The position numbers were made by a program, and so were the translations under genes. From Saccharothrix espanaensis DSM 44229 (GTDB lineage Bacteria > Actinomycetota > Actinomycetes > Mycobacteriales > Pseudonocardiaceae), in NCBI RefSeq assembly GCF_000328705.1, contig NC_019673.1, forward strand, positions 5,270,001 through 5,334,000: a DNA stretch of 64,000 bases. The letters are read 5' to 3'. Shown in pieces: positions 1-64,000 of the stretch. Position 1 is the first letter of the stretch, and the number at the start of each line of letters is the position of its first letter. The notes beneath the pieces were generated by a model that saw only the letters and a program-made list of their open reading frames with translations, was not told the origin of the DNA and made no database searches.

Positions 1-481
1 GCGCGGGCCCGAGGGCGCGGCCGACGTTCATGTTCACGCCGTTGAGCAGCGCCGCGCGGGGGATCTCCGCGCGCGGCACCAGTTCCGGCTGGATGGCCTG
101 GAACGACGGCATCGCCAGCGCCTGCCCGACGCCCATCAGCGCGATCAGCGCCAGCAACAGGGCCGGTGTGGTCCCGCCGGCCGCCGTGAGCCCGGCCAGG
201 CCCGCCGCGCCGGCCAGCATCAGCGACTGGCCGCCGATCAGCACGCTGCGGCGGTCGAGGATGTCCCCGACCGCGCCGGACGGCACGACCAGCAGGAACA
301 CCGGCACCGTGGTCGCCGCCTGGACCAGCGCCACCTCCAGGGCTCCGCCGCCGAGGTCGCCCATCAGCCACTGCGCGCCCACGGTCTGCGCCCAGGTGCC
401 GATGTTGGACGCGAACTGCGCCAGCCACAACGCCCGGTAGGCGGGCCGCCGCAGCGGTGCCCACGCCGAATCGCCGCCCAT
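1..481 (-). CDS. MFS transporter, N-terminal part (cut by window edge)
   Basis: The gene reads leftwards from an ATG at 481 and runs off the left edge; about 160 residues are visible. They alternate hydrophobic helices with short basic loops. The stretch TWAQTVGAQWL follows the first helix, and a GDILDRR loop between TM2 and TM3 matches the motif-A loop of major facilitator proteins. This opening resembles the MFS_3 / enterobactin-exporter-like group of drug or siderophore exporters (family knowledge). The substrate cannot be told. It lies about 100 bp from the STAS gene start side and is on the same strand. Confidence 0.75.
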   Translation of the reverse strand, partial: MGGDSAWAPLRRPAYRALWLAQFASNIGTWAQTVGAQWLMGDLGGGALEVALVQAATTVPVFLLVVPSGAVGDILDRRSVLIGGQSLMLAGAAGLAGLTAAGGTTPALLLALIALMGVGQALAMPSFQAIQPELVPRAEIPRAALLNGVNMNVGRALGPA

Positions 482-581
482 CCGCCTGGCCTCCGCCGCT
501 CGGGGGTCTTGGGGTCCCGGGTGCGGTCATACCCCCGGAACGATCTCCCGACCAGCCGGAACCGCCCCGACGGGGCCGGTG

Positions 582-1055
582 TCAGCCCGCTTCGCGCCCT
601 TCGACGGCCGAGCCGCCCGCGTCGGCACCGGGGTCGGGCTCGGCGAGCCGGGCCACGGCGGCGTCGATCGACGACACCACGGTCACCACGTGGTTGAGCG
701 CCGTCGTCCACAGCAGGCGGACCAGCTTGTGGTCCTCGGCGAGCACCACGACCAGCTCGCGCCCGTCCTCGTGCAGCCGGTGGTGGGTGCGGATCAGCGC
801 GGACAGCCCGACCGAGGCCAGGAAGCCCGCGGCGTCGAGGTCGACGGCGAGCATCCGCGCCTCCGACTCGGCGGTCAGCGCCAGCCCCTCGTCCAGCCCT
901 TCGTCCAGGGCCGCCACCGTGGCCTGGTCGATGTCGCCCCCGACCGTGACCCGGACCACGCGCCCGTCGGCGACGGTGTCGACCCGCGCCCACGGCGTGC
1001 TGTCGGGTTCGGTGGTCTCGCTCGGCTCGGCCGGTGGTGTGGCGCTGTCGCCCAC
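582..1055 (-). CDS. STAS-domain protein (anti-sigma factor antagonist-like)
   Basis: 157 residues, with a single STAS domain after a short acidic N-terminus. I chose the GTG at 1055 because GAGGAG sits a few bases upstream; longer in-frame starts add only low-complexity Arg-rich sequence. STAS proteins such as SpoIIAA or RsbV bind anti-sigma kinases and are switched by phosphorylation of a Ser in a DSSG loop. Here the loop reads FLASVGLSAL, so the acidic residue and the usual second Ser are replaced (A and V). Phospho-switching may therefore be altered or absent. No anti-sigma factor or sigma factor is adjacent, so the partner is unknown. Confidence 0.7.
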   Translation of the reverse strand: MGDSATPPAEPSETTEPDSTPWARVDTVADGRVVRVTVGGDIDQATVAALDEGLDEGLALTAESEARMLAVDLDAAGFLASVGLSALIRTHHRLHEDGRELVVVLAEDHKLVRLLWTTALNHVVTVVSSIDAAVARLAEPDPGADAGGSAVEGREAG

Positions 1056-1448
1056 GTTCGCTCCTCGTTCTCTGTGACAGGTGGACTTCAAACGGAGATC
1101 ACGCCGTCGTGCGGGCGCGTCGCTCCGCGATCGTGGAGGCGCTCCGGGCCCGTTCCGGCGGGCACGGCCACGGGGCCGCCACGTCCCGTTCCACCAGCGT
1201 AGACGTCTGGTCGCCGACCGGCGTGCCGAAGACACCCGGCGGGTCCGCGCGGCCTGAGACCCGTCCCGACGACAGCGCGTGCTCGATGCCGACCATGGCG
1301 CTCGGATACCCCGCTTCGGCGCGCCGAACCCTGGCCCAGCCGATCAGGGGATGCCGCCGCAGGCTCCCCTCCCGACGCGTTCACCCGACCGGGCGCGCGG
1401 CCACTCGTCCGTGGGTGTGCATCGGGCCGGCTTGGGTACCCGACCGCC
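1056..1448. other. Intergenic region, divergent STAS / P450
   Basis: The roughly 390 bp between the STAS start and the P450 start must hold both divergent promoters. I see no convincing coding region: the open frames here are compositional shadows with no family resemblance. I also see no strong hairpin or clear -35/-10 pair. Confidence 0.4.
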
Positions 1449-2639
1449 ATGGCCGTGGCATCCAGGTTGGACACCGTACGGGCGGTGACGCGAGTGCTGT
1501 TGCCGACCGTCGCCAAGGGAGTCGTCGTGCGGCGGCCGGCGGTGATGGGACTCGCCGAGCGCTTGCAGGTCGACGGGTCGGCCATCGCCACCATGCGCGC
1601 CCTGCGGGCTCGCTACGGGCCGGAGCCGCTGCGGTTGCGCATCACCGGGCGCAGCGTCGTGCTCCTGCTCGACCCGCACGACGTGGAGCGGGTCCTGGCC
1701 GAGTCGCCGGAGCCGTTCGCCCTGGCCACCCGGGAGAAGCGCGCCGCGCTGGAGCACTTCCAGCCGCACGGCTCGCTGGTGTCGCGAGGCCCGGCCCGCG
1801 ACCGGCGGCGGCGGTTCAACGAGGAGGTGCTGCGCCCCGGCCGGATCGACGCCGCCGCCGTGGCCCGGGACGAGGCGGACCTGCTCGTCCGGCACGCCGC
1901 GAGCACCGGCGTCCTGGACTGGGAGGGGTTCGCCCAGGCGTGGTGGCGGTTGGCGCGCCGGATCGTGCTCGGGCTCGGCGCGCGCAACGACGACGCGCTC
2001 ACCGACGACTTGAAGACGTTGCGGCAGCACGGGAACTGGGCCTACCTGCACCCGCGCCGGGACCGGTTGCGCGAGCGGTTCGACCGCCGGCTGCGCGCCC
2101 ACCTCGACCGCGCCGAACCCGGCAGCCTCGCCTCGCTCGCCGACCCGGACGCCCTGCGGGAACAGGTGCCGCACTGGCTGTTCGCGTTCGACGCGGCGGG
2201 GATCGTGACCATGCGCGCCCTCGCGCTCGGCGGTGAGGGCGCGGCGGGCATCCTGGAAGCCGCGCGCCTGTGGCCGACCACACCGGTCATCCTCCGCGAG
2301 AGCACGCGGCCCACCCGCTGGCACGGCACCGTCCTGCCGCGCGGCACCACGTTCATCGTGTTCACGCCGTACTTCCACCGTGACCCGGACCGCCTGCCCT
2401 ACGCCGACCGGTACGCGCCGGAGATCTGGCCGCACCCCGACGACCCGGCCCTGGTGCCGTTCAGCGCCGGCCCCGGCGTGTGCCCCGGCCGCGACCTGGT
2501 GCTGACCACCGCGGGCACGACGCTCGACGCGCTGCGCGCCGGCCTGTCGTTCCCGCACCTGGACGCGCCCCTCCCGGCCACGCTCGACCACTTCCGCCTG
2601 AGGTTCCCCGTCACCCGCTCCGCCCCGGCGCGCAGCTAG
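1449..2639 (+). CDS. Cytochrome P450
   Basis: 396 residues, normal length for a soluble bacterial P450. The K-helix ExxR is visible in LRESTRPT, and the heme-ligand loop reads FSAGPGVCPGRDL, with Cys as the axial thiolate. The I-helix stretch FDAAGIVTM keeps AG but departs from the common AGxET/T pattern, so oxygen activation may differ. It starts at an ATG and stands alone: no ferredoxin or reductase is next to it, and the following gene is a membrane exchanger about 45 bp downstream. Substrate unknown. It probably belongs to core chromosome rather than to either cluster. Confidence 0.85.
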   Translation: MAVASRLDTVRAVTRVLLPTVAKGVVVRRPAVMGLAERLQVDGSAIATMRALRARYGPEPLRLRITGRSVVLLLDPHDVERVLAESPEPFALATREKRAALEHFQPHGSLVSRGPARDRRRRFNEEVLRPGRIDAAAVARDEADLLVRHAASTGVLDWEGFAQAWWRLARRIVLGLGARNDDALTDDLKTLRQHGNWAYLHPRRDRLRERFDRRLRAHLDRAEPGSLASLADPDALREQVPHWLFAFDAAGIVTMRALALGGEGAAGILEAARLWPTTPVILRESTRPTRWHGTVLPRGTTFIVFTPYFHRDPDRLPYADRYAPEIWPHPDDPALVPFSAGPGVCPGRDLVLTTAGTTLDALRAGLSFPHLDAPLPATLDHFRLRFPVTRSAPARS

Positions 2640-2682
2640 CAGCCGCACCCACCGACCGGGTGCGCCCCGAGGTGGATCCGCC

Positions 2683-4026
2683 GTGCACCCCCAGCCCGGA
2701 GGTCGACCCTTGTCCGACGAACGCCCGGCGTTCCCCGCACGCCTGCTGCTCGCCGCGGCGGTGGCCCTGCCCGGCGCCTACCTGGGCGCGGCGGACTACC
2801 TGGGCCTGCCGCACCCGCACCTGCCCGACCCAGTGGCCGCCGCCGTGTTCGGCCTCGCGATCGTCGGGGCCGCGTTCGTGCTGTCCTGGGCCGCGGAGGC
2901 CGCGCAGGTCGACGTCAGCGCGGGGGTGGCCATCGCCCTGCTCGCGCTGGTCGCCGTGCTCCCGGAGTACGCGGTCGACCTGGTGTTCACCTTCCAGGCG
3001 GGGCAGGAGTTCGCGCAGCAGGGGACGTGCACGCCGCCACCGGGCCAGGCCGACCCGTGCTCGCTCGCGCTGGCGAACATGACCGGGGCCAACCGGGTCC
3101 TGGTCGGCATCGGCTGGCCGCTGGTGGTGCTCGTGGCCGCGATCGCGGTGCGGCGGGCCAAGCACGACAGCGAGTCGACCCACCGGGGCCGGGTGGCGCT
3201 CCCGCCGGTGATGTCGGCCGAAGTCGTGTTCCTGGGCATCGCCACCCTGTACTCGCTGAGCCTGCCGCTGCGGTCGTCGCTGACCGTCGTGGACGGCGCG
3301 GTGCTGGTGGCGATCTTCGCCGGTTACGTGTGGCGGCTGTCCAAGGCACCGGTCGAGAAGCCGCACCTGCTGGGCGTGGCCGCGTGGGTGGGCGAGCGGG
3401 CGCGCGCGTCACGGCGGTGGTGGGTGACCGGCATGTTCGCCTTCGCCGGCCTGGTCATCCTGGCCACCGCCGAGCACTTCGCGACCCGCCTCGTGCAGAC
3501 CGGCACCGGTCTGGGCGTCGACGAGTTCCTGCTGGTCCAGTGGGTCGCGCCGCTGTCCAGCGAGTCGCCGGAGCTGATCGTGGCCTGCCTCTACGCCGCG
3601 CGCCTGGCGGCGTCGCAGTCGCTGGGCACCCTGCTGTCCAGCAAGGTCAACCAGTGGACGCTGCTGGTCGGCACCATGCCGGTGGTGTTCGCGCTGTCCA
3701 GCGGCGGGTGGCACGGCCTGCCCCTGGACGACCACCAGCGGCTGGAACTGCTCGTCACCGCCGCCCAGTCGCTGTTCGCGATCAGCCTGCTGACCGACCT
3801 GGCGCTCACGACCGCGGGCGCGGTGACGCTGTTCGCGCTGTTCGCCGCCCAGTTCACGGCGAGCATCGTGCTCCCCGCCGAGACCAACAGGTTCGTCGTC
3901 CTCGGCCTCTCCGCGCTCTACGCCGGCTTGGCCATCGCCCAGTTGGTCCGCCGCCGACACCGTGCCCTGCGCACCGCCCGGGACGGCCTGCTGACCCCGC
4001 TCCCCCGACTGGCCGAGCGGCCCTGA
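2683..4026 (+). CDS. Sodium/calcium (or proton) exchanger family membrane protein
   Basis: 447 residues with ten or so hydrophobic segments in two halves. Both halves carry the acidic alpha-repeat signature of the CaCA superfamily: SWAAEAAQVDVSAGVAIALL...LPEYAVDLV in the first half and SSESPELIVACLYAARLAASQS with SSKVNQWTLL in the second. Family members exchange Na+ or H+ for Ca2+ across the cytoplasmic membrane; which ions are moved here cannot be read from sequence. GTG 2683 follows GAGGTGG, but TTG 2710 also follows a GGAGG, so the true N-terminus may be nine residues shorter. It converges on the topoisomerase gene. Confidence 0.75.
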   Translation: MHPQPGGRPLSDERPAFPARLLLAAAVALPGAYLGAADYLGLPHPHLPDPVAAAVFGLAIVGAAFVLSWAAEAAQVDVSAGVAIALLALVAVLPEYAVDLVFTFQAGQEFAQQGTCTPPPGQADPCSLALANMTGANRVLVGIGWPLVVLVAAIAVRRAKHDSESTHRGRVALPPVMSAEVVFLGIATLYSLSLPLRSSLTVVDGAVLVAIFAGYVWRLSKAPVEKPHLLGVAAWVGERARASRRWWVTGMFAFAGLVILATAEHFATRLVQTGTGLGVDEFLLVQWVAPLSSESPELIVACLYAARLAASQSLGTLLSSKVNQWTLLVGTMPVVFALSSGGWHGLPLDDHQRLELLVTAAQSLFAISLLTDLALTTAGAVTLFALFAAQFTASIVLPAETNRFVVLGLSALYAGLAIAQLVRRRHRALRTARDGLLTPLPRLAERP

Positions 4027-4057
4027 CCCTGCGGGCCCCGGTGCTGGACGACGCGGC

Positions 4058-5044
4058 TCAGGTGCTCAACAGCTCGACGACCGCCTTCTCCACGGTCTCC
4101 CGATCACCGTCCACGTCCGCCAGCACGACGCCCTTGCCGTACAGCTCCACCAACCGGGGGTCCACATAGGACTTGCGGGCGACCGCCGGGGTGTTGCCCA
4201 GGTGCTCGGAGACCTCCCGCATGACGGCCGCCTCCACCCGTTTGCGCCCGCGCTGCGACGACGGCCGCTCCGCGCGGGCCAGGGCCACCGCCGCCAGCAC
4301 CATCGCGTGCCAGGTCCGCAGGTCCTTGACCGAGTACTCCTGCCCCACCAGGTCCTTGAACCGCTCGTTGGCCTCCTCCGCCGTCACCTCGCCCCCGGCG
4401 CGGTCCACCAGCAGCCGGTCGTCCCCGGACCGGCCCCGCCGCAGCACCTTCACCGCCCGCGCCAGGTCCTCGTCCACCACCCGGGTGCAGAACTCGATCC
4501 CGCCCTTGGCCGGGTAGCAGAAGTCCATGGCGGAGCCGCGCACCCCGACGTGCGAGCACAGCAGCGTGGTCACGCCGTGCGTTCCGTTGTCCTCGGCGGA
4601 GGACTCGCCACCGACCCGGAACACCCCGTGGTCCAACATGGCCAGAGCCACCGCCACGACCCGATCGTGCTCCCGTCCGCGCCCCCGCAACGCCCGTCCC
4701 ACCTCGGCCCGGAACTCGGGCAGCAACGGCGCCAACGTCACCACCCGTTCGTACTTCTCCTCGTCCCGCTCCCGCCGCCACCGCTCGTGGTAGAGGTACT
4801 GCCGACGCCCGGCGGAGTCCGTGCCGACGGCCTGGAGGTGCCCGTTGGCGTGCGGGCAGATCCACACGTCGCGCCAGGCGGGCGGAATCGCCAAGGACTT
4901 GATGCGGGCCAGTTCGGCGGCGTCCGGGACGCTCCCGTCGGCACTCTCGTAACTGAACCCGCGCCCCCGCGCACGCCGCCGCCAACCAGGCCCGCCGGGG
5001 TCACTGCGCCGCAATCTCACCCTGGCGACATTCCCCGCCACCAC
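4058..5044 (-). CDS. DNA topoisomerase IB (poxvirus-like)
   Basis: 328 residues, the usual length for bacterial topoisomerase IB. The N-terminal DNA-clamp domain includes IPPAWRDVWICPHANGHLQA. The catalytic domain carries the Arg/Lys/Arg/His set (RVGGESSAEDNGTHG, DLRTWHA) and a C-terminal nucleophile Tyr in KSYVDPRLVELY. The enzyme nicks one strand through a 3'-phosphotyrosine and relaxes supercoils without ATP (family knowledge). It starts from a GTG and is divergent from the frameshifted transglutaminase-like gene. Such genes are scattered in actinomycete chromosomes, so it does not mark a mobile element by itself. Confidence 0.9.
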   Translation of the reverse strand: MVAGNVARVRLRRSDPGGPGWRRRARGRGFSYESADGSVPDAAELARIKSLAIPPAWRDVWICPHANGHLQAVGTDSAGRRQYLYHERWRRERDEEKYERVVTLAPLLPEFRAEVGRALRGRGREHDRVVAVALAMLDHGVFRVGGESSAEDNGTHGVTTLLCSHVGVRGSAMDFCYPAKGGIEFCTRVVDEDLARAVKVLRRGRSGDDRLLVDRAGGEVTAEEANERFKDLVGQEYSVKDLRTWHAMVLAAVALARAERPSSQRGRKRVEAAVMREVSEHLGNTPAVARKSYVDPRLVELYGKGVVLADVDGDRETVEKAVVELLST

Positions 5045-5130
5045 GACGTGAAACGTCCGGGCTCCCCACCCCTTTCCGGTCGGGGCCGGCCCGCTCCGGT
5101 GGCCGGGCGTTGTCGGCCCTCGCTCCTACC

Positions 5131-5962
5131 ATGGTGGCCATGGCCGACGACGTGCTCGACTACGCCCGACCCGGACCGTTCACGAGCCTGGCCCCGGCGC
5201 AGCTCCGGCTGGTCGAGAGCCTGCCGGAGGACCCCGTCGGGATCTGCGCCGCCGCGCAGGGGCTGGTCATCCAGCCCGCCGACGCCGTCGCGGCCGGGCT
5301 GCCGGAGGAGCGGATCGCGGAGAAGGAGATCCGGCCGGTGCACGAGTTGGTCGCCGTGCTGACGGCGCTCGACCCGGCGCCGCTGCACCAGGCCCGCGCC
5401 CCGCGGGCGCGGGTGGTCGGGACGTGCCGGCACTTCGCCACCATCGCCTGCGCGTTCCTGCGGGCGCGGGGGCATCCCCGCCCGGACCCGGTACGGCTTC
5501 GGGACCTGCTTCCAGGAGGGGCTCGGGCTCGACCACTCGATCACCGAGTACTGGCGGGCAGAGGAGGGCCGCTGGGTGCGGGTCGACACCGAGCACCTGG
5601 GCGGGGCCCACGTCGACCGCCCCGACGACCTCGCGCCGGGCGAGTTCCTGACCGGAGGGGAGGCGTGGGTGCGGTACCGCCGAGGGCTGGTCGACGGACG
5701 CGACTTCGGCGTGGCCGGTGTCGACCACGCCCGGGGGCCGGCCGAGATCAGCGGCAACGTGGTCCGCGACCTCGCGGCGCTGGGCAAGCGCGAAACCCTG
5801 AACTGGGACGAGTGGGGCCGGATGACCGCCGCCTACGAGGGCACGACCGGCCCCGACTACGACCTGCTCGTGGACGAGGTCGCCGAGGCCTGTGCCCGGG
5901 ACGAGCCGGCGGCCCTGCTCCGGCTGTCCGCCCGGGACGAGTTGGCCTGCCCGATCAGGTGA
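5131..5962 (+). pseudogene. Transglutaminase-like protein, frameshifted
   Basis: Two frames together give one protein of about 275 residues. The first frame (ATG 5131) ends in the catalytic-Cys region GTCRHFATIACAFLRARG. The second continues RTRYGFGTCFQEGLGLDHS, then EYWRAEEGRWVRVDTEHL to the stop at 5962. Removing one G from the GGGGG run at 5468-5472 restores a continuous frame, with no other lesion seen. Transglutaminase-like proteins of this kind use a Cys-His-Asp triad; their cellular role is mostly unknown. Because only one base in a homopolymer is involved, a sequencing error is as likely as true inactivation. Confidence 0.7.
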
Positions 5963-5991
5963 GCACGAACGGATCCGGAGAGGAACACCGA

Positions 5992-6498
5992 ATGCCCGAC
6001 CTGATCGCGCCCACCACCCGGCTGCACAGCGCCTGGCTCGACGCGCACGCCGAGTGGGGGCCGGGCCTGCACGAGGACGGTTTCGGGCTGGCCCCGACCG
6101 ACGAGGTCGACTCGCCGGCCGGGTTCGCGGCCTGGGTGGCGCGGCTGACCGCCGAGTCCGACCGGGCCACCTGCCGGTGGATCGTCGAGGACGGCCGGGT
6201 GCTCGGCGGGATCGCCTTGCGGCACCGGTGGGACGACCACGTGCGGTGGGCCGGCCACGTCGGCTTCGGCGTCCGGCCGACCGCACGGCGGCGCGGCGTG
6301 GCCGGGTGGGCGCTGGGGCGGATCCTGGTGGACGCGCGACGGGTCGGCCTGGACCGGGTGCTGGTGGTCTGCGCGACCGGCAACACCGCCTCGGCGAAGA
6401 CGATCGAACGGCTCGGCGGCGTTTTCGAGGAGGTCCGCGACACCCAGTACGGCCCCGTGCGCCGCTACTGGATCGAGCTCGCCCGGCCCGGCGGGTGA
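5992..6498 (+). CDS. GNAT family N-acetyltransferase
   Basis: 168 residues starting at an ATG preceded by GGAGAGGAA. The acetyl-CoA binding motif A is visible in the centre (VGFGVRPTARRRGVAGWAL, the Q/RxxGxG/A loop). It is followed by the conserved CATGNTASAKTIERLGG segment and C-terminal strand of RimJ/RimL-like acetyltransferases. It transfers acetyl from acetyl-CoA to an amine; substrate unknown. It begins 29 bp after the transglutaminase-like gene in the same direction and may be co-transcribed with it. It converges on the serine protease gene. Confidence 0.8.
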   Translation: MPDLIAPTTRLHSAWLDAHAEWGPGLHEDGFGLAPTDEVDSPAGFAAWVARLTAESDRATCRWIVEDGRVLGGIALRHRWDDHVRWAGHVGFGVRPTARRRGVAGWALGRILVDARRVGLDRVLVVCATGNTASAKTIERLGGVFEEVRDTQYGPVRRYWIELARPGG

Positions 6499-6544
6499 CC
6501 GGCGTCCCCTGTGGATGGACGCCGGCCACCGCGCCGGCCCGGGG

Positions 6545-7366
6545 TCAGCGGTTCGCGCGGATCGTCTCGTGGATCCAGCGGGCGTGGGCGGGCACGTTGG
6601 TGTAGAGGCCGGGCCCGTTGGCGCAGACCGCATCCGCGTCACCGGGGCCCGAGGTGGTGCCGATCAGCTCCCACCGGCCGCCCTTCCCGCGCTGCACCTG
6701 GGGGCCGCCGGAGTCGCCGACGCACGCCATCGCGCCGGGCTTGCGGCTGACCGTGCACAGCCGGGTCGGGTCGGCGTAGCCGGGCGCGCACTCGGACTCC
6801 GCGCCGCGACGGGTGTCGAGCTGCTGGAGCCGGTCGGGGAACACCGCCTTGGTGATGTCGACCGTGTCGAGCGTCGTGCCGAAGCCCAGCAGCCGGGTCG
6901 GGGTGCCGGGCGCGCCGGGGCGGGAGGCGATCCGGATCGGCTGCTGGAGGACCGGGCGGTCCAGCCGCACCAGCGCGATGTCGCCGCGGTTGGGCTGCCC
7001 CAGCCGGTAGTCCGGGTGGAGCACCGTGCGGTCGATGGCGCGCACGGAGCCGCCGGAGGTCCGCCGCTCACTGCCGATGCGGACGATCCCGTCGGGCACC
7101 GCACCGGTCCCCGCCGCGTCGACGCAGTGCGCGGCCGTGACCACCCACCGGGGGTGGATCAACGCCGCCCCGCAGACCCCCTTGACCCCGCCCAGCGCGG
7201 GCACGGTCTCCGGGATGGACGCCATGAACTGGTAGCGCTCGGTGGAGTCCTTCCCGTTGACGACGGCACTGGCGCCGCCGGTCGTCAAGGTCGTGCAGAC
7301 CCCGACCGCCACGGCGACGGCGGCGGCCCGCAACAGGGTGCGGCGCATGGACTTCACTGTGGGCAT
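6545..7366 (-). CDS. Secreted trypsin-like serine protease (S1 family)
   Basis: 273 residues from ATG 7366, chosen because GAAGGA lies just upstream and a classical signal peptide follows directly (MRRTLLRAAAVAVAVGVCTTLTTGGASA). The mature part starts near VVNGKDSTERYQFMASI, matching the IVGG-type activation end. The triad is complete: TAAHC (His), GDIALVRL (Asp) and CVGDSGGP (Ser). Cysteines pair as in trypsins. The protein is expected to be exported and to act extracellularly; whether it needs a processing step is unclear because the usual IVGG is VVNG. Its leader region carries an unusual heptanucleotide repeat. Confidence 0.88.
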   Translation of the reverse strand: MPTVKSMRRTLLRAAAVAVAVGVCTTLTTGGASAVVNGKDSTERYQFMASIPETVPALGGVKGVCGAALIHPRWVVTAAHCVDAAGTGAVPDGIVRIGSERRTSGGSVRAIDRTVLHPDYRLGQPNRGDIALVRLDRPVLQQPIRIASRPGAPGTPTRLLGFGTTLDTVDITKAVFPDRLQQLDTRRGAESECAPGYADPTRLCTVSRKPGAMACVGDSGGPQVQRGKGGRWELIGTTSGPGDADAVCANGPGLYTNVPAHARWIHETIRANR

Positions 7367-7377
7367 CGGCTTCCTTC

Positions 7378-7433
7378 GTTCGGTGTTCGGTGTTCGGTGT
7401 TCGGTGTTCGGTGTTCGGTGTTCGGTGTTCGGT
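7378..7433. repeat. Eight tandem copies of a 7-bp unit (GTTCGGT)
   Basis: Eight perfect head-to-tail copies of GTTCGGT (56 bp) begin 12 bp upstream of the protease start codon. They lie inside its leader or promoter rather than in its coding frame. The unit is not a multiple of three, and its perfect conservation suggests recent slippage. Confidence 0.95.
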
Positions 7434-7622
7434 ACGAGCATCGCCGCCCACCGCGCACCGCTCCATCCGGACACCTGGCCGGTCCCCGGTAGCCACCGCG
7501 CGACCGCCGGGGTGGTGCCTGCACCACCATCGGCCGACGGCCACGTCCGCGACGGCGAACGATCACCGAACCGGCCGGCTCCGGACGAAGTCCTGTTAAC
7601 CCGGGCGTGTCACGGTGGCGAC

Positions 7623-8126
7623 ATGACCGTCGGTGACCAGGCCAACGCCAGCGACCGCCACCCCCCACCCGACGCCGGGCAGCGGTTCCACGCGTTGATG
7701 GAGACCGTCGTGCGCCGGCTGCCGTTCGGTCTGGCCCGCGTCGTCCCGCCGAGCCTGCTCGGTTTCGCGGTGATCAACGGCTTCACGTTCGCCGTCGACC
7801 TGCTGCTGCTCACGTTGCTGCACAGCGTCGTGGGGTTGCCGGTGCCGGTCAGCTTCACGATCGCCTACGTCCTGGCGTTCGGGCTGAGCTTCGTGCTCAA
7901 CCGGGCGATGAACTTCCGCTCGCACGCACCGGTCGGGCCGCAGGCGGTGCTGTACGGGGTGGCGATCCTGGTCAACTACCTGGCGTTCATCCTCGGTGTC
8001 GGCAGCGGGCTCGCGGCGCTCGGCGTGCAGTACCACCTGTCCCGCCTCGCCGCCGGCATGTGCGAGGCCGTGTACATGTACTGCGTGATGCGCTGGGTCA
8101 TCTTCCGCGACACCCGGACGCCCTGA
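7623..8126 (+). CDS. GtrA-like membrane protein
   Basis: 167 residues with four hydrophobic segments (starting PSLLGFAVINGFTFAVDLLL, FTIAYVLAFGLSFVLNR, AVLYGVAILVNYLAFILG and a last segment ending MRWVIF). This is the topology and loop pattern of the GtrA/DPMS family. Members are thought to help flip or anchor polyprenyl-linked sugars for cell-envelope glycosylation (family knowledge). The ATG at 7623 puts a short soluble N-terminus before the first helix; upstream in-frame codons run through the 7-bp repeat and are unlikely to be translated. No glycosyltransferase lies beside it, so its partner is unknown. Confidence 0.8.
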   Translation: MTVGDQANASDRHPPPDAGQRFHALMETVVRRLPFGLARVVPPSLLGFAVINGFTFAVDLLLLTLLHSVVGLPVPVSFTIAYVLAFGLSFVLNRAMNFRSHAPVGPQAVLYGVAILVNYLAFILGVGSGLAALGVQYHLSRLAAGMCEAVYMYCVMRWVIFRDTRTP

Positions 8127-8180
8127 CCCGCCGGGAAACGCGGGTGCGCCCGGCCCTGGGGGTGCGCCAGGATCTCCCGT

Positions 8181-9611
8181 GTGGACGATCTGGAGCACGT
8201 GACCGCCTGGGCGCGGACGCCGGACCGGAGCGACGTGATGCCCGTGCTGGCACGGCTCGCCGACGACGACGTGGCCGGCGCGAGGGCGCTCGCCGCGCTG
8301 GCCGGCAACCCGCGTGCGGTGATCCACCTGGACGATGTCGTCCGGCGGGACTGGTGGTGGTGTTCGGCGCACCGCGAGGCGCGCGAGTTCCCCGTCCCGC
8401 GACGGCGGTTGGACGACCCCGCGCTGTCGCCGTTGGCGCTCGCGTTGGCGAGCGCGCACCGCGACGGCCGCGTGCGTGAGCGGGCCGTCGCGGCGATCGT
8501 GGCGCGACCGCTGCCCGACCTGGTGCCGTTCCTGGTGGTGCGCACCGCCGACTGGGTGCCGGAGGTGCGACGCAGGGCACGGGCGGGCCTCGCGCTCGTG
8601 CTGGACGACGAGCCCGGACTGCTGCCCTCCGCGCTCGGTGTCGGCCTGCGGGTCGAGGACTGGGGGCGGGGGTCGTTCGTCCAGCGGCAACTCGTCGCCG
8701 CCGCGGCGGCGACGGACCTGTCGCCGCTGCTGTCCTCGTCGGACCCGCAGGTGCGCTGGTTCGCCTTCACGCAGGGCCGGTGGCGTACCGATCGACTGGT
8801 CGACCTCGCGCTCACCGGCGCGCACGTCCGCCTGCGGGCGGGGGCGGCCGAGGCGGCGGCCCGGGAAGCGGTGTGGACCAACCGGGTCGCGCTGCTGCGG
8901 CGGCTGTCCGGGAGCGGGCACGCCGAGGTGCGGTCGCAGGCGCTCGCGGGCCTGACCCGCCTGGGGCACGACACCGAGGTGGCCGCATTCCTGGAGGACC
9001 GGTCGTCGCTGGTGCGTGCGCTGGCCAGGGCGTCGGCGGCGCGGATCGGCGTCGACCCGCTCGCGCACTACCGGTCGGTGGTGTCGCGCGGCGCGCTCGA
9101 CGGGCTCGGCGAGATCGGCTCGGAGGCCGACGCCGGCTACCTCGTCGGGCTGTTCGGCCACCCGGTGCCGATGGTGCGCGCGCGTGCCGTGCGGGCGCTG
9201 CGGCTGCTGCGCGTCGAAATCGACGACGATGTGGTGCCGCTGCTGCGCGATCCGTCGCCCGCGGTCGTGCGGGAGGCGGCGCGGGCCGTGCGGCGGGTGC
9301 CGGACGGGTTGGTGTGGGAACTGCTGGCAGATGAACGGCCGGTGGTGCGCCGGGCGGGTTACCTGCTGGCCCAGCGGTCGTGCACGGCGGACTGGCTGCG
9401 CGCGGCGCTCACCGCCGCCGTCGACCCGGACCCGAAGCCGGCGCGGCGCGCGGTGGCCGACACCGTCCGCTTCGCGCGCCACACGCGAAAGTGGATGCTC
9501 GCGGACGAACTGCCGCGTGAGCACCTGCCGGAACTGCGCCGGCTGCTCGACCGGGCCGTGCCCGCGCTCGAAGCGGACGTGGTCGACCGGTTGCGCGCGC
9601 TGCTGGCGTGA
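8181..9611 (+). CDS. HEAT-repeat protein
   Basis: 476 residues from GTG 8181, made largely of paired helices of about 30 residues rich in Ala, Leu and Arg. Typical units are VRALARASAARIGVDPL, PMVRARAVRALRLLRVE and PAVVREAARAVRRVPDGL. These are HEAT or PBS-lyase-type repeats, which build a curved scaffold for protein binding. No catalytic motif, signal peptide or membrane segment is seen. It ends three bases from the convergent TetR gene. The binding partner and function are unknown. Confidence 0.7.
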   Translation: MDDLEHVTAWARTPDRSDVMPVLARLADDDVAGARALAALAGNPRAVIHLDDVVRRDWWWCSAHREAREFPVPRRRLDDPALSPLALALASAHRDGRVRERAVAAIVARPLPDLVPFLVVRTADWVPEVRRRARAGLALVLDDEPGLLPSALGVGLRVEDWGRGSFVQRQLVAAAAATDLSPLLSSSDPQVRWFAFTQGRWRTDRLVDLALTGAHVRLRAGAAEAAAREAVWTNRVALLRRLSGSGHAEVRSQALAGLTRLGHDTEVAAFLEDRSSLVRALARASAARIGVDPLAHYRSVVSRGALDGLGEIGSEADAGYLVGLFGHPVPMVRARAVRALRLLRVEIDDDVVPLLRDPSPAVVREAARAVRRVPDGLVWELLADERPVVRRAGYLLAQRSCTADWLRAALTAAVDPDPKPARRAVADTVRFARHTRKWMLADELPREHLPELRRLLDRAVPALEADVVDRLRALLA

Positions 9612-9614
9612 CCG

Positions 9615-10289
9615 CTACTGCCAGGCTTCACGTTGCCGGTCCAGCCCGTCGAGGATCAGGTCGAGCCCCACGTCGAACTCGGCGGTGTAGGCGTAACCGG
9701 GCTTGAGCGCGCGGTCCGCGATCGTCTCGGCGAGGTGCGGGAACTCCGCGTGGGGAAGCTCTCGCATGATCGAGCCCGCCACGTCCTCGAAGCCCGCCGA
9801 CGAGGTGAACGGCAGGCTGAGTTCCTGGAGCGTGAACCCGTAGAGGTAGCTGTCCAGCACCGAGACCGCGTGCGCGGCGCCGGCGATCGAGAAGCCGCCT
9901 GAGCGCAGGCTGCCCAGCACCGCGTCGTGGTGGCGCAGGGTGGCGTGGCCGGGGTTGGTCCGGGAGTCCATCAGGCTGATCGCCCACGGGTGGCGGGTCA
10001 GCGCGCCGCGCATCGAGACCGCCCGCTGCCGCATCGCGGACCGCCAGTCGATGCCCGGCGCGGGGAGTTCGACCTCGCCGAACACGAGGTCCACCATGCC
10101 GTCGAGGATCAGGTCCTTGGTGCGGAAGTGGTGGTAGAGCGACATCGCCTCGACGCCGAGCCGCTCAGCGAGCTTGCGCATGCTCGGCACCCCGCTGCCC
10201 GCCTCGTCGGCGAGCGCGACCGCCGTGCGCAGCACCACCTCCTTGCTCAGCGCGGTGCGGCGCGGCGGGTCGGCCGGCGGCGTGACCAC
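9615..10289 (-). CDS. TetR/AcrR family repressor
   Basis: 224 residues. The GTG at 10289 is preceded by AAGGAGG, a near-ideal ribosome site, so the longer upstream frame is rejected. The N-terminal helix-turn-helix (residues about 15-60) shows the TetR pattern ending MSLYHHFRTKDLILDGMVDLV. The C-terminal part resembles the TetR_C ligand-binding domain of tetracycline-repressor-like members. It is divergent from an NAD(P)-binding protein and a DUF4386 gene, with inverted repeats between them. It therefore probably represses itself and that operon in response to a small molecule (inference). Confidence 0.85.
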   Translation of the reverse strand: MVTPPADPPRRTALSKEVVLRTAVALADEAGSGVPSMRKLAERLGVEAMSLYHHFRTKDLILDGMVDLVFGEVELPAPGIDWRSAMRQRAVSMRGALTRHPWAISLMDSRTNPGHATLRHHDAVLGSLRSGGFSIAGAAHAVSVLDSYLYGFTLQELSLPFTSSAGFEDVAGSIMRELPHAEFPHLAETIADRALKPGYAYTAEFDVGLDLILDGLDRQREAWQ

Positions 10290-10321
10290 GGGGTCCTCCT
10301 TGTCCGGGACGGCTGCGCCCC

Positions 10322-10363
10322 TTGACAACCTTACACTGCAAGGTTGTACCTTACGGCGTAAGG
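10322..10363 (+). promoter_or_regulatory. Promoter with two inverted repeats, likely TetR operator
   Basis: A TTGACA hexamer (10322-10327) is overlapped by a perfect repeat ACAACCTT-N7-AAGGTTGT (10325-10332 / 10340-10347). A second repeat, CCTTAC-GGC-GTAAGG (10349-10363), follows. Lying between the TetR gene and its divergent operon, and covering the -35 element, they are good candidates for the repressor binding sites. The -10 region probably overlaps TGTACCTT. Confidence 0.7.
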
Positions 10364-10392
10364 GAGCCAGTCGGCGAGGCGAGGAGGCGGTC

Positions 10393-11118
10393 GTGGAGAC
10401 GGGTTCGGACAGAGCCGGTGCGGGCAAGAGGGTGTGCGTGGTCGGCGCGTCCGGGAAGCTTGGTCAGTACCTGGTGCGCCACGCACTGGACCGGGGGTAC
10501 GAGGTCGTGGGCGTGTGCCGCGAGCAGAGCGTGCCCAAGCTCGCCGGGTTCGAGGGGCGGATCACCGTCGTACCCGGGCCGACGAACGACCGCTCGGTCA
10601 TCGCGCGGGCGGTGGACGGCTGCGACGCCGTGCTGACCGTGCTGGTGCCGTGGGGGCGCGACCACTACGCGTCCGGCACGGCGCAGGCCGTGCTCGACCA
10701 CGCACGTCCGGGCGCACGCCTGGTGTTCTCGTGCGGCTGGCACATCAGCCGTGACGGCCAGGACGTGTACTCCCGCGGCTTCAAGGTGTACGCGGCGGTG
10801 TTCGGCCGGCTGGCGAAGCTCGCCGGGGTCGTGGACGTCGACGACCAGGTGGACGCCTGCCGCCGGGTCTTCGCCAGCGACACCGCGTGGACGGTCGTGC
10901 GCGGCAGTGACCTGGAGGAGGGCGAGAGCCAGGGCCTGCCGGTGTGGAGCGGGCACGTGGGCGATCCGGTTCTCGCGAGCAACCTGACCCGGCGCGTGGA
11001 CTACTCCCGTTTCATGGTCGAAGCGGTCGAGGACGACACCCTGGTCCACCAGGCCCCGGCCGTCGTCGGCAGGCTCACCCCCTCGGCGCTGGCCCACGCC
11101 GAGCGGACCGGCCCGTGA
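10393..11118 (+). CDS. NAD(P)-binding oxidoreductase (NmrA/epimerase-like)
   Basis: 241 residues from GTG 10393, with GAGGAGG just upstream. A Rossmann fold is visible at the N-terminus: VCVVGASGKLGQYLVRHAL is the GxxGxxG dinucleotide loop of atypical SDRs. The rest (ITVVPGPTNDRSVIARAVDGCDAVLTVL) resembles NAD(P)H-binding NmrA-like proteins. No Tyr-x-x-x-Lys pair is obvious, so it may sense or reduce via an atypical site. It lies directly under the TetR operator and overlaps the next gene by four bases, so the two are one operon. Confidence 0.75.
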   Translation: METGSDRAGAGKRVCVVGASGKLGQYLVRHALDRGYEVVGVCREQSVPKLAGFEGRITVVPGPTNDRSVIARAVDGCDAVLTVLVPWGRDHYASGTAQAVLDHARPGARLVFSCGWHISRDGQDVYSRGFKVYAAVFGRLAKLAGVVDVDDQVDACRRVFASDTAWTVVRGSDLEEGESQGLPVWSGHVGDPVLASNLTRRVDYSRFMVEAVEDDTLVHQAPAVVGRLTPSALAHAERTGP

Positions 11119-11786
11119 GGACGCCCCGGACGCTCGCCCGGGTCACGGGCGTGCTGTACCTGCTCGTCGCGGTGTTCACCGGCTTCGCCGGCGTGGTGAA
11201 CACGAGCGTCGTCGTGGAGGGCGACGCGGCGGCGACGGCCGACAACATCCGCGCGTCGGCGGGCCTGTACCGCCTCGGGTTCGTCAGCGAACTGGTGGGA
11301 GCGGTGGCTTTCCTGCTCACCGGCATGGCCCTGTACCTGCTGCTGAGGCACGTCGACAGGTTCGTGGCCGCCGCGCTGGTCGTCTTCGTCGCGGTCGGCG
11401 TCGCGCTGCAGACCCTCAACCTGCTCAACCAGAAGACGGCGCTCACCCTCGCGGTGGGCGGGGCCGACGCCGGTTCCGACCGGCTCACCGCGCTGTTCGC
11501 CGAGATGCAGCGCGACGGGTACCTCATCGCCCAGACGTACTTCGGCCTGTGGCTGCTCCCGCTGGGCTACCTGGTGCTGAAGTCGGACTACTTCCCCCGG
11601 CCGTTGGGCGTCCTGCTGATGGCCGGGTGCTGCGGCCACCTCGTGGACGTGTTCGGGCGCTTCCTGGCCCCCGGTTTCGGCGCGGCCGTCTCGCCGTTCG
11701 CGCTGGCCGCGGCGGCGGTCGCGGAACTCTCGTTCATCGGGTGGCTGCTGATCAAGGCGGTGCCCGGCTCACCGGTACCCGACTGA
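11115..11786 (+). CDS. DUF4386 family membrane protein
   Basis: 223 residues beginning at a GTG that overlaps the previous stop (GTGA). Six hydrophobic segments are visible, and LVAVFTGFAGVVN near the start plus the central FAEMQRDGYLIAQTYFGLWLLPLGYLVLKS match the DUF4386 pattern. The biochemical role of the family is unknown. Translational coupling with the NAD(P)-binding gene and the shared TetR-controlled promoter suggest an inducible stress or detoxification function (inference). Confidence 0.8.
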   Translation: MRTPRTLARVTGVLYLLVAVFTGFAGVVNTSVVVEGDAAATADNIRASAGLYRLGFVSELVGAVAFLLTGMALYLLLRHVDRFVAAALVVFVAVGVALQTLNLLNQKTALTLAVGGADAGSDRLTALFAEMQRDGYLIAQTYFGLWLLPLGYLVLKSDYFPRPLGVLLMAGCCGHLVDVFGRFLAPGFGAAVSPFALAAAAVAELSFIGWLLIKAVPGSPVPD

Positions 11787-11879
11787 ACAGAGACCAGGCC
11801 GGGTCGCGCCCGGTCACGAACCAGGGGCGGCGCAACGGGTCGTCCGGCACGGACACCAACGCACGCCCCCTGCCCCGCC

Positions 11880-11955
11880 ATCCTGTTCCGGACGGGTGAA
11901 TCCGGGATGTCGGGTGGCCGGTCCCCCGCACCTCACCTAGCGTCCGGAACAGGAT
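11880..11955. promoter_or_regulatory. Perfect 15-bp inverted repeat, 46 bp apart
   Basis: ATCCTGTTCCGGACG (11880-11894) is repeated in perfect inverted form as CGTCCGGAACAGGAT (11941-11955). The right arm ends 23 bp before the HtrA-like start. The wide 46-bp spacing argues against a simple terminator. It could be a pair of operator half-sites or a long-stem leader structure. Confidence 0.6.
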
Positions 11956-11978
11956 CAGGGCGCACGCTGGAGGCGGTT

Positions 11979-13025
11979 GTGGACCGACACCTGGTGACGC
12001 GGATCGGCGTGGGCGTGGCGTGCGCGGCCGTGATCGCGGGCTGCACGCCCGGCGACACCGCGAGCACCGGCGGCGCCCAGGCGACCACGATCGAGGCGTC
12101 GGCGGCGGCGAGTTCGCTGGAGCAGGGCTACGAGCAGGTCGTGCACGACACCCTGCCGTCCGTCGTGCAGATCAACACCGAGGACGGCCTGGGCTCGGGC
12201 GTGCTCTACGACGACAAGGGCCACATCGTCACCAACGCGCACGTCGTCGGCCGGGAGACCCGGTTCCAGGTGTCGTTCGCCAACGACAGCACGCCCCGGT
12301 CGGCGACCCTGGTGGCCAGTCACCCGCCGGAGGACCTGGCGGTGATCAAGGTGGACGGGTCGCTGCCGTCGTCACCGGCGAAGTTCGGCGACTCCGGCCG
12401 GTTGCGGGTCGGGCAGCTGGTGCTCGCGATGGGCAACCCGCTCGGCCTGTCCAGCAGCGTGTCCAACGGGATCGTCTCGGCGCTGGGCCGCACGGTCGCC
12501 GAGCCCGCGAGCGCCGCCTCCCCCGGCACGACCATCGCCGACATGATCCAGACCTCCGCCGCCATCAACCCCGGCAACAGCGGCGGCGCGCTGGTGGACA
12601 TGTCGGGCGCGGTCATCGGCATCCCGACCCTGGCCGCCACCGACCAGCAGCTGGGCGGCGCGGCGCCCGGGATCGGGTTCGCCATCTCGGTCAACACGGT
12701 CAAGCGCATCGCCGACCAGATCATCCGGGACGGCAAGGTCACCGAGTCCGGCCGCGCCGCGCTGGGCATCACCGGCCGCACCGTGATCGACCGCAGCCGC
12801 AAGGAGGTCGGCGTCGGCGTGGTCACGGTGGTCGACGGCGGTGCCGCGCAGAAGGCGGGCATCCGCGCCGGTGACGTGATCACGGAGGTGGGCGACACCG
12901 CCACCCCGGCCATCGCCGAGCTGAACCGGGTCCTGGCGGCCCGCAAACCGGGCGACCGGGTCCCGGTGGAAGTGCTGCGCGGCACCGGGAACACCACGAT
13001 CGACGTGGTGCTCGGCGAACTCTGA
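11979..13025 (+). CDS. HtrA/DegP-like serine protease lipoprotein with PDZ domain
   Basis: 348 residues from GTG 11979, with GGAGG five bases upstream. The short N-terminus ends in a lipobox (VIAGC, Cys about residue 22), so it is predicted to be lipid-anchored outside the membrane. The trypsin-like domain has the triad: IVTNAHVVG (His), EDLAVIKVDG (Asp), NPGNSGGAL (Ser). A single C-terminal PDZ domain follows (GAAQKAGIRAGDVITEVGD). Such proteases degrade or refold damaged envelope proteins. The regulation is probably linked to the large inverted repeat upstream. Confidence 0.9.
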   Translation: MDRHLVTRIGVGVACAAVIAGCTPGDTASTGGAQATTIEASAAASSLEQGYEQVVHDTLPSVVQINTEDGLGSGVLYDDKGHIVTNAHVVGRETRFQVSFANDSTPRSATLVASHPPEDLAVIKVDGSLPSSPAKFGDSGRLRVGQLVLAMGNPLGLSSSVSNGIVSALGRTVAEPASAASPGTTIADMIQTSAAINPGNSGGALVDMSGAVIGIPTLAATDQQLGGAAPGIGFAISVNTVKRIADQIIRDGKVTESGRAALGITGRTVIDRSRKEVGVGVVTVVDGGAAQKAGIRAGDVITEVGDTATPAIAELNRVLAARKPGDRVPVEVLRGTGNTTIDVVLGEL

Positions 13026-13254
13026 CCCACCGCGCGAACCCGACCGGCGTCGATCCGAGGGCGGCCCGTTCGCGCCGGCGGCCGGCCCGCCGAGGTGACC
13101 GACCCCGTCATCGAACCCCGGCGCCACCTGTGGGACTTCGCCGTCGACCGGGCCCCACGCGGCGAGAACGGGCGTTGCCTGGTGGCCGACAGGTTGTCCC
13201 TGATCCGGCTCGGTTGATCGACGTGCGCTGACCGGCTCGGCCATCGATTCGCCC

Positions 13255-14487
13255 TCACGCGGTATGTCCCCCACCTGGTGAACGTTCGTGGTCGACGCAC
13301 CACCGGCGGTCCAGTCGGGCCTCGATGGCGTCGGCCGCGCGGGACGTGCCGCCGGCGGCGTGGACGTGGTCGCGCATCCGGGTGACGGCGGTGGCGATCT
13401 CGCGGTCGGCTGCCAGGTCCAGGACGGCTTGGCGCAGGTCGTCGGGGGCGATGCCGTCGAGGTCTACCAGGCGGCCCAGGCCGAGTTCGACCACGCGCTG
13501 CGCGTCCATGTCCTGTTCGGCGACCTCCGGTGCGAGCAGGAGGGGCGTGCCGGCGCGCAGGGCCGACATCACGCCGCCCAAGCCGCCGTTGGACAGGAAC
13601 ACCGCGGCGTGCTCCAGCACCGCCAACTGCGGCACCCACGGGTGGACCTCGAAGTTCGGCGGCAGGTCACCGAGGTCGCCGTCGTGCTCCGGGACGCCCA
13701 GGGTGACCACGACGTGCCAGTCCAGGTCGCCGAAGGCCCCGGCGAACAGGCGGAAGAAGTCCGGGCGCTGGTTGTGCACGGTGCCCAGCGAGATGAACAG
13801 CACCGGCCTGCCGCCCGCCGGCGGTTCCCACGTGCCGCCGAACACCGTCCCGTCGACGCACGGCCCGACGAACGCGTAGTTCCCGCCGAAGGAGTCCGCG
13901 TGCGGCTGGAACTCGCGCGGCACGAACACCAGGGCCAGGTCGGTCGGGGCGTTGAGCTCCCGCTCGTCGACGCCGTGCTCGGCGAACAGCGCGGCCAGGC
14001 CCGCCTCGATCCGGGCCGCCGCCGCCTCCCGCTCGCCCACCAGCAGCTCGCGGCGGCGCAGCGCGGGCCAGTCGAACGTGTCGTTGAACGCCAGGTTCGG
14101 GTGCGTCAGCACGGTCGGCACGCCCCACTCGCGGCCCAGCACGGCCGCCGCGCCGTACATCATCGGGTCGAACACGACGAGGTCGGGCGGCGCGTCGACC
14201 AGACCCTCCACATCGGACACCTGGCGCAGCCCTTCGAGGTAGAACTCCATGCACGCCAGCACGATCTCGGCGGTGTCGGCACGCGGACCGACCGCCGCCG
14301 GGATGGCGCTCAGGACGTCGTTGTAGCGCAGCAGCTCCAGCCCGGACCGCTCGACGTCGGCCGCGAAGTGCTCCGTCACGGCGTAGCCGACCCGGTGGCC
14401 GCGCCGGGCCAGCGCCTCGGCGATGGTCAGCGTCGGGTAGACGTGGCCGTACGCGGGCGCGCTGAGGAACAGGATGTGTGCGGGCAT
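13255..14487 (-). CDS. MGT-type (macrolide family) glycosyltransferase
   Basis: 410 residues from ATG 14487. It is a GT1 (GT-B fold) enzyme: the N-terminal acceptor domain begins LFLSAPAYGHVYPTLTIAEALARRGH. The C-terminal nucleotide-sugar domain has WVPQLAVLEHA and a GTPLLLAPEVAEQDMDA region. The usual HGG loop reads SNGGLGG (His to Asn), a small departure. It should transfer an NDP-activated sugar to a natural-product hydroxyl. It lies 8 bp after the DegT aminotransferase and ends BGC1's leftward operon. No deoxysugar pathway is present, so the sugar must be supplied from elsewhere. Confidence 0.85.
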   Translation of the reverse strand: MPAHILFLSAPAYGHVYPTLTIAEALARRGHRVGYAVTEHFAADVERSGLELLRYNDVLSAIPAAVGPRADTAEIVLACMEFYLEGLRQVSDVEGLVDAPPDLVVFDPMMYGAAAVLGREWGVPTVLTHPNLAFNDTFDWPALRRRELLVGEREAAAARIEAGLAALFAEHGVDERELNAPTDLALVFVPREFQPHADSFGGNYAFVGPCVDGTVFGGTWEPPAGGRPVLFISLGTVHNQRPDFFRLFAGAFGDLDWHVVVTLGVPEHDGDLGDLPPNFEVHPWVPQLAVLEHAAVFLSNGGLGGVMSALRAGTPLLLAPEVAEQDMDAQRVVELGLGRLVDLDGIAPDDLRQAVLDLAADREIATAVTRMRDHVHAAGGTSRAADAIEARLDRRWCVDHERSPGGGHTA

Positions 14488-14495
14488 GGCTCTCC

Positions 14496-15716
14496 TCAGG
14501 TGAGGGCGGCGTGCACCTTGCGCACGGCCGCGGCGATGTCGTCGACGTCCTCGTCGGTGTAGTTCTCGTTCCAGAACAGGACGAGCAGGGTCTGCCCGAG
14601 CAGCCGCTCGGCGACCGGGCACAGGCCGGGCGGGTAGCTCCAGTCGTGCCGGGCGGGCGGGCTGGACAGCGGGAACCGGGAGCCGCCGTAGATCCGGCCG
14701 GACTCCAGCACGGCGGTGCGGTAGGCCGGCCGCTCGAACAGCCGGCCCTCGGCCGGGATCCCCTCGGCCCGCAGCGCCCGCGCCCACCGGTCGTTGCCGT
14801 CCGCGACGACCAGCGGGAACGACCAGAAGCTGTGGCCGCGCTGGTCGGGCAGCCGCACGCCCGGCAGGTCGCGCAACGCCGCCGCGAGCCGGCGCGCCGA
14901 CGCCCGCCGCCGCGCCACCACCCCGGGCAGCCGCTGGAGCTGGACGCCCGCGACCGCGCCCTGCAACTCGGTCATCCGGTAGTTCATCCCGAACGACAGG
15001 TGCTCGCGGGTCGCCGAGTCGCGCGGCCGGCCCTTGTCGCCGAACAGCCGCAGGGCGCGGGCCAGCGCCGGGTCGGAGGTGACGGCCAGGCCGCCGTCGC
15101 CGCAGGTGATGTGCTTGTACTGCTGGAGGCTGAAGCAGCCGACGGCACCGACCGTGCCGGCCAGGCCCTCGGGGGTCTCGGTGAGCAGCGCCTGGGCGCA
15201 GTCCTCGACCACCGGGACGCCGAAGCCGGCCAGCTCCGCCACCGGGGCGGGCGCGCCGAGCAGGTGGACGGCCACGATGGCGCGGGTCCGGTCGGACAGG
15301 CAGCGCCGCACCGAGTCCGGGTCGAGGTTGCCGGTCAGCGGGTCGACGTCGGCGAACACCGGCACCGCGTTCTGGGCGAGGATCGCGATGATCGTGCCGA
15401 AGTCGGTGACCGGCGTGGTGATCACCTCGTCGCCGGGGTCGGGGTTCAGCGCGCCGATCGCCATGTGCAGCGCGGCGGTGCCCGAGCTGCACGCCACCGC
15501 GGCGGCCACGCCGTGCAGCCGGGCCATCGCCGCTTCCAGCCCGGCGACCCGCGTGCCGCCCACGGCGTTGAGCCGGCCGTCGGCCAGCACGGCGTCCACG
15601 GCCGCGCGCTCCTCCCGGCCGAACGTGCGCCCGGCCGCGTTCGTGGCGACCGGGAACGGGCGGGTGCGGACCGGCACGCCGCCGTGCACGGCCAGCGCGC
15701 CCAGCGCCGTGGTCAT
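14496..15716 (-). CDS. DegT/DnrJ/EryC1/StrS family PLP aminotransferase
   Basis: 406 residues from an ATG overlapping the upstream P450 stop (ATGA). The fold-type I PLP site is clear: ACSSGTAALHMAIGAL binds phosphate, VVEDCAQALL is the ring-binding Asp region, and the Schiff-base Lys sits in SLQQYKHITCGDGG. Family members aminate keto-sugars or make amino-cyclitols such as AHBA. The neighbouring glycosyltransferase favours an amino-sugar donor, but no NDP-sugar dehydratase is in the window, so that is inference. Confidence 0.85.
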   Translation of the reverse strand: MTTALGALAVHGGVPVRTRPFPVATNAAGRTFGREERAAVDAVLADGRLNAVGGTRVAGLEAAMARLHGVAAAVACSSGTAALHMAIGALNPDPGDEVITTPVTDFGTIIAILAQNAVPVFADVDPLTGNLDPDSVRRCLSDRTRAIVAVHLLGAPAPVAELAGFGVPVVEDCAQALLTETPEGLAGTVGAVGCFSLQQYKHITCGDGGLAVTSDPALARALRLFGDKGRPRDSATREHLSFGMNYRMTELQGAVAGVQLQRLPGVVARRRASARRLAAALRDLPGVRLPDQRGHSFWSFPLVVADGNDRWARALRAEGIPAEGRLFERPAYRTAVLESGRIYGGSRFPLSSPPARHDWSYPPGLCPVAERLLGQTLLVLFWNENYTDEDVDDIAAAVRKVHAALT

Positions 15717-16897
15717 GCCCAGGCCACCGGGAGTGCGTGCACCCCGTAGACGACCATGGTGGTGCGCAACGGGACCTCGGCCGCGGGCACCGCCAGGCGC
15801 AGGTCCGGGAACCGGCGGAACAGCGCGGTCAACGCCGTGCGCAGCTCGATGCGGGCCAGTTGCAGCCCCGTGCACAGGTGCACGCCGCCGCCGAACGCGA
15901 GGTGGCCGGTGGCGTCGCGGGTCAGGTCCAGCTCGTCGGGCCGGTCGTAGCGGGCCGGGTCGCGGTTGGCCGCGGCCAGCGACAGGGTGACCGACTGCCC
16001 GGCCCGGACCAGCCGGCCGGCCACCTCGACGTCCTCCAGCGCGGTGCGCACCGGGCCGATGTGGCTGACCGTGAGGTAGCGCAGCAGCTCCTCGACGGCG
16101 GTGTCCGGGTCTGCGAGCAGCGCGGCCCGCTGCGCCGGGTTCTCCAGCAGCGCGAACGTGCCCAGCGCGAGGGTGTTCGAGGTGGTCTCGTGCCCGGCCA
16201 TCAGCAGGATCATCGCGACGGTGACCAGTTCGCCGTCGGTGCAGCTCCCGTCGGCGACGAGCCGGCCCAGCAGGTCGTCGGCCGGGTGGTCGCGCTTGTC
16301 CGCGACGGCGCTGGTGAGGAAGTCCAGCATCGACGTCCACGCGGCGACGGTGTCCTGCTCGGAGGCGCTCAGGTCGAACAGGACCTCGGAGTCGTGCTGG
16401 AACCGCTCGTGCTCGGAGTAGGGCAGGCCGAGGATCTCGCACATCACCAGCGACGGCAGCGGCAGCGCGAAGGCGCGCACCAGGTCGACCGGGGAGCCGT
16501 GGTCGACCATCGCCTCCAGGTGCTCCTCGGCGATCTGCTCGATCCGGGGCACCAGCGGCGCGAGCCGGCGCGGGGTGAACTCCGGGCCGAGCAACCTGCG
16601 GTACCTGGTGTGCTCGGGCGGGTCGAGCCGGGTGAACATGCCCGGCAGCACCTCGGGGATCTCCACCCGGTCCATCGCCAGCGTCGGCCGCACCAGGTCG
16701 GCGCGGTGGCTGAAGCGCGGGTCGGTGAGCACCGTCCGGACCGCCGCGTGCCCGGTGGCGATCCACCCCTCGTGCCCGTCGGGGAAGGTGAACGGGGCGA
16801 CGGTCCGCTGGGCGCGCAGCAGCCCCAGCGGCGCGGGCGGGTCGAACGGGCACGTGCGCTCGGTCGGAATCGCGGTCAGGCCGTGCTCGGTTGCCAT
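15713..16897 (-). CDS. Cytochrome P450 (BGC1, leftward operon)
   Basis: 394 residues from ATG 16897. Class I bacterial P450 features are intact: I-helix MAGHETT, ExxR in VEELLRYL, and heme loop FGGGVHLCTGLQLAR. It is the first gene of the P450-aminotransferase-glycosyltransferase operon, with a 4-nt overlap to the aminotransferase. The likely task is hydroxylation or coupling on the NRPS product. No dedicated ferredoxin is present. A palindromic site lies about 80 bp upstream, related to one in front of the NRPS. Confidence 0.88.
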   Translation of the reverse strand: MATEHGLTAIPTERTCPFDPPAPLGLLRAQRTVAPFTFPDGHEGWIATGHAAVRTVLTDPRFSHRADLVRPTLAMDRVEIPEVLPGMFTRLDPPEHTRYRRLLGPEFTPRRLAPLVPRIEQIAEEHLEAMVDHGSPVDLVRAFALPLPSLVMCEILGLPYSEHERFQHDSEVLFDLSASEQDTVAAWTSMLDFLTSAVADKRDHPADDLLGRLVADGSCTDGELVTVAMILLMAGHETTSNTLALGTFALLENPAQRAALLADPDTAVEELLRYLTVSHIGPVRTALEDVEVAGRLVRAGQSVTLSLAAANRDPARYDRPDELDLTRDATGHLAFGGGVHLCTGLQLARIELRTALTALFRRFPDLRLAVPAAEVPLRTTMVVYGVHALPVAWA

Positions 16898-16975
16898 TGC
16901 TCCCACTGTCCCTCCGGTCGGGGAGCCCGAGCCTGGCACGACAACGTAACCGCAGGTGGGGACCGGTGTTCGGGG

Positions 16976-17010
16976 GTTGTCGTTCGGCACCGGCCGGCCG
17001 AGCCGAACAA
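16976..17010. promoter_or_regulatory. Putative operator upstream of P450 operon
   Basis: GTTGTCGTTCGGC (16976-16988) faces GCCGAACAA (17002-17010), giving perfect 7-bp arms GTTCGGC / GCCGAAC around a 13-bp spacer. The same left arm (GTTGTCGTTCGG) and right arm (CCGAACA) recur at nearly the same spacing before the NRPS gene. I infer a shared binding site for a cluster regulator. Confidence 0.55.
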
Positions 17011-17055
17011 TCACCCGGCAGCCCGACCCGGTACCAACGTCATGACCCGCAACAG

Positions 17056-20000
17056 CTAGCCGTCGCAGAGCGCCGGGCGGGGCTGGGAGCCCCGGAAGTC
17101 GACCGCCAGCGTGGTGCACAGCGCGGTCACGGCGGCGGTCGTGTCGGTGGTCCAGGTGGTGATCGTCCGGTCCCTGCCGACGCTGGCCAGGACCGCGCCG
17201 TCCGGGCTCCACGCCAGGTCGGTGACGGTCGCGGTGTGGCCCGAGAGGGTGGCCCAGCGGGTGCCGGTCGCCACGTCCCAGAGGGCCACCGTGTCGTTGT
17301 GGCCCAGTGAGGCCAGCAGCCGGCCGTCCGGGCTGAACACCAGGAACCCGAACTGCGCGGTCGGGTCGGTCAGCTCTCCGGTGCGCGCGCCGGTCCCGGT
17401 GTCCCAGATGACCACCCGGCCGGTCCCCTCGCGGTAGGCGGCGGCGGTCAGGCGGGTGCCGTCGGGGCTGTACTCGACCGACGTGACCTGGCCGTCGTCG
17501 ATGGCCAGCTCGCCCCGGCGCTCGCCCGACGCGCTCCACAGCAGGACCTTCCCGGCCGCCGTGCCCACCGCGAGGCCCGTCCCGTCCGGCCGGTAGTCGA
17601 GGTCGAGGGCCGACTCGGCGGGCACGTCGCGGTGCTCGCCGGTCCGCACGTCGTGCAAGCGCACGGCGCGGCCGTCCACGATCATCGCCAACGTCCGCGA
17701 GTCCGGGCTGAACACCAGCTTCTCCACGACGTGCCCCTGCGCACCGGCGATCACCACGGCGGTCGGCGCGAGCGAGGCGGCGTCGCGCAGGACGACCTCG
17801 CCGCGGTGCGCGGTGGCGACCAGCGCGCCGTCCGGGCTGACCACCGGGCCGCGGGTGTCCAGCGAGGACGTGCCCGAGCCCGGCGAGGTCGCCAGCGGCG
17901 TGCGGGTCGCGCGGTCCCACAGCACCAGCCCGCCGTCCGCGCCGCTGCTGACCAGGGTGCGGCCGTCGGGGTGGAACGCGATGCCGCTGACCGTGTCGAC
18001 GTGCCCGAGGAACGGCAGCCGCGCCCGGTCCCACAGCAGCGTGCTGCCGCCGGTGCTGCTGCCCACCAGGTAGCGGCTGTCCGGGCTGAACACCGCGCCG
18101 ACCACCTTGTGGTTCTCGCTGCGCACCAGCTGCCCGAGCTTGGCGCGCTGCCGCACGTCCCACACGAACACGTCGCCGCCGACGTCCACCGACACCAGCC
18201 GCTCACCGGCCGCGTCGAACGCCACCCGCAGGACGCTGTCCACGTGGCCGAGCTCGGCGACCCGCCCACCGGTCGGGACGTCCCACAGGACCACCGCCCG
18301 GCCGGCCCCGGCGGTGGCCAGCGTGCGGCCGTCCCGGCTGACCGCGAGCGACGTCGGCGAGCCCGCGTCGACCACGCCGACCACCGCGCCGTCCCGCCAG
18401 AACGCCACCCGGCCGGCGTCGTCGACGAACACCACCCGCCCGTCGGCGGTGAACGCCACGTCGCCGCCGCCGGACAGCACCGCGACCGGGTCGACCCGGT
18501 CGGCGCTCCACAGCCGGGTCCCGGTCGCGCCGGAGGTCGCCAGCACCCGGCCGTCCGGGCTGAACCGGATTCGCCGCACCTGTCCCCCGGCGTTCCCGCG
18601 GGCCACGACCGACCGCCCGGCCACGTCCCACACGACGATCCGCCCGTCGGCGTCACCGAGCGCGAGCCGCGCGCCGTCCGGGCCGAACGCCGGGGTCAGC
18701 ACCTGGCCGAAGTCGCCGACGACCTCGTCCACCCGGTCCCGCGCGGCGACGTCCCACAGCTCGACCCGGCCCGGCCCGCCCGGCGCGGCCAGCAGCCTGC
18801 TGTCCGGGGTGAACGCCTGCTCGGCGGCCACGTCGAACGGCGCGGGCAGCACGGCGTCGTAGTCGTGCCGGGAGGCGAGGCTGAGCACCGCGCTGCGGGC
18901 CTCGGCGGTCGGGTCGCTCCCGTAGGCCTCCAGGCTCTTGCGCAGGGCGGCGGGCACGTCCCGCCCGGCCAGCGCGCCGGCTTCGGCGGCCAGCCGCTGG
19001 GAGTCCGCGATCCGCCCCTGCCGCACCACCTCCGAGCCCTGCCGCACGACCACGAACGTGATCGCCGCCGAGACCACGAGCAGCACCGACAGGGCGGCGG
19101 TCAGCACCCGCAGCTGCCGGACGCGCCGCACGTGCAGCGCGTGGTCGCGCAGCTCGGTGCTGGAACTGGTGTCCAGGAAGGACTTCTCGCGGGCGGTCAG
19201 GCCGTCCTCCCGACCGTGCGCCCACTCGGCGGCGACCGCGAGCCGCACGCCCCGGTACAGCGCGCCGGGATCGCGGCCGACGGCCTCCCACGCGGCGGTG
19301 GCCTCGGTCAACTGGTGGTGCACCCGCAGACCGGCGCGGTCCTCGGCGAGCCAGCCGCGCAGCCGTGGCCAGTTGCGCAGCAACGCCTCGTGCGCGATCT
19401 CGACCGTGTCGCGGTCCACGGTGACCAGGCGCGCGCCCACCAGCGCGTCGAGCACGACGGCCAGGTCCGGGTCGTCGCCCAGTTCGTCGCGGCGCACCCG
19501 GCGCTTGCCGTCCTCGACGCCTTCGCCGAGCGTGGTCAGGCGCAGCAGCAGCCGTTGGGCCCGGCGCTGCCGGTCGGGGTCGAGGCCGGTGAAGACGCGT
19601 TCGGCGGTCTGCGCGATCGCGCCGTGGATGCCGCCGGCGGCCTCGTACCCGGCCAGCGTCAGCGCGTTGCCGCGCCGCCTTCGCCACGTCTCCAGCAGGG
19701 CGTGCGAGACCAGCGGCAGCATCCCCGGCTGACCGGTGGCGTCGGCGACGATCCGGGCCAGCAGGACGCCCTCGACGGTGCCGCCGACGGCCACCGCGGG
19801 CCGGCTGATCGCCTGCGACAGCTCGTCGCCGGTCATCGGCCCCACGACCACGTGCCCGCCGGCCAGCGCCTCGGCCAGCCTCGGGTCGGCGACGCAGTGG
19901 TGGTAGAAGTCGGCGCGCACGCCGAGCACGACGCGGCACCGGCTGTCCTGCCCGGCCGTGGCGCACAGCAGGGCCTCGATGAACGCCGAACGCCGCACCG

Positions 20001-20697
20001 GGTCGCCGCACAGCGTGAAGACCTCCTCGAACTGGTCCACCACCAGCAGCAGGTCGGTCTCGGCGGGCTGGTCGGCGAGCACCTCGGCGGCGATCCCGGC
20101 CAGCGCGGCCGGGTCGTCGGCCAGCGCCCGCAGCAGGTCGCCGTGGTCGCGGCCGGTCACCTGCTGAAGGTGCGAGGCGGTCTCCCACAACGGGTTCGCG
20201 CCCGGCGTGAGCAGCAGCGCCGGTCCCGCGGCCCGCGCCCGGGGCAGCACGCCGGCTCGCAGCAGCGACGACTTGCCCGCGCCGGACACCCCGAACACGG
20301 CCAGCAGCCGGTGCTCGGCCAGCCCGTCCAGCACGTCGCGGACCAGCCCGTCACGGCCGAAGAAGCGCGCGCTGTCGGCCTCCTCGTAGGCGGCCAGCCC
20401 CGCGTACGGGGAGTCGGCGGGGTCGCCGGCGGGCGCGGCCGAGGCCAGGTCGTGCCAGCGCCGCTCCCACTCGGCCACGTCGCCGCCGCACGCCCGGACG
20501 TAGCCCAGGGTCACCGGCAGGCTCGGCAGCCTGCGCCCGCCGGCGGCGTCGGACAGCGTCCCGGCCGAGTAGTGGGCGCGCCTGGCCAGCTCCCGGTACG
20601 GCGGCGAGCCGGCCCGTTCCCGCACCGCGCGCAACCCGGCCGCGAACCGCAGCAGGGCGTCGTCTCCGTCGTCCAGCGGTCGTTCCCGACGTGGCAC
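17056..20697 (-). CDS. HTH-nSTAND1 NTPase-WD40 repeat regulator
   Basis: 1213 residues from GTG 20697, with GGGGAGG upstream. Domains in order: XRE-like helix-turn-helix (about 15-85); nSTAND1 NTPase with Walker A GVSGAGKSS (136-144) and Walker B LLLVVDQFEE (216-225); a membrane segment (about 529-552); then a WD40 propeller to the C-terminus with repeated FSPDGRxLA...LWD units. STAND proteins are ligand-triggered ATPase switches. The N-terminal DNA-binding part and membrane anchor suggest a membrane-tethered regulator. Its place between the two BGC1 operons makes it the best candidate to control them (inference). Confidence 0.85.
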   Translation of the reverse strand: MPRRERPLDDGDDALLRFAAGLRAVRERAGSPPYRELARRAHYSAGTLSDAAGGRRLPSLPVTLGYVRACGGDVAEWERRWHDLASAAPAGDPADSPYAGLAAYEEADSARFFGRDGLVRDVLDGLAEHRLLAVFGVSGAGKSSLLRAGVLPRARAAGPALLLTPGANPLWETASHLQQVTGRDHGDLLRALADDPAALAGIAAEVLADQPAETDLLLVVDQFEEVFTLCGDPVRRSAFIEALLCATAGQDSRCRVVLGVRADFYHHCVADPRLAEALAGGHVVVGPMTGDELSQAISRPAVAVGGTVEGVLLARIVADATGQPGMLPLVSHALLETWRRRRGNALTLAGYEAAGGIHGAIAQTAERVFTGLDPDRQRRAQRLLLRLTTLGEGVEDGKRRVRRDELGDDPDLAVVLDALVGARLVTVDRDTVEIAHEALLRNWPRLRGWLAEDRAGLRVHHQLTEATAAWEAVGRDPGALYRGVRLAVAAEWAHGREDGLTAREKSFLDTSSSTELRDHALHVRRVRQLRVLTAALSVLLVVSAAITFVVVRQGSEVVRQGRIADSQRLAAEAGALAGRDVPAALRKSLEAYGSDPTAEARSAVLSLASRHDYDAVLPAPFDVAAEQAFTPDSRLLAAPGGPGRVELWDVAARDRVDEVVGDFGQVLTPAFGPDGARLALGDADGRIVVWDVAGRSVVARGNAGGQVRRIRFSPDGRVLATSGATGTRLWSADRVDPVAVLSGGGDVAFTADGRVVFVDDAGRVAFWRDGAVVGVVDAGSPTSLAVSRDGRTLATAGAGRAVVLWDVPTGGRVAELGHVDSVLRVAFDAAGERLVSVDVGGDVFVWDVRQRAKLGQLVRSENHKVVGAVFSPDSRYLVGSSTGGSTLLWDRARLPFLGHVDTVSGIAFHPDGRTLVSSGADGGLVLWDRATRTPLATSPGSGTSSLDTRGPVVSPDGALVATAHRGEVVLRDAASLAPTAVVIAGAQGHVVEKLVFSPDSRTLAMIVDGRAVRLHDVRTGEHRDVPAESALDLDYRPDGTGLAVGTAAGKVLLWSASGERRGELAIDDGQVTSVEYSPDGTRLTAAAYREGTGRVVIWDTGTGARTGELTDPTAQFGFLVFSPDGRLLASLGHNDTVALWDVATGTRWATLSGHTATVTDLAWSPDGAVLASVGRDRTITTWTTDTTAAVTALCTTLAVDFRGSQPRPALCDG

Positions 20698-20735
20698 AAC
20701 GCACCTCCCCCAGAGGACCGCGTCATTGTTCCCAC

Positions 20736-20770
20736 GTTGTCGTTCGGTGTCGAGAGCACGACACCGAACA
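20736..20770. promoter_or_regulatory. Putative operator in the NRPS / nSTAND1 divergent promoter
   Basis: GTTCGGTGTCG (20742-20752) and CGACACCGAAC (20759-20769) are perfect 11-bp inverted arms around a 6-bp loop. They are preceded by GTTGTC as in the site at 16976. The site lies in the 99-bp gap between the divergent regulator and NRPS starts and could control both. Confidence 0.65.
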
Positions 20771-20796
20771 TCGTCCGGGCACTACGAATCGCTGCC

Positions 20797-23700
20797 GTGG
20801 ACCCAACCGCGTTCGGACTGACCGCGTCCCAACGGGACATCTGGGCGGCGGGATCTCAGCTCCCGGACTCCGCCCAGCACACCTCCGTCGCGCTCGACCG
20901 GCTGACCGGCGAGGTCGACCCGACCGTCCTGACCGCCTGCCTGGACCGGGCGCTGGACCGCAACGACGCCCTGCGCCTGCGCTTCGCCGAGCACGACGGC
21001 GTGCCGCACCAGTGGTTCCACCCGGAGCCGGTGGTCGCCGAGGTGGTCGCGCTGCCCGGACGCGCCGAGTGCGAGGCGTGGATCGACGGGGTGTTCCAGC
21101 GGGTGTTCCCGCTGCACCGCTCGCCGATGGTGCGCGCCGCCGTGCTCAAGGAGGGCGACGACGCCGTGCGCCTGTGCGTCGCGGCGCACCACATCGTCGC
21201 CGACGGGTGGGCGCTGCACGAGATCATCACGCAGGTCGTGGCGGACTACGACCACGTGGTGCGCCACGGCACGCCGCTGGACGTGACGCCGCCGTCGTTC
21301 CGGGAGTTCGTGGAGCGCGACGCCGAGTACCGGTCCTCCCCCGCGTTCGAGCGCGACCGGGACTTCCACCGCGACGCCCTCGCCGAGGTCGAGCCCGCGC
21401 TGTTCCCGCTGCGGGCCCGCTCCGCGCCGCGCCGGTTCGCCCGGCACCGCTTCGAGTTGACCGAGCACCTGGTGGCGCGGATGCGTGCGGGCGGGCACTC
21501 GCCGTTCACGGTGGTGACCGCCGCGTTCGCGGCCTACCTGTCGCGGATCCTCGGCAGCGACGACGTCGTGCTGGGCGTGCCGGCCCTCAACCGCCGGACC
21601 GTGCGGGAGCGGCGGACCGTCGGCCAGTTCGCCACCACGATGCCGTTGGCGCTGCGCGTGTCCGGAACGTCGTCGCTGCGCGAACTCGCTACGGAGGTCC
21701 GCACCCGCACGTACGGGCTCAAGCGCCGGGAGCGCCTGTCGTTGGGCGACCTGCTGCGGGGCCTCCCGGCCGACGGCGTCGGGCCGCGCCGGCTGTTCGA
21801 CGTGACGGTGTCGTACATGCACTACCCGCGCCGCTCACCGGTGCCCGGGGTCCACCGGGACATGGCGGGCCTGGGTCACGCGCACGAGCACGACGCGCTG
21901 GCGATCGTGCTGACCGAGTTCGACGACACCGGTCACATCGTCGTGGACCTGGAGTACGCGACCGACGTGTTCGACGCGGACTTCCCGGTCGAGGCGACCG
22001 CCCGGCACGTCCTGGCGCTGCTGGACCACGGGCTGTCGCCCAAGGAATCTCTTTCGAGCGAGCCGCCGGTCGCGTCGATCCCGATCCTGTCCGCCGCCGA
22101 ACGCGCCCGCCTGGTCGGCCGGCCGTCGCCCGCGCGCGGTCGCGGGACCGTGCACGAGCGGTTCGAGCAGCAGGCCGCGCGCACACCCGACCGGCTCGCG
22201 CTGGTCGCCCCCGACGTGACCTACGCCGAACTGGACGCGCGGGCGCAGGCGGTGGCCGAGCGGTTGCGCGGGCTCGGGGTGGGCCGTGACGACCGGGTGG
22301 CCGTGCGGCTGGAACGCGGGCCGGAGCTGGTGGCCGCGTTGCTGGGGGTGCTGAAGGCGGGCGGCGCGTACCTGCCCGTCGACCCCTCCCACCCGGCCGA
22401 CCGGCAGGAGTACCTGCTGACCGACAGCGGCGCCACCGCGCTGATCGACGCCACCGGGATCGAGCGCCTCGCCGCAGGAGCGGTGGCTGCGGAAGCCGGC
22501 GTCACGGGCGTGGGAGGCGCGCCCGCCGACGAGCGGTCGCTGGCCTACGTCCTCTACACGTCCGGGTCGACCGGACGGCCCAAGGGCGTGCAGGTCGAGC
22601 ACCGGTCGGTGGCCAACCGGCTGGCGTGGATGCAGCACCGCTACCCGATCGGCGCGGACGACGTGCTGGTGCAGAAGACGCCGGTGACGTTCGACGTGTC
22701 GGTGTGGGAGCTGTTCTGGTGGTCGTTCGGCGGCGCTCGGGTGGCGTTGCTGCCACCGGGCGCGGAGAAGGACCCCCGTGCGGTCCTGGAGTTCATCGGC
22801 CGCCACGGCGTGACGGTCGTGCACTTCGTGCCGTCGATGTTCGGACCGTTCCTGGACGAGTGGGCGGCCCGGCCCGAGCTGGGCCGCTCGCTGCGCCGGG
22901 TCTTCTCCAGCGGCGAGGCGCTCACCCCGGACCTGGTGGCCCGGTTCGGCCGGATCGGCGGGGACGCCGCGCTGGTCAACCTCTACGGGCCGACCGAGGC
23001 GACGGTGGACGTGTCGTTCTACGACTGCCCGCCCGAACCGGACCGGGTGCCGATCGGCCGGGCCATCGACGGCATCCGGCTGGCCGTGCTCGACCGGCAC
23101 GGCAACCCGCAGCCACCCGGCGCTCCGGGCGAGCTGTGCGTGACCGGGGTCGGCGTCGCGCGCGGCTACCTCGGCCGGCCGGAGCTGACCGCGCGGGCGT
23201 TCGTCGCCGACCCGTTCACCCCCGGTGAGCGGATGTACCGGACCGGGGACGTCGCGCGGTGGCTGGCCGACGGCGAGCTGGAGTACCTGGGCCGCGCCGA
23301 CGAGCAGGTGAAGATCCGGGGCAACCGGGTGGAGCCCGGCGAGGTCCGGGCCTGGCTGACCCGGTTCCCCGGTGTCGTGGACGCCGCAGTGGTGTTGCGG
23401 GAGCAGCGCCTGGTCGCCTACTGCGTTGTCGAGAATCGGGAAGGTACCGAGAAGTCGGAAAGGGCTGGAAAGCCGGGAGGGGATGGGGAGCTGGACGTGG
23501 CCGCGATGCGCGCCCACCTGGCGGACCGGTTGCCGGAGCACCTGATCCCGTCGCTGTTCGTGCGGCTGGACCGGATCCCGTTGACCGCCAACGGGAAGCT
23601 GAACGCGAAGGCACTGCCCCGGCCGGTGGCCGCCACGCAGGACGCCCCACCGCACGACGACACCGAGGCCGCGTTGGCGCAGCTGTGGGCGCAGGTGCTG

Positions 23701-26700
23701 GGCGTGCCGTCGGTCGGCGTGCACGACAACTGGTTCGCGCTGGGCGGCGATTCGATCACCGTGTTGCGGCTGCGCGCACGGGCGGCGGCCGGTGGACTGC
23801 ACTTCACGCCGTCCGACGTGCTCGCCCACCCCACGGTCGCGACGCTGGCGACGCGCGTCGCCGCCGTCTCGTGCGACGAGCCCGCGCCGGAGCCGTTCGA
23901 ACTGGTGGCGGCCGTGGACCGGGCGGCGCTGGGCGATGCCGTCGACGCCCACCCCGTCACCGGCTTGCAGCTCGGACTGCTGTACCACAGCCGGGCGCAG
24001 GAGAATTCGGCTGTATATCACGACGTCTTCCGCTACTCGCTCGCGATGCCTTGGCGCGAGGCCGATTTCCGGCGGGCCCACGACACCGTCGTGCGCCGCC
24101 ACCCCGTGCTGCGGTCGTCGTTCGACTTGGCGCGCTCGTTGCAGGTCGTGCACCCGACCATCCACAGTGGACTCGACGTCGTCGATCTGCGGTCGCTGGA
24201 CGACGACGAGGCCGAGGTCGAGATCCGCAAGCACGTGGCGGACCGGCGGTTCCACCGCTACGAGTTCGACCGGCCGCCGCTGCACCACCTGCGCGCCCAC
24301 ATCCGGGCCGACCGGGTCGACCTGGTGTTCAGCTTCCACCACGCGATCCTCGACGGGTGGAGCGTGGCGACCGTGCTGCGCGAGCTGCTGGCGTGCTACC
24401 TCGGTGTCGGGGTGGCCGGCTCGCCCGGGGTGGTCGGCTTGCCCGGGGTGGCCGCCTCGCCCGCCCGGCACGTCCTCGCCGAACGCCGGGCGCTGGCGTC
24501 GCCGGAGCACGCCGCGCACTGGCGCGCGGTACTGGCGGGCACGTCTCCGGCGCAGGTCACCGCGTTCCGGCCGCACGTGCCGGCCGGTGCCGACGACCTC
24601 CTGGTGCGGCTGGTGGAACTGCCCGCCGGGCTGGACGACGAGGTGCGGGCTTTCGCCCACCGGCACGGCGTGCCACCGAAGTCGGTCCTGTTCACCGCGC
24701 ACTGCCTGACCTTGCGGATGCGCCACCCGGAGCCCGTGGCCACCGGCCTGATCACGCACGGCCGCCACGACGACCAGACCGTCGGGTTGTTCCTCAACAC
24801 CGTGCCGGTGCGGGTCGACCAGACGCCCCGGACGTGGGCGGACGCCGTGCTCGACGTGCACCGGCAGGAACGTGAGGGCCACCCGCACCGGCACTACCCG
24901 CTCAGCGCGATGCAGCGCGACCACGGCGGCGCGGTGCTGGAGACCGCGTTCAACCACATGCACCCGCACGTGCTGGACGACGTGCTCGCGGACGTGGGAC
25001 TGCTCGGCTTCGAGGCGTGGGAGGAGACGAGCTTCGCGTTGCTGGTCAACACGATCGTGCACCCGGTCACCCGGCGGACGTGGCTGCGGGTGGACTGCGC
25101 GGCGACCACGTTCACCCCCGAGCAGGCCGATCTCGCGGTCGGGGACTACACCCGGGTCCTGACCCGGCTGCTGCGGCGGCCGGACGAGGAGGTGGATTTC
25201 GGCTTCCTCGCCGAGGACGCCCACGTGGTGACCACGATCGCCACCCGCCCGCCGGACGCCGTCGCGGTCGAGTTCGGCGCGCGGACGTGGACCTACCGGC
25301 AGCTCGACGCCGCCGCCGATCGGGTCGCCCGCGCCCTCGCCGCGGCCGGGTCCGGTCCCGGCACGCGGGTCGGCATCGGGCTGGAACGGTCGTTCGAGAT
25401 GGTCGCGGTCGTGCTCGGCGTGGCCAAGGCGGGCGCGGCGTGCGTTCCGCTGGACCCGTCCTACCCCCGGCACCGCCGGGACGCGATGATCGCCAAGGCC
25501 CGCCCGGCGCTGACCATCACGACCCCGGCCGACGTCGAGGCGCTGCCGCACGACGCCCCGCCGACCACGCACGAACCGTCCTTGGACGACACCGCGTACG
25601 TGCTGTTCACGTCCGGTTCGACGGGCACCCCGAACGGCGTCGTCATGCCGCACCGGGCCTTGGCCAACCTGGTGCGCCACGGCCGTGCGGCCGCCACCGG
25701 CACGACCCTCCAGTACGCGCCGCTGAGCTTCGACGTGTCGTTCCAGGAGATCTTCTCGACCCTGTGCGCGGGCGGGACACTCCGGCTGGTGTCCGAAAGC
25801 GACAGACGTGACCCCAGGACGTTGATCGGCGTGCTGGACGGCGTGGACCGCGTGTTCCTGCCCTACGTGGCGCTCCAGCAACTGGCCGAAACCGCCGTCA
25901 CGCTGAACCGGGTACCGGCGTCGCTGCGGACCGTCATCTCCTCCGGCGAGCAGCTGCGCGTGACCGACGAGATCCGCGCCCTGTGCGCCGGCCTGCCCGG
26001 CGTGGTGCTGGAGAACCAGTACGGCCCGACCGAGACCCACGTGGCCACCAGCTACGCCATGACCGGCGACTTCCCCGCCCTGCCGCCGATCGGCACACCC
26101 CTGGACGGTCTCCGCGCCGTGGTGCTGGACGAACGGCTGCGCCCCGTCCCACCCGGGACCCGGGGCGAGATCCACCTGGGCGGCAAGGGCCTGGCCACCG
26201 GCTACACCGACGACCCGGACCTGACGGCCCGCCGCTTCGTCACCGACCCGACCACCGGCACCCTGCTCTACCGCACCGGTGACATCGGCATGGCCCTGCC
26301 CACCGGTGACCTGGTGCACCTGGGCCGCGTCGACCACCAGGTCAAGATCCGCGGCTTCCGGGTGGAACCCGCCGAGGTCGAACTGGCGATCACCGCACTG
26401 GGCATCGCCGAGGTGGCCGTCCTCGGACACGACGACCACCTGATCGCCTACCTGGTCGACACCGCCGGCCACCAGGGCGACGGCGCAGGTCTGCGGGCCG
26501 CGTTGCGGGCCGCGCTGCCCGAGCACCTGGTGCCGACGCACTTCGTGTGGCTCCCCGGACTCCCCCGCACGCCCAGCGGCAAGCGGGACGACGCCGCGCT
26601 GCGCCGCACCACCCCGACCCGCCCGGCGACCACCACCCGACCGCCGGCCGACGGGCACGAGCGCGCGCTGACCGAGATCCTGGCCGATCTGCTCGACGTG

Positions 26701-27711
26701 CCCGGGATCGGCGCGCACGACGACTTCTTCGAGCACGGCGGCACGTCGCTGACCGCGATGCGCCTCGCCGTGGTCATCGAGAAGCGGTACGGCACGCACC
26801 TCCCGCTCGCCGCGCTCGTCGCCGCGCCCACCGCCGCGGCCCTCGCCGTCCGGCTGCGCGGCGAGCAGGCGACGTTCGACCCGCTGGTCCCGCTCCGCCC
26901 GCACGGCACCCGCCCGCCGCTGTTCCTGGTGCACCCCATCGGCGGCAACGTCCTGTGTTACCTCCCACTGGCCCGGCACCTGCCCGCCGACCGCCCCTGC
27001 TACGCGCTGCAGGCCGCCGGCTGCGACCCCGGCACCGAACCGCTGCGCACCGTTCCGGACCTGGCCCGCAGCTACCTCGACGCGATCCGCCGGGTCCACC
27101 CGACCGGCCCGTACGTGCTGGCGGGCTGGTCGTTCGGCGGGTTCGTGGCGTTCGAGATGGCCCGCCGGCTGCGTGCGGCCGGCACCGACGTGGAGCGGCT
27201 GGTGCTGCTAGATACCATCGCCCTCGCGCCGGGCCCCCGCGCCGACGTCGCGCCCGAGGTCCTGCTGGACTGGTTCGGCCGCGAACTCCTGTGGTCGCGC
27301 GACGAGCCCACCACCCCGCCGGACCTCGCCGGACCCGAGGCCGACCGGGTCGAGCGGCTCGCCGCGCGGGCGGTCGCCGCCGGGGTGCTGCCGCCCGGTG
27401 GGTCCGCCGCCGCGGTGCGCCGGCTGTTCCGGGTGTTCCAGGCCCACTGGCAGGCCACGCTGGCCTACCGGCCGGCGGTGCTGGCCGAGGACGTCGGGCT
27501 GGTCCGGGCCGCCGCGCCGCTGCCGGGTCCGCTGGAGCCGGCGCACCGGGCCGCCGGGACGCTGCACCGCGACCCGGCCAACGGGTGGGGCGGGCTGACC
27601 AGCGGCCGGCTCGACGTGGTGGACGTGCCCGGCGACCACCTGGACATGATGCGCGAACCGAACGTGCGCGCGGTCGCGCGGGCCCTGGCCGAACTGGTGG
27701 ACGGCCGGTGA
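20797..27711 (+). CDS. Dimodular NRPS: C-A(Ser)-PCP-C-A-PCP-TE
   Basis: 2304 residues from GTG 20797, the first start after the promoter palindrome; no clear Shine-Dalgarno is seen. Domains: C1 with HHIVADG (about 131); A1 with YTSGSTGRPKG (about 587); PCP1 GGDS (Ser about 985); C2 with HHAILDG (about 1180); A2 with FTSGSTGTPNG (about 1603); PCP2 GGTS (about 1983); TE with GWSFGG (Ser about 2112) and a late GDH. By alignment to EntF, A1 pocket residues read D-V-W-H-F-S-L-V-D, the serine code. A2 reads roughly D-V-Q-V-I-S-Q-V-A, for which I have no confident substrate, and its A3 Lys is Asn. The N-terminal C domain implies an acyl or peptidyl donor from another protein. Confidence 0.92.
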   Translation: MDPTAFGLTASQRDIWAAGSQLPDSAQHTSVALDRLTGEVDPTVLTACLDRALDRNDALRLRFAEHDGVPHQWFHPEPVVAEVVALPGRAECEAWIDGVFQRVFPLHRSPMVRAAVLKEGDDAVRLCVAAHHIVADGWALHEIITQVVADYDHVVRHGTPLDVTPPSFREFVERDAEYRSSPAFERDRDFHRDALAEVEPALFPLRARSAPRRFARHRFELTEHLVARMRAGGHSPFTVVTAAFAAYLSRILGSDDVVLGVPALNRRTVRERRTVGQFATTMPLALRVSGTSSLRELATEVRTRTYGLKRRERLSLGDLLRGLPADGVGPRRLFDVTVSYMHYPRRSPVPGVHRDMAGLGHAHEHDALAIVLTEFDDTGHIVVDLEYATDVFDADFPVEATARHVLALLDHGLSPKESLSSEPPVASIPILSAAERARLVGRPSPARGRGTVHERFEQQAARTPDRLALVAPDVTYAELDARAQAVAERLRGLGVGRDDRVAVRLERGPELVAALLGVLKAGGAYLPVDPSHPADRQEYLLTDSGATALIDATGIERLAAGAVAAEAGVTGVGGAPADERSLAYVLYTSGSTGRPKGVQVEHRSVANRLAWMQHRYPIGADDVLVQKTPVTFDVSVWELFWWSFGGARVALLPPGAEKDPRAVLEFIGRHGVTVVHFVPSMFGPFLDEWAARPELGRSLRRVFSSGEALTPDLVARFGRIGGDAALVNLYGPTEATVDVSFYDCPPEPDRVPIGRAIDGIRLAVLDRHGNPQPPGAPGELCVTGVGVARGYLGRPELTARAFVADPFTPGERMYRTGDVARWLADGELEYLGRADEQVKIRGNRVEPGEVRAWLTRFPGVVDAAVVLREQRLVAYCVVENREGTEKSERAGKPGGDGELDVAAMRAHLADRLPEHLIPSLFVRLDRIPLTANGKLNAKALPRPVAATQDAPPHDDTEAALAQLWAQVLGVPSVGVHDNWFALGGDSITVLRLRARAAAGGLHFTPSDVLAHPTVATLATRVAAVSCDEPAPEPFELVAAVDRAALGDAVDAHPVTGLQLGLLYHSRAQENSAVYHDVFRYSLAMPWREADFRRAHDTVVRRHPVLRSSFDLARSLQVVHPTIHSGLDVVDLRSLDDDEAEVEIRKHVADRRFHRYEFDRPPLHHLRAHIRADRVDLVFSFHHAILDGWSVATVLRELLACYLGVGVAGSPGVVGLPGVAASPARHVLAERRALASPEHAAHWRAVLAGTSPAQVTAFRPHVPAGADDLLVRLVELPAGLDDEVRAFAHRHGVPPKSVLFTAHCLTLRMRHPEPVATGLITHGRHDDQTVGLFLNTVPVRVDQTPRTWADAVLDVHRQEREGHPHRHYPLSAMQRDHGGAVLETAFNHMHPHVLDDVLADVGLLGFEAWEETSFALLVNTIVHPVTRRTWLRVDCAATTFTPEQADLAVGDYTRVLTRLLRRPDEEVDFGFLAEDAHVVTTIATRPPDAVAVEFGARTWTYRQLDAAADRVARALAAAGSGPGTRVGIGLERSFEMVAVVLGVAKAGAACVPLDPSYPRHRRDAMIAKARPALTITTPADVEALPHDAPPTTHEPSLDDTAYVLFTSGSTGTPNGVVMPHRALANLVRHGRAAATGTTLQYAPLSFDVSFQEIFSTLCAGGTLRLVSESDRRDPRTLIGVLDGVDRVFLPYVALQQLAETAVTLNRVPASLRTVISSGEQLRVTDEIRALCAGLPGVVLENQYGPTETHVATSYAMTGDFPALPPIGTPLDGLRAVVLDERLRPVPPGTRGEIHLGGKGLATGYTDDPDLTARRFVTDPTTGTLLYRTGDIGMALPTGDLVHLGRVDHQVKIRGFRVEPAEVELAITALGIAEVAVLGHDDHLIAYLVDTAGHQGDGAGLRAALRAALPEHLVPTHFVWLPGLPRTPSGKRDDAALRRTTPTRPATTTRPPADGHERALTEILADLLDVPGIGAHDDFFEHGGTSLTAMRLAVVIEKRYGTHLPLAALVAAPTAAALAVRLRGEQATFDPLVPLRPHGTRPPLFLVHPIGGNVLCYLPLARHLPADRPCYALQAAGCDPGTEPLRTVPDLARSYLDAIRRVHPTGPYVLAGWSFGGFVAFEMARRLRAAGTDVERLVLLDTIALAPGPRADVAPEVLLDWFGRELLWSRDEPTTPPDLAGPEADRVERLAARAVAAGVLPPGGSAAAVRRLFRVFQAHWQATLAYRPAVLAEDVGLVRAAAPLPGPLEPAHRAAGTLHRDPANGWGGLTSGRLDVVDVPGDHLDMMREPNVRAVARALAELVDGR
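24409..24462 (+). repeat. Three in-frame 18-bp tandem repeats inside the NRPS
   Basis: Three consecutive 18-bp units, starting GGGGTGGCCGGCTCGCCC, encode a GVAGSP-GVVGLP-GVAASP stretch in the second condensation domain just after its HHxxxDG motif. The frame is kept. It looks like a slippage-generated loop insertion. Confidence 0.9.
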
Positions 27712-28793
27712 AGGCGCTGATCGCGGGCGCGGGCATCGGCGGGCTCGCGCTGGCGGCGGCGTTGCGCCGGGCCGGGGTCGAGGTGGAGGTCTACGAGCGG
27801 GCCGCGCGGTTGCGGCCGGCCGGCACCGGGCTGTCGGTGATGAGCAACGGGCTGGCCGCGCTGCGGTCGTGCGGGGTCCGGTTGGACGCCGGCCGGCCGA
27901 TCGAGCGGTTCGAGCTGCTGACCCACGACGGCCGGCCGCTGCGGACCGTGCCGCTGGGGGTGACCACCGGGCGGCTCGGCGTGCCCAGCGTGTGCCTGAG
28001 CCGGGCCCACCTCCAGGCGGTGCTGCTGGCCGAGGCGGGGCCGGTCGAGCTGGGCGCGGCCGTCGAGGGGTTCGAGCCCGACGGGACGGGCGTGCGGGTG
28101 CGGGTGACCGGCGGCGAGGCCCGGGGTGACGTGCTGATCGGTGCGGACGGGTTCCACTCGGTGGTGCGCCGGCAGCTGGCCGGACCGGAGACGCCGCGCG
28201 ACGCCCGGTACCGCTGCCTGCTGGCGACCACGTCGTTCCGCCACGAGCGGGTCACGCCGGGGTACGTCGGCCACTACTGGGGCCGGGGCCGGCGGTTCGG
28301 CCTGGTCGACCTCGGTGACCGGGTCTACTGGTGGGCGACCGGCAACGACGGCGTCGGCGACGGGTTCGCGGGGTGGGCGGAGGAGGTCGTGGCGACCGTC
28401 GCGGCCACCCCGGCCGACGACGTGGTCGAGGTGCGCGCGGCGGACCGGCCGTTCCTGCGGCGGTGGGGTGCCGGGCCGGTGACGTTGGTGGGCGACGCGG
28501 CGCACCCGATGCTGACCAGTCTCGCGCAGGGCGCGGGGATGGCGATCGAGGACGCCGCGGTGCTGGCCCACTGCCTGACCACCGCCGGCGACCCGCGACA
28601 GGCGTTGCGTGACTACGAGAACCGGCGACGGGCGCGGACCAGGGCGATGGTGCGCACGTCCCGGCTGCTGAGCCGGGTGGAGCAGGCCGACCGCGCGGCG
28701 TGGGTGCGCGACGCGGTGTTCCGGTTGTTGCCGACGCGGGTTCTGGTGCGCCAGAACGATTCCGCACTCACGTGGACGGGGAGCGCGTCGTGA
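27708..28793 (+). CDS. FAD-dependent monooxygenase (PHBH-like)
   Basis: 361 residues; GTG 27708 overlaps the NRPS stop (GTGA). The N-terminal FAD-binding GxGxxG reads IAGAGIGGLALAAAL, and the second FAD/ribityl motif GDAAHPM with QGAGMAIEDA is near residue 260. Between them the DG motif VLIGADGFHSVVRR is present. This is a group A flavoprotein monooxygenase, which typically hydroxylates or epoxidises using NAD(P)H. Coupling to the NRPS suggests it tailors the peptide or a precursor. Confidence 0.88.
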   Translation: MKALIAGAGIGGLALAAALRRAGVEVEVYERAARLRPAGTGLSVMSNGLAALRSCGVRLDAGRPIERFELLTHDGRPLRTVPLGVTTGRLGVPSVCLSRAHLQAVLLAEAGPVELGAAVEGFEPDGTGVRVRVTGGEARGDVLIGADGFHSVVRRQLAGPETPRDARYRCLLATTSFRHERVTPGYVGHYWGRGRRFGLVDLGDRVYWWATGNDGVGDGFAGWAEEVVATVAATPADDVVEVRAADRPFLRRWGAGPVTLVGDAAHPMLTSLAQGAGMAIEDAAVLAHCLTTAGDPRQALRDYENRRRARTRAMVRTSRLLSRVEQADRAAWVRDAVFRLLPTRVLVRQNDSALTWTGSAS

Positions 28794-30064
28794 ACGAGGT
28801 GAACCGGCCGTTGAGCCCGGTCGAGCGCTGGTACCGGATCGCCGAGGAGTTCTCGGCGCTCAACGTCGTGGCACGGGTCCGGGTGCACGGCCAGTTGGAC
28901 GTGCCGTTGCTGCGCAAGGGACTCGACGCGGTGCAGACCCGACATCCGTTGCTGCGGGCCACGATCACGCCCGGTGCCGACCCGGCGTTCGTCGCGGGCG
29001 CGCCGCCGATCCCGCTGCGGGAGGCGTCGGGCGACTGGGTGCGCGAGACCGACGAACGCGAACTGGCCGAACGGCTCGACTTGCACCGGGGACCGTTGGC
29101 GCGCGCGGTGGTCGTCGCTGTCGAACCGGGAGTGCATGACCTGCTGTTGACCGTGTCGCACTGCGTCGCCGACGCGATCACCGTGCTGTCGCTGGCGCGG
29201 GAGTGGGTGGAGTCGGCGGCCGGGCAGGTGTTCGGCGAGCTGCCCGCGCTGCCCGCACCGGAGGACCTGTTCCCGTCCCGGCACCGGGCGTTGCGCGGCA
29301 CGGTCGGCGCGGCCGCCCGGGTCTTGTCCGACCAGCGGAAGCTGCGCCGGGCCGACGTGCGGCGGCTCGTGCCCACCGCACCGGTGCCCGACTCGGCGCG
29401 GCGCACCCGTCTGGTGCACCGGGAGTTGTCGCCCGAACAGTTGGAGGCGTTGCGGAACGCGTGCAGGCGGCACGGGTCGACCGTGCACGGCGCGCTCGCC
29501 GCGGCGATGGTCACGGCGGTCGCCCGCGACGCGGGCGTCACCGGGCCGTGCCACTACGGGATCGGGTCACCGATCGACTTCCGCGGCGAGGTCGGCGTGT
29601 CGGGCCAGGACGCCGGCGCGTACATCGCCACCGTCCCGTCGTTCGTCGCCTACCGCCCGGACGGCGATTTCTGGGACATGGCAACGGCTGTGAGCCGGGA
29701 CTTGGCGCTGCGCCGGTCCCGGGGCGACCACTTCTCGGTGATCACCCTGCTGCGGTGGGCGTGCCCGTCGGGGCCGGCGGACAGCGAGGCGTTCCGCCGG
29801 GTCGTGGCGGCACGGGGGCCGGGCAACCTGTGCCTGTCCAACATCGGCGTCCACGACTTCCCCGACCGGATCGGGCCGTGGCGGCTGTCCGGCGCGCAGT
29901 TCACCACCGGCCTGTCGATCAGCGGCTACCTCGCGGCCACGGTGAACACCAGCCACGGCGCGCTGTTCTGGAACTTCTCGCACATCGACCACGCGGTGCC
30001 CGGCGACCGGGCCCGGCGGATCGCCGACCTGAGCGTCGCGACCGCACTGGAGGGGTTGGCATGA
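28790..30064 (+). CDS. Condensation-like acyltransferase (PapA/WS-DGAT-like)
   Basis: 424 residues; GTG 28790 overlaps the preceding stop. It is a free-standing member of the CoA-dependent acyltransferase superfamily that includes NRPS C domains and PapA5. The catalytic motif reads SHCVADAIT (HxxxD kept, the usual final Gly is Ala). The second half carries GSPIDFRGEV and LCLSNIGVHDF, matching the latch region. Such enzymes esterify or amidate a hydroxyl or amine with an acyl thioester. Here it may acylate the NRPS product or offload a carrier-bound chain (inference). Confidence 0.8.
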   Translation: MNEVNRPLSPVERWYRIAEEFSALNVVARVRVHGQLDVPLLRKGLDAVQTRHPLLRATITPGADPAFVAGAPPIPLREASGDWVRETDERELAERLDLHRGPLARAVVVAVEPGVHDLLLTVSHCVADAITVLSLAREWVESAAGQVFGELPALPAPEDLFPSRHRALRGTVGAAARVLSDQRKLRRADVRRLVPTAPVPDSARRTRLVHRELSPEQLEALRNACRRHGSTVHGALAAAMVTAVARDAGVTGPCHYGIGSPIDFRGEVGVSGQDAGAYIATVPSFVAYRPDGDFWDMATAVSRDLALRRSRGDHFSVITLLRWACPSGPADSEAFRRVVAARGPGNLCLSNIGVHDFPDRIGPWRLSGAQFTTGLSISGYLAATVNTSHGALFWNFSHIDHAVPGDRARRIADLSVATALEGLA

Positions 30065-30906
30065 CACGGATCTCGTCGGACGGCCGGGTGGTCGTCGTCA
30101 CCGGGGCGTCCTCGGGCCTGGGCCGGGAGTGCGCGCTGCACCTGGACCGGCTGGGGGTGGAGGTGCGGGCGGGGGTGCGCCGCGAAGCCGACGGCCGTGC
30201 GCTGGAGGCCGCGTCCACCGGACGCCTGCGCGCGCTGCCGCTGGACGTCACCGACCCGGACTCGATCCGGGACGCGGTGAAGGCCGTCCGGGCCGTGTGG
30301 GGCGTGGTGAACAACGCCGGGACCTGCGTGCCGGCCCCGGTGGAATGCCTTTCGACGCAACGGTTGCGCGAGCAGTTGGAGATCAACGTCGTCGGCTCGG
30401 TCGCGGTGACCAGGGCGTTCCTGCCGCTGGTGCGCGAATCGCGCGGGCGGGTGGTGAACGTCAGCTCCGGGCTGGGGCGGGTCGCCTCGCCGTACCTCGG
30501 CGCGTACGCCGCCTCGCAGTTCGCCAAGGAGGCCCTCAGCGACGCCCTGCGGCGGGAGCTGCGGCCGTTCGGCGTCGCGGTGTCGGTGGTGGAACCGGGC
30601 GCGATCCGCACCCCGATCTGGGACAAGATCGCCGCCCAGGAGGCGGCCGTGGACGACGCGGAGCCCGAGGTCGCCGACCTGTACCGGCGGTCGTTCCGGC
30701 GTTTCCTGGCCGCCAACGACAAACGCGCCCGGTCCAGCCGGACCACGCCCCGGCGGTTCGCCGAAGCGGTCGAGCACGCCCTGCTCGCCACCCGGCCCAG
30801 GATCCGCTACCGGGTCGGGCCGGACGCCCGGTTGGCCGCCCTGATCGCCCGCCTGCTGCCCGACGCCGCCGTGGACGCGGCGTTCGCCAAGACCGCTTCC
30901 CGCTGA
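30061..30906 (+). CDS. Short-chain dehydrogenase/reductase with altered active site
   Basis: 281 residues; ATG 30061 overlaps the acyltransferase stop. The cofactor loop VVTGASSGLGRE, the NNAG motif and the Ser in NVSSG (135/136) are intact. The catalytic YxxxK, however, reads Y149-AAS-Q153: the lysine that lowers the Tyr pKa is Gln, with the next Lys only at 156. Overall length and the C-terminal tail resemble 11beta-HSD/retinol-dehydrogenase-like SDRs. It may be weakly active, use Lys156, or have a non-redox role. Its place in the operon suggests a ketone or alcohol tailoring step. Confidence 0.85.
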   Translation: MTRISSDGRVVVVTGASSGLGRECALHLDRLGVEVRAGVRREADGRALEAASTGRLRALPLDVTDPDSIRDAVKAVRAVWGVVNNAGTCVPAPVECLSTQRLREQLEINVVGSVAVTRAFLPLVRESRGRVVNVSSGLGRVASPYLGAYAASQFAKEALSDALRRELRPFGVAVSVVEPGAIRTPIWDKIAAQEAAVDDAEPEVADLYRRSFRRFLAANDKRARSSRTTPRRFAEAVEHALLATRPRIRYRVGPDARLAALIARLLPDAAVDAAFAKTASR

Positions 30907-30930
30907 CCGCCGACGCAGAACAGGACCGCC

Positions 30931-32205
30931 ATGCGCACCCTGCAACTCCGGGCCATGCTGCTCGGCTTCGACGCCGTCACGCGCACCCGCGCGTGGCAGG
31001 GTGACCCGCTGGCCCGGGTCGTGTCGGCCAAGCCGGGCACCGACCCGTACCCGCTCTACGAACAGGCGCGCCGCCAGGGCCCGCTCAGCCGCAGCAAGCT
31101 CGGCCTGCACGTCACCGCGTCGCACCGGGTCGGCGACGCGATCCTGCGCGACCCGAGGTTCGGCGTCGACACCCGGGCCGCGTTGATGGACATGAAGGTG
31201 CTGCTGCGCGACGCCGAGGGCCGCCGCCCGATCCACCCGGTGGACGACTCGTTCATCGCCCTCGACCCGCCGCGGCACACCCGCCTGCGCCGGGCGGTCG
31301 CGCCGTGGTTCACGCCGCGCGCGATGCGCGAGCTGACCCCGACCGTGGAGAAGGTCGTCACCGAGTTCCTCGACGAGTTCGACGGCCGCGCGGAAGCCGA
31401 GCTGGTGCACGAGTTCGCCGCCCGCATCCCGATCCGGATCATCTGCGAGATGTTCGGCATCGCGGCGGTGGACTACCCGAGGTTCACCCGGTGGGGCGCG
31501 ATCCTGGGGCCCACGCTGGACGGGGTCCGCTCGGTGGCCGAGCTGCGGCGGGTGCGCGAGACCCTGGTGGACGTGGAGGCGTTCTTCGCCGACCTGGTCG
31601 ACCGGCGCCGCCGCCACCCGGGCGACGACCTGGTCAGCGGCGTCATCGAGGCGCACGCGGGTGCGACGGGCTGGGCGAGGGAGGACCTGCTGGCGACCGT
31701 GGAGCTGCTGATGCTCGCCGGCTACGAGACCACGCTCAACCTGATCGGCAACGCGGCGCTCGTCCTGCTCACCGACGACCGGGCGCGGGCGCGGCTGCTG
31801 GCCGACCCCGACATCGCGCCGAACCTGGTCGAAGAGGTGTTGCGCTGGGACTCCTCGGTGCAGTACACGGTCCGCGCGGCGACCGAACCGGCGACCGTCG
31901 AAGGCGTCGACCTGGCCCAGGGCGCGATGGTGGTCGTCCTGCTGGGCGGGGCGAACCGCGACCCGGAGGTGTTCCCCGACCCCGCGACGCTGGACCCGGA
32001 CCGCCCCAACGCCCGCGACCACCTGTCGTTCTCCTCGGGCATCCACTACTGCGTCGGCGCGGGCCTGGCCCGGCTGGAGGCCGCGACGGCCGTGCGCCTG
32101 CTGTTCCGGCGGTTCCCCGACCTGCGCCTGTCCGGCCCGGTGCGACGGCTGCCGTCGCGCAACATCCGGGGCGCGATCAGGCTCCCGGTGCGCCTGCGCG
32201 GGTGA
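30931..32205 (+). CDS. Cytochrome P450 (BGC1, rightward operon)
   Basis: 424 residues from ATG 30931, 24 bp after the SDR stop. Motifs: I-helix LAGYETT (Tyr where His or Phe is common), ExxR in VEEVLRWD, and heme loop FSSGIHYCVGAGLARLE. It is the last gene of the NRPS operon, followed at once by a strong hairpin terminator. As a second oxidase in BGC1 alongside the FAD monooxygenase and the leftward P450, it probably installs a further hydroxyl or cross-link. No redox partner is encoded nearby. Confidence 0.88.
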   Translation: MRTLQLRAMLLGFDAVTRTRAWQGDPLARVVSAKPGTDPYPLYEQARRQGPLSRSKLGLHVTASHRVGDAILRDPRFGVDTRAALMDMKVLLRDAEGRRPIHPVDDSFIALDPPRHTRLRRAVAPWFTPRAMRELTPTVEKVVTEFLDEFDGRAEAELVHEFAARIPIRIICEMFGIAAVDYPRFTRWGAILGPTLDGVRSVAELRRVRETLVDVEAFFADLVDRRRRHPGDDLVSGVIEAHAGATGWAREDLLATVELLMLAGYETTLNLIGNAALVLLTDDRARARLLADPDIAPNLVEEVLRWDSSVQYTVRAATEPATVEGVDLAQGAMVVVLLGGANRDPEVFPDPATLDPDRPNARDHLSFSSGIHYCVGAGLARLEAATAVRLLFRRFPDLRLSGPVRRLPSRNIRGAIRLPVRLRG

Positions 32206-32222
32206 CCCGCAGGCGCACGGGT

Positions 32223-32257
32223 GCGGCCGTCCCGGTGGGTCGCACCGGGACGGCCGC
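32223..32257. terminator. Strong hairpin terminator
   Basis: Perfect 15-bp arms GCGGCCGTCCCGGTG / CACCGGGACGGCCGC with a 5-base loop lie 18 bp after the P450 stop and before a convergent gene. They probably end BGC1 transcription from both sides. Confidence 0.85.
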
Positions 32258-32313
32258 GAGGCGGTGCCGGCGTCGGCGCGGCCCTGCCTCGGGCCACGCC
32301 GCCGGTCACCGGG

Positions 32314-32748
32314 TCACACGCAGGAGTGCCCGATGACCGAAGGCTGCTCGAACGGGTCGGTCGGGTCGATGTAGCTGACCAGGTGCACGCAGATGTGGTC
32401 GATCGCGGGCGTGGTCTGCGGGTAGACGTTGAGGTCCTGCCAGGTGGTCCCGGCGTCGACCCACTTGCCCTCGCTGGGGTTGCTGTCCGCGACGCCCCCG
32501 GCGAACACGACGACGTCGGCGTAGACGTACCGGCGGTCGGTGCAGTCGACCGTCCAGCCGGCTTCACGCGCCGACGGGACGTTGTGGATGTTGGTGGTGA
32601 CGCAGCCGCTCGCCGCGGCGGTCCCCGCCGCCGTCGCCGCGACCGACGGACCCGCCGTGACGGTGAGCGCGCCGGCCGCCATGGCCAGGGCCGCAACAGT
32701 GCGGACGGTGCGCCTGCGGGTGGTTGAGTGCCCCACGATGACCCCCAT
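32314..32748 (-). CDS. Small secreted protein of unknown function
   Basis: 144 residues from ATG 32748. An Arg-rich start (TTRRRTVRTVAALAMAAGAL) and the AxA-type cleavage near PSVAATAA predict a signal peptide. The mature part is about 110 residues with four Cys, enough for two disulfides, and many aromatic residues (YVYADVVVFAGG, DLNVYPQTTP). I recognise no family. It is convergent with BGC1's last P450 and divides that cluster from the lectin region. A slightly shorter GTG start is possible. Confidence 0.6.
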   Translation of the reverse strand: MGVIVGHSTTRRRTVRTVAALAMAAGALTVTAGPSVAATAAGTAAASGCVTTNIHNVPSAREAGWTVDCTDRRYVYADVVVFAGGVADSNPSEGKWVDAGTTWQDLNVYPQTTPAIDHICVHLVSYIDPTDPFEQPSVIGHSCV

Positions 32749-33200
32749 GGTGAGATTGGTCTGGACCTCTCCGAGTGTGCCGAGCACCCAGCGGCACACC
32801 TACCGCCATCCGGGGGCGTCGACCGTCACACCCCGCCACCCTTGCCAACCAACGCCTTGCCGTGGCAACGAAACGTTAACATTGTCCACAATGGACAATG
32901 GCAGCCGGCTCCGACCGCGCCACCGGGCATCATGACCACCTGCCCCGCCGGGCAGCCGCTGCCGACCGGCGGCGGCTCGTTGCAACAGAGCGGGTCGGCC
33001 ACGCCCACCACGCCCGCCGCTGCCCGCCACCGGCCGGCCCGCGGCCCGGGATCCCGAAGTCCCGCACCGGCCGCGCGCGCCGACCGGTGTCGGGGAGAAT
33101 TTTCTTCTCCGAGTGTAGACGATCTCTCCGGTGGGTAGTCGTGCTGCGATTTGTCGCCAGGCGCGGCGGTCGCCGCACCTCCACCGAGGGAGAACTCCTG
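32749..33200. other. Intergenic region with divergent promoters
   Basis: About 450 bp between a leftward secreted-protein gene and the rightward lectin gene. It contains an 8-bp inverted repeat in an AT-richer island (32880-32900), a GGAGAA-N5-TTCTCC repeat (33094-33110) and the element TGTAGACGATC (33114-33124). I see no credible coding region. Confidence 0.5.
32880..32900. promoter_or_regulatory. Inverted repeat CATTGTCC-N5-GGACAATG
   Basis: Perfect 8-bp arms separated by ACAAT, next to GTTAAC in an AT-richer patch, 132 bp upstream of the small secreted-protein gene and about 300 bp upstream of the lectin gene. The size fits a dimeric repressor operator; which gene it controls is not clear. 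Confidence 0.5.
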
Positions 33201-35393
33201 ATGAGACGACGATTACGGCTCGCACCGGTGGTGGCGCTGACCCTGCTGACCGGGGCGATCGCGGCACCGGTCGGCCCGGCCGGTGCCGCTCGGGCAGCTG
33301 CGGCTACGACGGTCGTCGCACTGCACTCCGGCAAGTGCCTCGACGTGCGCGGTGGCCCGCAAGCGGTCCACGACGGCGCGGTGATCGAGCAGTGGGAGTG
33401 CACCGGCGCGACCAACCAGAGCTGGACAGCGCGCGACGCGGGCAACGGGCGCATCCAGCTCGTCGCGCTGAACAGCGGCAAGTGCGTCCAGCCGATCGGG
33501 GGCGCGACCGCCAACCTCACCGGGCTGGAGCAGCGGACCTGCGACAGCACCGCGGCCCAGCAGTGGACCAAGCAGGCCACCGGCAGCGCCGGCCAGTACC
33601 GCTTCGTCCACGTGCCGAGCAACCGGTGCATCGACGTCCAGCGCGGCGAACCGACCGACGGCGCCCCGACCACGCTCTTCGACTGCTCCGGCAAGCCCAA
33701 CCAGACCTGGACCACCGGGCCCTCGACCCGGCCCGCCACGGTGGAGGTCCGCGACGGCGAGTACTGGGCACTGCCGTCGCGGTACCCCGCCAAGAGCCCG
33801 CACGGCGGCCTCAACCAGATCTGGGGCCCGGCGATCACCTGGAGCCCGACCACCGACCTGCACTGGGTGGGCGCCTACTGGCGCGACCTCAACCCCGCCG
33901 AAGGGGTCTACCGGCGGGACCGGATCGACAGCACCACCGGCTCCTACTCCTACAGCCTCGACCAGCTCGGCGCGGCGGGCCGGACGGCGCTGATCTGGAC
34001 GATCCTGGGCACCGTCGACAACACCGGCAAGCCGCACGCCCCGCAGTGGGTGCTCGACAAGTGCGCGGCGGCCGGAACACCGGTGAAGGTGGTCAACAAC
34101 GGCTCGGCGCCGTGGGGCCTGGCGCTGTGGGACGCGTGCCCGCGCCGCGAGGTCGTCCGCTTCATCACCGGGATGTTCGGCCCCTACCGGACCGATGCGC
34201 GCGTCCGGTACGCCTACGCCACGACCTTCAACGACGGCGAGTTCTGGATGCCCAACAGCGTCTACCAGGACGCGGTCGGCAAGGGCCTGACCCCGGAGGT
34301 CCTGCGCACCTACGCGAAGGACATCATCGACGCGTGGGCAACGGCGGTCGGCCCGAAGAAGGTCGTCTGGACCAGCGCCGGCGAGTGGAACCTGCCCGGC
34401 GACACCGCGCCCGGAGCGCCGAAGTGGGTGTCGGAGTACGCGCTGCGGACCCTGGGCACGCAACTGCGCGAAGGCAACGGCGAGAGCGTCACCGCGCAGT
34501 TGCGGCAGCCGCTGATCGGCCAGGACACGACCGTCGTCCAGCCGACCCCGGTCGGCGCGCAACCCGGCCAGTCGCACCACTACCTGACCGCCAAGACGGT
34601 CCACGAGATCGGGCGCGACGGCATGTCGTTCTACGGCAACGAGTTCGAGATAGCGAACCTGGCCGGCGTGTTCGGCAACTACGACTACTACCGCCTGGCC
34701 GTGCTGAACATGCTGCGCAAGGGCCACAACTGGGCGGTCTTCCCGCACGACCTGCGCACCGGGGCCAACGACGCGGCCCACCCGCGGTTCGCCGCGCTGC
34801 GCGACTACTTCCGGCAGAGCGCCGGCTACCCGGTCACCACCTCGCCGGACGCCTGGGCGACCCTCCAGATGTCCTACGACGGCTGCTACAACGGCACCCG
34901 CCGCTACCACAACTACGAGAAGTTCCTGCTGCAACGCGACGTGGCGTCCGGCGGGCGCACGACCCTGACCGACCAGCACACCTGGGCCCCGGACCAGTAC
35001 GGGTTCTGCAAGGTCGGCGAGGGCGGCTCGACCCAGCCGGCCGTGACGTACTTCGCCCGGCGCACCGACCACGCCAGCGGCAACGACCACATCTACTTCG
35101 ACGTGGACAGCCGGTTCGCGCCGACGACCGAGCGCAGCTTCCGGATCGCGGTCACCTACCGCGACACCGGGACCGCGAGGTGGAGTCTCCAGTACAGCAC
35201 GGCGACCGCCGCGACCGTCTCGACCCCGACTGTCGCCAACACCGGCTCGGGCACCCTGAAGACGGCGATCTTCACCCTTTCGGATGCGTCGTTCCGGGGT
35301 GCTCAACCAGCGGGAATGGACTTCCGCGTCTACAACGGGGGTTCGTCCGACGTCACCGTCCGCAGCGCCCGGGTGCTGCGCGGCGGTCCGTGA
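33201..35393 (+). CDS. Secreted ricin-B lectin plus glycosidase-like protein
   Basis: 730 residues from ATG 33201, with GAGGGAG upstream. A signal peptide (LRLAPVVALTLLTGAIAAP) is followed by a beta-trefoil lectin domain with three QxW-type repeats (NQSW, QQW, NQTW; about residues 35-170). Next comes a central region resembling a TIM-barrel glycoside hydrolase (WVGAYWRDLNPAEGVYRRDRI near its start, then YATTFNDGEFW and WTSAGEWNLPGD with candidate acids). The last 100 residues look like a beta-sandwich module. It is likely an exported carbohydrate-active enzyme; the substrate and exact GH family are not recognisable by eye. Confidence 0.75.
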   Translation: MRRRLRLAPVVALTLLTGAIAAPVGPAGAARAAAATTVVALHSGKCLDVRGGPQAVHDGAVIEQWECTGATNQSWTARDAGNGRIQLVALNSGKCVQPIGGATANLTGLEQRTCDSTAAQQWTKQATGSAGQYRFVHVPSNRCIDVQRGEPTDGAPTTLFDCSGKPNQTWTTGPSTRPATVEVRDGEYWALPSRYPAKSPHGGLNQIWGPAITWSPTTDLHWVGAYWRDLNPAEGVYRRDRIDSTTGSYSYSLDQLGAAGRTALIWTILGTVDNTGKPHAPQWVLDKCAAAGTPVKVVNNGSAPWGLALWDACPRREVVRFITGMFGPYRTDARVRYAYATTFNDGEFWMPNSVYQDAVGKGLTPEVLRTYAKDIIDAWATAVGPKKVVWTSAGEWNLPGDTAPGAPKWVSEYALRTLGTQLREGNGESVTAQLRQPLIGQDTTVVQPTPVGAQPGQSHHYLTAKTVHEIGRDGMSFYGNEFEIANLAGVFGNYDYYRLAVLNMLRKGHNWAVFPHDLRTGANDAAHPRFAALRDYFRQSAGYPVTTSPDAWATLQMSYDGCYNGTRRYHNYEKFLLQRDVASGGRTTLTDQHTWAPDQYGFCKVGEGGSTQPAVTYFARRTDHASGNDHIYFDVDSRFAPTTERSFRIAVTYRDTGTARWSLQYSTATAATVSTPTVANTGSGTLKTAIFTLSDASFRGAQPAGMDFRVYNGGSSDVTVRSARVLRGGP

Positions 35394-35410
35394 GCCGAGG
35401 CGGACCGGCA

Positions 35411-35441
35411 GCCCGGGGTGGACCTTCCGTCCACCCCGGGC
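35411..35441 (+). terminator. Hairpin terminator after lectin gene
   Basis: Perfect 13-bp arms GCCCGGGGTGGAC / GTCCACCCCGGGC with a 5-base loop, 18 bp after the lectin stop. The remaining stretch to 35730 shows TGTAGACGATC (35667-35677) and a CGACCCG-N6-CGGGTCG repeat (35681-35700) but no gene. Confidence 0.85.
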
Positions 35442-35730
35442 GTCCCCCCGGACCGGATCCCGGTGCCGGTCGGCAACCGGCCCCGGCCGAGCGCCCGATC
35501 GGAGCAGTACCGCGACACGGACGGAACGGACACGCGCGGTAGGGGCGACCAGGCACGACGTCCCGGGGCGGCTCCCCCGGCACCGAGCTGCGGGCCTCGG
35601 CGGACGACCGGGTCTCACCAGGAGTGACGCCGGGAGCCGCCGCACGTCGGGCCGCAGGTGGTCCGATGTAGACGATCGGGCGACCCGTTCACGCGGGTCG
35701 GCCGGTGGAGCCGCCGTGTAACTTTCCACC

Positions 35731-37239
35731 GTGCACAGCGAACGCGACGGGTCCCCGGTCACCGACAGTGCCGACCCGGTGACCGAGACCCAGGAGAGCG
35801 GGCAACCCGAGGACTGGCCCGCCGTGGTTGACCGGGCCTACCGGTTGATCCTCGGCCGGCCCGGCGACCCGGACGGGGTGGCCCACTTCGTGACGGCCCT
35901 CGGTTCCGGCGGGGCGACCGTCGCGGACGTGTGCGCGAGCCTCGCGTCCTCGGCGGAGTTCGCCCAGCGCCTCGAACCGGACCCCGAACCCGAGCCGGAC
36001 GCCGAGCAGGACGCCCCGGAGGCCGGGGACGACGAGGTCGCCGAGCCCGACCCCGACCTGATCGACGTGGCCGAGATGATCGCCAACGTCACGTTGGAGG
36101 AGCTCTCCGAGCGCGCCGAGGGCTACTTCCGCGCGGTGGCGGAGCCCGACGTCCTGCTGACCAAGCCGTTCCGCGAGGTGGGCGACGCGGCCGACCTGCT
36201 GACGACGTTCGGCCAGGTGCTGCGCGGCCTGCGCCCGTACCCCGGGATGCGGGTGCTCGACTTCGGGGCCGGGACGTGCTGGACCAGCCGCTACCTGACC
36301 CGCCTCGGGTGCCGGGTGGTGGCGCTGGACGTCTCGCCCACCGCGCTCGACCTCGGCCGGCGGCTGTTCGCCGAGCAGCCCGTGCCGGGCGCGCACCACG
36401 AGCCGGAGTTCCTGGTCTTCGACGGTCGGCGGATCGACCTGCCCGACGCCAGCGTGGACCGGATCCTGTCCTTCGACGCCTTCCACCACGTGCCCAACCC
36501 GGCCGAGGTGCTCCAGGAGATGGCCCGGGTCCTGCGCCCCGGCGGCATCGCCGCGTTCGCCGAGCCGGGCGACCGGCACTCGATCCAGCCGCAGTCGCAG
36601 TACGAGATGCGGCACTACGGCGTCATCGAGAACGACGTCGTGATCGAGGACGTCTGGGAGTGGGCGCGCGACGCCGGGTTCGTCGACCTGCGCCTGTGCC
36701 CGGTCGACACCGCGCCGAGCTGGGTCGACATCCCCACCTTCCGGGCCGTGGTCGCGGGCGGGGAGGAGGGCGACCACTTCGTGGCGCTGACCCGCGCGGC
36801 GATCGACGGCCGCCGGATGTTCGTGCTCCGGGTGGCGGGCGAGCAGGCCCCGGACAGCCGCGAGCAGCAGGGCCTGACCGCCGGCCTGGCCGTGGACGAC
36901 GTGGCGCTCACCGCGGCCGGCGACACCACCGTGCTGACCGGCACCTGCCGGATCCGCAACACGGGCAGCCGGGTCTGGCTGCCGGCCGCCACCGGCTTCG
37001 GCGGGGTCAGCCTGGGCGTCCGCCTGCGCCAGGCCGACCTCACCACCCGCGACCTGGAGCGGCTCGCCCTGTCCGACAGCCCGATCGAGCCCGGCGAGGA
37101 GGTCGCGCTCCCGGTGCGGGTGGAGATCCCGACCGGGCCCGAACGCCCGGTGTCGGTGGAGTTCGACCTGGTGAGCGAGCGGGTCTGCTGGTTCAGCCTC
37201 AACGGCTCCCCCGTCGTCCGACTCCCCCTCACCCCCTGA
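35731..37239 (+). CDS. DUF4214-methyltransferase-beta-sandwich fusion protein
   Basis: 502 residues from GTG 35731. The N-terminus (about 30-85) matches the DUF4214 helical module: DRAYRLILGRPGDPDGVAHFV. An acidic Glu/Asp/Pro linker follows. The centre is a class I SAM methyltransferase with motif I VLDFGAGTCWTSRYL and motif II around VVALDVS, plus FDAFHHVPNPAEVL and MARVLRPGGI. The last 130 residues form an Ig-like or Wzt-C-like beta domain. In other bacteria, this combination is associated with modifying surface glycans or polysaccharide ends, but no such locus is nearby. The substrate is unknown. Confidence 0.75.
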   Translation: MHSERDGSPVTDSADPVTETQESGQPEDWPAVVDRAYRLILGRPGDPDGVAHFVTALGSGGATVADVCASLASSAEFAQRLEPDPEPEPDAEQDAPEAGDDEVAEPDPDLIDVAEMIANVTLEELSERAEGYFRAVAEPDVLLTKPFREVGDAADLLTTFGQVLRGLRPYPGMRVLDFGAGTCWTSRYLTRLGCRVVALDVSPTALDLGRRLFAEQPVPGAHHEPEFLVFDGRRIDLPDASVDRILSFDAFHHVPNPAEVLQEMARVLRPGGIAAFAEPGDRHSIQPQSQYEMRHYGVIENDVVIEDVWEWARDAGFVDLRLCPVDTAPSWVDIPTFRAVVAGGEEGDHFVALTRAAIDGRRMFVLRVAGEQAPDSREQQGLTAGLAVDDVALTAAGDTTVLTGTCRIRNTGSRVWLPAATGFGGVSLGVRLRQADLTTRDLERLALSDSPIEPGEEVALPVRVEIPTGPERPVSVEFDLVSERVCWFSLNGSPVVRLPLTP

Positions 37240-37635
37240 CCGGCCTCGGTGGCGCGACGTCCGACAGCGGCCGGGACCGTCTGGAGGCGGTCATCATCGA
37301 CACTCGCGACGACCTCGGCGCGCTATCCCCCGCCGCCCTCGTCCTGCACGGCGGAACGTGAGGGCGCACGCCAGCGACCACCGCTCCTGGTGGACCCGGA
37401 TCGCGGCGGTGGGAAGTCCCGATCTGTCTGCCGTGGACAGTGCGCAGACCGATCCGGACGGTCCCCGCCTTCGCTCTCCTGAGCGACCCGGCGGCGGCCA
37501 CCGCCCTACGACCGGCCGTCGGACGGCGGGCTGGTCCGATCGGCGGACGGTCGGCCACACCGCCCGAATCCTTGGCACCACAGGCCGAATCGGCGCGATC
37601 ACCGCCGCCCCGGTCGATGTGCTAGCTTCCGAGGA
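37240..37635. other. Intergenic region without recognisable gene
   Basis: About 395 bp between the methyltransferase stop and the next secreted-protein start. Short open frames on both strands have no family resemblance. An imperfect GC-rich repeat (around 37519-37558) and a TAGCTT just before the next start, possibly a -10 element for a short-leader transcript, are the only signals seen. Confidence 0.4.
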
Positions 37636-38298
37636 ATGCGCGGAAGTGTGACGCTCGGTCGTGTAACGGTCGCGTTCGGCAAGGTAGTCGCGGCGTTCGT
37701 CTCCTTAGTGGCGTTTTCCCTCGTCGCCACCACCACCGTCGCCCACGCGGACGTCTCCGCGACCGGCGGCAGGCCGCCGACCAGACCGGGCTGCGAGTGC
37801 GCGACCCCGTCGATCGACCGGTTGCAGCAGTGGCTCGCTTCCGGCGAGGGCACGACGGTGCCGGCCACCGGCAGCCTGCTCGTGCGCCGGGGCAACGGTT
37901 ACGCGGCCAAGGTGGCGTTCCTCAAGGCCGAGTGGCACGTGGTGGTCGTGTGGCTGGGCAACAAGTTCGAGGCGCAGGCCGATCTCTCCGGTTCGTCCGG
38001 TTTCTGGATGACCTACAGCGCGACCGACGACCTCTACGTCCAACTGCGACCGGCCTCGCAGTGGAGCGGCGGCGACAAGTGGCTCACGCTGGTGCCGTCC
38101 ACCGGCGGGAAGCTGGTGCGGAAGTTCTTCCCGCTCACCCCCGACAAGTGGACCTGGCTGCCCGAACTGGGCAAGCCGGCGCACTCGTTCGCCTCCGCGC
38201 TGAGCGAGGCGCGCGGCCTGGTCTTCGTCGGCAAGACCGCCAACAAGATCGAGTTCCGCGAGCTGAAGATCGACGGCTACCGGCCGCCGTGCGTGTGA
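37636..38298 (+). CDS. Secreted protein of unknown function
   Basis: 220 residues from ATG 37636. A signal peptide is clear (VTVAFGKVVAAFVSLVAFSLVATTTVAHA). The mature protein begins Pro- and Cys-rich (PPTRPGCECATPSI) and has several Trp-rich strands (WHVVVVWLGNKFEAQ, WSGGDKWLTLVPSTGG, WTWLPEL), suggesting a beta-rich extracellular domain. No catalytic motif or known family is recognised. GAGGA lies immediately before the ATG, too close for a normal ribosome site, so the message may be leaderless or the start slightly downstream. Confidence 0.6.
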   Translation: MRGSVTLGRVTVAFGKVVAAFVSLVAFSLVATTTVAHADVSATGGRPPTRPGCECATPSIDRLQQWLASGEGTTVPATGSLLVRRGNGYAAKVAFLKAEWHVVVVWLGNKFEAQADLSGSSGFWMTYSATDDLYVQLRPASQWSGGDKWLTLVPSTGGKLVRKFFPLTPDKWTWLPELGKPAHSFASALSEARGLVFVGKTANKIEFRELKIDGYRPPCV

Positions 38299-38327
38299 GC
38301 AAGCCCCCCGTCCGTCCACAGTAGACC

Positions 38328-38357
38328 CGACAGGCCCGCGTGCGCGCGGGCCTGTCG
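38328..38357 (+). terminator. Hairpin terminator before clpP pair
   Basis: Perfect 13-bp arms CGACAGGCCCGCG / CGCGGGCCTGTCG with a TGCG loop, 30 bp after the secreted-protein stop. This insulates the clp operon. Confidence 0.85.
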
Positions 38358-38403
38358 CGTCGACGGGGGTCGGCGCCCGTCAGCCTGGGGGGGCGGCGCC
38401 CGT

Positions 38404-38418
38404 CAGCCCTGGGCTGAT
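38404..38418. promoter_or_regulatory. Palindrome TCAGCCC-T-GGGCTGA upstream of clpP
   Basis: A 15-bp near-perfect palindrome 57 bp before the clpP start, preceded by a direct repeat of GGCGCCCGTCAGCC (38372-38385 and 38395-38408). Its place fits an operator or promoter-proximal element for the clpP operon; the binding protein is not known. Confidence 0.4.
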
Positions 38419-38474
38419 CCGCCCACAGCAGAGATACCGGCGGACTCCGGCACCGGGGCGGCATCGTCTGGGGC

Positions 38475-39107
38475 ATGACGACCACCGAGAGGCAGCCGCT
38501 GTTCGACCACCGGCTCCGCGAGCGATTCCTCAGTCAGCGGGTGCTGGTCCTCGACGGCGGGCTGGACGACGACAACGGGACCGTGCTCGCCACGCAGCTG
38601 CTCTCGCTCGCCGCGGACGATCCCGACAAGGACATCGCGCTGTGGATCCACTCGCCGGGCGGATCGGTCCCCGCGATGCTGGCCATCCGCGACGTGATGC
38701 GGCTCGTGCCGTGCGACGTGGCCACGCTCGCGCTCGGGCTGGCGTGCAGCGCCGGGCAGTTCCTGCTGTCCGCCGGCACCCCGGGCAAGCGCTTCGCCCT
38801 CCCGCACGCCCGCATCCTGATGCACCAGGGGTCGGCGGGCATCGGCGGGTCCGCGGTCGAGGTGGAGGTGCAGGCCGACGACCTGCGGTACACCCGGGAC
38901 ACCGTGCTCTCGCTCATCGCGCAGGACACCGGCCAGCCCATCGAGCAGATCTTCACCGACTCCCTGCACGACCGCTGGTTCACCACCGAGCAGGCCCGCG
39001 AGTACGGCTTCATCGACCACGTGGTCGAAGAGCTCGGCCAGGTCGTGCCGGTGCGCAGGCACGAACTCGGACTCGGACTCGGCAAGACGACGGGAGCACT
39101 CGCGTGA
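38475..39107 (+). CDS. clpP: ATP-dependent Clp protease proteolytic subunit (ClpP)
   Basis: 210 residues from ATG 38475. The ClpP fold and triad are intact: Ser92 in GLACSAGQFLLSAG, His in ARILMHQ, Asp in the DRWFTTEQAREYGFIDHV segment. ClpP forms tetradecameric barrels fed by Clp ATPases, and actinomycetes often carry several paralogues that assemble as mixed rings (family knowledge). It overlaps the next, catalytically altered paralogue by four bases, so both subunits are probably made in fixed ratio. Confidence 0.9.
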   Translation: MTTTERQPLFDHRLRERFLSQRVLVLDGGLDDDNGTVLATQLLSLAADDPDKDIALWIHSPGGSVPAMLAIRDVMRLVPCDVATLALGLACSAGQFLLSAGTPGKRFALPHARILMHQGSAGIGGSAVEVEVQADDLRYTRDTVLSLIAQDTGQPIEQIFTDSLHDRWFTTEQAREYGFIDHVVEELGQVVPVRRHELGLGLGKTTGALA

Positions 39108-39694
39108 GCACCTACACCATCCCAAACGTGATCACCCGCGGCGTCGGCGGCGAGCGGATCATGGACGTCTACTCGCACCTGCTCTCGGAGCGGATCGTCT
39201 ACCTCGGGACCGCGATCGACTCCGGCGTGGCCAACGCGCTGATCGCCCAACTGCTGTACCTGGAGGCGGACAACCCCGAGCGGGAGATCAACCTCTACAT
39301 CAACTGCGAGGGCGGCGACCCGTCCGCGATGCTCGCGCTGTACGACACCATGCGCTACATCAAGGCACCGATGGTCACGACGTGCATCGGCCAGGCGGTC
39401 GCGGCCGGCGCGGTGCTGCTGGCGGCGGGCCGGGCCGGGCAGCGGTTCGTGCTGCCGCACACCAGGGTCGTGCTGCACCAGCCCGCGGCGCAGGGCCGGG
39501 GCACCATCCCGGACCTCATCCTGCAGGCCGACGAGGTCGTGCGGGTGCGCACCCAGCTGGAGGAGATCCTCTCCGCGCACACCGGGCACGAGGTCGCGCA
39601 ACTGCGGCACGACACCGACCGCGACCGCGTGTTCGACGCGGCGGGCGCGGTCCGCTACGGCCTCGCGGACCACGTGCTGGAACACCGCACCTGA
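39104..39694 (+). CDS. ClpP-like subunit lacking the catalytic serine
   Basis: 196 residues; GTG 39104 overlaps the upstream clpP stop (GTGA). Fold and length match ClpP, and the His (VVLHQP) and Asp (DRDRVFDAAGAVRYGLADHV) regions are present. The nucleophile position, however, reads GQAVAAGAVLLAAG where GQAASxGA is normal, placing Ala at residue 100. It is therefore probably proteolytically inactive and acts as a structural or regulatory ring partner of the upstream ClpP, comparable in principle to plant and cyanobacterial ClpR. The codon reading is unambiguous (GTC GCG GCC). Confidence 0.85.
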   Translation: MSTYTIPNVITRGVGGERIMDVYSHLLSERIVYLGTAIDSGVANALIAQLLYLEADNPEREINLYINCEGGDPSAMLALYDTMRYIKAPMVTTCIGQAVAAGAVLLAAGRAGQRFVLPHTRVVLHQPAAQGRGTIPDLILQADEVVRVRTQLEEILSAHTGHEVAQLRHDTDRDRVFDAAGAVRYGLADHVLEHRT

Positions 39695-39704
39695 GGGCGT
39701 GGCC

Positions 39705-40064
39705 TCAGGCCGCCAGGAGCACCGGGCCCGCGGGACGGCGACCGACCGCGGGGCCCGCGATGCGGCGCTGCCGGATGCCGCCGGTGATGCCGACCAGCAA
39801 CCCGGCCAGGTCGAGACCGAGCGCACCGGCCACCGCGGCGATCATCTCGCTCGACGGTTCCTTGAGCCCGCGCTCGATCTCGGACAGGTACTGCGGCGAG
39901 ATCCCGGCCCGCTCGGCGACGTCGACCAGCCGCCCGCCCTGCTCCTCCCGAGTGGACCGCAGGCTCCGCCCGAGCACCTCGCGCCACAACGGCTCGGGCC
40001 TGGCCCCGGACTCGCGCCCCGAGGAGGCCGCACGGCTCCGGTGAAAGGGAAGGATCTCCGCCAT
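39705..40064 (-). CDS. XRE-family regulator, ClgR-like
   Basis: 119 residues from ATG 40064; longer starts would read through palindromes and are rejected. A single helix-turn-helix (about 32-90) reads LRSTREEQGGRLVDVAERAGISPQYLSEIERGLKEPSSEMIAAVAGAL in its core, split here for illustration: the recognition helix is SPQYLSEIERG. This matches ClgR, the actinobacterial activator of clp protease genes. It converges on the clpP pair with only a 10-bp gap. Two palindromes sit upstream of its own start and fit autoregulation. Function is inferred from this resemblance and context. Confidence 0.75.
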   Translation of the reverse strand: MAEILPFHRSRAASSGRESGARPEPLWREVLGRSLRSTREEQGGRLVDVAERAGISPQYLSEIERGLKEPSSEMIAAVAGALGLDLAGLLVGITGGIRQRRIAGPAVGRRPAGPVLLAA

Positions 40065-40103
40065 GCGGTCATCCTGACACCCGCCCACCGCCGGCGAACC
40101 CCC

Positions 40104-40175
40104 GTTCCGCTCGCAGCGGAACACCCACCCGCCCACCACTCCGGTCGCCAGGCACCGGTTCCGCTCGCAGCGAAC
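40104..40175. promoter_or_regulatory. Two GTTCCGCT-CGC-AGCGGAAC palindromes, likely ClgR-type operators
   Basis: A perfect 19-bp palindrome (40104-40122) and a second copy lacking one G (40158-40175) lie 40-110 bp upstream of the ClgR-like start. Their spacing of about 54 bp centre to centre (five helical turns) suggests cooperative binding by the regulator itself. Confidence 0.7.
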
Positions 40176-40216
40176 GCCGGCCGGTGCCACGACGAACCGG
40201 CGGCGGGGCGGGGGTG

Positions 40217-41446
40217 TCAGCCGGCGGCGACGCGGCGGTGGATCGCGGTGACCGCGTCACGGGCGGACAGGAAAGCGCCATTCTGCCAGGAGATCCAGTG
40301 GCTGAGCCAGTCGCCGGCGAAGTAGACCCGGCCGGCGGGCCGGGTCAGCAGCCGGTACTCGGGCAAGTCGGGGGAGGCCCACTCGACCCACCCGCCTTCG
40401 CTGAACGGCGTCCGCTTCCACCCCACCGAGAACGACGCCCGCACGTCGCGCCGGAACACGTCGCCGTAGATCTTCGCGCCCTGGTCGAGCGTCCGCCGGA
40501 GCCGGTCGTTGCGGGTGATCCCGCCGTAGAGCCGCAGGTCCTGCTCCCACCAGCGGCGACCGTACTCGATCCCGAGCTTGCCAACCGGGTACGGCACCGG
40601 GGTGACCGGCGCGGCGGTGACCTCCCGGCCGAGGTGCGGGATCCGGGCCAGCAGGTGCAGGGGCAGCGCGGCGACGCAGAAGTCACCGCGACCCACCCGG
40701 AGCACGCCGTGCCGGTCCCGGTAGCCGACCTCCACCCCGTCCTCCCGGTTGGTGATCGACCGGACCTCGCACCGGTACCGGATCCGGCCCGGCCCGGCCG
40801 CCGATGCTGCCGAAGGACTCCAGGAACGCGAGCAGGCGGTCCTTGTCCTCGGGCGACAGCTCGCCGTCCAGCGCGCCCCGGTCGGTGGGCTTGGCCGGCA
40901 GCTCCGAGAGGTAGCCGAAGGTGTCGGCCTTGGCCGCGCGCATCGTGGTGGCACGCGGGTCGACCGCGTCGTGGTAGAGGTGCGCGTCGGCGTTCTGGTC
41001 GGCGAAGGGCTCGATGGGGATCCCCAGCTCCCGGCAGTAGTCCAGGGTGATCATGGACTGGGCGATCCGCGCCGCCCCGGCGTTGAAGTACTCCCCCGAG
41101 GAGAACCCGGCGGTCTAAACGTGCCCGTCCAGGTCGCGCTCGCGGTCGCCGCCCCGCACGGTCCGCACCCGCCCGAGTGGTCCCGCGCCTCCAGGGCCAC
41201 GCACTCGTACCCGGCCTAGCCCAACTCGTACGCCGTGGTCAACCCGGCGACCCCCGCACCGAGCACGACGACCCGCCGGCCGCGCGCGGCCGGATCCAGG
41301 TCGCCCGACCTCGGCGGCACGTACGGCGCGGCGGAGGCTTCGGGCGCCAACCCCAGCGCGCCCATCGTGTGGAACATCGGGCCCGCGCCGCCCGTCAAAC
41401 CGACGGCCTCCAGGAAACGCCGGCGTGTCACAGCTGACCTCTGCAC
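40217..41446 (-). pseudogene. Flavin amine oxidase, decayed by several lesions
   Basis: The remains of a Tat-exported flavin monoamine/L-amino-acid oxidase are spread over three frames. The start shows a twin-arginine motif (TRRRFLEAVGL) and the FAD loop VVVLGAGVAGLTTAYELG. Then come a TAG stop (41216-41218), a frameshift near 41160, another TAG (41115-41117), and a frameshift with an apparent internal deletion near 40800. The C-terminal third is intact and ends with PAGRVYFAGDWLSHWISWQNGAF, the FAD-closing motif. With at least four lesions it cannot make an active enzyme. Confidence 0.8.
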
Positions 41447-41913
41447 TCCCCCAGTCGACTACCCGCGTGTCGCCACGATCCGACCACCACACGCGGGCCG
41501 TCGTCCAGGGCTGGAAACGGTCGCTCAACGTCACATCACCACGAATATTCCTATAGCAGAGGGTTTTCTAGTCCTTTGTGGATGGAATGCCGCTGCTGGG
41601 ACGCACGGGCCGGCACCCGGAAGGCACCCGCTGCCGATCTGTGCCGCCAACGGCCCGTTCCAGGTCGGCACGGCGTTGCGCGGTCGGATCTGTCAGGTCG
41701 GTGCCCTCGGGTCACGGGGTGGGGAGGTCGACCGCGCACCGCGGCGCGCTCCCCCATCCTCACCTGGGACCTCTGCCTGGGGGAACCGGTCACGAGGGCG
41801 GTGCCCGGTGAATGAGGGCAGGCACGATCGACCATCCGGTGGAGTACCGCCCCGGGCACTGCCGCTACCGTCTGGTGCGGCCGCCGCCGAGCACTCGTCC
41901 AGAGAGGTTCGTC
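41447..41913. other. Intergenic region with AT-richer island
   Basis: About 465 bp between the oxidase remnant and the DUF4360 gene. An AT-rich patch (41537-41580, CGAATATTCCTATAGCAG and following) stands out from its GC-rich surroundings and may hold a promoter. Open frames here are short, lack family resemblance and overlap each other on opposite strands, so I do not call them genes. Confidence 0.4.
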
Positions 41914-42534
41914 ATGCTGACCATGGCAGCGGCAACGCTCTTGGTCCTATCAACGGTGGTTCCCGCCGGCAGTGCCGACGATCCCGACGTGCCCGACACC
42001 CCGGGGCGGGTCGAGGTGGTGGCCGTCAACGGATCGGGTTGTCCCTCGGGCACGGCCGAGGCATCCGAGCACGGCGGGACCTTCAGCGTCACCTACGACG
42101 CCTTCGTCGCCCGCGCCGGCGGCGGCGCGGATCCGGTCGACGCCCGGAAGAACTGCCACCTCGGCATCCGGGCCGACCTGCCGCCGGGCTACACCTACGG
42201 CCTGGCCCGGACGTCCTACACGGGCTACGCCCACCTCGAAGCGGGAGCGACCGCGCTCAACCAGATCAGCTTCTACTTCCAGGGCTCGACCGCGAGCACC
42301 ACGCTGGGCTTCCCCTACCGCGGCCCGATGTCAGAGCAGTGGCGGTCGGTCTACCGGCCGGCGGAGGGCGAGATCGACTACTCCCCCTGCGGTGACGCCC
42401 GGATCCTCAACATCAACGCGGAACTGCGGGTGGACCCCGGCAGCAGCAACCCGTCCCTGCGCAGCTACATCCGGGCGGAGTCCAGCCAGGGCTCGATCCG
42501 GGCGAGGCACGAGTTCGTCGTCAAACCCTGCTGA
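41914..42534 (+). CDS. DUF4360 domain secreted protein
   Basis: 206 residues from ATG 41914, with AGAGAGG upstream. A signal peptide (MAAATLLVLSTVVPAGSA) precedes a domain with NGSGCPSGTAEA near the start, NCHLGIRADLPPGYTYGLA in the middle and a C-terminal segment ending VVKPC. This is the pattern of DUF4360, a family of small secreted proteins in fungi and actinomycetes with no known activity. Six conserved Cys may form disulfides. A long hairpin terminator follows. Confidence 0.8.
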   Translation: MLTMAAATLLVLSTVVPAGSADDPDVPDTPGRVEVVAVNGSGCPSGTAEASEHGGTFSVTYDAFVARAGGGADPVDARKNCHLGIRADLPPGYTYGLARTSYTGYAHLEAGATALNQISFYFQGSTASTTLGFPYRGPMSEQWRSVYRPAEGEIDYSPCGDARILNINAELRVDPGSSNPSLRSYIRAESSQGSIRARHEFVVKPC

Positions 42535-42618
42535 TCGGCGAGGATTCCGGACAACCGGACCGCAACCCGGCAGCAAGATCCACAGAGGACCACCGGTCAC
42601 GGCACCCCGGTGCCACGG

Positions 42619-42663
42619 GTGACCAGGCCCGGACCTCCGAAGCGGAGGTCCGGGCCTGGTCAC
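42619..42663. terminator. Long hairpin terminator, 20-bp arms
   Basis: Perfect inverted arms of 20 bp (42619-42638 and 42644-42663) with a GAAGC loop lie about 85 bp after the DUF4360 stop. They isolate the secreted-protein region from BGC2. Confidence 0.88.
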
Positions 42664-42759
42664 GCCCGGCCGTGCCGGCACGGTCCGGGGCCGGGGTCGG
42701 GTGGAATCGCTTCGTCGCTCCGACGCCCGTCCGGCGGGTTCCCGCCCTAGGGTGGGAGG

Positions 42760-43842
42760 ATGGGGATTGCCTGGAGCAGAACGGTTCTGGCCGACGAGCG
42801 GCGGCTGTCCGCCGCGGAGCTGGCGCGGCGGGTGGCCGCGCCCGGGTTCGGCGAGGTGACGACCGAGCACGTGGTGTCGTGCCGGTGGTCGGCGGAACGG
42901 GAGTGGCACGACGCCGAGGTGCTGCCCTACCAACCGGTTCCGATGGACCCGGCGATGGCGGGCCTGCACTACGGGCAGGTCGTGTTCGAGGGGCTCAAGG
43001 CGTACCGGCAGCCGGACGGGGCGGTGGCCGCGTTCCGGGCGGTCGAGCACGCCGAGCGGTTCCGGCGGTCGGCGGCCCGGCTGGCGATGCCCGAACCGCC
43101 GGTGGAGCTGTTCCTGGAGTCCTTGGCCGAACTCGTGGCCGCGGATCGGCGCTGGGTGCCCGCCGACGACAGCCAGAGCCTCTACCTGCGGCCGGTCCTG
43201 TACGGCACGGACGCGTCGCTGGCGTTGCGGCCCGCCGCCGGCTACCGGCTGCTGGTGCTGGCCCTGGTGGTCGAGAACTTCTTCGGCACCGACGCGCCGC
43301 CGGTGTCGGTGTGGGCGGGCAGCCGGTACGCGCGGGCCTCGGTCGGCGGGACCGGCGAGGCCAAGTGCGCGGGCAACTACGCCGGCGCGTTCGCCGCCCA
43401 GGTGGAGGCCGCCGAGCACGGCTGCCGGCAGGTGGTGTGGCTCGACGCCGCCGAACACCGGTGGGTCGAGGAGATGGGCGCGATGAACATCTTCTTCTGC
43501 TACGGCGACCGTCTGGTGACGCCGCCGCTGTCGGGCACGCTGCTGCCCGGCATCACCCGCGCGTCGGTGCTCGCGCTCGCCGCCGACCTCGGGCTGACCG
43601 TCGAGGAGAGGCGGGTGTCGCTGGCGGACTGGCGGGCCGACGCCACGTCCGGCGCGATGACCGAGGCGTTCGCCTGCGGCACCGCGGCCGTCGTGACGCC
43701 GATCGGGCGGGTGGTCGAGCGGGACGGCGGGTTCGCCGTGGGCACCGGGCCGGTGGCGGGCCGACTGCTGGCCGCGCTGACCGACGTGCAGCGCGGCCGA
43801 GTCGAGGACGTGCGGGGCTGGCGGTACCGGCTCGCCGAGTGA
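42760..43842 (+). CDS. ilvE: Branched-chain amino acid aminotransferase
   Basis: 360 residues from ATG 42760, with GGGTGGGAGG directly upstream. This is a fold-type IV PLP enzyme: the Schiff-base Lys sits in GTGEAKCAGNYAG, with LHYGQVVFEGLKAYR near the start, YLRPVLYG for substrate contact and the phosphate-cup region GTLLPGITRASVL. It interconverts Leu/Ile/Val with their 2-oxo acids. It converges on the end of BGC2 with a 32-bp gap. As the genome will have a housekeeping ilvE elsewhere, this copy may supply or deaminate an aliphatic building block for BGC2 (inference). Confidence 0.9.
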   Translation: MGIAWSRTVLADERRLSAAELARRVAAPGFGEVTTEHVVSCRWSAEREWHDAEVLPYQPVPMDPAMAGLHYGQVVFEGLKAYRQPDGAVAAFRAVEHAERFRRSAARLAMPEPPVELFLESLAELVAADRRWVPADDSQSLYLRPVLYGTDASLALRPAAGYRLLVLALVVENFFGTDAPPVSVWAGSRYARASVGGTGEAKCAGNYAGAFAAQVEAAEHGCRQVVWLDAAEHRWVEEMGAMNIFFCYGDRLVTPPLSGTLLPGITRASVLALAADLGLTVEERRVSLADWRADATSGAMTEAFACGTAAVVTPIGRVVERDGGFAVGTGPVAGRLLAALTDVQRGRVEDVRGWRYRLAE

Positions 43843-43859
43843 CCGGATGACCCGGTCAC
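43839..43859. terminator. Short inverted repeat between convergent genes
   Basis: GTGACCGG (43839-43846) and CCGGTCAC (43852-43859) with a 5-base spacer overlap the aminotransferase stop and precede the end of BGC2. They could serve as a weak bidirectional terminator. Confidence 0.4.
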
Positions 43860-43874
43860 CGGGTGGCCGCGCGG

Positions 43875-45008
43875 TCAGCTCGCCGAGGCGACCGCGCGGC
43901 CCCGGTAGACCTCGAACCGCTCGCGGATCTCCGCGGCCCGGCCCTCCGCCTCGTCCAGCCGCATCGTGCGGCACTCGTAGCCCAGCTCCGCGGTCAGCAC
44001 CGCCATGGACGACGGTTCGAAGTGGGTGGTGCCGTCGGCGTCGATGGCGTCGATGCCGTCGTGCACCTGCCCGCTGAGGTTGACCGCGACGGCCTCCTCC
44101 AGCGACACGCTGTCCGGCAGCGCCGTCCGGATGCGTCCGCCCTCGATCGCGACCGGGTAGCCGCCCACCAGCCCGCCCGGTCCGGGCGCGTGCACCAGGG
44201 CGTCGCGGCGGTCGGCCAGCGGGACCAGCACGCTGAGCGCGGACGCGGCGGTCATCGCCTGGCCCGGCATCCCGCCGGTCCGCCGGTACTCCAGCGGCAG
44301 GCGCTTGAGCAGCGACGCGGTGTCCACCCGGTCGGTGAGGTCCTGCCCGCCGTGGCCGATGGTCAGCGCCATCCCGGCCCGGCCCGGGTCGCCCGCGCGG
44401 GAGAGCCGGTGCGACACGTAGTGGTGGGCCACCAGCCGCACGTCGACCTCGGGCACCGGCACGCCCAGCAGGTCGGCGGCGGCGACGCGGATGCCGGGCA
44501 CGTTGTTGGCCACGTTGCCGATGCCGACGTCCGGCGACAGGCCGACCGAGGTAAGGATCGGGTGCACGGCGTCCGGGTAGGCCGCGTTGACCACGACCGC
44601 GCTCGTGCCGGACCGCCGGACCGCCTGCATCGCCTTGTGCACGGGCACCAGGTGCATCGGCAGCCACGGCCCGTAGTTGGCCGCGCGCAGCCGCTGGAAC
44701 GACTCCCCCGGCAACGTCGTGATCACCCACCAGGACTGGAAGCTCGCCGCCAGGAACAGCACGTCCGGGTCGAACGCCGCGATGCACTCGGCGGTGCGGT
44801 CGATGTCGTTCAGGTCGGTCGTGGCGTGGTCCACCGTCGGGTGGTAGCCGCGTTGCAGCGCGCTGAACCGGCTGAGGTTCGCCGCGCGCAGCGTCGGGTC
44901 CTCCTCCCGGCCGACCAGCCGCACGTGCCGGTCGCCCGGTCCGTGCGCGAGCTCGTGGAACACCCGGCGACCGAGGTCGCCCGCACCCAGCACCATCACC
45001 TTGCTCAT
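43875..45008 (-). CDS. NAD(P)-binding Rossmann protein, unknown function (BGC2)
   Basis: 377 residues from ATG 45008, with GGGGAGAAG upstream, overlapping the HAD stop (ATGA). The N-terminus is a dinucleotide-binding fold (VMVLGAGDLGRRVFHELA). A middle stretch (FLAASFQSWWVITTL; VVNAAYPDAVHPILTS; GIGNVANNVPGIR) somewhat resembles saccharopine-dehydrogenase-like or lactate/GH4-type folds, but I cannot assign a family. It is the last gene of BGC2 and probably performs a redox step on a small substrate. The function is unknown. Confidence 0.65.
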   Translation of the reverse strand: MSKVMVLGAGDLGRRVFHELAHGPGDRHVRLVGREEDPTLRAANLSRFSALQRGYHPTVDHATTDLNDIDRTAECIAAFDPDVLFLAASFQSWWVITTLPGESFQRLRAANYGPWLPMHLVPVHKAMQAVRRSGTSAVVVNAAYPDAVHPILTSVGLSPDVGIGNVANNVPGIRVAAADLLGVPVPEVDVRLVAHHYVSHRLSRAGDPGRAGMALTIGHGGQDLTDRVDTASLLKRLPLEYRRTGGMPGQAMTAASALSVLVPLADRRDALVHAPGPGGLVGGYPVAIEGGRIRTALPDSVSLEEAVAVNLSGQVHDGIDAIDADGTTHFEPSSMAVLTAELGYECRTMRLDEAEGRAAEIRERFEVYRGRAVASAS

Positions 45009-45667
45009 GAGCTTCTCCCCCCGTGCACCAGACCCGGCAGCGCGTGCATGGACGAGAACGTCGGCACGCCCGCCCGGTGCGGCGCTCGCACCGGAACCAC
45101 GTTGAACTGCAACACCTTCATGCCGGCCGCCAGGGCGGCGTCCACCCCGACCAGGCTGTCCTCCACCACCAGGCACCGGTCGGCGGGCACGCCCTGGTCG
45201 CGGGCCGCCCACCGGAACAGCCCGGGGTCGGGCTTCCACGCGCCCGCCTCGTAGGCCGAGTACAGCCGGCCGTCGAAGTGGTCGATGATCCCGCAGTCCG
45301 AGAGCCGCTCCTTGATCAGCTCCAGCGGGCTGTTGGACGCCACGCACATCGGCACGTCGACCCGCGCCAGGGCTTCGCGCACCCCGGGCACCGGCTCCAG
45401 CGTGGAGCCGATCAGCTCGCGGCACTTGGCCCGCACGATCGGCACCGCGTCCGGCGGCGGCGGGCGGTGCGCCAGCCCCTCCAGCAGGTCGATGCACTCC
45501 TGCACCTTCTTGCCGGAGAACAACTCCTGCGCCTCGTGGTGCTCCAGGTGCACGCCCATCAGCGTGCCGAGGTAGGCCAGTGCGCCGTCCTCGGCGTCCT
45601 GGGTGTCGACCAGGACCCCGTCCAGGTCCAGGATCAGGAGGTCCACACCGTGCTCACCGGTAGTCAA
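45005..45667 (-). CDS. HAD-superfamily phosphatase (beta-phosphoglucomutase-like)
   Basis: 220 residues. The HAD nucleophile motif is LILDLDGVLVDTQ (DxDG), motif II is VASNS, the Lys region is AWKPDPGLF, and motif III is VVEDSLVGVDAA. A cap domain lies between. TTG 45667, preceded by GAGGAGG inside the ATP-grasp gene, is the most likely start, giving a 14-bp overlap; a GTG seven codons later is possible. It should hydrolyse a phosphate ester. Together with the ATP-grasp gene it may process an acyl-phosphate or phosphorylated intermediate (inference). Confidence 0.75.
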   Translation of the reverse strand: MTTGEHGVDLLILDLDGVLVDTQDAEDGALAYLGTLMGVHLEHHEAQELFSGKKVQECIDLLEGLAHRPPPPDAVPIVRAKCRELIGSTLEPVPGVREALARVDVPMCVASNSPLELIKERLSDCGIIDHFDGRLYSAYEAGAWKPDPGLFRWAARDQGVPADRCLVVEDSLVGVDAALAAGMKVLQFNVVPVRAPHRAGVPTFSSMHALPGLVHGGRSS

Positions 45668-46853
45668 TCCAGTCCACCTCCTCGATCGCGGCGATCGTCT
45701 CCGCCAGTTGGTCGTGGTCGTCCACGCGGCCCAGCACCGACGCCGCGTGGCTGCGGGTGCCCATCCGCCAGTCGACCGACGCGCCGGGCGCGGTCAGCAC
45801 CGCGATCCGCTCGACGTTCGGGGTGCGCCGCAGCCGGGCGACACCGCGCAGGGAACGCACTTCGGTCGCCCACAGCGGCGGGATGACGACGTAGTGGAAC
45901 GCGATCGGCCCGTCGTAGCGCGGGGCCAGGTCGAAGTCCACGCCGACCGCCGAGCGCACGGCCACCGCCGCCGGGTCCGAGGTGGACGAGCGGATCGCGA
46001 GGTCGTCGACCCACGCGCCGAGCCGCCCGTTGACCTCGATGACCCGGGGCCCGGCCGCGGTGAGCTTGATCTCCACGTCCGCCATGCCCCGCCGGATGCC
46101 CAGCGCCCGCACCGCGCGGCACGCCAGGTCCTCGACCTCGCGGACCTCCTCGGGCGGCACGACGGACCGCCCGCCGTAGCCGCCGCGCTCCCGGAACGGC
46201 TCGGCCAGGGCGAACTTGCTCGTCACGAACACCGGCCGCACCTGCTCGCCGGTCGCCACGCAGTCCACGGCGATGTAGTCCGCCCACGGCCCGTCGGTCG
46301 GCCGACCGACGAGGACTTCCTCCAGCAGCACCGATTCCTCCGTGGCCAGCGCCTCGGCGGCCCACTGCCGGCACTCCTCCAACGTGTGCACGACGGTCGT
46401 GTTGCGGCTGCCCGCGCCCAGCACGGGTTTGATGATCGCGGGCACGCCGACGTGCGCCACGGCCTCGTCCACCTGGTCGACCGAGGTCAGCGTCCGGAAC
46501 CGGATCGCCTCCAGGCCGGCTTGCGCGAACCGGGCGCGCTGCCGGTCCTTGCGGGTGATGGCGTCGATGTCGGCCGCCGCGTGGTAGGGCAGGTCCAGCG
46601 CTTCGGCGAGGGCGACGGTGGGCGCGAGCTGGTGCTCGCTGAACGTCACGATCCCGTCCGGCCGGTGGGCCTTGAGGTCGGTGACCGCGTCGGCGGGCAC
46701 GACCGCGCCGACCAGCTCCAGCGTGGGCCGCATGGCCCGGCCGTGGTCGGAGTCGGCGACCGCGAACACCACCTCGCAGTCGATCTCGGCGGCGGCCTCG
46801 GCGATCCGGGTCGGCGCGAGGCTGCCGGTGTCGTAGACCACGACGAGCTTCAC
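45654..46853 (-). CDS. ATP-grasp ligase (BGC2)
   Basis: 399 residues; GTG 46853 overlaps the stop of the adenylation gene. The central ATP-grasp fold is recognisable: GVPAIIKPVLGAGSRNTTVV is the glycine-rich loop with its Lys, VLLEEVLVGR the hinge, and VEIKLTAAGPRVIEVNGRLGAW the metal-binding Glu/Asn. The N-terminal domain resembles biotin-carboxylase/carnosine-synthase-type ligases. Such enzymes join a carboxylate, via an acyl-phosphate, to an amine. In BGC2 it could form a peptide bond outside the NRPS line or activate an unusual acid (inference). Confidence 0.85.
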   Translation of the reverse strand: MKLVVVYDTGSLAPTRIAEAAAEIDCEVVFAVADSDHGRAMRPTLELVGAVVPADAVTDLKAHRPDGIVTFSEHQLAPTVALAEALDLPYHAAADIDAITRKDRQRARFAQAGLEAIRFRTLTSVDQVDEAVAHVGVPAIIKPVLGAGSRNTTVVHTLEECRQWAAEALATEESVLLEEVLVGRPTDGPWADYIAVDCVATGEQVRPVFVTSKFALAEPFRERGGYGGRSVVPPEEVREVEDLACRAVRALGIRRGMADVEIKLTAAGPRVIEVNGRLGAWVDDLAIRSSTSDPAAVAVRSAVGVDFDLAPRYDGPIAFHYVVIPPLWATEVRSLRGVARLRRTPNVERIAVLTAPGASVDWRMGTRSHAASVLGRVDDHDQLAETIAAIEEVDWIDYR

Positions 46854-48361
46854 CCGAGCACCTCCGCGAGCTTGGTGCGGTCGGTCTTGCCGTTGTCGTT
46901 GAGCGGCAGCGTGTCCAGGTGCCGGACCCGGTCGGGCACCATGTGGGCCGGCACCTGCGCGCGCAGCCACAGGTCGAGGTCGGGGCCGGGCAGCGGGGTG
47001 CCGGTGTACCCGGCCCACAGCCGGGTCTCGCCGGCCTCGGTGACCGCGACGACGCCGGCCGCGACGATGTCGGGGTGCCGGTACAGCGCGGCCTCGACCT
47101 CGCCCAGCTCGACCCGGTGGCCCATGATCTTCACCTGGTGGTCGAGCCGGCCCCGGTGCACCATCTCCGTGCCCTCCCAGCGGATCCGGTCGCCGGTGCG
47201 GTACCAGAGGTCGCGGGTCGGCGGGCTGGTGCCGTCGTGGGGGACGGCGACCGAGCCTTCCTCGTAGCGCACGAACCGGCCGGCGTTCTCCCTCGGGTCC
47301 AGGTAGCCGTCGAACCGCTGCGGCCCGCGCAGGCAGAGTTCGCCGTCCTGGGCCGGCCGGCCGTCCTCGCCGAGCACCACGCCCTCCGACATCGGGTACA
47401 TCCGCCCGATGGGGACGGTCGCGCCGCGCGCCCAGGCGTCCCGGTCGGCGAAGGGCACCTCGTACTCGGTGCAGGTGATGGTCACCTCGGTCGGCCCGTA
47501 CAGGTTGTGGAACCTGCTCCGGGGCGCAACCTCGTGCCACATGTCGGCGTCCTGCACGGTCACCGGTTCCGCGCCGAACAGGCTGTGCCGCAACGTGGTG
47601 GCCTGCCCGCGGGGCAGGTTGCCGACCTGCTCGGCGACCCTGATCACCGACGGCACCGAGAACCAGTGCGTCAACCGGTTGCGCACGATGAAGTCGACCG
47701 GCCGGTAGAGGTCTTCCTTGTCGGGCACCACGAGCGTGGCGCCCGCGCCCCACGTGACGAACATGTCGAACGTCGAGGCGTCGAAGGTCAGGCCGAACAC
47801 CTGGGACAGCCGGGAGTCCTCGTCGACCTCGTAGCGGCCGATGTTGTAGCCGACGTACGGGGCGATGCCGCGCTGGAGGATCGGCACGCCCTTGGGCTGC
47901 CCGGTCGAGCCGGAGGTGAACAGCACGTAGGCTTCCAGCTCCGGATCGGCCGGCACGTCGGGCAGCGCGCCGTCGCCGGTGGCGTCCAACCCGATCACGG
48001 TGGGCCGGAACCTCTTGGGCAGCGCGGCGAACACGTCCGCGCCGGGGTCGACCAGCGCGATCGTCACGCCGGCGCGCTGGGCGATGTCGAGGTTGCGGTC
48101 CCGCGGGTACTCGGGGTTGAGCGGCAGCACGCCCGCGCCGACCCGCTGGATCGCCAGCCACCCCGCGTAGGCGGTGAACTTCTTGGTGGACACCAGGGCG
48201 ATCCGGGTCGGCGTCGGCCCCGGCACCGCCGTGATGGCCTTGGCCAGCGCGAGCGCCCGCTCCTCCAGCTCCGCGTAGGTCCACCGCCGGGACCCGATCT
48301 CCAGCGCGGTCCGGTCGGGGAACTTCCGCGCCGCCGCGTCGAACCACTCGTAGAGCGTCAC
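46850..48361 (-). CDS. Stand-alone adenylation enzyme (A domain)
   Basis: 503 residues; GTG 48361 overlaps the DpgC-like stop. Core motifs are intact: A3 LFTSGSTGQPKG, A5 NLYGPTE, A7 YRTGD, A8 GRLDHQVKIMGHRVELGEVE, A10 Lys in NDNGKTDR. No carrier or condensation domain is attached. My reading of the pocket is D-A-F-F-L-G-L-I-T, resembling codes for branched aliphatic amino acids. I infer it charges a carrier in trans, most likely the C-A-PCP protein two genes upstream whose own A domain is degenerate. The nearby aminotransferase could make its substrate. Confidence 0.88.
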   Translation of the reverse strand: MTLYEWFDAAARKFPDRTALEIGSRRWTYAELEERALALAKAITAVPGPTPTRIALVSTKKFTAYAGWLAIQRVGAGVLPLNPEYPRDRNLDIAQRAGVTIALVDPGADVFAALPKRFRPTVIGLDATGDGALPDVPADPELEAYVLFTSGSTGQPKGVPILQRGIAPYVGYNIGRYEVDEDSRLSQVFGLTFDASTFDMFVTWGAGATLVVPDKEDLYRPVDFIVRNRLTHWFSVPSVIRVAEQVGNLPRGQATTLRHSLFGAEPVTVQDADMWHEVAPRSRFHNLYGPTEVTITCTEYEVPFADRDAWARGATVPIGRMYPMSEGVVLGEDGRPAQDGELCLRGPQRFDGYLDPRENAGRFVRYEEGSVAVPHDGTSPPTRDLWYRTGDRIRWEGTEMVHRGRLDHQVKIMGHRVELGEVEAALYRHPDIVAAGVVAVTEAGETRLWAGYTGTPLPGPDLDLWLRAQVPAHMVPDRVRHLDTLPLNDNGKTDRTKLAEVLG

Positions 48362-49698
48362 CGCTTCCCCCCGGGGTGTCGGCCGACCCAGGTGCGTTCG
48401 AGGTTCGCCACCAGGTCGGGGCTGTGCAGCAGGCGGGCCTGCTCCAAGGCGTACCAGGACATGTACTCGCGGAAGCGGCCTTCCGGCTCCTCGAAGCGGC
48501 GCAGCATCCGCCGGTTGGCCAGTACCGCCGGGTCGGCCAGCGCGTCGGCGGCGGCCGTGGTGCGGGCGGCCAGCTCCCCCGCGTCCACGACCTCGTCGCA
48601 CAGCGCGGCGGCTTCCGGCGTGCCGGCGTCCACCCGCCGGTCGCGGAAGATCATCTGCCGGGCCAGCCGCGGCCCGGACGCGCCGGGCAGCCGCAGGTTC
48701 GCCGCGCCGGGGATGATCCCCTCGCGCAGCGCGGGCAGCGTGAAGTACGCGCCCCGCTCGGCGATCACGTGGTCGAAGACCAGCAGGAGCTGCGCGCCGC
48801 CGCCGATGGCGAACGAGTCCACCACCGCGATCCACGGCTTCTCCACCGGGTCGGTCAGCCAGTCGTCCCGGTCGGTGACCAGGCCGCGGACGATCTTGTT
48901 GATGTAGCCCAGCTCCCGGCTCAGGAAGAAGTCCAGCAGGGAGATCTCGCCCTGGTAGAGCCGGGTGAGGTTGATGCCCGCGCCGAACACCCGGCGGCCC
49001 CGGTAGCGCGGGTGCTCCATCGTGCCGCCGCGCAGCACGCCGACGGCGGTGGCGTCGTCGAGCAGCACCAGGTCGACCGCGATCTCCAGCGCGGCCACGA
49101 CGATGTCGTCCTCCGCGTTGAGGAACGGCAGGTTCTTCAGGTCGATCTCGGACACGCCGGCCACCCGCCGCACGGTGACCACGCCGAGGTCGGCGAACCC
49201 GGTGGAGCGGAAGGCGGGCAGCGCCACCATCGCCTGCGGCGTCGGCCGGCGCATCGCCTCGGTGAGCAGGTCGCCCGCGGTCGCGTCGCGCAGCAGGCCC
49301 CAGAAGAAGATCCCGAGGTCGACCTCGCGGCCCTCCTTGTCCGCCTGGGGCAGCACGCGTTCCCGCTCCTGCTGCGCCTTGGTCGGCACCAGGCCCGGCC
49401 ACAGCTCGGTGGCCTGGTCGACCAGGTCGTGCAGGCGCAGCGGGGCGCGACCGCCGTCGGTCAGCTCGCCGTGCACCCGCTCGGCGTGCTGCTCGATGAA
49501 CCTCCGGCGCACCAGGCGCGCGGCGTTGGTCACGGTGTGCGCGGCGCGCCGCTGCTCCGGGTCGCGCTCCGCCTTGGGCGGCAGCGCGGCCAGTTCGTCC
49601 TCCATCCGGGACAGGAAGGCCGCTGCGGCCGTGCCGTCCCGGTCGAAGCCACGACCGAGCGCGGGCGTGTCGTCGATTAGCACTGTCGGATCCCCCAT
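48358..49698 (-). CDS. DpgC-like cofactor-free dioxygenase (crotonase fold)
   Basis: 446 residues from ATG 49698, the length of DpgC (about 440) rather than of ordinary enoyl-CoA hydratases. An alpha-helical N-terminal half (RRRFIEQHAERVHGELTDG, PGLVPTKAQQ) is followed by a crotonase core: YRGRRVFGAGINLTRLY and FAIGGGAQLLLVFDHVIAE form the oxyanion holes. These match DpgC, which oxidises 3,5-dihydroxyphenylacetyl-CoA with O2 and no cofactor in glycopeptide pathways. No dpgA, dpgB or dpgD is seen here, so its substrate is probably a different thioester. It lies between the two trans-loading partners of BGC2. Confidence 0.82.
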   Translation of the reverse strand: MGDPTVLIDDTPALGRGFDRDGTAAAAFLSRMEDELAALPPKAERDPEQRRAAHTVTNAARLVRRRFIEQHAERVHGELTDGGRAPLRLHDLVDQATELWPGLVPTKAQQERERVLPQADKEGREVDLGIFFWGLLRDATAGDLLTEAMRRPTPQAMVALPAFRSTGFADLGVVTVRRVAGVSEIDLKNLPFLNAEDDIVVAALEIAVDLVLLDDATAVGVLRGGTMEHPRYRGRRVFGAGINLTRLYQGEISLLDFFLSRELGYINKIVRGLVTDRDDWLTDPVEKPWIAVVDSFAIGGGAQLLLVFDHVIAERGAYFTLPALREGIIPGAANLRLPGASGPRLARQMIFRDRRVDAGTPEAAALCDEVVDAGELAARTTAAADALADPAVLANRRMLRRFEEPEGRFREYMSWYALEQARLLHSPDLVANLERTWVGRHPGGKR

Positions 49699-49709
49699 GT
49701 GCTCCGGCG

Positions 49710-52601
49710 TTACCGGTGTTGTCGGGCCTTCCCGCGCGCTCGCAGCGCCTCCTGCCGGGCCCGGCCCCGATCGGCGGCGTCCGGTGCCGACGGCTCGGCC
49801 GTGCCCGCCAGGTGTTCGGCCATGGCGCGCACGGTCGGGTGCCGGAACAGGTCGGTGACGCCGACGTGCCGGTCGAACGCGATCCGCAGCTGCTCGCACA
49901 GCCGCACGAGCAGCAGCGAGTTGCCGCCCGCGTCGAAGAAGTTGTCCCGCACACCGACCGTCCGCCCCAGCACGGAGGTCCACGCCCGCGTGACGGTCTG
50001 CTCGGTGTCGGTGAGCGGGAGTTCTTCGCCCGCCTGGTCCGGTGTCTCGGCCAGCAGCCGCAGGACACCGTCCCGGTCGGGTTTCCCGCCGGGCAGCACG
50101 GGAAGCGTGTCCACCGTCCGCACGTGCGGCGGCACGGTGTAGTGCGGGAGCCGCTCGGCCAGCCACTCCCGCAGGTGCGGGGCCGACATGCCCTGCCGCA
50201 CCACGGCCACGGCCACGGCGCCGTCCTCGCCGTCCTCGCCGTCGAACGCGTGCGCCCGCCGCACGGCCGGGTGCTCCAGCAGCACCGACTCGACCGCCGC
50301 GAGGTCGACCCGGCCGCTGCGCCGCACGACGTGCACGGTGCCGTCGGGGTCGCTGCGGGCGAGGTCGCCGGTGGCGAAGATCCGCTGCTCCGGGTCGAAC
50401 GGGTCCGGGTGGAACCGCTCGTCGGTGGCCGCCGGGTCGTCCAGGTAGCCGCGTGCCAGGCCGTGGCCGCCGATGTGCAGCGCGCCGACGCTGCCGGGCG
50501 GCACCGGCCGCAGCCGCTCGTCGAGCACGTAGGCGCGCACGCCGTCCAGCGGTCGGCCGTCGACCAGCGCCACCGAGGTCTCGGCGGTGGCGTAGAGGTC
50601 CACGAACTCGTGCTGGGGCAACGCTTCGCGCAGCGAGGTCAGCGGTGTCCCGCCGGTCGTGACGATCGTGCGCACCGCGCCCGGCAGCCGCCCGGCCACG
50701 TGTTGCTCGGCTATCACGGCCGGGGTGCCGAACAGCGCCGGACCCGCGCCGAGCGTGCCGCCGGTGGTCAGCGGCGCGAGGACCTCGAACACCGTCGCCG
50801 CCCAGGCGAGCGGGCCGGCCATCGGCCAGGACGAGATGCCCTTCCAGCGCAGGGAGTTCACGAACGCCCGGTGCTCCACCACGACCGCCTGCGGGTCCTG
50901 GCCCGCTGTGGGCAGCACGAACGCGGCGTTGTCCGGCGTCACCGCCGAGGTCACCGGCCGGGCGGGCCAGACGTCCAGCCGCAGCACCGGGACCGACGAG
51001 GTGGCGAGCACCGGCTCGGTCCGCTCGTCGGCCAGCACGACCGCGAGCTCGTACTGCTCGGCCATGGCCCGCACCAGGTACGCGGGCAGCGCGGGGTCCA
51101 GCGGGACGCACACGCCGCCGGCCTTCAGCACGCCCAGCACGGCGGCCGGCACCATCGCGGACTTCCCCGCGCACACCCCGACCCGGACCTCCGGGCCCAC
51201 GCCGAACTCGGCCAGCCGCGCGGCGACACCGGTGGCGACGTCGTCCAGCTCGCGGTAGGTCCACCGCCGGTCGGCGTCCACGGCGACGGCGTCGGGCCGC
51301 TCGGCGACCCGGTCGGCGAACAGCTCGTGCACGCACCGCCGCACGGGCGGCGACAGCGCGGCCCGCTGGTCGACACCGGCCGACCGGAGTTCGGAGACCC
51401 GCAGGTCGGGGTTCTCCCCCACCTGCCGCAGCACGACCTCCAGCCGTTCCAGCATCGAGTCCACAAGGGACCCGTCGAACAGGTCGACCCGGTAGTCGGC
51501 CACGACCTCCACGCCCCGCGCGGTCTCGGTGAGCCCGAAGGTCAGCTCGACCTTCTGGCTCTCCAACCGCATGTCCCGCCGGGTGAAGGTGACCTCGCCG
51601 ACGGCGCGCGGCGCGGGTTGCACGGTGTGGGTGAACATCACCTGGAACACCGGGTGGTAGCTGGGATCGCGGGTGACGGCGAGCGCGGCGAGCACGTCCT
51701 CCAGCGGCAGGTCCGGGTGGTCGTGCGCGTCGAGGACGTCGTTGCGGACCCGTTGCACCACCTCGGCGAACGTCGGGTCGTCGCGCAGATCGGTGCGCAG
51801 CACCACCGGCTTGACCAGGTACCCGATGAGCCCGGCGTGCGCGGTGCTGTCGCGCCCGGACAACGCCATGCCCATCAGCACGTCGTCGTTGCCGTAGTGG
51901 GCCAGCACGACGTCACAGGCGGCTTTGAGCGCCATGTACGAGGTCGCCCGGCCCCGGCGGGCCACCTGGCGGACGCGGTCGACCACGTCGGCCGGGATCA
52001 GCCGCGCGCGGCGCTCCCCCCGGTGGTCGGTGGTCATCGGCCGGGGGCCGACCATCGGCAGGTCGATCACCGGCGGCGCGCCGGCGAGCCGGGTGATCCA
52101 GTACTCGCGGTCGTCGCCGGCCTCGGGCAGGTCGCCGAACCGCACGGGCAGGTCGGGCAGGTCGCCGCCGCCGTACAGGGTGACCAGCTCGGCCAGGAAG
52201 ACGTCGAGCGACAGGCCGTCGATGACGATGTGGTGCACGTTGACCACGAGCCGGTGCCGGTCGGGCCCCAGGCGCAGCAGCAGGACCCGGAACGGCGGCG
52301 CGGCGGCCAGGTCGAACGGCTGCTGCCCGAACCGGTGGCCGTCCTCCTCGGTACCGTCCACAACGGACAGTTCGACCGGGGTGGCGGGCTCGACGACGTG
52401 CAGCCCGTCGACCACGCGGGAGCGCAGCGGCTCGTGCCGCCGCACGATCCCGGTCAGGCAACGGCCGAGCAGGTCCACGTCCAGCGGGCCGTCGACGTCC
52501 ACCGCGAACGGGTGGTTGAAGAACGGGTCGCCGGGACGGATCCGGGACAGCGTCCACAGCCGGCGCGCGGCCGGGGACAGGGGGAACCGGTCTGCGCTCA
52601 C
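49710..52601 (-). CDS. NRPS module C-A(degenerate)-PCP
   Basis: 963 residues; GTG 52601 overlaps the MFS stop. The C domain is normal with VHHIVIDGLS (about residue 121). The A domain has lost its signatures: A3 TSGSTG-x-PKG reads PTAGQDPQAV, A5 YGPTE reads YATAET, and A8 keeps only a trace (RRSGRVDLAAVE). The terminal PCP is intact with DAGGNSLLL (Ser about 892). It cannot plausibly adenylate an amino acid itself. I infer that the stand-alone A enzyme encoded two genes downstream loads this PCP. The A relic presumably keeps the module's architecture. Confidence 0.88.
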   Translation of the reverse strand: MSADRFPLSPAARRLWTLSRIRPGDPFFNHPFAVDVDGPLDVDLLGRCLTGIVRRHEPLRSRVVDGLHVVEPATPVELSVVDGTEEDGHRFGQQPFDLAAAPPFRVLLLRLGPDRHRLVVNVHHIVIDGLSLDVFLAELVTLYGGGDLPDLPVRFGDLPEAGDDREYWITRLAGAPPVIDLPMVGPRPMTTDHRGERRARLIPADVVDRVRQVARRGRATSYMALKAACDVVLAHYGNDDVLMGMALSGRDSTAHAGLIGYLVKPVVLRTDLRDDPTFAEVVQRVRNDVLDAHDHPDLPLEDVLAALAVTRDPSYHPVFQVMFTHTVQPAPRAVGEVTFTRRDMRLESQKVELTFGLTETARGVEVVADYRVDLFDGSLVDSMLERLEVVLRQVGENPDLRVSELRSAGVDQRAALSPPVRRCVHELFADRVAERPDAVAVDADRRWTYRELDDVATGVAARLAEFGVGPEVRVGVCAGKSAMVPAAVLGVLKAGGVCVPLDPALPAYLVRAMAEQYELAVVLADERTEPVLATSSVPVLRLDVWPARPVTSAVTPDNAAFVLPTAGQDPQAVVVEHRAFVNSLRWKGISSWPMAGPLAWAATVFEVLAPLTTGGTLGAGPALFGTPAVIAEQHVAGRLPGAVRTIVTTGGTPLTSLREALPQHEFVDLYATAETSVALVDGRPLDGVRAYVLDERLRPVPPGSVGALHIGGHGLARGYLDDPAATDERFHPDPFDPEQRIFATGDLARSDPDGTVHVVRRSGRVDLAAVESVLLEHPAVRRAHAFDGEDGEDGAVAVAVVRQGMSAPHLREWLAERLPHYTVPPHVRTVDTLPVLPGGKPDRDGVLRLLAETPDQAGEELPLTDTEQTVTRAWTSVLGRTVGVRDNFFDAGGNSLLLVRLCEQLRIAFDRHVGVTDLFRHPTVRAMAEHLAGTAEPSAPDAADRGRARQEALRARGKARQHR

Positions 52602-53813
52602 GGGGTCGCCTCCAACTGCGGCGCGCGGCGGGCGGGGATCGCGAACGCCAAGGCGCACAACAGCAGCGCCACGCCCGCGTAGACGATCGAGTCGGCGACG
52701 CCCAGCCAGGTGGCGGTCAGCCCGCCCAGCGCGACGCCGATCACCATGCTGGTGGTCATCACCGAGTTGAGCAGCCCGACGCCGCGACCGCGCAGCACCT
52801 CGGGCAGGTCCCGCAGCACGGTGTTCGCGATCGGCACCTGGAACAGGCTTGACCCGAGCCCGGAGACCAGGCACCAGGCCAGCACGGCGGTGATGCCGAA
52901 CTGGCCGCGCACCCACTCGGTGGGCGCGAGCACCACCAGCGACACGCCGAACAGCGCCACCGTGGCCAGCAGCAGCCCGCGCACCGGGTACCGGCGGACC
53001 ATCATCGGCCCCAGCAGCGCGCCGAGCACCGCGCCGCCGCCGAACAGCGCGTGCGCGAGCCCGTACTCGGCGGCCGGCAGCCCGAAGACGGTCAGCAGCT
53101 GGGCGTTGAAGTTCGTGGTGAACAGGCCGAGCACGATCATCATCGGCACCAGGAAGGCGAACAGGAACCGCAGCGTCGGCACCCGCAGCACCTCGCGCAG
53201 CCCCTCGCGCAGCGCGGCCCAGTACCGCTGCGGCGGGGCGTCGGACACCGGCACCGTCTTGAGCACCTTCATGCTGCCCAGCAGCAGCGCCGACACCACG
53301 AACGTCCCGGCGTTGATCACCAGCACCACCGGCACGCTGCCGATCGCGATCAGCACGCCGCCCAGCGCCGGGCCCACCAGGTTCAGCGTGTGGTTGGTGC
53401 TCTGGAACAGCGCCACCGCCGACGGGATGCTGTGCGCGCCCACGATCGCCGGGATGGCCGCGATCCGGGCGGTCTCGAAGAACGTCTTGCCCAGGCCCTC
53501 CAGGAAGATCAGCACGAGCAGCAGCGTCGTGGAGTGCAGGGCCGGGATCATCGCCAGCACGATCGCCACCCGGGCCAGGTCGGAGCCGACCAGCAGCACC
53601 CGCTTGGGCAGCCGGTCGGTCAGCGGGCCGGCGAACACGCCCAGCACGCCCGTGGGCAGCAGTTGGGCGATGATCACCAGCGCGATCAGCGCCGTCGGCG
53701 CGTCGGTCAGCGTCGCGGCGACGTAGATCAGCGTGATCCGCGCCATCGCGTCACCGAGGAACGACGCCACCACCGCCAGCCAGTAGCGGATGTACGTGCT
53801 GTCCTTGAGAAGC

Positions 53814-53821
<8 letters not shown>
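52598..53821 (-). CDS. MFS transporter, probable product exporter (BGC2)
   Basis: 407 residues from ATG 53821, overlapping the NRPS stop by 8 bases. Twelve hydrophobic helices are visible, with the motif-A loop between TM2 and TM3 (GPLTDRLPKRVLLVG) and its echo in the second half (GPMMVRRYPVRGLLL). The sequence resembles the MFS_3 / macrolide and enterobactin exporter groups. Position inside the operon points to export of, and self-protection against, the BGC2 product. Confidence 0.88.
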
Positions 53822-57763
<3,942 letters not shown>

Positions 57764-57767
<4 letters not shown>

Positions 57768-58951
57768 GTCCGGGCTCCTTGGTAGCGGTCCTTGAGTTCG
57801 GTCAGGTGGCGCAACCCGTCGAGCACGGCGGCCGGTTCCAGGCCGAAGTCGACCAGGCACGCCGCCTCGTCCACGCCGAGGTCCACCAGGTCCTCGACCA
57901 GCGACTCGCCCTTGTCCGGGGTGCCCAGCAGCGCGAGGCTCTCGAAGTAGCGGTCGAAGGTGGCGGCCAGCATCGCCTCGCGGCCGGCGTCGTCCAGCTG
58001 GTTGTACTGGCTGTCGAAGTTGCCCTGCTGCGCCAGGAACGTGCGCAGGTAGGCGATCAGCGGGCCGCGGACCTGCTCGCGCACCACGTCCTCGTCCGCG
58101 CCCAGGAACGTGTGCACCATCGCGGTGACCCGGCCGTCGGCGTGCCCGGCCTCCTTGAGCGCCTCGCGGTAGGCGGTGATCTTGTCCCGCAGGTCGGCGG
58201 GCCGCTGCGCGACCAGGCCGGTCAGCACGTTCGCGCCGATCTCGCCGGCCCGGACGAACGTGTCGACGCTGCCCTGCGAGGAGATCCACAGCGGCAGCCG
58301 GGCCTGGCGCGGGCGGGGCAGGGTGCGCACCGGCACGCCGTCGACGTCGACGGTCTCCCCGGCCCACAGCCGCTGGACGGTCTCGATGGCCGCGAACATG
58401 TCGTCCTTGCGGCTCGCGTAGCGCTCGCGCCCGCCGGGTGCGATCACGAAGTCGTTGGGGTGCCAGCCGGAGGCGCAGGCGATCGCCACCCGGCCGTCGG
58501 ACAGGTTGTCCACCACCGACCACTCCTCGGCGATGCGCACCGGGTGGTGCAGCGGCACGGCGACGCTGCCGGCGCGGATCTGGATCCGCTCGGTGCGCAC
58601 CGCGATGGCGGCGGCCAGCACCGACGGGTTCGGGTACAGGCCGCCGAAGTCCACGAAGTGCCGTTCGGGCACCCAGATCCCGGAGAAGCCGTTGCGGTCG
58701 GCGTACTCGGCGCTGTCGAGCAGCAGCCGGTAGTTGTTCGGCCCCTGCGCCGAGCCGTCGCCGGAGAAGAAGAACAGGCTGAACTCCATGGTGCTGGAGC
58801 CGCGCCGGGTGCGCCGGGGCGCGGTGGCGGCGGGCTTCGCGGTCGGCGCCGCCACGTCCCGGTCCCGCATCGCCTGTTCCAGCGCGGCGCGCTGGGCCGG
58901 GCTCAGCGACGACATCCGCTCCCGCAAGTGCCGGAGGCGATCGTCAGACAT
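57764..58951 (-). CDS. LLM flavin-dependent monooxygenase, MupA/Atu3671-like
   Basis: 395 residues from ATG 58951, overlapping the PKS stop by 8 bases. The bacterial-luciferase fold starts MEFSLFFFSGDG, with GIWVPERHF, IRAGSVAVPLHHPVRIAEEW and ASGWHPNDF, all typical of the MupA/Atu3671 group that works with PKS/NRPS lines. The first 30 residues are extra and contain LSPAQRAALEQAM, almost the same docking-like helix as at the start of the next NRPS. It probably oxidises the carrier-bound chain using FMNH2 and O2; the flavin reductase must come from elsewhere. Confidence 0.88.
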
Positions 58952-61900
58952 CGGAGTCTCCGTTCAGGCGGGCCGCGACCTCGTCCGGCGAGAGGTTCTC
59001 GATCTCGCGCAGCAGCGCGTCGAACTCGTCCAGCCCGATCGCCTCCGCCTGGTGCGACCGGATCGCCGACGCCAGCCCGGTGACCGTGGGCGCTTCGAAG
59101 ATCGCGCTCATCGGCAGGTCGCCGTGCACCTGGCGGAGCCGGGAGACGATCTGGATGGCGAACAGCGAGTTGCCGCCCAGCTCGTAGAAGTCGTCGTCCG
59201 GGTCGATCCGGGCCACGCCCAGGGTCTCCCGCCAGATCGTGGCCACGCCGCGCGCCACCTCGTCGTCCGGCCACACCTGCGCCGGGTCCCAGTCGGCGTC
59301 CGCGTCGGTGTCGCCGCTGACCGCCGCCACGAACGCGGACGCGGTCAGCTCGTCCCTCTGCGCCAACGAGTCGCTGAAGTCCACAGTGGACACGATGAGC
59401 CGGTTCAGGCCGGCCGCCAGCGCGGCGCGGGCCAGCACCACCCCCTCGGTGGCGGTGATGCCCTCGGCCAGGCGCTGCCGGCGGAACCGCTCCCGCACCT
59501 CGGGCAGGTCGGCCATCTGCCGCTCCAGCCAGTCGTCCCAGGACCACTGCGCCCAGTCGACCACCACCCGGTTGCGGGCCGGCGCGTAGGCGTCCAGGAA
59601 CGCCGCCGACGCGCAGTTCTCCACCTGGCCGAAGCCGCCCAGCACGCCCGTGGTGGACGAGCACAGCAGCACGAACTCCACGTCCGGCAGCGCCTCGTCG
59701 ATCTCCAGCACCGCCGCGACGTGCGCGCTGAGCACCTGTTCGGCCTGCTCGCGGGTCTTGAGCGCGATCAGGCCCGCGCCCCGCACGTCGGCCGCGTGCA
59801 CGACACCGCGGATGTCGTGGCGGCGGGCCAGGTCGGCGATCCGGCCGGGCTCGGCGGTGACGACCTTCGCGCCCGACCGCGTCATGTCCTCGGCGAACGC
59901 GCGGCCGAGCTCGCCGTCCACGCCGGTCACCAGGTAGGTGGCGCCCTTCTGCCACGCCCGCGCGTCGGGCAGCGCGACCGGCGCGTAGGAGCGCGCCCAG
60001 CGCTGGTCGCCGCGCAGCGCCACCTGCTCCTCGCGCTGCGGCGCGGACAGCTCGGCCAGCAGCTGGTCCACCAGCCGCCACAGGTCTTCACCGCTGCGGG
60101 GCAGCGTCACGTCCACGCTGTGGCACGTCACGTTGCCGTACTCCTGCGCCAGGACCGTCGCCGCGCCCAGCACGGTCGCGCGTTCCGGCATGAGCACCGG
60201 GCCGACGTCCTGGAGGTCGTTGGTCAGCACGTCGATCCGCACCGGGTCCGGCCCGAGGCCGCGCGCGAGGTCCAACAGGCCGTGGAAGCCGTCGTCCTGG
60301 CTGGTGCGGTACCGGGTGGCGGCGTCGGCCCCGCTCTCGGCCCGGATGCTCCGGGCGTGCACCACCCGGTCCGGCCGGAGGTCCGGCAGGTCGCCGCCGG
60401 GCGGGACGAGCGTGACCTCGCCGGGCAGTTCGGCGGCGAGCGCCTCGGCCACGCCCAGCCCGTCGGCCAGCACCAGCCACTTGGCGGGTGCGAGCTTGCC
60501 GCGCGCGGCCCGTGACGGCAGCCAGACCGGGGCCGACGCCCACCGCGACGGCTCCCGCCGCGGCGAGGCCACCACCGGGGTCACCAGGTGTTCACGCCGC
60601 TGGAACGGGTAGGTCGGCAGCGGCACCCGCGACCGGCGCTCGTCGCCGTGCAGCGCGGCCCAGTCGACCTCGCCGCCGTGCTCCCAGACCGTGGCCAGCG
60701 CCTCCAGCACCGTGCGGCCTTCCGGCTCGCCACGGCGCAGGGTCACCGCCGTGGCGGGGCGGGCCGGGTTGGCCCGGGACAGTCCGCTGAGGACGCTGCC
60801 CGGCCCGACCTCGACCAGCACGGCCGCGCCACGGGCCAGCACGGCGTCCAGCCCGTCGGCGAACCGCACCGGCCGGCGGGTGTGGGTGACCCAGTACTCC
60901 GGGTCCACGGCCTGCTCGTCGGTGATCCACGTGCCGGTCACGTTCGACGCGAACGGCAGCCGGGGCTTGGCCAGGACCGCCGCGCGCAGCGCCCGGCCCA
61001 GCTCGGGCAGCGCGGGGTCGACCATGGCGGTGTGGAAGGCGTGCGAGGTCGGCACGTCCTTGACGATCAACCCCTTGGCTTCCAACAGCTCCCGGGCGTC
61101 GGCGACGGCGTTCTCGGGGCCCGCGACCACGCACCCGCCGGGCGCGTTGACCGCGGCGACGGTGACCGGTCCGGCCAGGCCCGCGAGCGCGGCGGTCGCG
61201 GCGGCCTCGTCCAGCGGGACGGCCAGCATCCGGCCGGGCGGCAGGTCCTGCATCAGCGCCGCCCTGGTCGCCACCACGCGCAGCGCGTCGGGCAGCTCGA
61301 ACACCCCGGCCAGGCAGGCGGCGACCAGCTCACCGAGGCTGTGCCCGATCATCGCGCCCGGCCGCACGCCCCACGACTCCAGCAGCTTGGCCACCGCGTA
61401 GTCGACGCTGAACACGGTGGGCTGGGTGCGCAGCGTGGACCGCAGGTCGGCACCGCGGAACGCCACCTCGCGCACGTCCCAGCCCAGGTGCGGGCGCAGC
61501 AGCTCGGCGCACTCGTCCAAGGCGTCGCGGAACACCGGCTCGGCGCGGTAGAGCTGCTCGCCCATGCCGGTGTACTGGCTGCCCTGGCCGGGCAGCAGGA
61601 ACACCACGGACGGCTCGCCGGCCTCCGTCCGGTGTGGACTCCCCAGCGCCTCGACGGCGCTCTCCGCGCTGTCGGCCACCACGGCGCGGCGGTGCGCGAA
61701 CGCCGCCCGCCCCACTTGCAGGGTGTACGCGGCGTCGGCCAGGTCCACCGCCGGCAGGTGCCCGGCCAGCCGCCGCGACGCCTCGTCCAACGCCGTCGCG
61801 GTGCGCGCGGACAGCGGCAGCACGTGCAGGCCCCGACGGGTCGGCTCGGTGCGCCTGGCCGGCGCGGCCTGCACGACCACGTGGGCGTTCGTGCCGCCGA

Positions 61901-63128
61901 TGCCGAACGAGCTGACGCCGGCCCGCCTCGGGTGCGCGGCCTCGGGCCACGGCACCGGTTCGGCGGTGACCCGGAACGGCAGCGCGTCCAGCTCCGGGTT
62001 GGGCCGGCGGAAGTGCGCGGTGGGCGGGATGACCCCGTTCTCCAGCGCCAGCGCGACCTTGATCAGGCCGGTGACGCCGGCGGCGGCGTCCAGGTGGCCG
62101 ACGTTGCCCTTCACCGACCCGAGCACCCCGGGTTCGGCCCGCGTCCCGAACACCTCGGCCAGCGCACGGGCCTCGATCGGGTCGCCCAGCGGGGTCGCGG
62201 TGCCGTGCGCCTCGACGTACTGCACGGTGTCGCGGTCCACGCCCGCCACGGCCAGCGCCTCGTCCAGGACGGCGACCTGCCCGGTCGTGGACGGCGCGGT
62301 GAAGCCGATCTTGTCCGAGCCGTCGTTGTTGACCGCCGAGCCCAGGATGACCGCGTGCACGTGGTCGCCGTCGCGCACCGCGTCGGCCAGCCGCTTGAGC
62401 ACCACGACCGCCACGCCGTCGCCGGAGGCGGTGCCGGTGGCGTCGGCGTCGAACGGCCGGCAGTGGCCGTCGGTGGAGTGGATGCCGCCCTCCTCGTGGA
62501 GGTGGCCGCGCGGCCCGAGCAGCCGGACCGCCGCGCCGCCCGCGACCGCGAGGTCGCACTCCAGGGTGAGCAGGCTCTGGCACGCCAGGTGCACCGCGAC
62601 CAGCGACGACGAGCACGCCGTCTGCACGGTCAGGCTCGGCCCGGACAGGTTGAGCTTGTAGGACACCCGCAGCGCGGCCATGCCCGGGTCGTTGCCGATC
62701 CGGACCTGCATCGGGTGGGCGAACCCGTTGTCCGCCAGGCGTTCGGTGAGGTACGTGCTCTGCGATACGCCCGCGAACACGCCGGTCCGCCCGGTCGGCA
62801 CGGGGTGCCCGGCGCGTTCCAGGGCCTCCCAGGAGCACTCCAGCAGCAGCCGCTGCTGGGGGTCGGTGACCTCCGCCTCGCTCCGGGTCAGGCCGAAGAA
62901 CTCGGCGTCGAACAGCCCGAAGTCCGCGAGGGTGTGCGCGCTGCGCGTGTAGGACGGGTCGTCCACGAGTTCGCGCGGGACGCCCGCGGCGAGCAGTTCG
63001 TCGGCGGTGTAGTGGCTCAGGCCCTCCTCACCGGCCACCAGCATCGACCAGAACCGGTCGAGGTCCGGCGCGCCGGGGAAGCGCCCGCTCATCCCGACGA
63101 TGGCGACGCCGTCGAGTTCGTCGTTCAT
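58944..63128 (-). CDS. Type I PKS: KS-AT-KR(inactive)-ACP
   Basis: 1394 residues; ATG 63128 overlaps the NRPS stop (ATGA). KS has TACSSS (about 169), EAHGTATPLGDP and KGNVGHLD. AT has GHSLGE (about 594) and HAFH, the malonyl-CoA type. The KR keeps the nucleotide loop VTGVDGELGRAF, but its active site reads GQVENCASAAFLDA: the catalytic Tyr is Asn and the following Asn is Ala, so ketoreduction is not expected. ACP Ser is in GGNSLF (about 1318), followed by a tail EIENLSPDEVAARL typical of docking. One malonate is added and the beta-keto group probably stays. Confidence 0.92.
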   Translation of the reverse strand: MNDELDGVAIVGMSGRFPGAPDLDRFWSMLVAGEEGLSHYTADELLAAGVPRELVDDPSYTRSAHTLADFGLFDAEFFGLTRSEAEVTDPQQRLLLECSWEALERAGHPVPTGRTGVFAGVSQSTYLTERLADNGFAHPMQVRIGNDPGMAALRVSYKLNLSGPSLTVQTACSSSLVAVHLACQSLLTLECDLAVAGGAAVRLLGPRGHLHEEGGIHSTDGHCRPFDADATGTASGDGVAVVVLKRLADAVRDGDHVHAVILGSAVNNDGSDKIGFTAPSTTGQVAVLDEALAVAGVDRDTVQYVEAHGTATPLGDPIEARALAEVFGTRAEPGVLGSVKGNVGHLDAAAGVTGLIKVALALENGVIPPTAHFRRPNPELDALPFRVTAEPVPWPEAAHPRRAGVSSFGIGGTNAHVVVQAAPARRTEPTRRGLHVLPLSARTATALDEASRRLAGHLPAVDLADAAYTLQVGRAAFAHRRAVVADSAESAVEALGSPHRTEAGEPSVVFLLPGQGSQYTGMGEQLYRAEPVFRDALDECAELLRPHLGWDVREVAFRGADLRSTLRTQPTVFSVDYAVAKLLESWGVRPGAMIGHSLGELVAACLAGVFELPDALRVVATRAALMQDLPPGRMLAVPLDEAAATAALAGLAGPVTVAAVNAPGGCVVAGPENAVADARELLEAKGLIVKDVPTSHAFHTAMVDPALPELGRALRAAVLAKPRLPFASNVTGTWITDEQAVDPEYWVTHTRRPVRFADGLDAVLARGAAVLVEVGPGSVLSGLSRANPARPATAVTLRRGEPEGRTVLEALATVWEHGGEVDWAALHGDERRSRVPLPTYPFQRREHLVTPVVASPRREPSRWASAPVWLPSRAARGKLAPAKWLVLADGLGVAEALAAELPGEVTLVPPGGDLPDLRPDRVVHARSIRAESGADAATRYRTSQDDGFHGLLDLARGLGPDPVRIDVLTNDLQDVGPVLMPERATVLGAATVLAQEYGNVTCHSVDVTLPRSGEDLWRLVDQLLAELSAPQREEQVALRGDQRWARSYAPVALPDARAWQKGATYLVTGVDGELGRAFAEDMTRSGAKVVTAEPGRIADLARRHDIRGVVHAADVRGAGLIALKTREQAEQVLSAHVAAVLEIDEALPDVEFVLLCSSTTGVLGGFGQVENCASAAFLDAYAPARNRVVVDWAQWSWDDWLERQMADLPEVRERFRRQRLAEGITATEGVVLARAALAAGLNRLIVSTVDFSDSLAQRDELTASAFVAAVSGDTDADADWDPAQVWPDDEVARGVATIWRETLGVARIDPDDDFYELGGNSLFAIQIVSRLRQVHGDLPMSAIFEAPTVTGLASAIRSHQAEAIGLDEFDALLREIENLSPDEVAARLNGDSDV

Positions 63129-64000
63129 GACCTGCGCTCCAAAGCCTTGGCGCACGAGCGGATCGTGGTCTCGTCCATCAGCAGCCGCAGCGACGCGGCC
63201 ACCCCGAGCCGCTCGCGCATGGTCGCGGCGACCTGGGTGGCCAGCAGCGACTGCCCGCCCAGGTCGAAGAAGTCGTCGTCCAGCCCGATGTCGTCCACCC
63301 ACAGGGCTTCCGCCCAGATCTCGGCGATCGCCTTCTCCAGCGGGGTGCTCGGCGCGGCGAACGGCTCGGCCAGGTCGGGGCGCACCCCGTCGGGTTCGGG
63401 CAGGGCGGCGCGGTCGACCTTCCCGTTGGCGGTCAGCGGGAAGGCGTCGAGTTCCACGAACACCGCCGGCACCATGTACTCGGGCAGCGTCCGCCGCAGG
63501 TGCTCGCGCAGGTCGGGCGCGGGCTCGCCGAGCAGGTAGGCCACCAGCCGCCGGTCGCCGGACTGGTCGGGCAGCGCGGTGACCACGGCGTCCTTGACCC
63601 CGTCGTGCGCGCGCAGCGCGGCCTCGACCTCGCCCAGCTCGATCCGGTGGCCGCGGATCTTCACCTGGTGGTCCAGCCGCCCGGTGTACTGGAGGTCATC
63701 CCCCACCGCGCGGGCGGTGTCGCCGGAGCGGTAGACGCGCCGGCCGGGCCGGTCCGGGTCGGGCAGGTAGCGCTGCGCGGTGAGCCCGGGACGACCCAGG
63801 TAGCCGCGCGTCACGCCGGTGCCGCCGACGTGGATCTCGTGCTCGACCAGCGTGATCGACTGGGTGGGCAGCGCACCGCCGATCATGCTGCCGGGCGCGG
63901 TGCCCAGGTCCTGCGCGGTGACCACCCGGAAGGTGGAGTGCACGGTCGTCTCGGTGATGCCGTACATGTTGACCAGCAACGGTTTGCGGTCGCCGTGCCG
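63125..64000 (-). CDS. NRPS A-PCP, C-terminal part (cut by window edge)
   Basis: The last 291 residues of an NRPS whose start is beyond the right edge. Visible: the A5 region NMYGITETTVHSTF, A7 YRSGD, A8 GRLDHQVKIRGHRIELGEVE, A10 Lys in TANGKVDR, then a PCP with DLGGQSLLA. Its stop overlaps the PKS start, so it hands its aminoacyl (or acyl) group to the PKS. It is likely the loading or an early module. Only part of the pocket (M, V, H at the last three code positions) is readable, so substrate is not called. Confidence 0.88.
   Translation of the reverse strand, partial: RHGDRKPLLVNMYGITETTVHSTFRVVTAQDLGTAPGSMIGGALPTQSITLVEHEIHVGGTGVTRGYLGRPGLTAQRYLPDPDRPGRRVYRSGDTARAVGDDLQYTGRLDHQVKIRGHRIELGEVEAALRAHDGVKDAVVTALPDQSGDRRLVAYLLGEPAPDLREHLRRTLPEYMVPAVFVELDAFPLTANGKVDRAALPEPDGVRPDLAEPFAAPSTPLEKAIAEIWAEALWVDDIGLDDDFFDLGGQSLLATQVAATMRERLGVAASLRLLMDETTIRSCAKALERRS

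What the first reader, a model, noticed from the sequence alone, without database searches (positions are those of the whole stretch)
43875..64000. BGC2: an unfamiliar hybrid operon combining Cys-TE, dead-A module, DpgC-like dioxygenase, LLM monooxygenase and ATP-grasp
Eleven genes read leftwards, nearly all joined by 4-14 bp overlaps, so this is one translationally coupled unit. Each enzyme family is known, but I do not recognise the set: A-PCP, KS-AT-KR°-ACP, MupA-type LLM, C-A(Gly)-PCP-TE(Cys), C-A°-PCP, DpgC-like, free A, ATP-grasp, HAD, Rossmann. Together they suggest an aminoacyl-malonyl-glycyl chain with carrier-bound oxidation and release through a strained or cyclised product.
Basis: partly seen in the sequence, partly recalled or inferred. 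Interest (0 to 1): 0.85.

Follow-up and report, generated by a model that had tools for sequence, protein, structure and literature searches.

The report
Unstudied Saccharothrix NRPS–PKS gene cluster
A soil bacterium, Saccharothrix, carries a compact twelve-gene assembly line for an unknown small molecule; one of its enzymes resembles an antibiotic-pathway dioxygenase but lacks that enzyme's usual partners, and probably makes a rare building block such as phenylglycine rather than acting on the growing chain.

Summary
The run continues past the window to an MbtH gene (65013-65204): 12 genes. The same 12, in order, lie in two more Saccharothrix genomes with different flanks, so the borders are exact. 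The genome length equals that of S. espanaensis DSM 44229, so the locus is probably among its 26 published clusters; I found no product for it.

A-PCP, KS-AT-KR°-ACP, a PuwE-like monooxygenase and C-A(Gly)-PCP-TE fit a Thr-like residue + malonate (α-hydroxylated) + Gly chain. Two points change. The free A is closest to the amide-forming enzymes VinM/IdnL7. The DpgC-like enzyme has no DpgA anywhere in the genome; NRPS-linked relatives of the same kind sit beside pyruvate-dehydrogenase-like genes, a branched-chain aminotransferase, or A domains with a histidine-less arylglycine-like code. I propose that it makes an arylglyoxylate/arylglycine (probably phenylglycine) for the free A and the dead-A module, and does not oxidise the chain. 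The Cys-TE does not by itself imply a strained ring. No chemistry was tested.

The parts
63125..64000 (-). A-PCP loading module, part in the window (gene runs to 64828; an MbtH-like gene at 65013-65204 lies upstream, outside the window). Code DVWNVAMVHK, Thr-like.
58944..63128 (-). PKS KS-AT-KR(inactive)-ACP, malonyl-type AT motif
   Evidence: Pfam; motifs in 3 species
57764..58951 (-). MupA/Atu3671-family luciferase-like monooxygenase (LLM); its N-terminal helix resembles that of the next NRPS (by eye)
   Evidence: TIGR04020 425 bits; PuwE 6ket 324 bits
53814..57767 (-). NRPS C-A-PCP-TE; A code DILQVGVIWK (Gly-like); TE active site GWCYGG
52598..53821 (-).
   Evidence: PF07690/PF05977
49710..52601 (-). 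C-A(dead)-PCP; condensation HHxxxDG and PCP serine intact
48358..49698 (-). DpgC-like cofactor-free dioxygenase; no DpgA in the genome
46850..48361 (-). free-standing adenylation enzyme; closest solved relatives VinM (8k4r) and IdnL7 (6akd); code DAFFLGLITK
45654..46853 (-). ATP-grasp ligase of the amino-acid-ligase type
45005..45667 (-). HAD-family phosphatase
   Evidence: PF00702 68 bits
42760..43842 (+). second branched-chain aminotransferase copy, convergent with and 32 bp from the cluster end; a possible but unproven partner, absent beside the cluster in the other two species

Best explanation
A dedicated 12-gene NRPS-PKS cluster for one small metabolite. Inferred flow: A1 loads a Thr-like residue on its PCP; KS-AT adds malonate and the dead KR leaves a β-ketone; the LLM, docked like the following module, puts a hydroxyl on the α carbon; C-A-PCP-TE adds Gly and the Cys-TE releases the chain, possibly with cyclisation. 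In parallel the DpgC-like enzyme turns an arylacetyl-CoA (most likely phenylacetyl-CoA from phenylpyruvate) plus O2 into an arylglyoxylate, which an aminotransferase makes into an arylglycine (phenylglycine). The VinM-like free A activates it and puts it on the PCP of the C-A°-PCP module in trans, or directly on a carrier-bound amine. ATP-grasp, HAD and the LDH-fold enzyme tailor a precursor or the released product; MFS exports it. Shown: gene set, order, borders, conservation, dead and live motifs, folds, family membership, absence of DpgA, the context association. Inferred: every substrate and reaction.
For: No DpgA: no type III PKS over cut-off in this genome (21.8 bits against 27), and a DpgA query finds nothing in it. 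In a scan of GTDB species genomes, 48 of 55 DpgC loci carry DpgA in the DNA fetched, 7 do not; G531 and G802 add two. Of the 9 genomes with an NRPS-linked DpgC-like gene without DpgA beside it, 8 have no protein over 37% identical to DpgA anywhere; the same query finds 62-100% in G209 and L094's genome. These 9 enzymes lie on one side of a 94/91 branch (92/88 for 8 of them). In L090 and L091 DpgC is followed by PDH-type E1α, E1β and E2, in L091 and G531 by a branched-chain aminotransferase nearby; 0 of 48 DpgA-linked loci match either. This mirrors phenylpyruvate to phenylacetyl-CoA to phenylglyoxylate to Phg (PMC7089894, passages). A-domain code D..L.G...K occurs in 6 of 6 such loci outside this cluster (6 of 13 A domains) against 1 of 23 DpgA-linked loci with a scored A domain (1 of 35); p 1e-5 by locus, 8e-4 by domain. 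G802 was found after the pattern was set and fitted. Free A: VinM and IdnL7 are its nearest solved single-domain relatives. This genome has a second BCAT beside the cluster where 5 other Saccharothrix have one each. LLM: PuwE, whose cluster is proposed to make 3-amino-2-hydroxy acyl chains (PMC4219810, passages).
Against: The cluster has no E1/E2 genes, and the two sister species have no aminotransferase beside it, so arylacetyl-CoA and the amination would come from elsewhere. None of its A domains has the D..L.G...K code; the free A (DAFFLGLITK) is also close to Ile/Val-type codes (recalled). The branch is not pure: L021 (G209), whose DpgA and DpgB lie 15 kb away in the same cluster, falls beside this cluster and L090 (87/93, long branch), and none of its four scored A domains has the code. 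L094 has DpgA and yet the code. L126 lacks DpgA in its genome but falls outside the branch. G531's genome has a 66% DpgA beside its other DpgC. Three residues recalled as contacts of the dihydroxyphenyl ring are kept in 35 of 35 DpgCs, which fits a phenol as well. L091 and L093 are near relatives and DpgA-linked loci include near-copies, so the p values overstate. VinM-type enzymes make amides directly, which would leave the C-A°-PCP module unexplained.
Confidence: 0.42

Rival explanations
1. One reading: the DpgC-like enzyme oxidises a thioester on the assembly line (β-ketoacyl or glycyl), giving an α-keto acid and releasing the chain.
For: It sits inside a translationally coupled NRPS operon with no CoA-substrate supply genes; β-keto thioesters are acidic enough (established chemistry); at 12 positions the three enzymes of this cluster depart together from what at least 85% of 32 other DpgCs have, among them R339G and R423L, which might loosen CoA binding.
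Against: DpgA-less relatives co-occur with E1/E2 or aminotransferase genes that point to a CoA substrate and an amino-acid product; the cluster already has a TE for release.
Confidence: 0.2
2. The DpgC product stays an α-keto acid or is reduced to an α-hydroxy acid (mandelate-like) by the LDH-fold enzyme, and is not transaminated.
For: The LDH/MDH fold is clear and the gene is in all three clusters, while the aminotransferase is beside only one.
Against: Relatives of the LDH-fold protein occur with HAD but without DpgC in the G386 and G065 stretches read, so it may serve another precursor; by eye its catalytic Asp is Asn; the free A keeps the Asp that binds an α-amino group.
Confidence: 0.2
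3. Ordinary 3,5-dihydroxyphenylglycine supply, with DpgA elsewhere in the genome.
For: 496 bits to the DpgC model and the conserved Glu/Arg/Gln.
Against: No type III PKS over cut-off in this genome or G389; a DpgA query finds nothing in either and only a 29% match in G404; score under the DpgC equivalog cut-off.
Confidence: 0.05
4. The cluster is decaying and makes nothing.
For: Dead A and KR domains.
Against: Intact in three species with dN/dS 0.22-0.40; the dead domains are dead in all three.
Confidence: 0.05

Closest known systems
DpgC (3,5-dihydroxyphenylacetyl-CoA 1,2-dioxygenase; 2np9)
   Same: Whole-length similarity (383 bits); Glu/Arg/Gln kept
   Different: No DpgA/B/D beside it, no DpgA in the genome; below the equivalog cut-off
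Phenylglycine (pgl) pathway of pristinamycin
   Same: In relatives L090/L091: PDH-like E1, an arylacetyl-CoA oxidising step, an aminotransferase
   Different: DpgC-like enzyme would replace PglA plus the thioesterase PglD; this cluster itself lacks E1
VinM / IdnL7 amide-forming adenylation enzymes
   Same: Nearest solved single-domain relatives of the free A
   Different: Two of three conserved pocket residues differ (Cys to Ala, Ala to Gly); no macrolactam PKS
PuwE monooxygenase of puwainaphycin synthesis
   Same: Same LLM family, placed between a PKS module and an NRPS module
   Different: Separate protein here, no aminotransferase domain
Gly termination module C-A-T-TE of 4zxh (ABBFA_003403)
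   Same: Gly module with a GWCxGG thioesterase (Gly substrate from a table in PMC11253843)
   Different: No PKS/LLM/DpgC partners known to me
Second cluster of the same genome at 3.828-3.845 Mb
   Same: ATP-grasp 39%, KS-AT 43%, free A 49%, LLM 50%, an MFS gene
   Different: Carries FkbH-type hydroxymalonyl genes (by eye); no DpgC-like match in the stretch read

Membership tests
DpgC (DPA-CoA dioxygenase) | Sequence over the curated equivalog cut-off | tested here: not met
   496 bits, cut-off 530
DpgC (DPA-CoA dioxygenase) | Conserved Glu, Arg, Gln recalled as aryl contacts | tested here: met
   35 of 35 sequences; the role of the residues is recalled
DpgC (DPA-CoA dioxygenase) | DpgA/DpgB/DpgD partners | tested here: not met
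   absent beside it; no DpgA in the genome
DpgC (DPA-CoA dioxygenase) | Conversion of DPA-CoA | not testable with these tools
   needs enzyme assay
pgl phenylglycine pathway | PDH-like E1 in the operon | tested here: not met
   not in this cluster; present in relatives L090 and L091
pgl phenylglycine pathway | Dedicated aminotransferase | tested here: inconclusive
   BCAT copy beside the cluster in this genome only
VinM/IdnL7 enzymes | Nearest by sequence among solved A enzymes | tested here: met
   core region: 228.5 and 225.6 bits in one stretch; 8xjz 230.3 and LgrA 202 are sums over two A domains, best single 118 and 106
VinM/IdnL7 enzymes | Conserved Cys, Ala, Thr of the small-amino-acid pocket | tested here: not met
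   Ala, Gly, Thr here (residues named in PMC11253843)
VinM/IdnL7 enzymes | Amide formation on a carrier-bound amine | not testable with these tools
   needs assay
MupA/Atu3671 LLM | TIGR04020 over cut-off | tested here: met
   425.2 against 244.45 bits
Ring-forming Cys-thioesterases (obafluorin, sulfazecin type; recalled) | Cys nucleophile | tested here: met
   GWCYGG in 3 of 3 species
Ring-forming Cys-thioesterases (obafluorin, sulfazecin type; recalled) | Closest relatives are ring formers | tested here: inconclusive
   best solved match 4zxh, a Gly module whose product chemistry I did not look up; NocB fourth row
Lactate/malate dehydrogenase superfamily | Fold | tested here: met
Lactate/malate dehydrogenase superfamily | Catalytic His with Asp and substrate Arg | tested here: inconclusive
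   a His is nearly invariant (H196); Asp appears as Asn by eye

The most novel reading that the evidence does not exclude
NRPS-linked DpgC-like enzymes without DpgA are a functional subfamily of actinobacteria that opens a shorter route to phenylglycine: one cofactor-free enzyme turns phenylacetyl-CoA and O2 into phenylglyoxylate, doing the work of PglA and PglD. In this Saccharothrix cluster the product feeds a split module (VinM-like A plus dead-A C-PCP) of a Thr-hydroxymalonyl-Gly peptide not described before.
Probability: 0.35. Interest if true: 0.68.

Novelty: new variant of a known kind. Interest (0 to 1): 0.5.

Why it matters
Phenylglycine is a rare building block of streptogramin antibiotics and of industrial interest (PMC7089894). 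DpgC-like enzymes cut loose from dihydroxyphenylglycine synthesis would be a mining handle for new peptides, an alternative one-enzyme oxidation step for phenylglycine production, and a test of what sets DpgC's substrate range. The cluster itself is a small, precisely bounded target for heterologous expression.

Tried and rejected
Foxicin paper (PMC5318452, outline and passages): S. espanaensis is only a test strain there; rejected. Ordinary Dpg supply: disfavoured. My first hand-read code for the free A (DAFFSFLITK, note) was misaligned; the IdnL7 alignment gives DAFFLGLITK. BCAT as a cluster gene: left open. Phenylacetyl-CoA ligase TIGR02155: no match over cut-off in the three genomes, best 413 against 646 bits in this one; says little. 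E1α relatives of L090: 61% copy in this genome at 6.77 Mb, 62% in G389, best 38% in G404; whether this is a general 2-oxo acid dehydrogenase was not tested. L126 lacks DpgA but also NRPS genes in the DNA read and falls outside the branch; not in the code count. L021 and L068 looked DpgA-less in 1.5-kb flanks; wider DNA showed DpgA in both, so a 10-kb flank can miss a DpgA: the genome-wide search is the sounder test. Xanthomonas paper (PMC3849588, passages): its DpgC lies in a full Dpg set. Literature: open-licence PMC only; no paper on this cluster or on a DpgC route to phenylglycine in those listings. Supplements of PMC3469384, where the cluster would be numbered, could not be read.

Rows dropped: one search left out L140, L137 (long branches) and 11 near-copies; one search used 29 rows. 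In the A-code counts, A stretches under 330 or 300 residues were skipped, and three of the six orphan loci were read over 36-40 kb, the DpgA-linked ones over about 22 kb or less.
Full report
What is there. The window is 5270001-5334000 of a single-contig genome of 9,360,653 bp, the published length of Saccharothrix espanaensis DSM 44229 (PMC3469384, passages and section 9). The identification is by length alone. That paper counts 26 clusters, six of them NRPS/PKS hybrids; its numbering supplement could not be read, so I cannot say which number this locus bears. Eleven minus-strand genes fill 43875-64000. Beyond the window the A-PCP gene ends at 64828 and an MbtH-like gene follows at 65013-65204. 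Eight or nine of ten junctions overlap by 4-14 bp, depending on the HAD start; one has an 11-bp gap.

Borders. Of 25 genomes of the genus, 3 hold the DpgC-like gene (this one and two at 88%); a fourth, G401, has a 49% relative. G389 (Saccharothrix sp. ALI-22-I, L088) and G404 (S. luteola NEAU-S10, L089) hold all 12 genes in the same order at 67-91% identity, with different genes on both sides. So the unit is MbtH to the LDH-fold gene, and it moves as a block. dN/dS between this genome and G389 is 0.22-0.40 for 11 genes (MbtH not measured).

Domain states. In all three species the A domain of C-A°-PCP lacks the A3 motif, the Asp that binds the amino group and (by eye) most of A8; the KR lacks its Tyr; the C domain HHxxxDG, the KS triad and all carrier serines are intact; the TE reads GWCYGG. 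The dead A (75-76% identity) and KR (78-79%) diverge more than the live A, KS and AT domains of the other enzymes (86-88%); the C domain beside the dead A is 81-83%. A-domain codes: DVWNVAMVHK (A1; shares seven of ten positions with the recalled Thr code DFWNIGMVHK), DILQVGVIWK (recalled Gly pattern DILQLGLIWK), free A DAFFLGLITK, in G389 DAFFVGVITK.

LLM. It belongs to TIGR04020 (425 bits, cut-off 244) and its closest solved protein is PuwE (324 bits). In the puwainaphycin cluster the monooxygenase domain between a PKS and an NRPS module is proposed to give 3-amino-2-hydroxy acyl chains (PMC4219810, passages). G386 has KS-AT, LLM and C-A in one polypeptide, in the order of the separate genes here. 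The LLM and the next NRPS start with similar helices (by eye), so the LLM may dock to the same ACP. I infer α-hydroxylation of the β-ketoacyl-ACP.

Free A. Its nearest solved single-domain relatives are VinM and IdnL7 (names from PMC13311259 and PMC11253843, passages). VinM is called amide-forming in the title that PMC13311259 cites; that it aminoacylates a carrier-bound amine is recalled. Two of their three pocket residues differ (Cys to Ala, Ala to Gly), which should enlarge the pocket. At E 1e-100 or better, homologues (47-54% identical) occur in 9 of the 393 other class genomes sampled, and this genome holds a second one. In 3 of the 10 such loci read with 1.5-kb flanks (L152, L158, and L160 of this genome) an MFS gene and then an LLM-like sequence follow.

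The DpgC-like gene. It aligns over its length with DpgC (383 bits) and keeps the Glu/Arg/Gln trio in 35 of 35 sequences compared. A scan of one genome per GTDB species found 55 DpgC loci; in 48 a DpgA match lies in the DNA fetched (up to 10 kb each side, less where contigs end), in 7 none: L088, L089, L090 (Actinoplanes), L091 (S. albidochromogenes), L093 (Streptomyces WAC06614), L100 (Nocardiopsis terrae) and L126 (S. adustus). G531 adds one. In Pseudonocardiaceae 61 of 390 genomes have a DpgC match; of 27 newly fetched loci 26 have DpgA and one, G802, has not. Genome-wide, a DpgA query finds nothing over 37% identity in this genome, G389, G404, G802 and the genomes of L090, L091, L093, L100 and L126; G531's genome has a 66% match beside its other DpgC; the query finds 62-100% in G209 and L094's genome. 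So eight NRPS-linked DpgC-like genes live in genomes without DpgA.

Tree. In one search this cluster's enzymes, L090, L091, L093, L100, G802 and L074 (G531) lie on one side of a 94/91 branch and the DpgA-linked enzymes with L126 on the other; one search gives 92/88 without G802, with L094 next outside. When L021 (G209) is added it falls beside this cluster and L090 (87/93) on a long branch, although DpgA and DpgB lie 15 kb away in its cluster. So the branch is enriched for DpgA-less enzymes but not pure, and long branches (L074, L100, L021) make details unsure.

What the DpgA-less loci have in common. L090 and L091 continue with E1α, E1β and E2 of pyruvate-dehydrogenase type (only L091's E1α is over its cut-off), and L091 with a branched-chain aminotransferase over its cut-off. 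By tblastn over 58 contexts (57 distinct loci), E1α/E1β occur only in L090 and L091, this type of aminotransferase only in L091 and G531; none of the 48 DpgA-linked loci has either (the HpgT-type aminotransferases seen in Dpg loci are another family, recalled). The phenylglycine route of pristinamycin runs phenylpyruvate, phenylacetyl-CoA, benzoylformyl-CoA, phenylglyoxylate, Phg with PglA-E (PMC7089894, passages). A DpgC-type enzyme, which oxidises and cleaves in one step, would do the middle two. Code D..L.G...K was found in 6 of 6 NRPS-linked DpgA-less loci outside the Saccharothrix cluster (6 of 13 A domains) and in 1 of 23 DpgA-linked loci with a scored A domain (1 of 35 A domains; L094); L021's cluster and G659 add 0 of 6 A domains. 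Fisher p is 1e-5 by locus and 8e-4 by domain; relatedness among loci makes both too small. The pattern was set after the first five loci; G802 came later and fits. The Hpg pocket uses a His for the para-hydroxyl (PMC11253843, passage); mapping it to the position that is Leu here rests on the recalled Hpg code.

Back to this cluster. It has no E1/E2, and its only A domain of roughly this shape is the free A. This genome carries a second BCAT, convergent and 32 bp from the cluster end, where five other Saccharothrix, among them the two other carriers, have one BCAT each. The simplest account is that the DpgC-like enzyme supplies an arylglycine or arylglyoxylate, the free A activates it, and the PCP of the dead-A module carries it.

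Novelty. Each enzyme family is known; the set was not found in any listing I could search. I rate it a new variant of a known kind. The wider point, DpgC-like genes in genomes without DpgA, tied to phenylglycine-like codes, is the part a specialist may find surprising.

Noticed in passing
window 13255-32205: A separate, probably unrelated cluster: glycosyltransferase-like, DegT-type aminotransferase, two P450s and a 2304-aa NRPS with codes DVWHFSLVDK and DVQNTEQVAK (labels by eye).
   Followed up: no
window 40217-41431: Three short minus-strand pieces that read like one flavin amine oxidase in different frames (by eye); a broken gene or an assembly error.
   Followed up: no
L161-L162 (this genome, 3.828-3.845 Mb): Second cluster sharing ATP-grasp, KS-AT, free A, MFS and LLM with this one, plus FkbH-type hydroxymalonyl genes (some labels by eye).
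   Followed up: partly
L046-L047 (G386) and L052-L054 (G065): The LDH-fold protein recurs with HAD, a sulfotransferase-like protein, an SDR, a methyltransferase and an MFS gene (labels by eye): a small conserved cassette of unknown role.
   Followed up: no
L090 9980-14587 and L091 9935-15956: Run of genes DpgC-like, E1α, E1β, E2 (and BCAT in L091): the best place to test a DpgC route to phenylglycine.
   Followed up: yes
L200-L201 (G209): A DpgC-like gene next to an aminotransferase, with DpgA and DpgB 15 kb away in one large NRPS cluster: the Dpg cassette split in two.
   Followed up: partly
L078-L080 (G404) stretch 38263-41874; window 17056-20697: Large protein beside the cluster in S. luteola is 40% identical over 1200 residues to one at window 17056-20697.
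   Followed up: no
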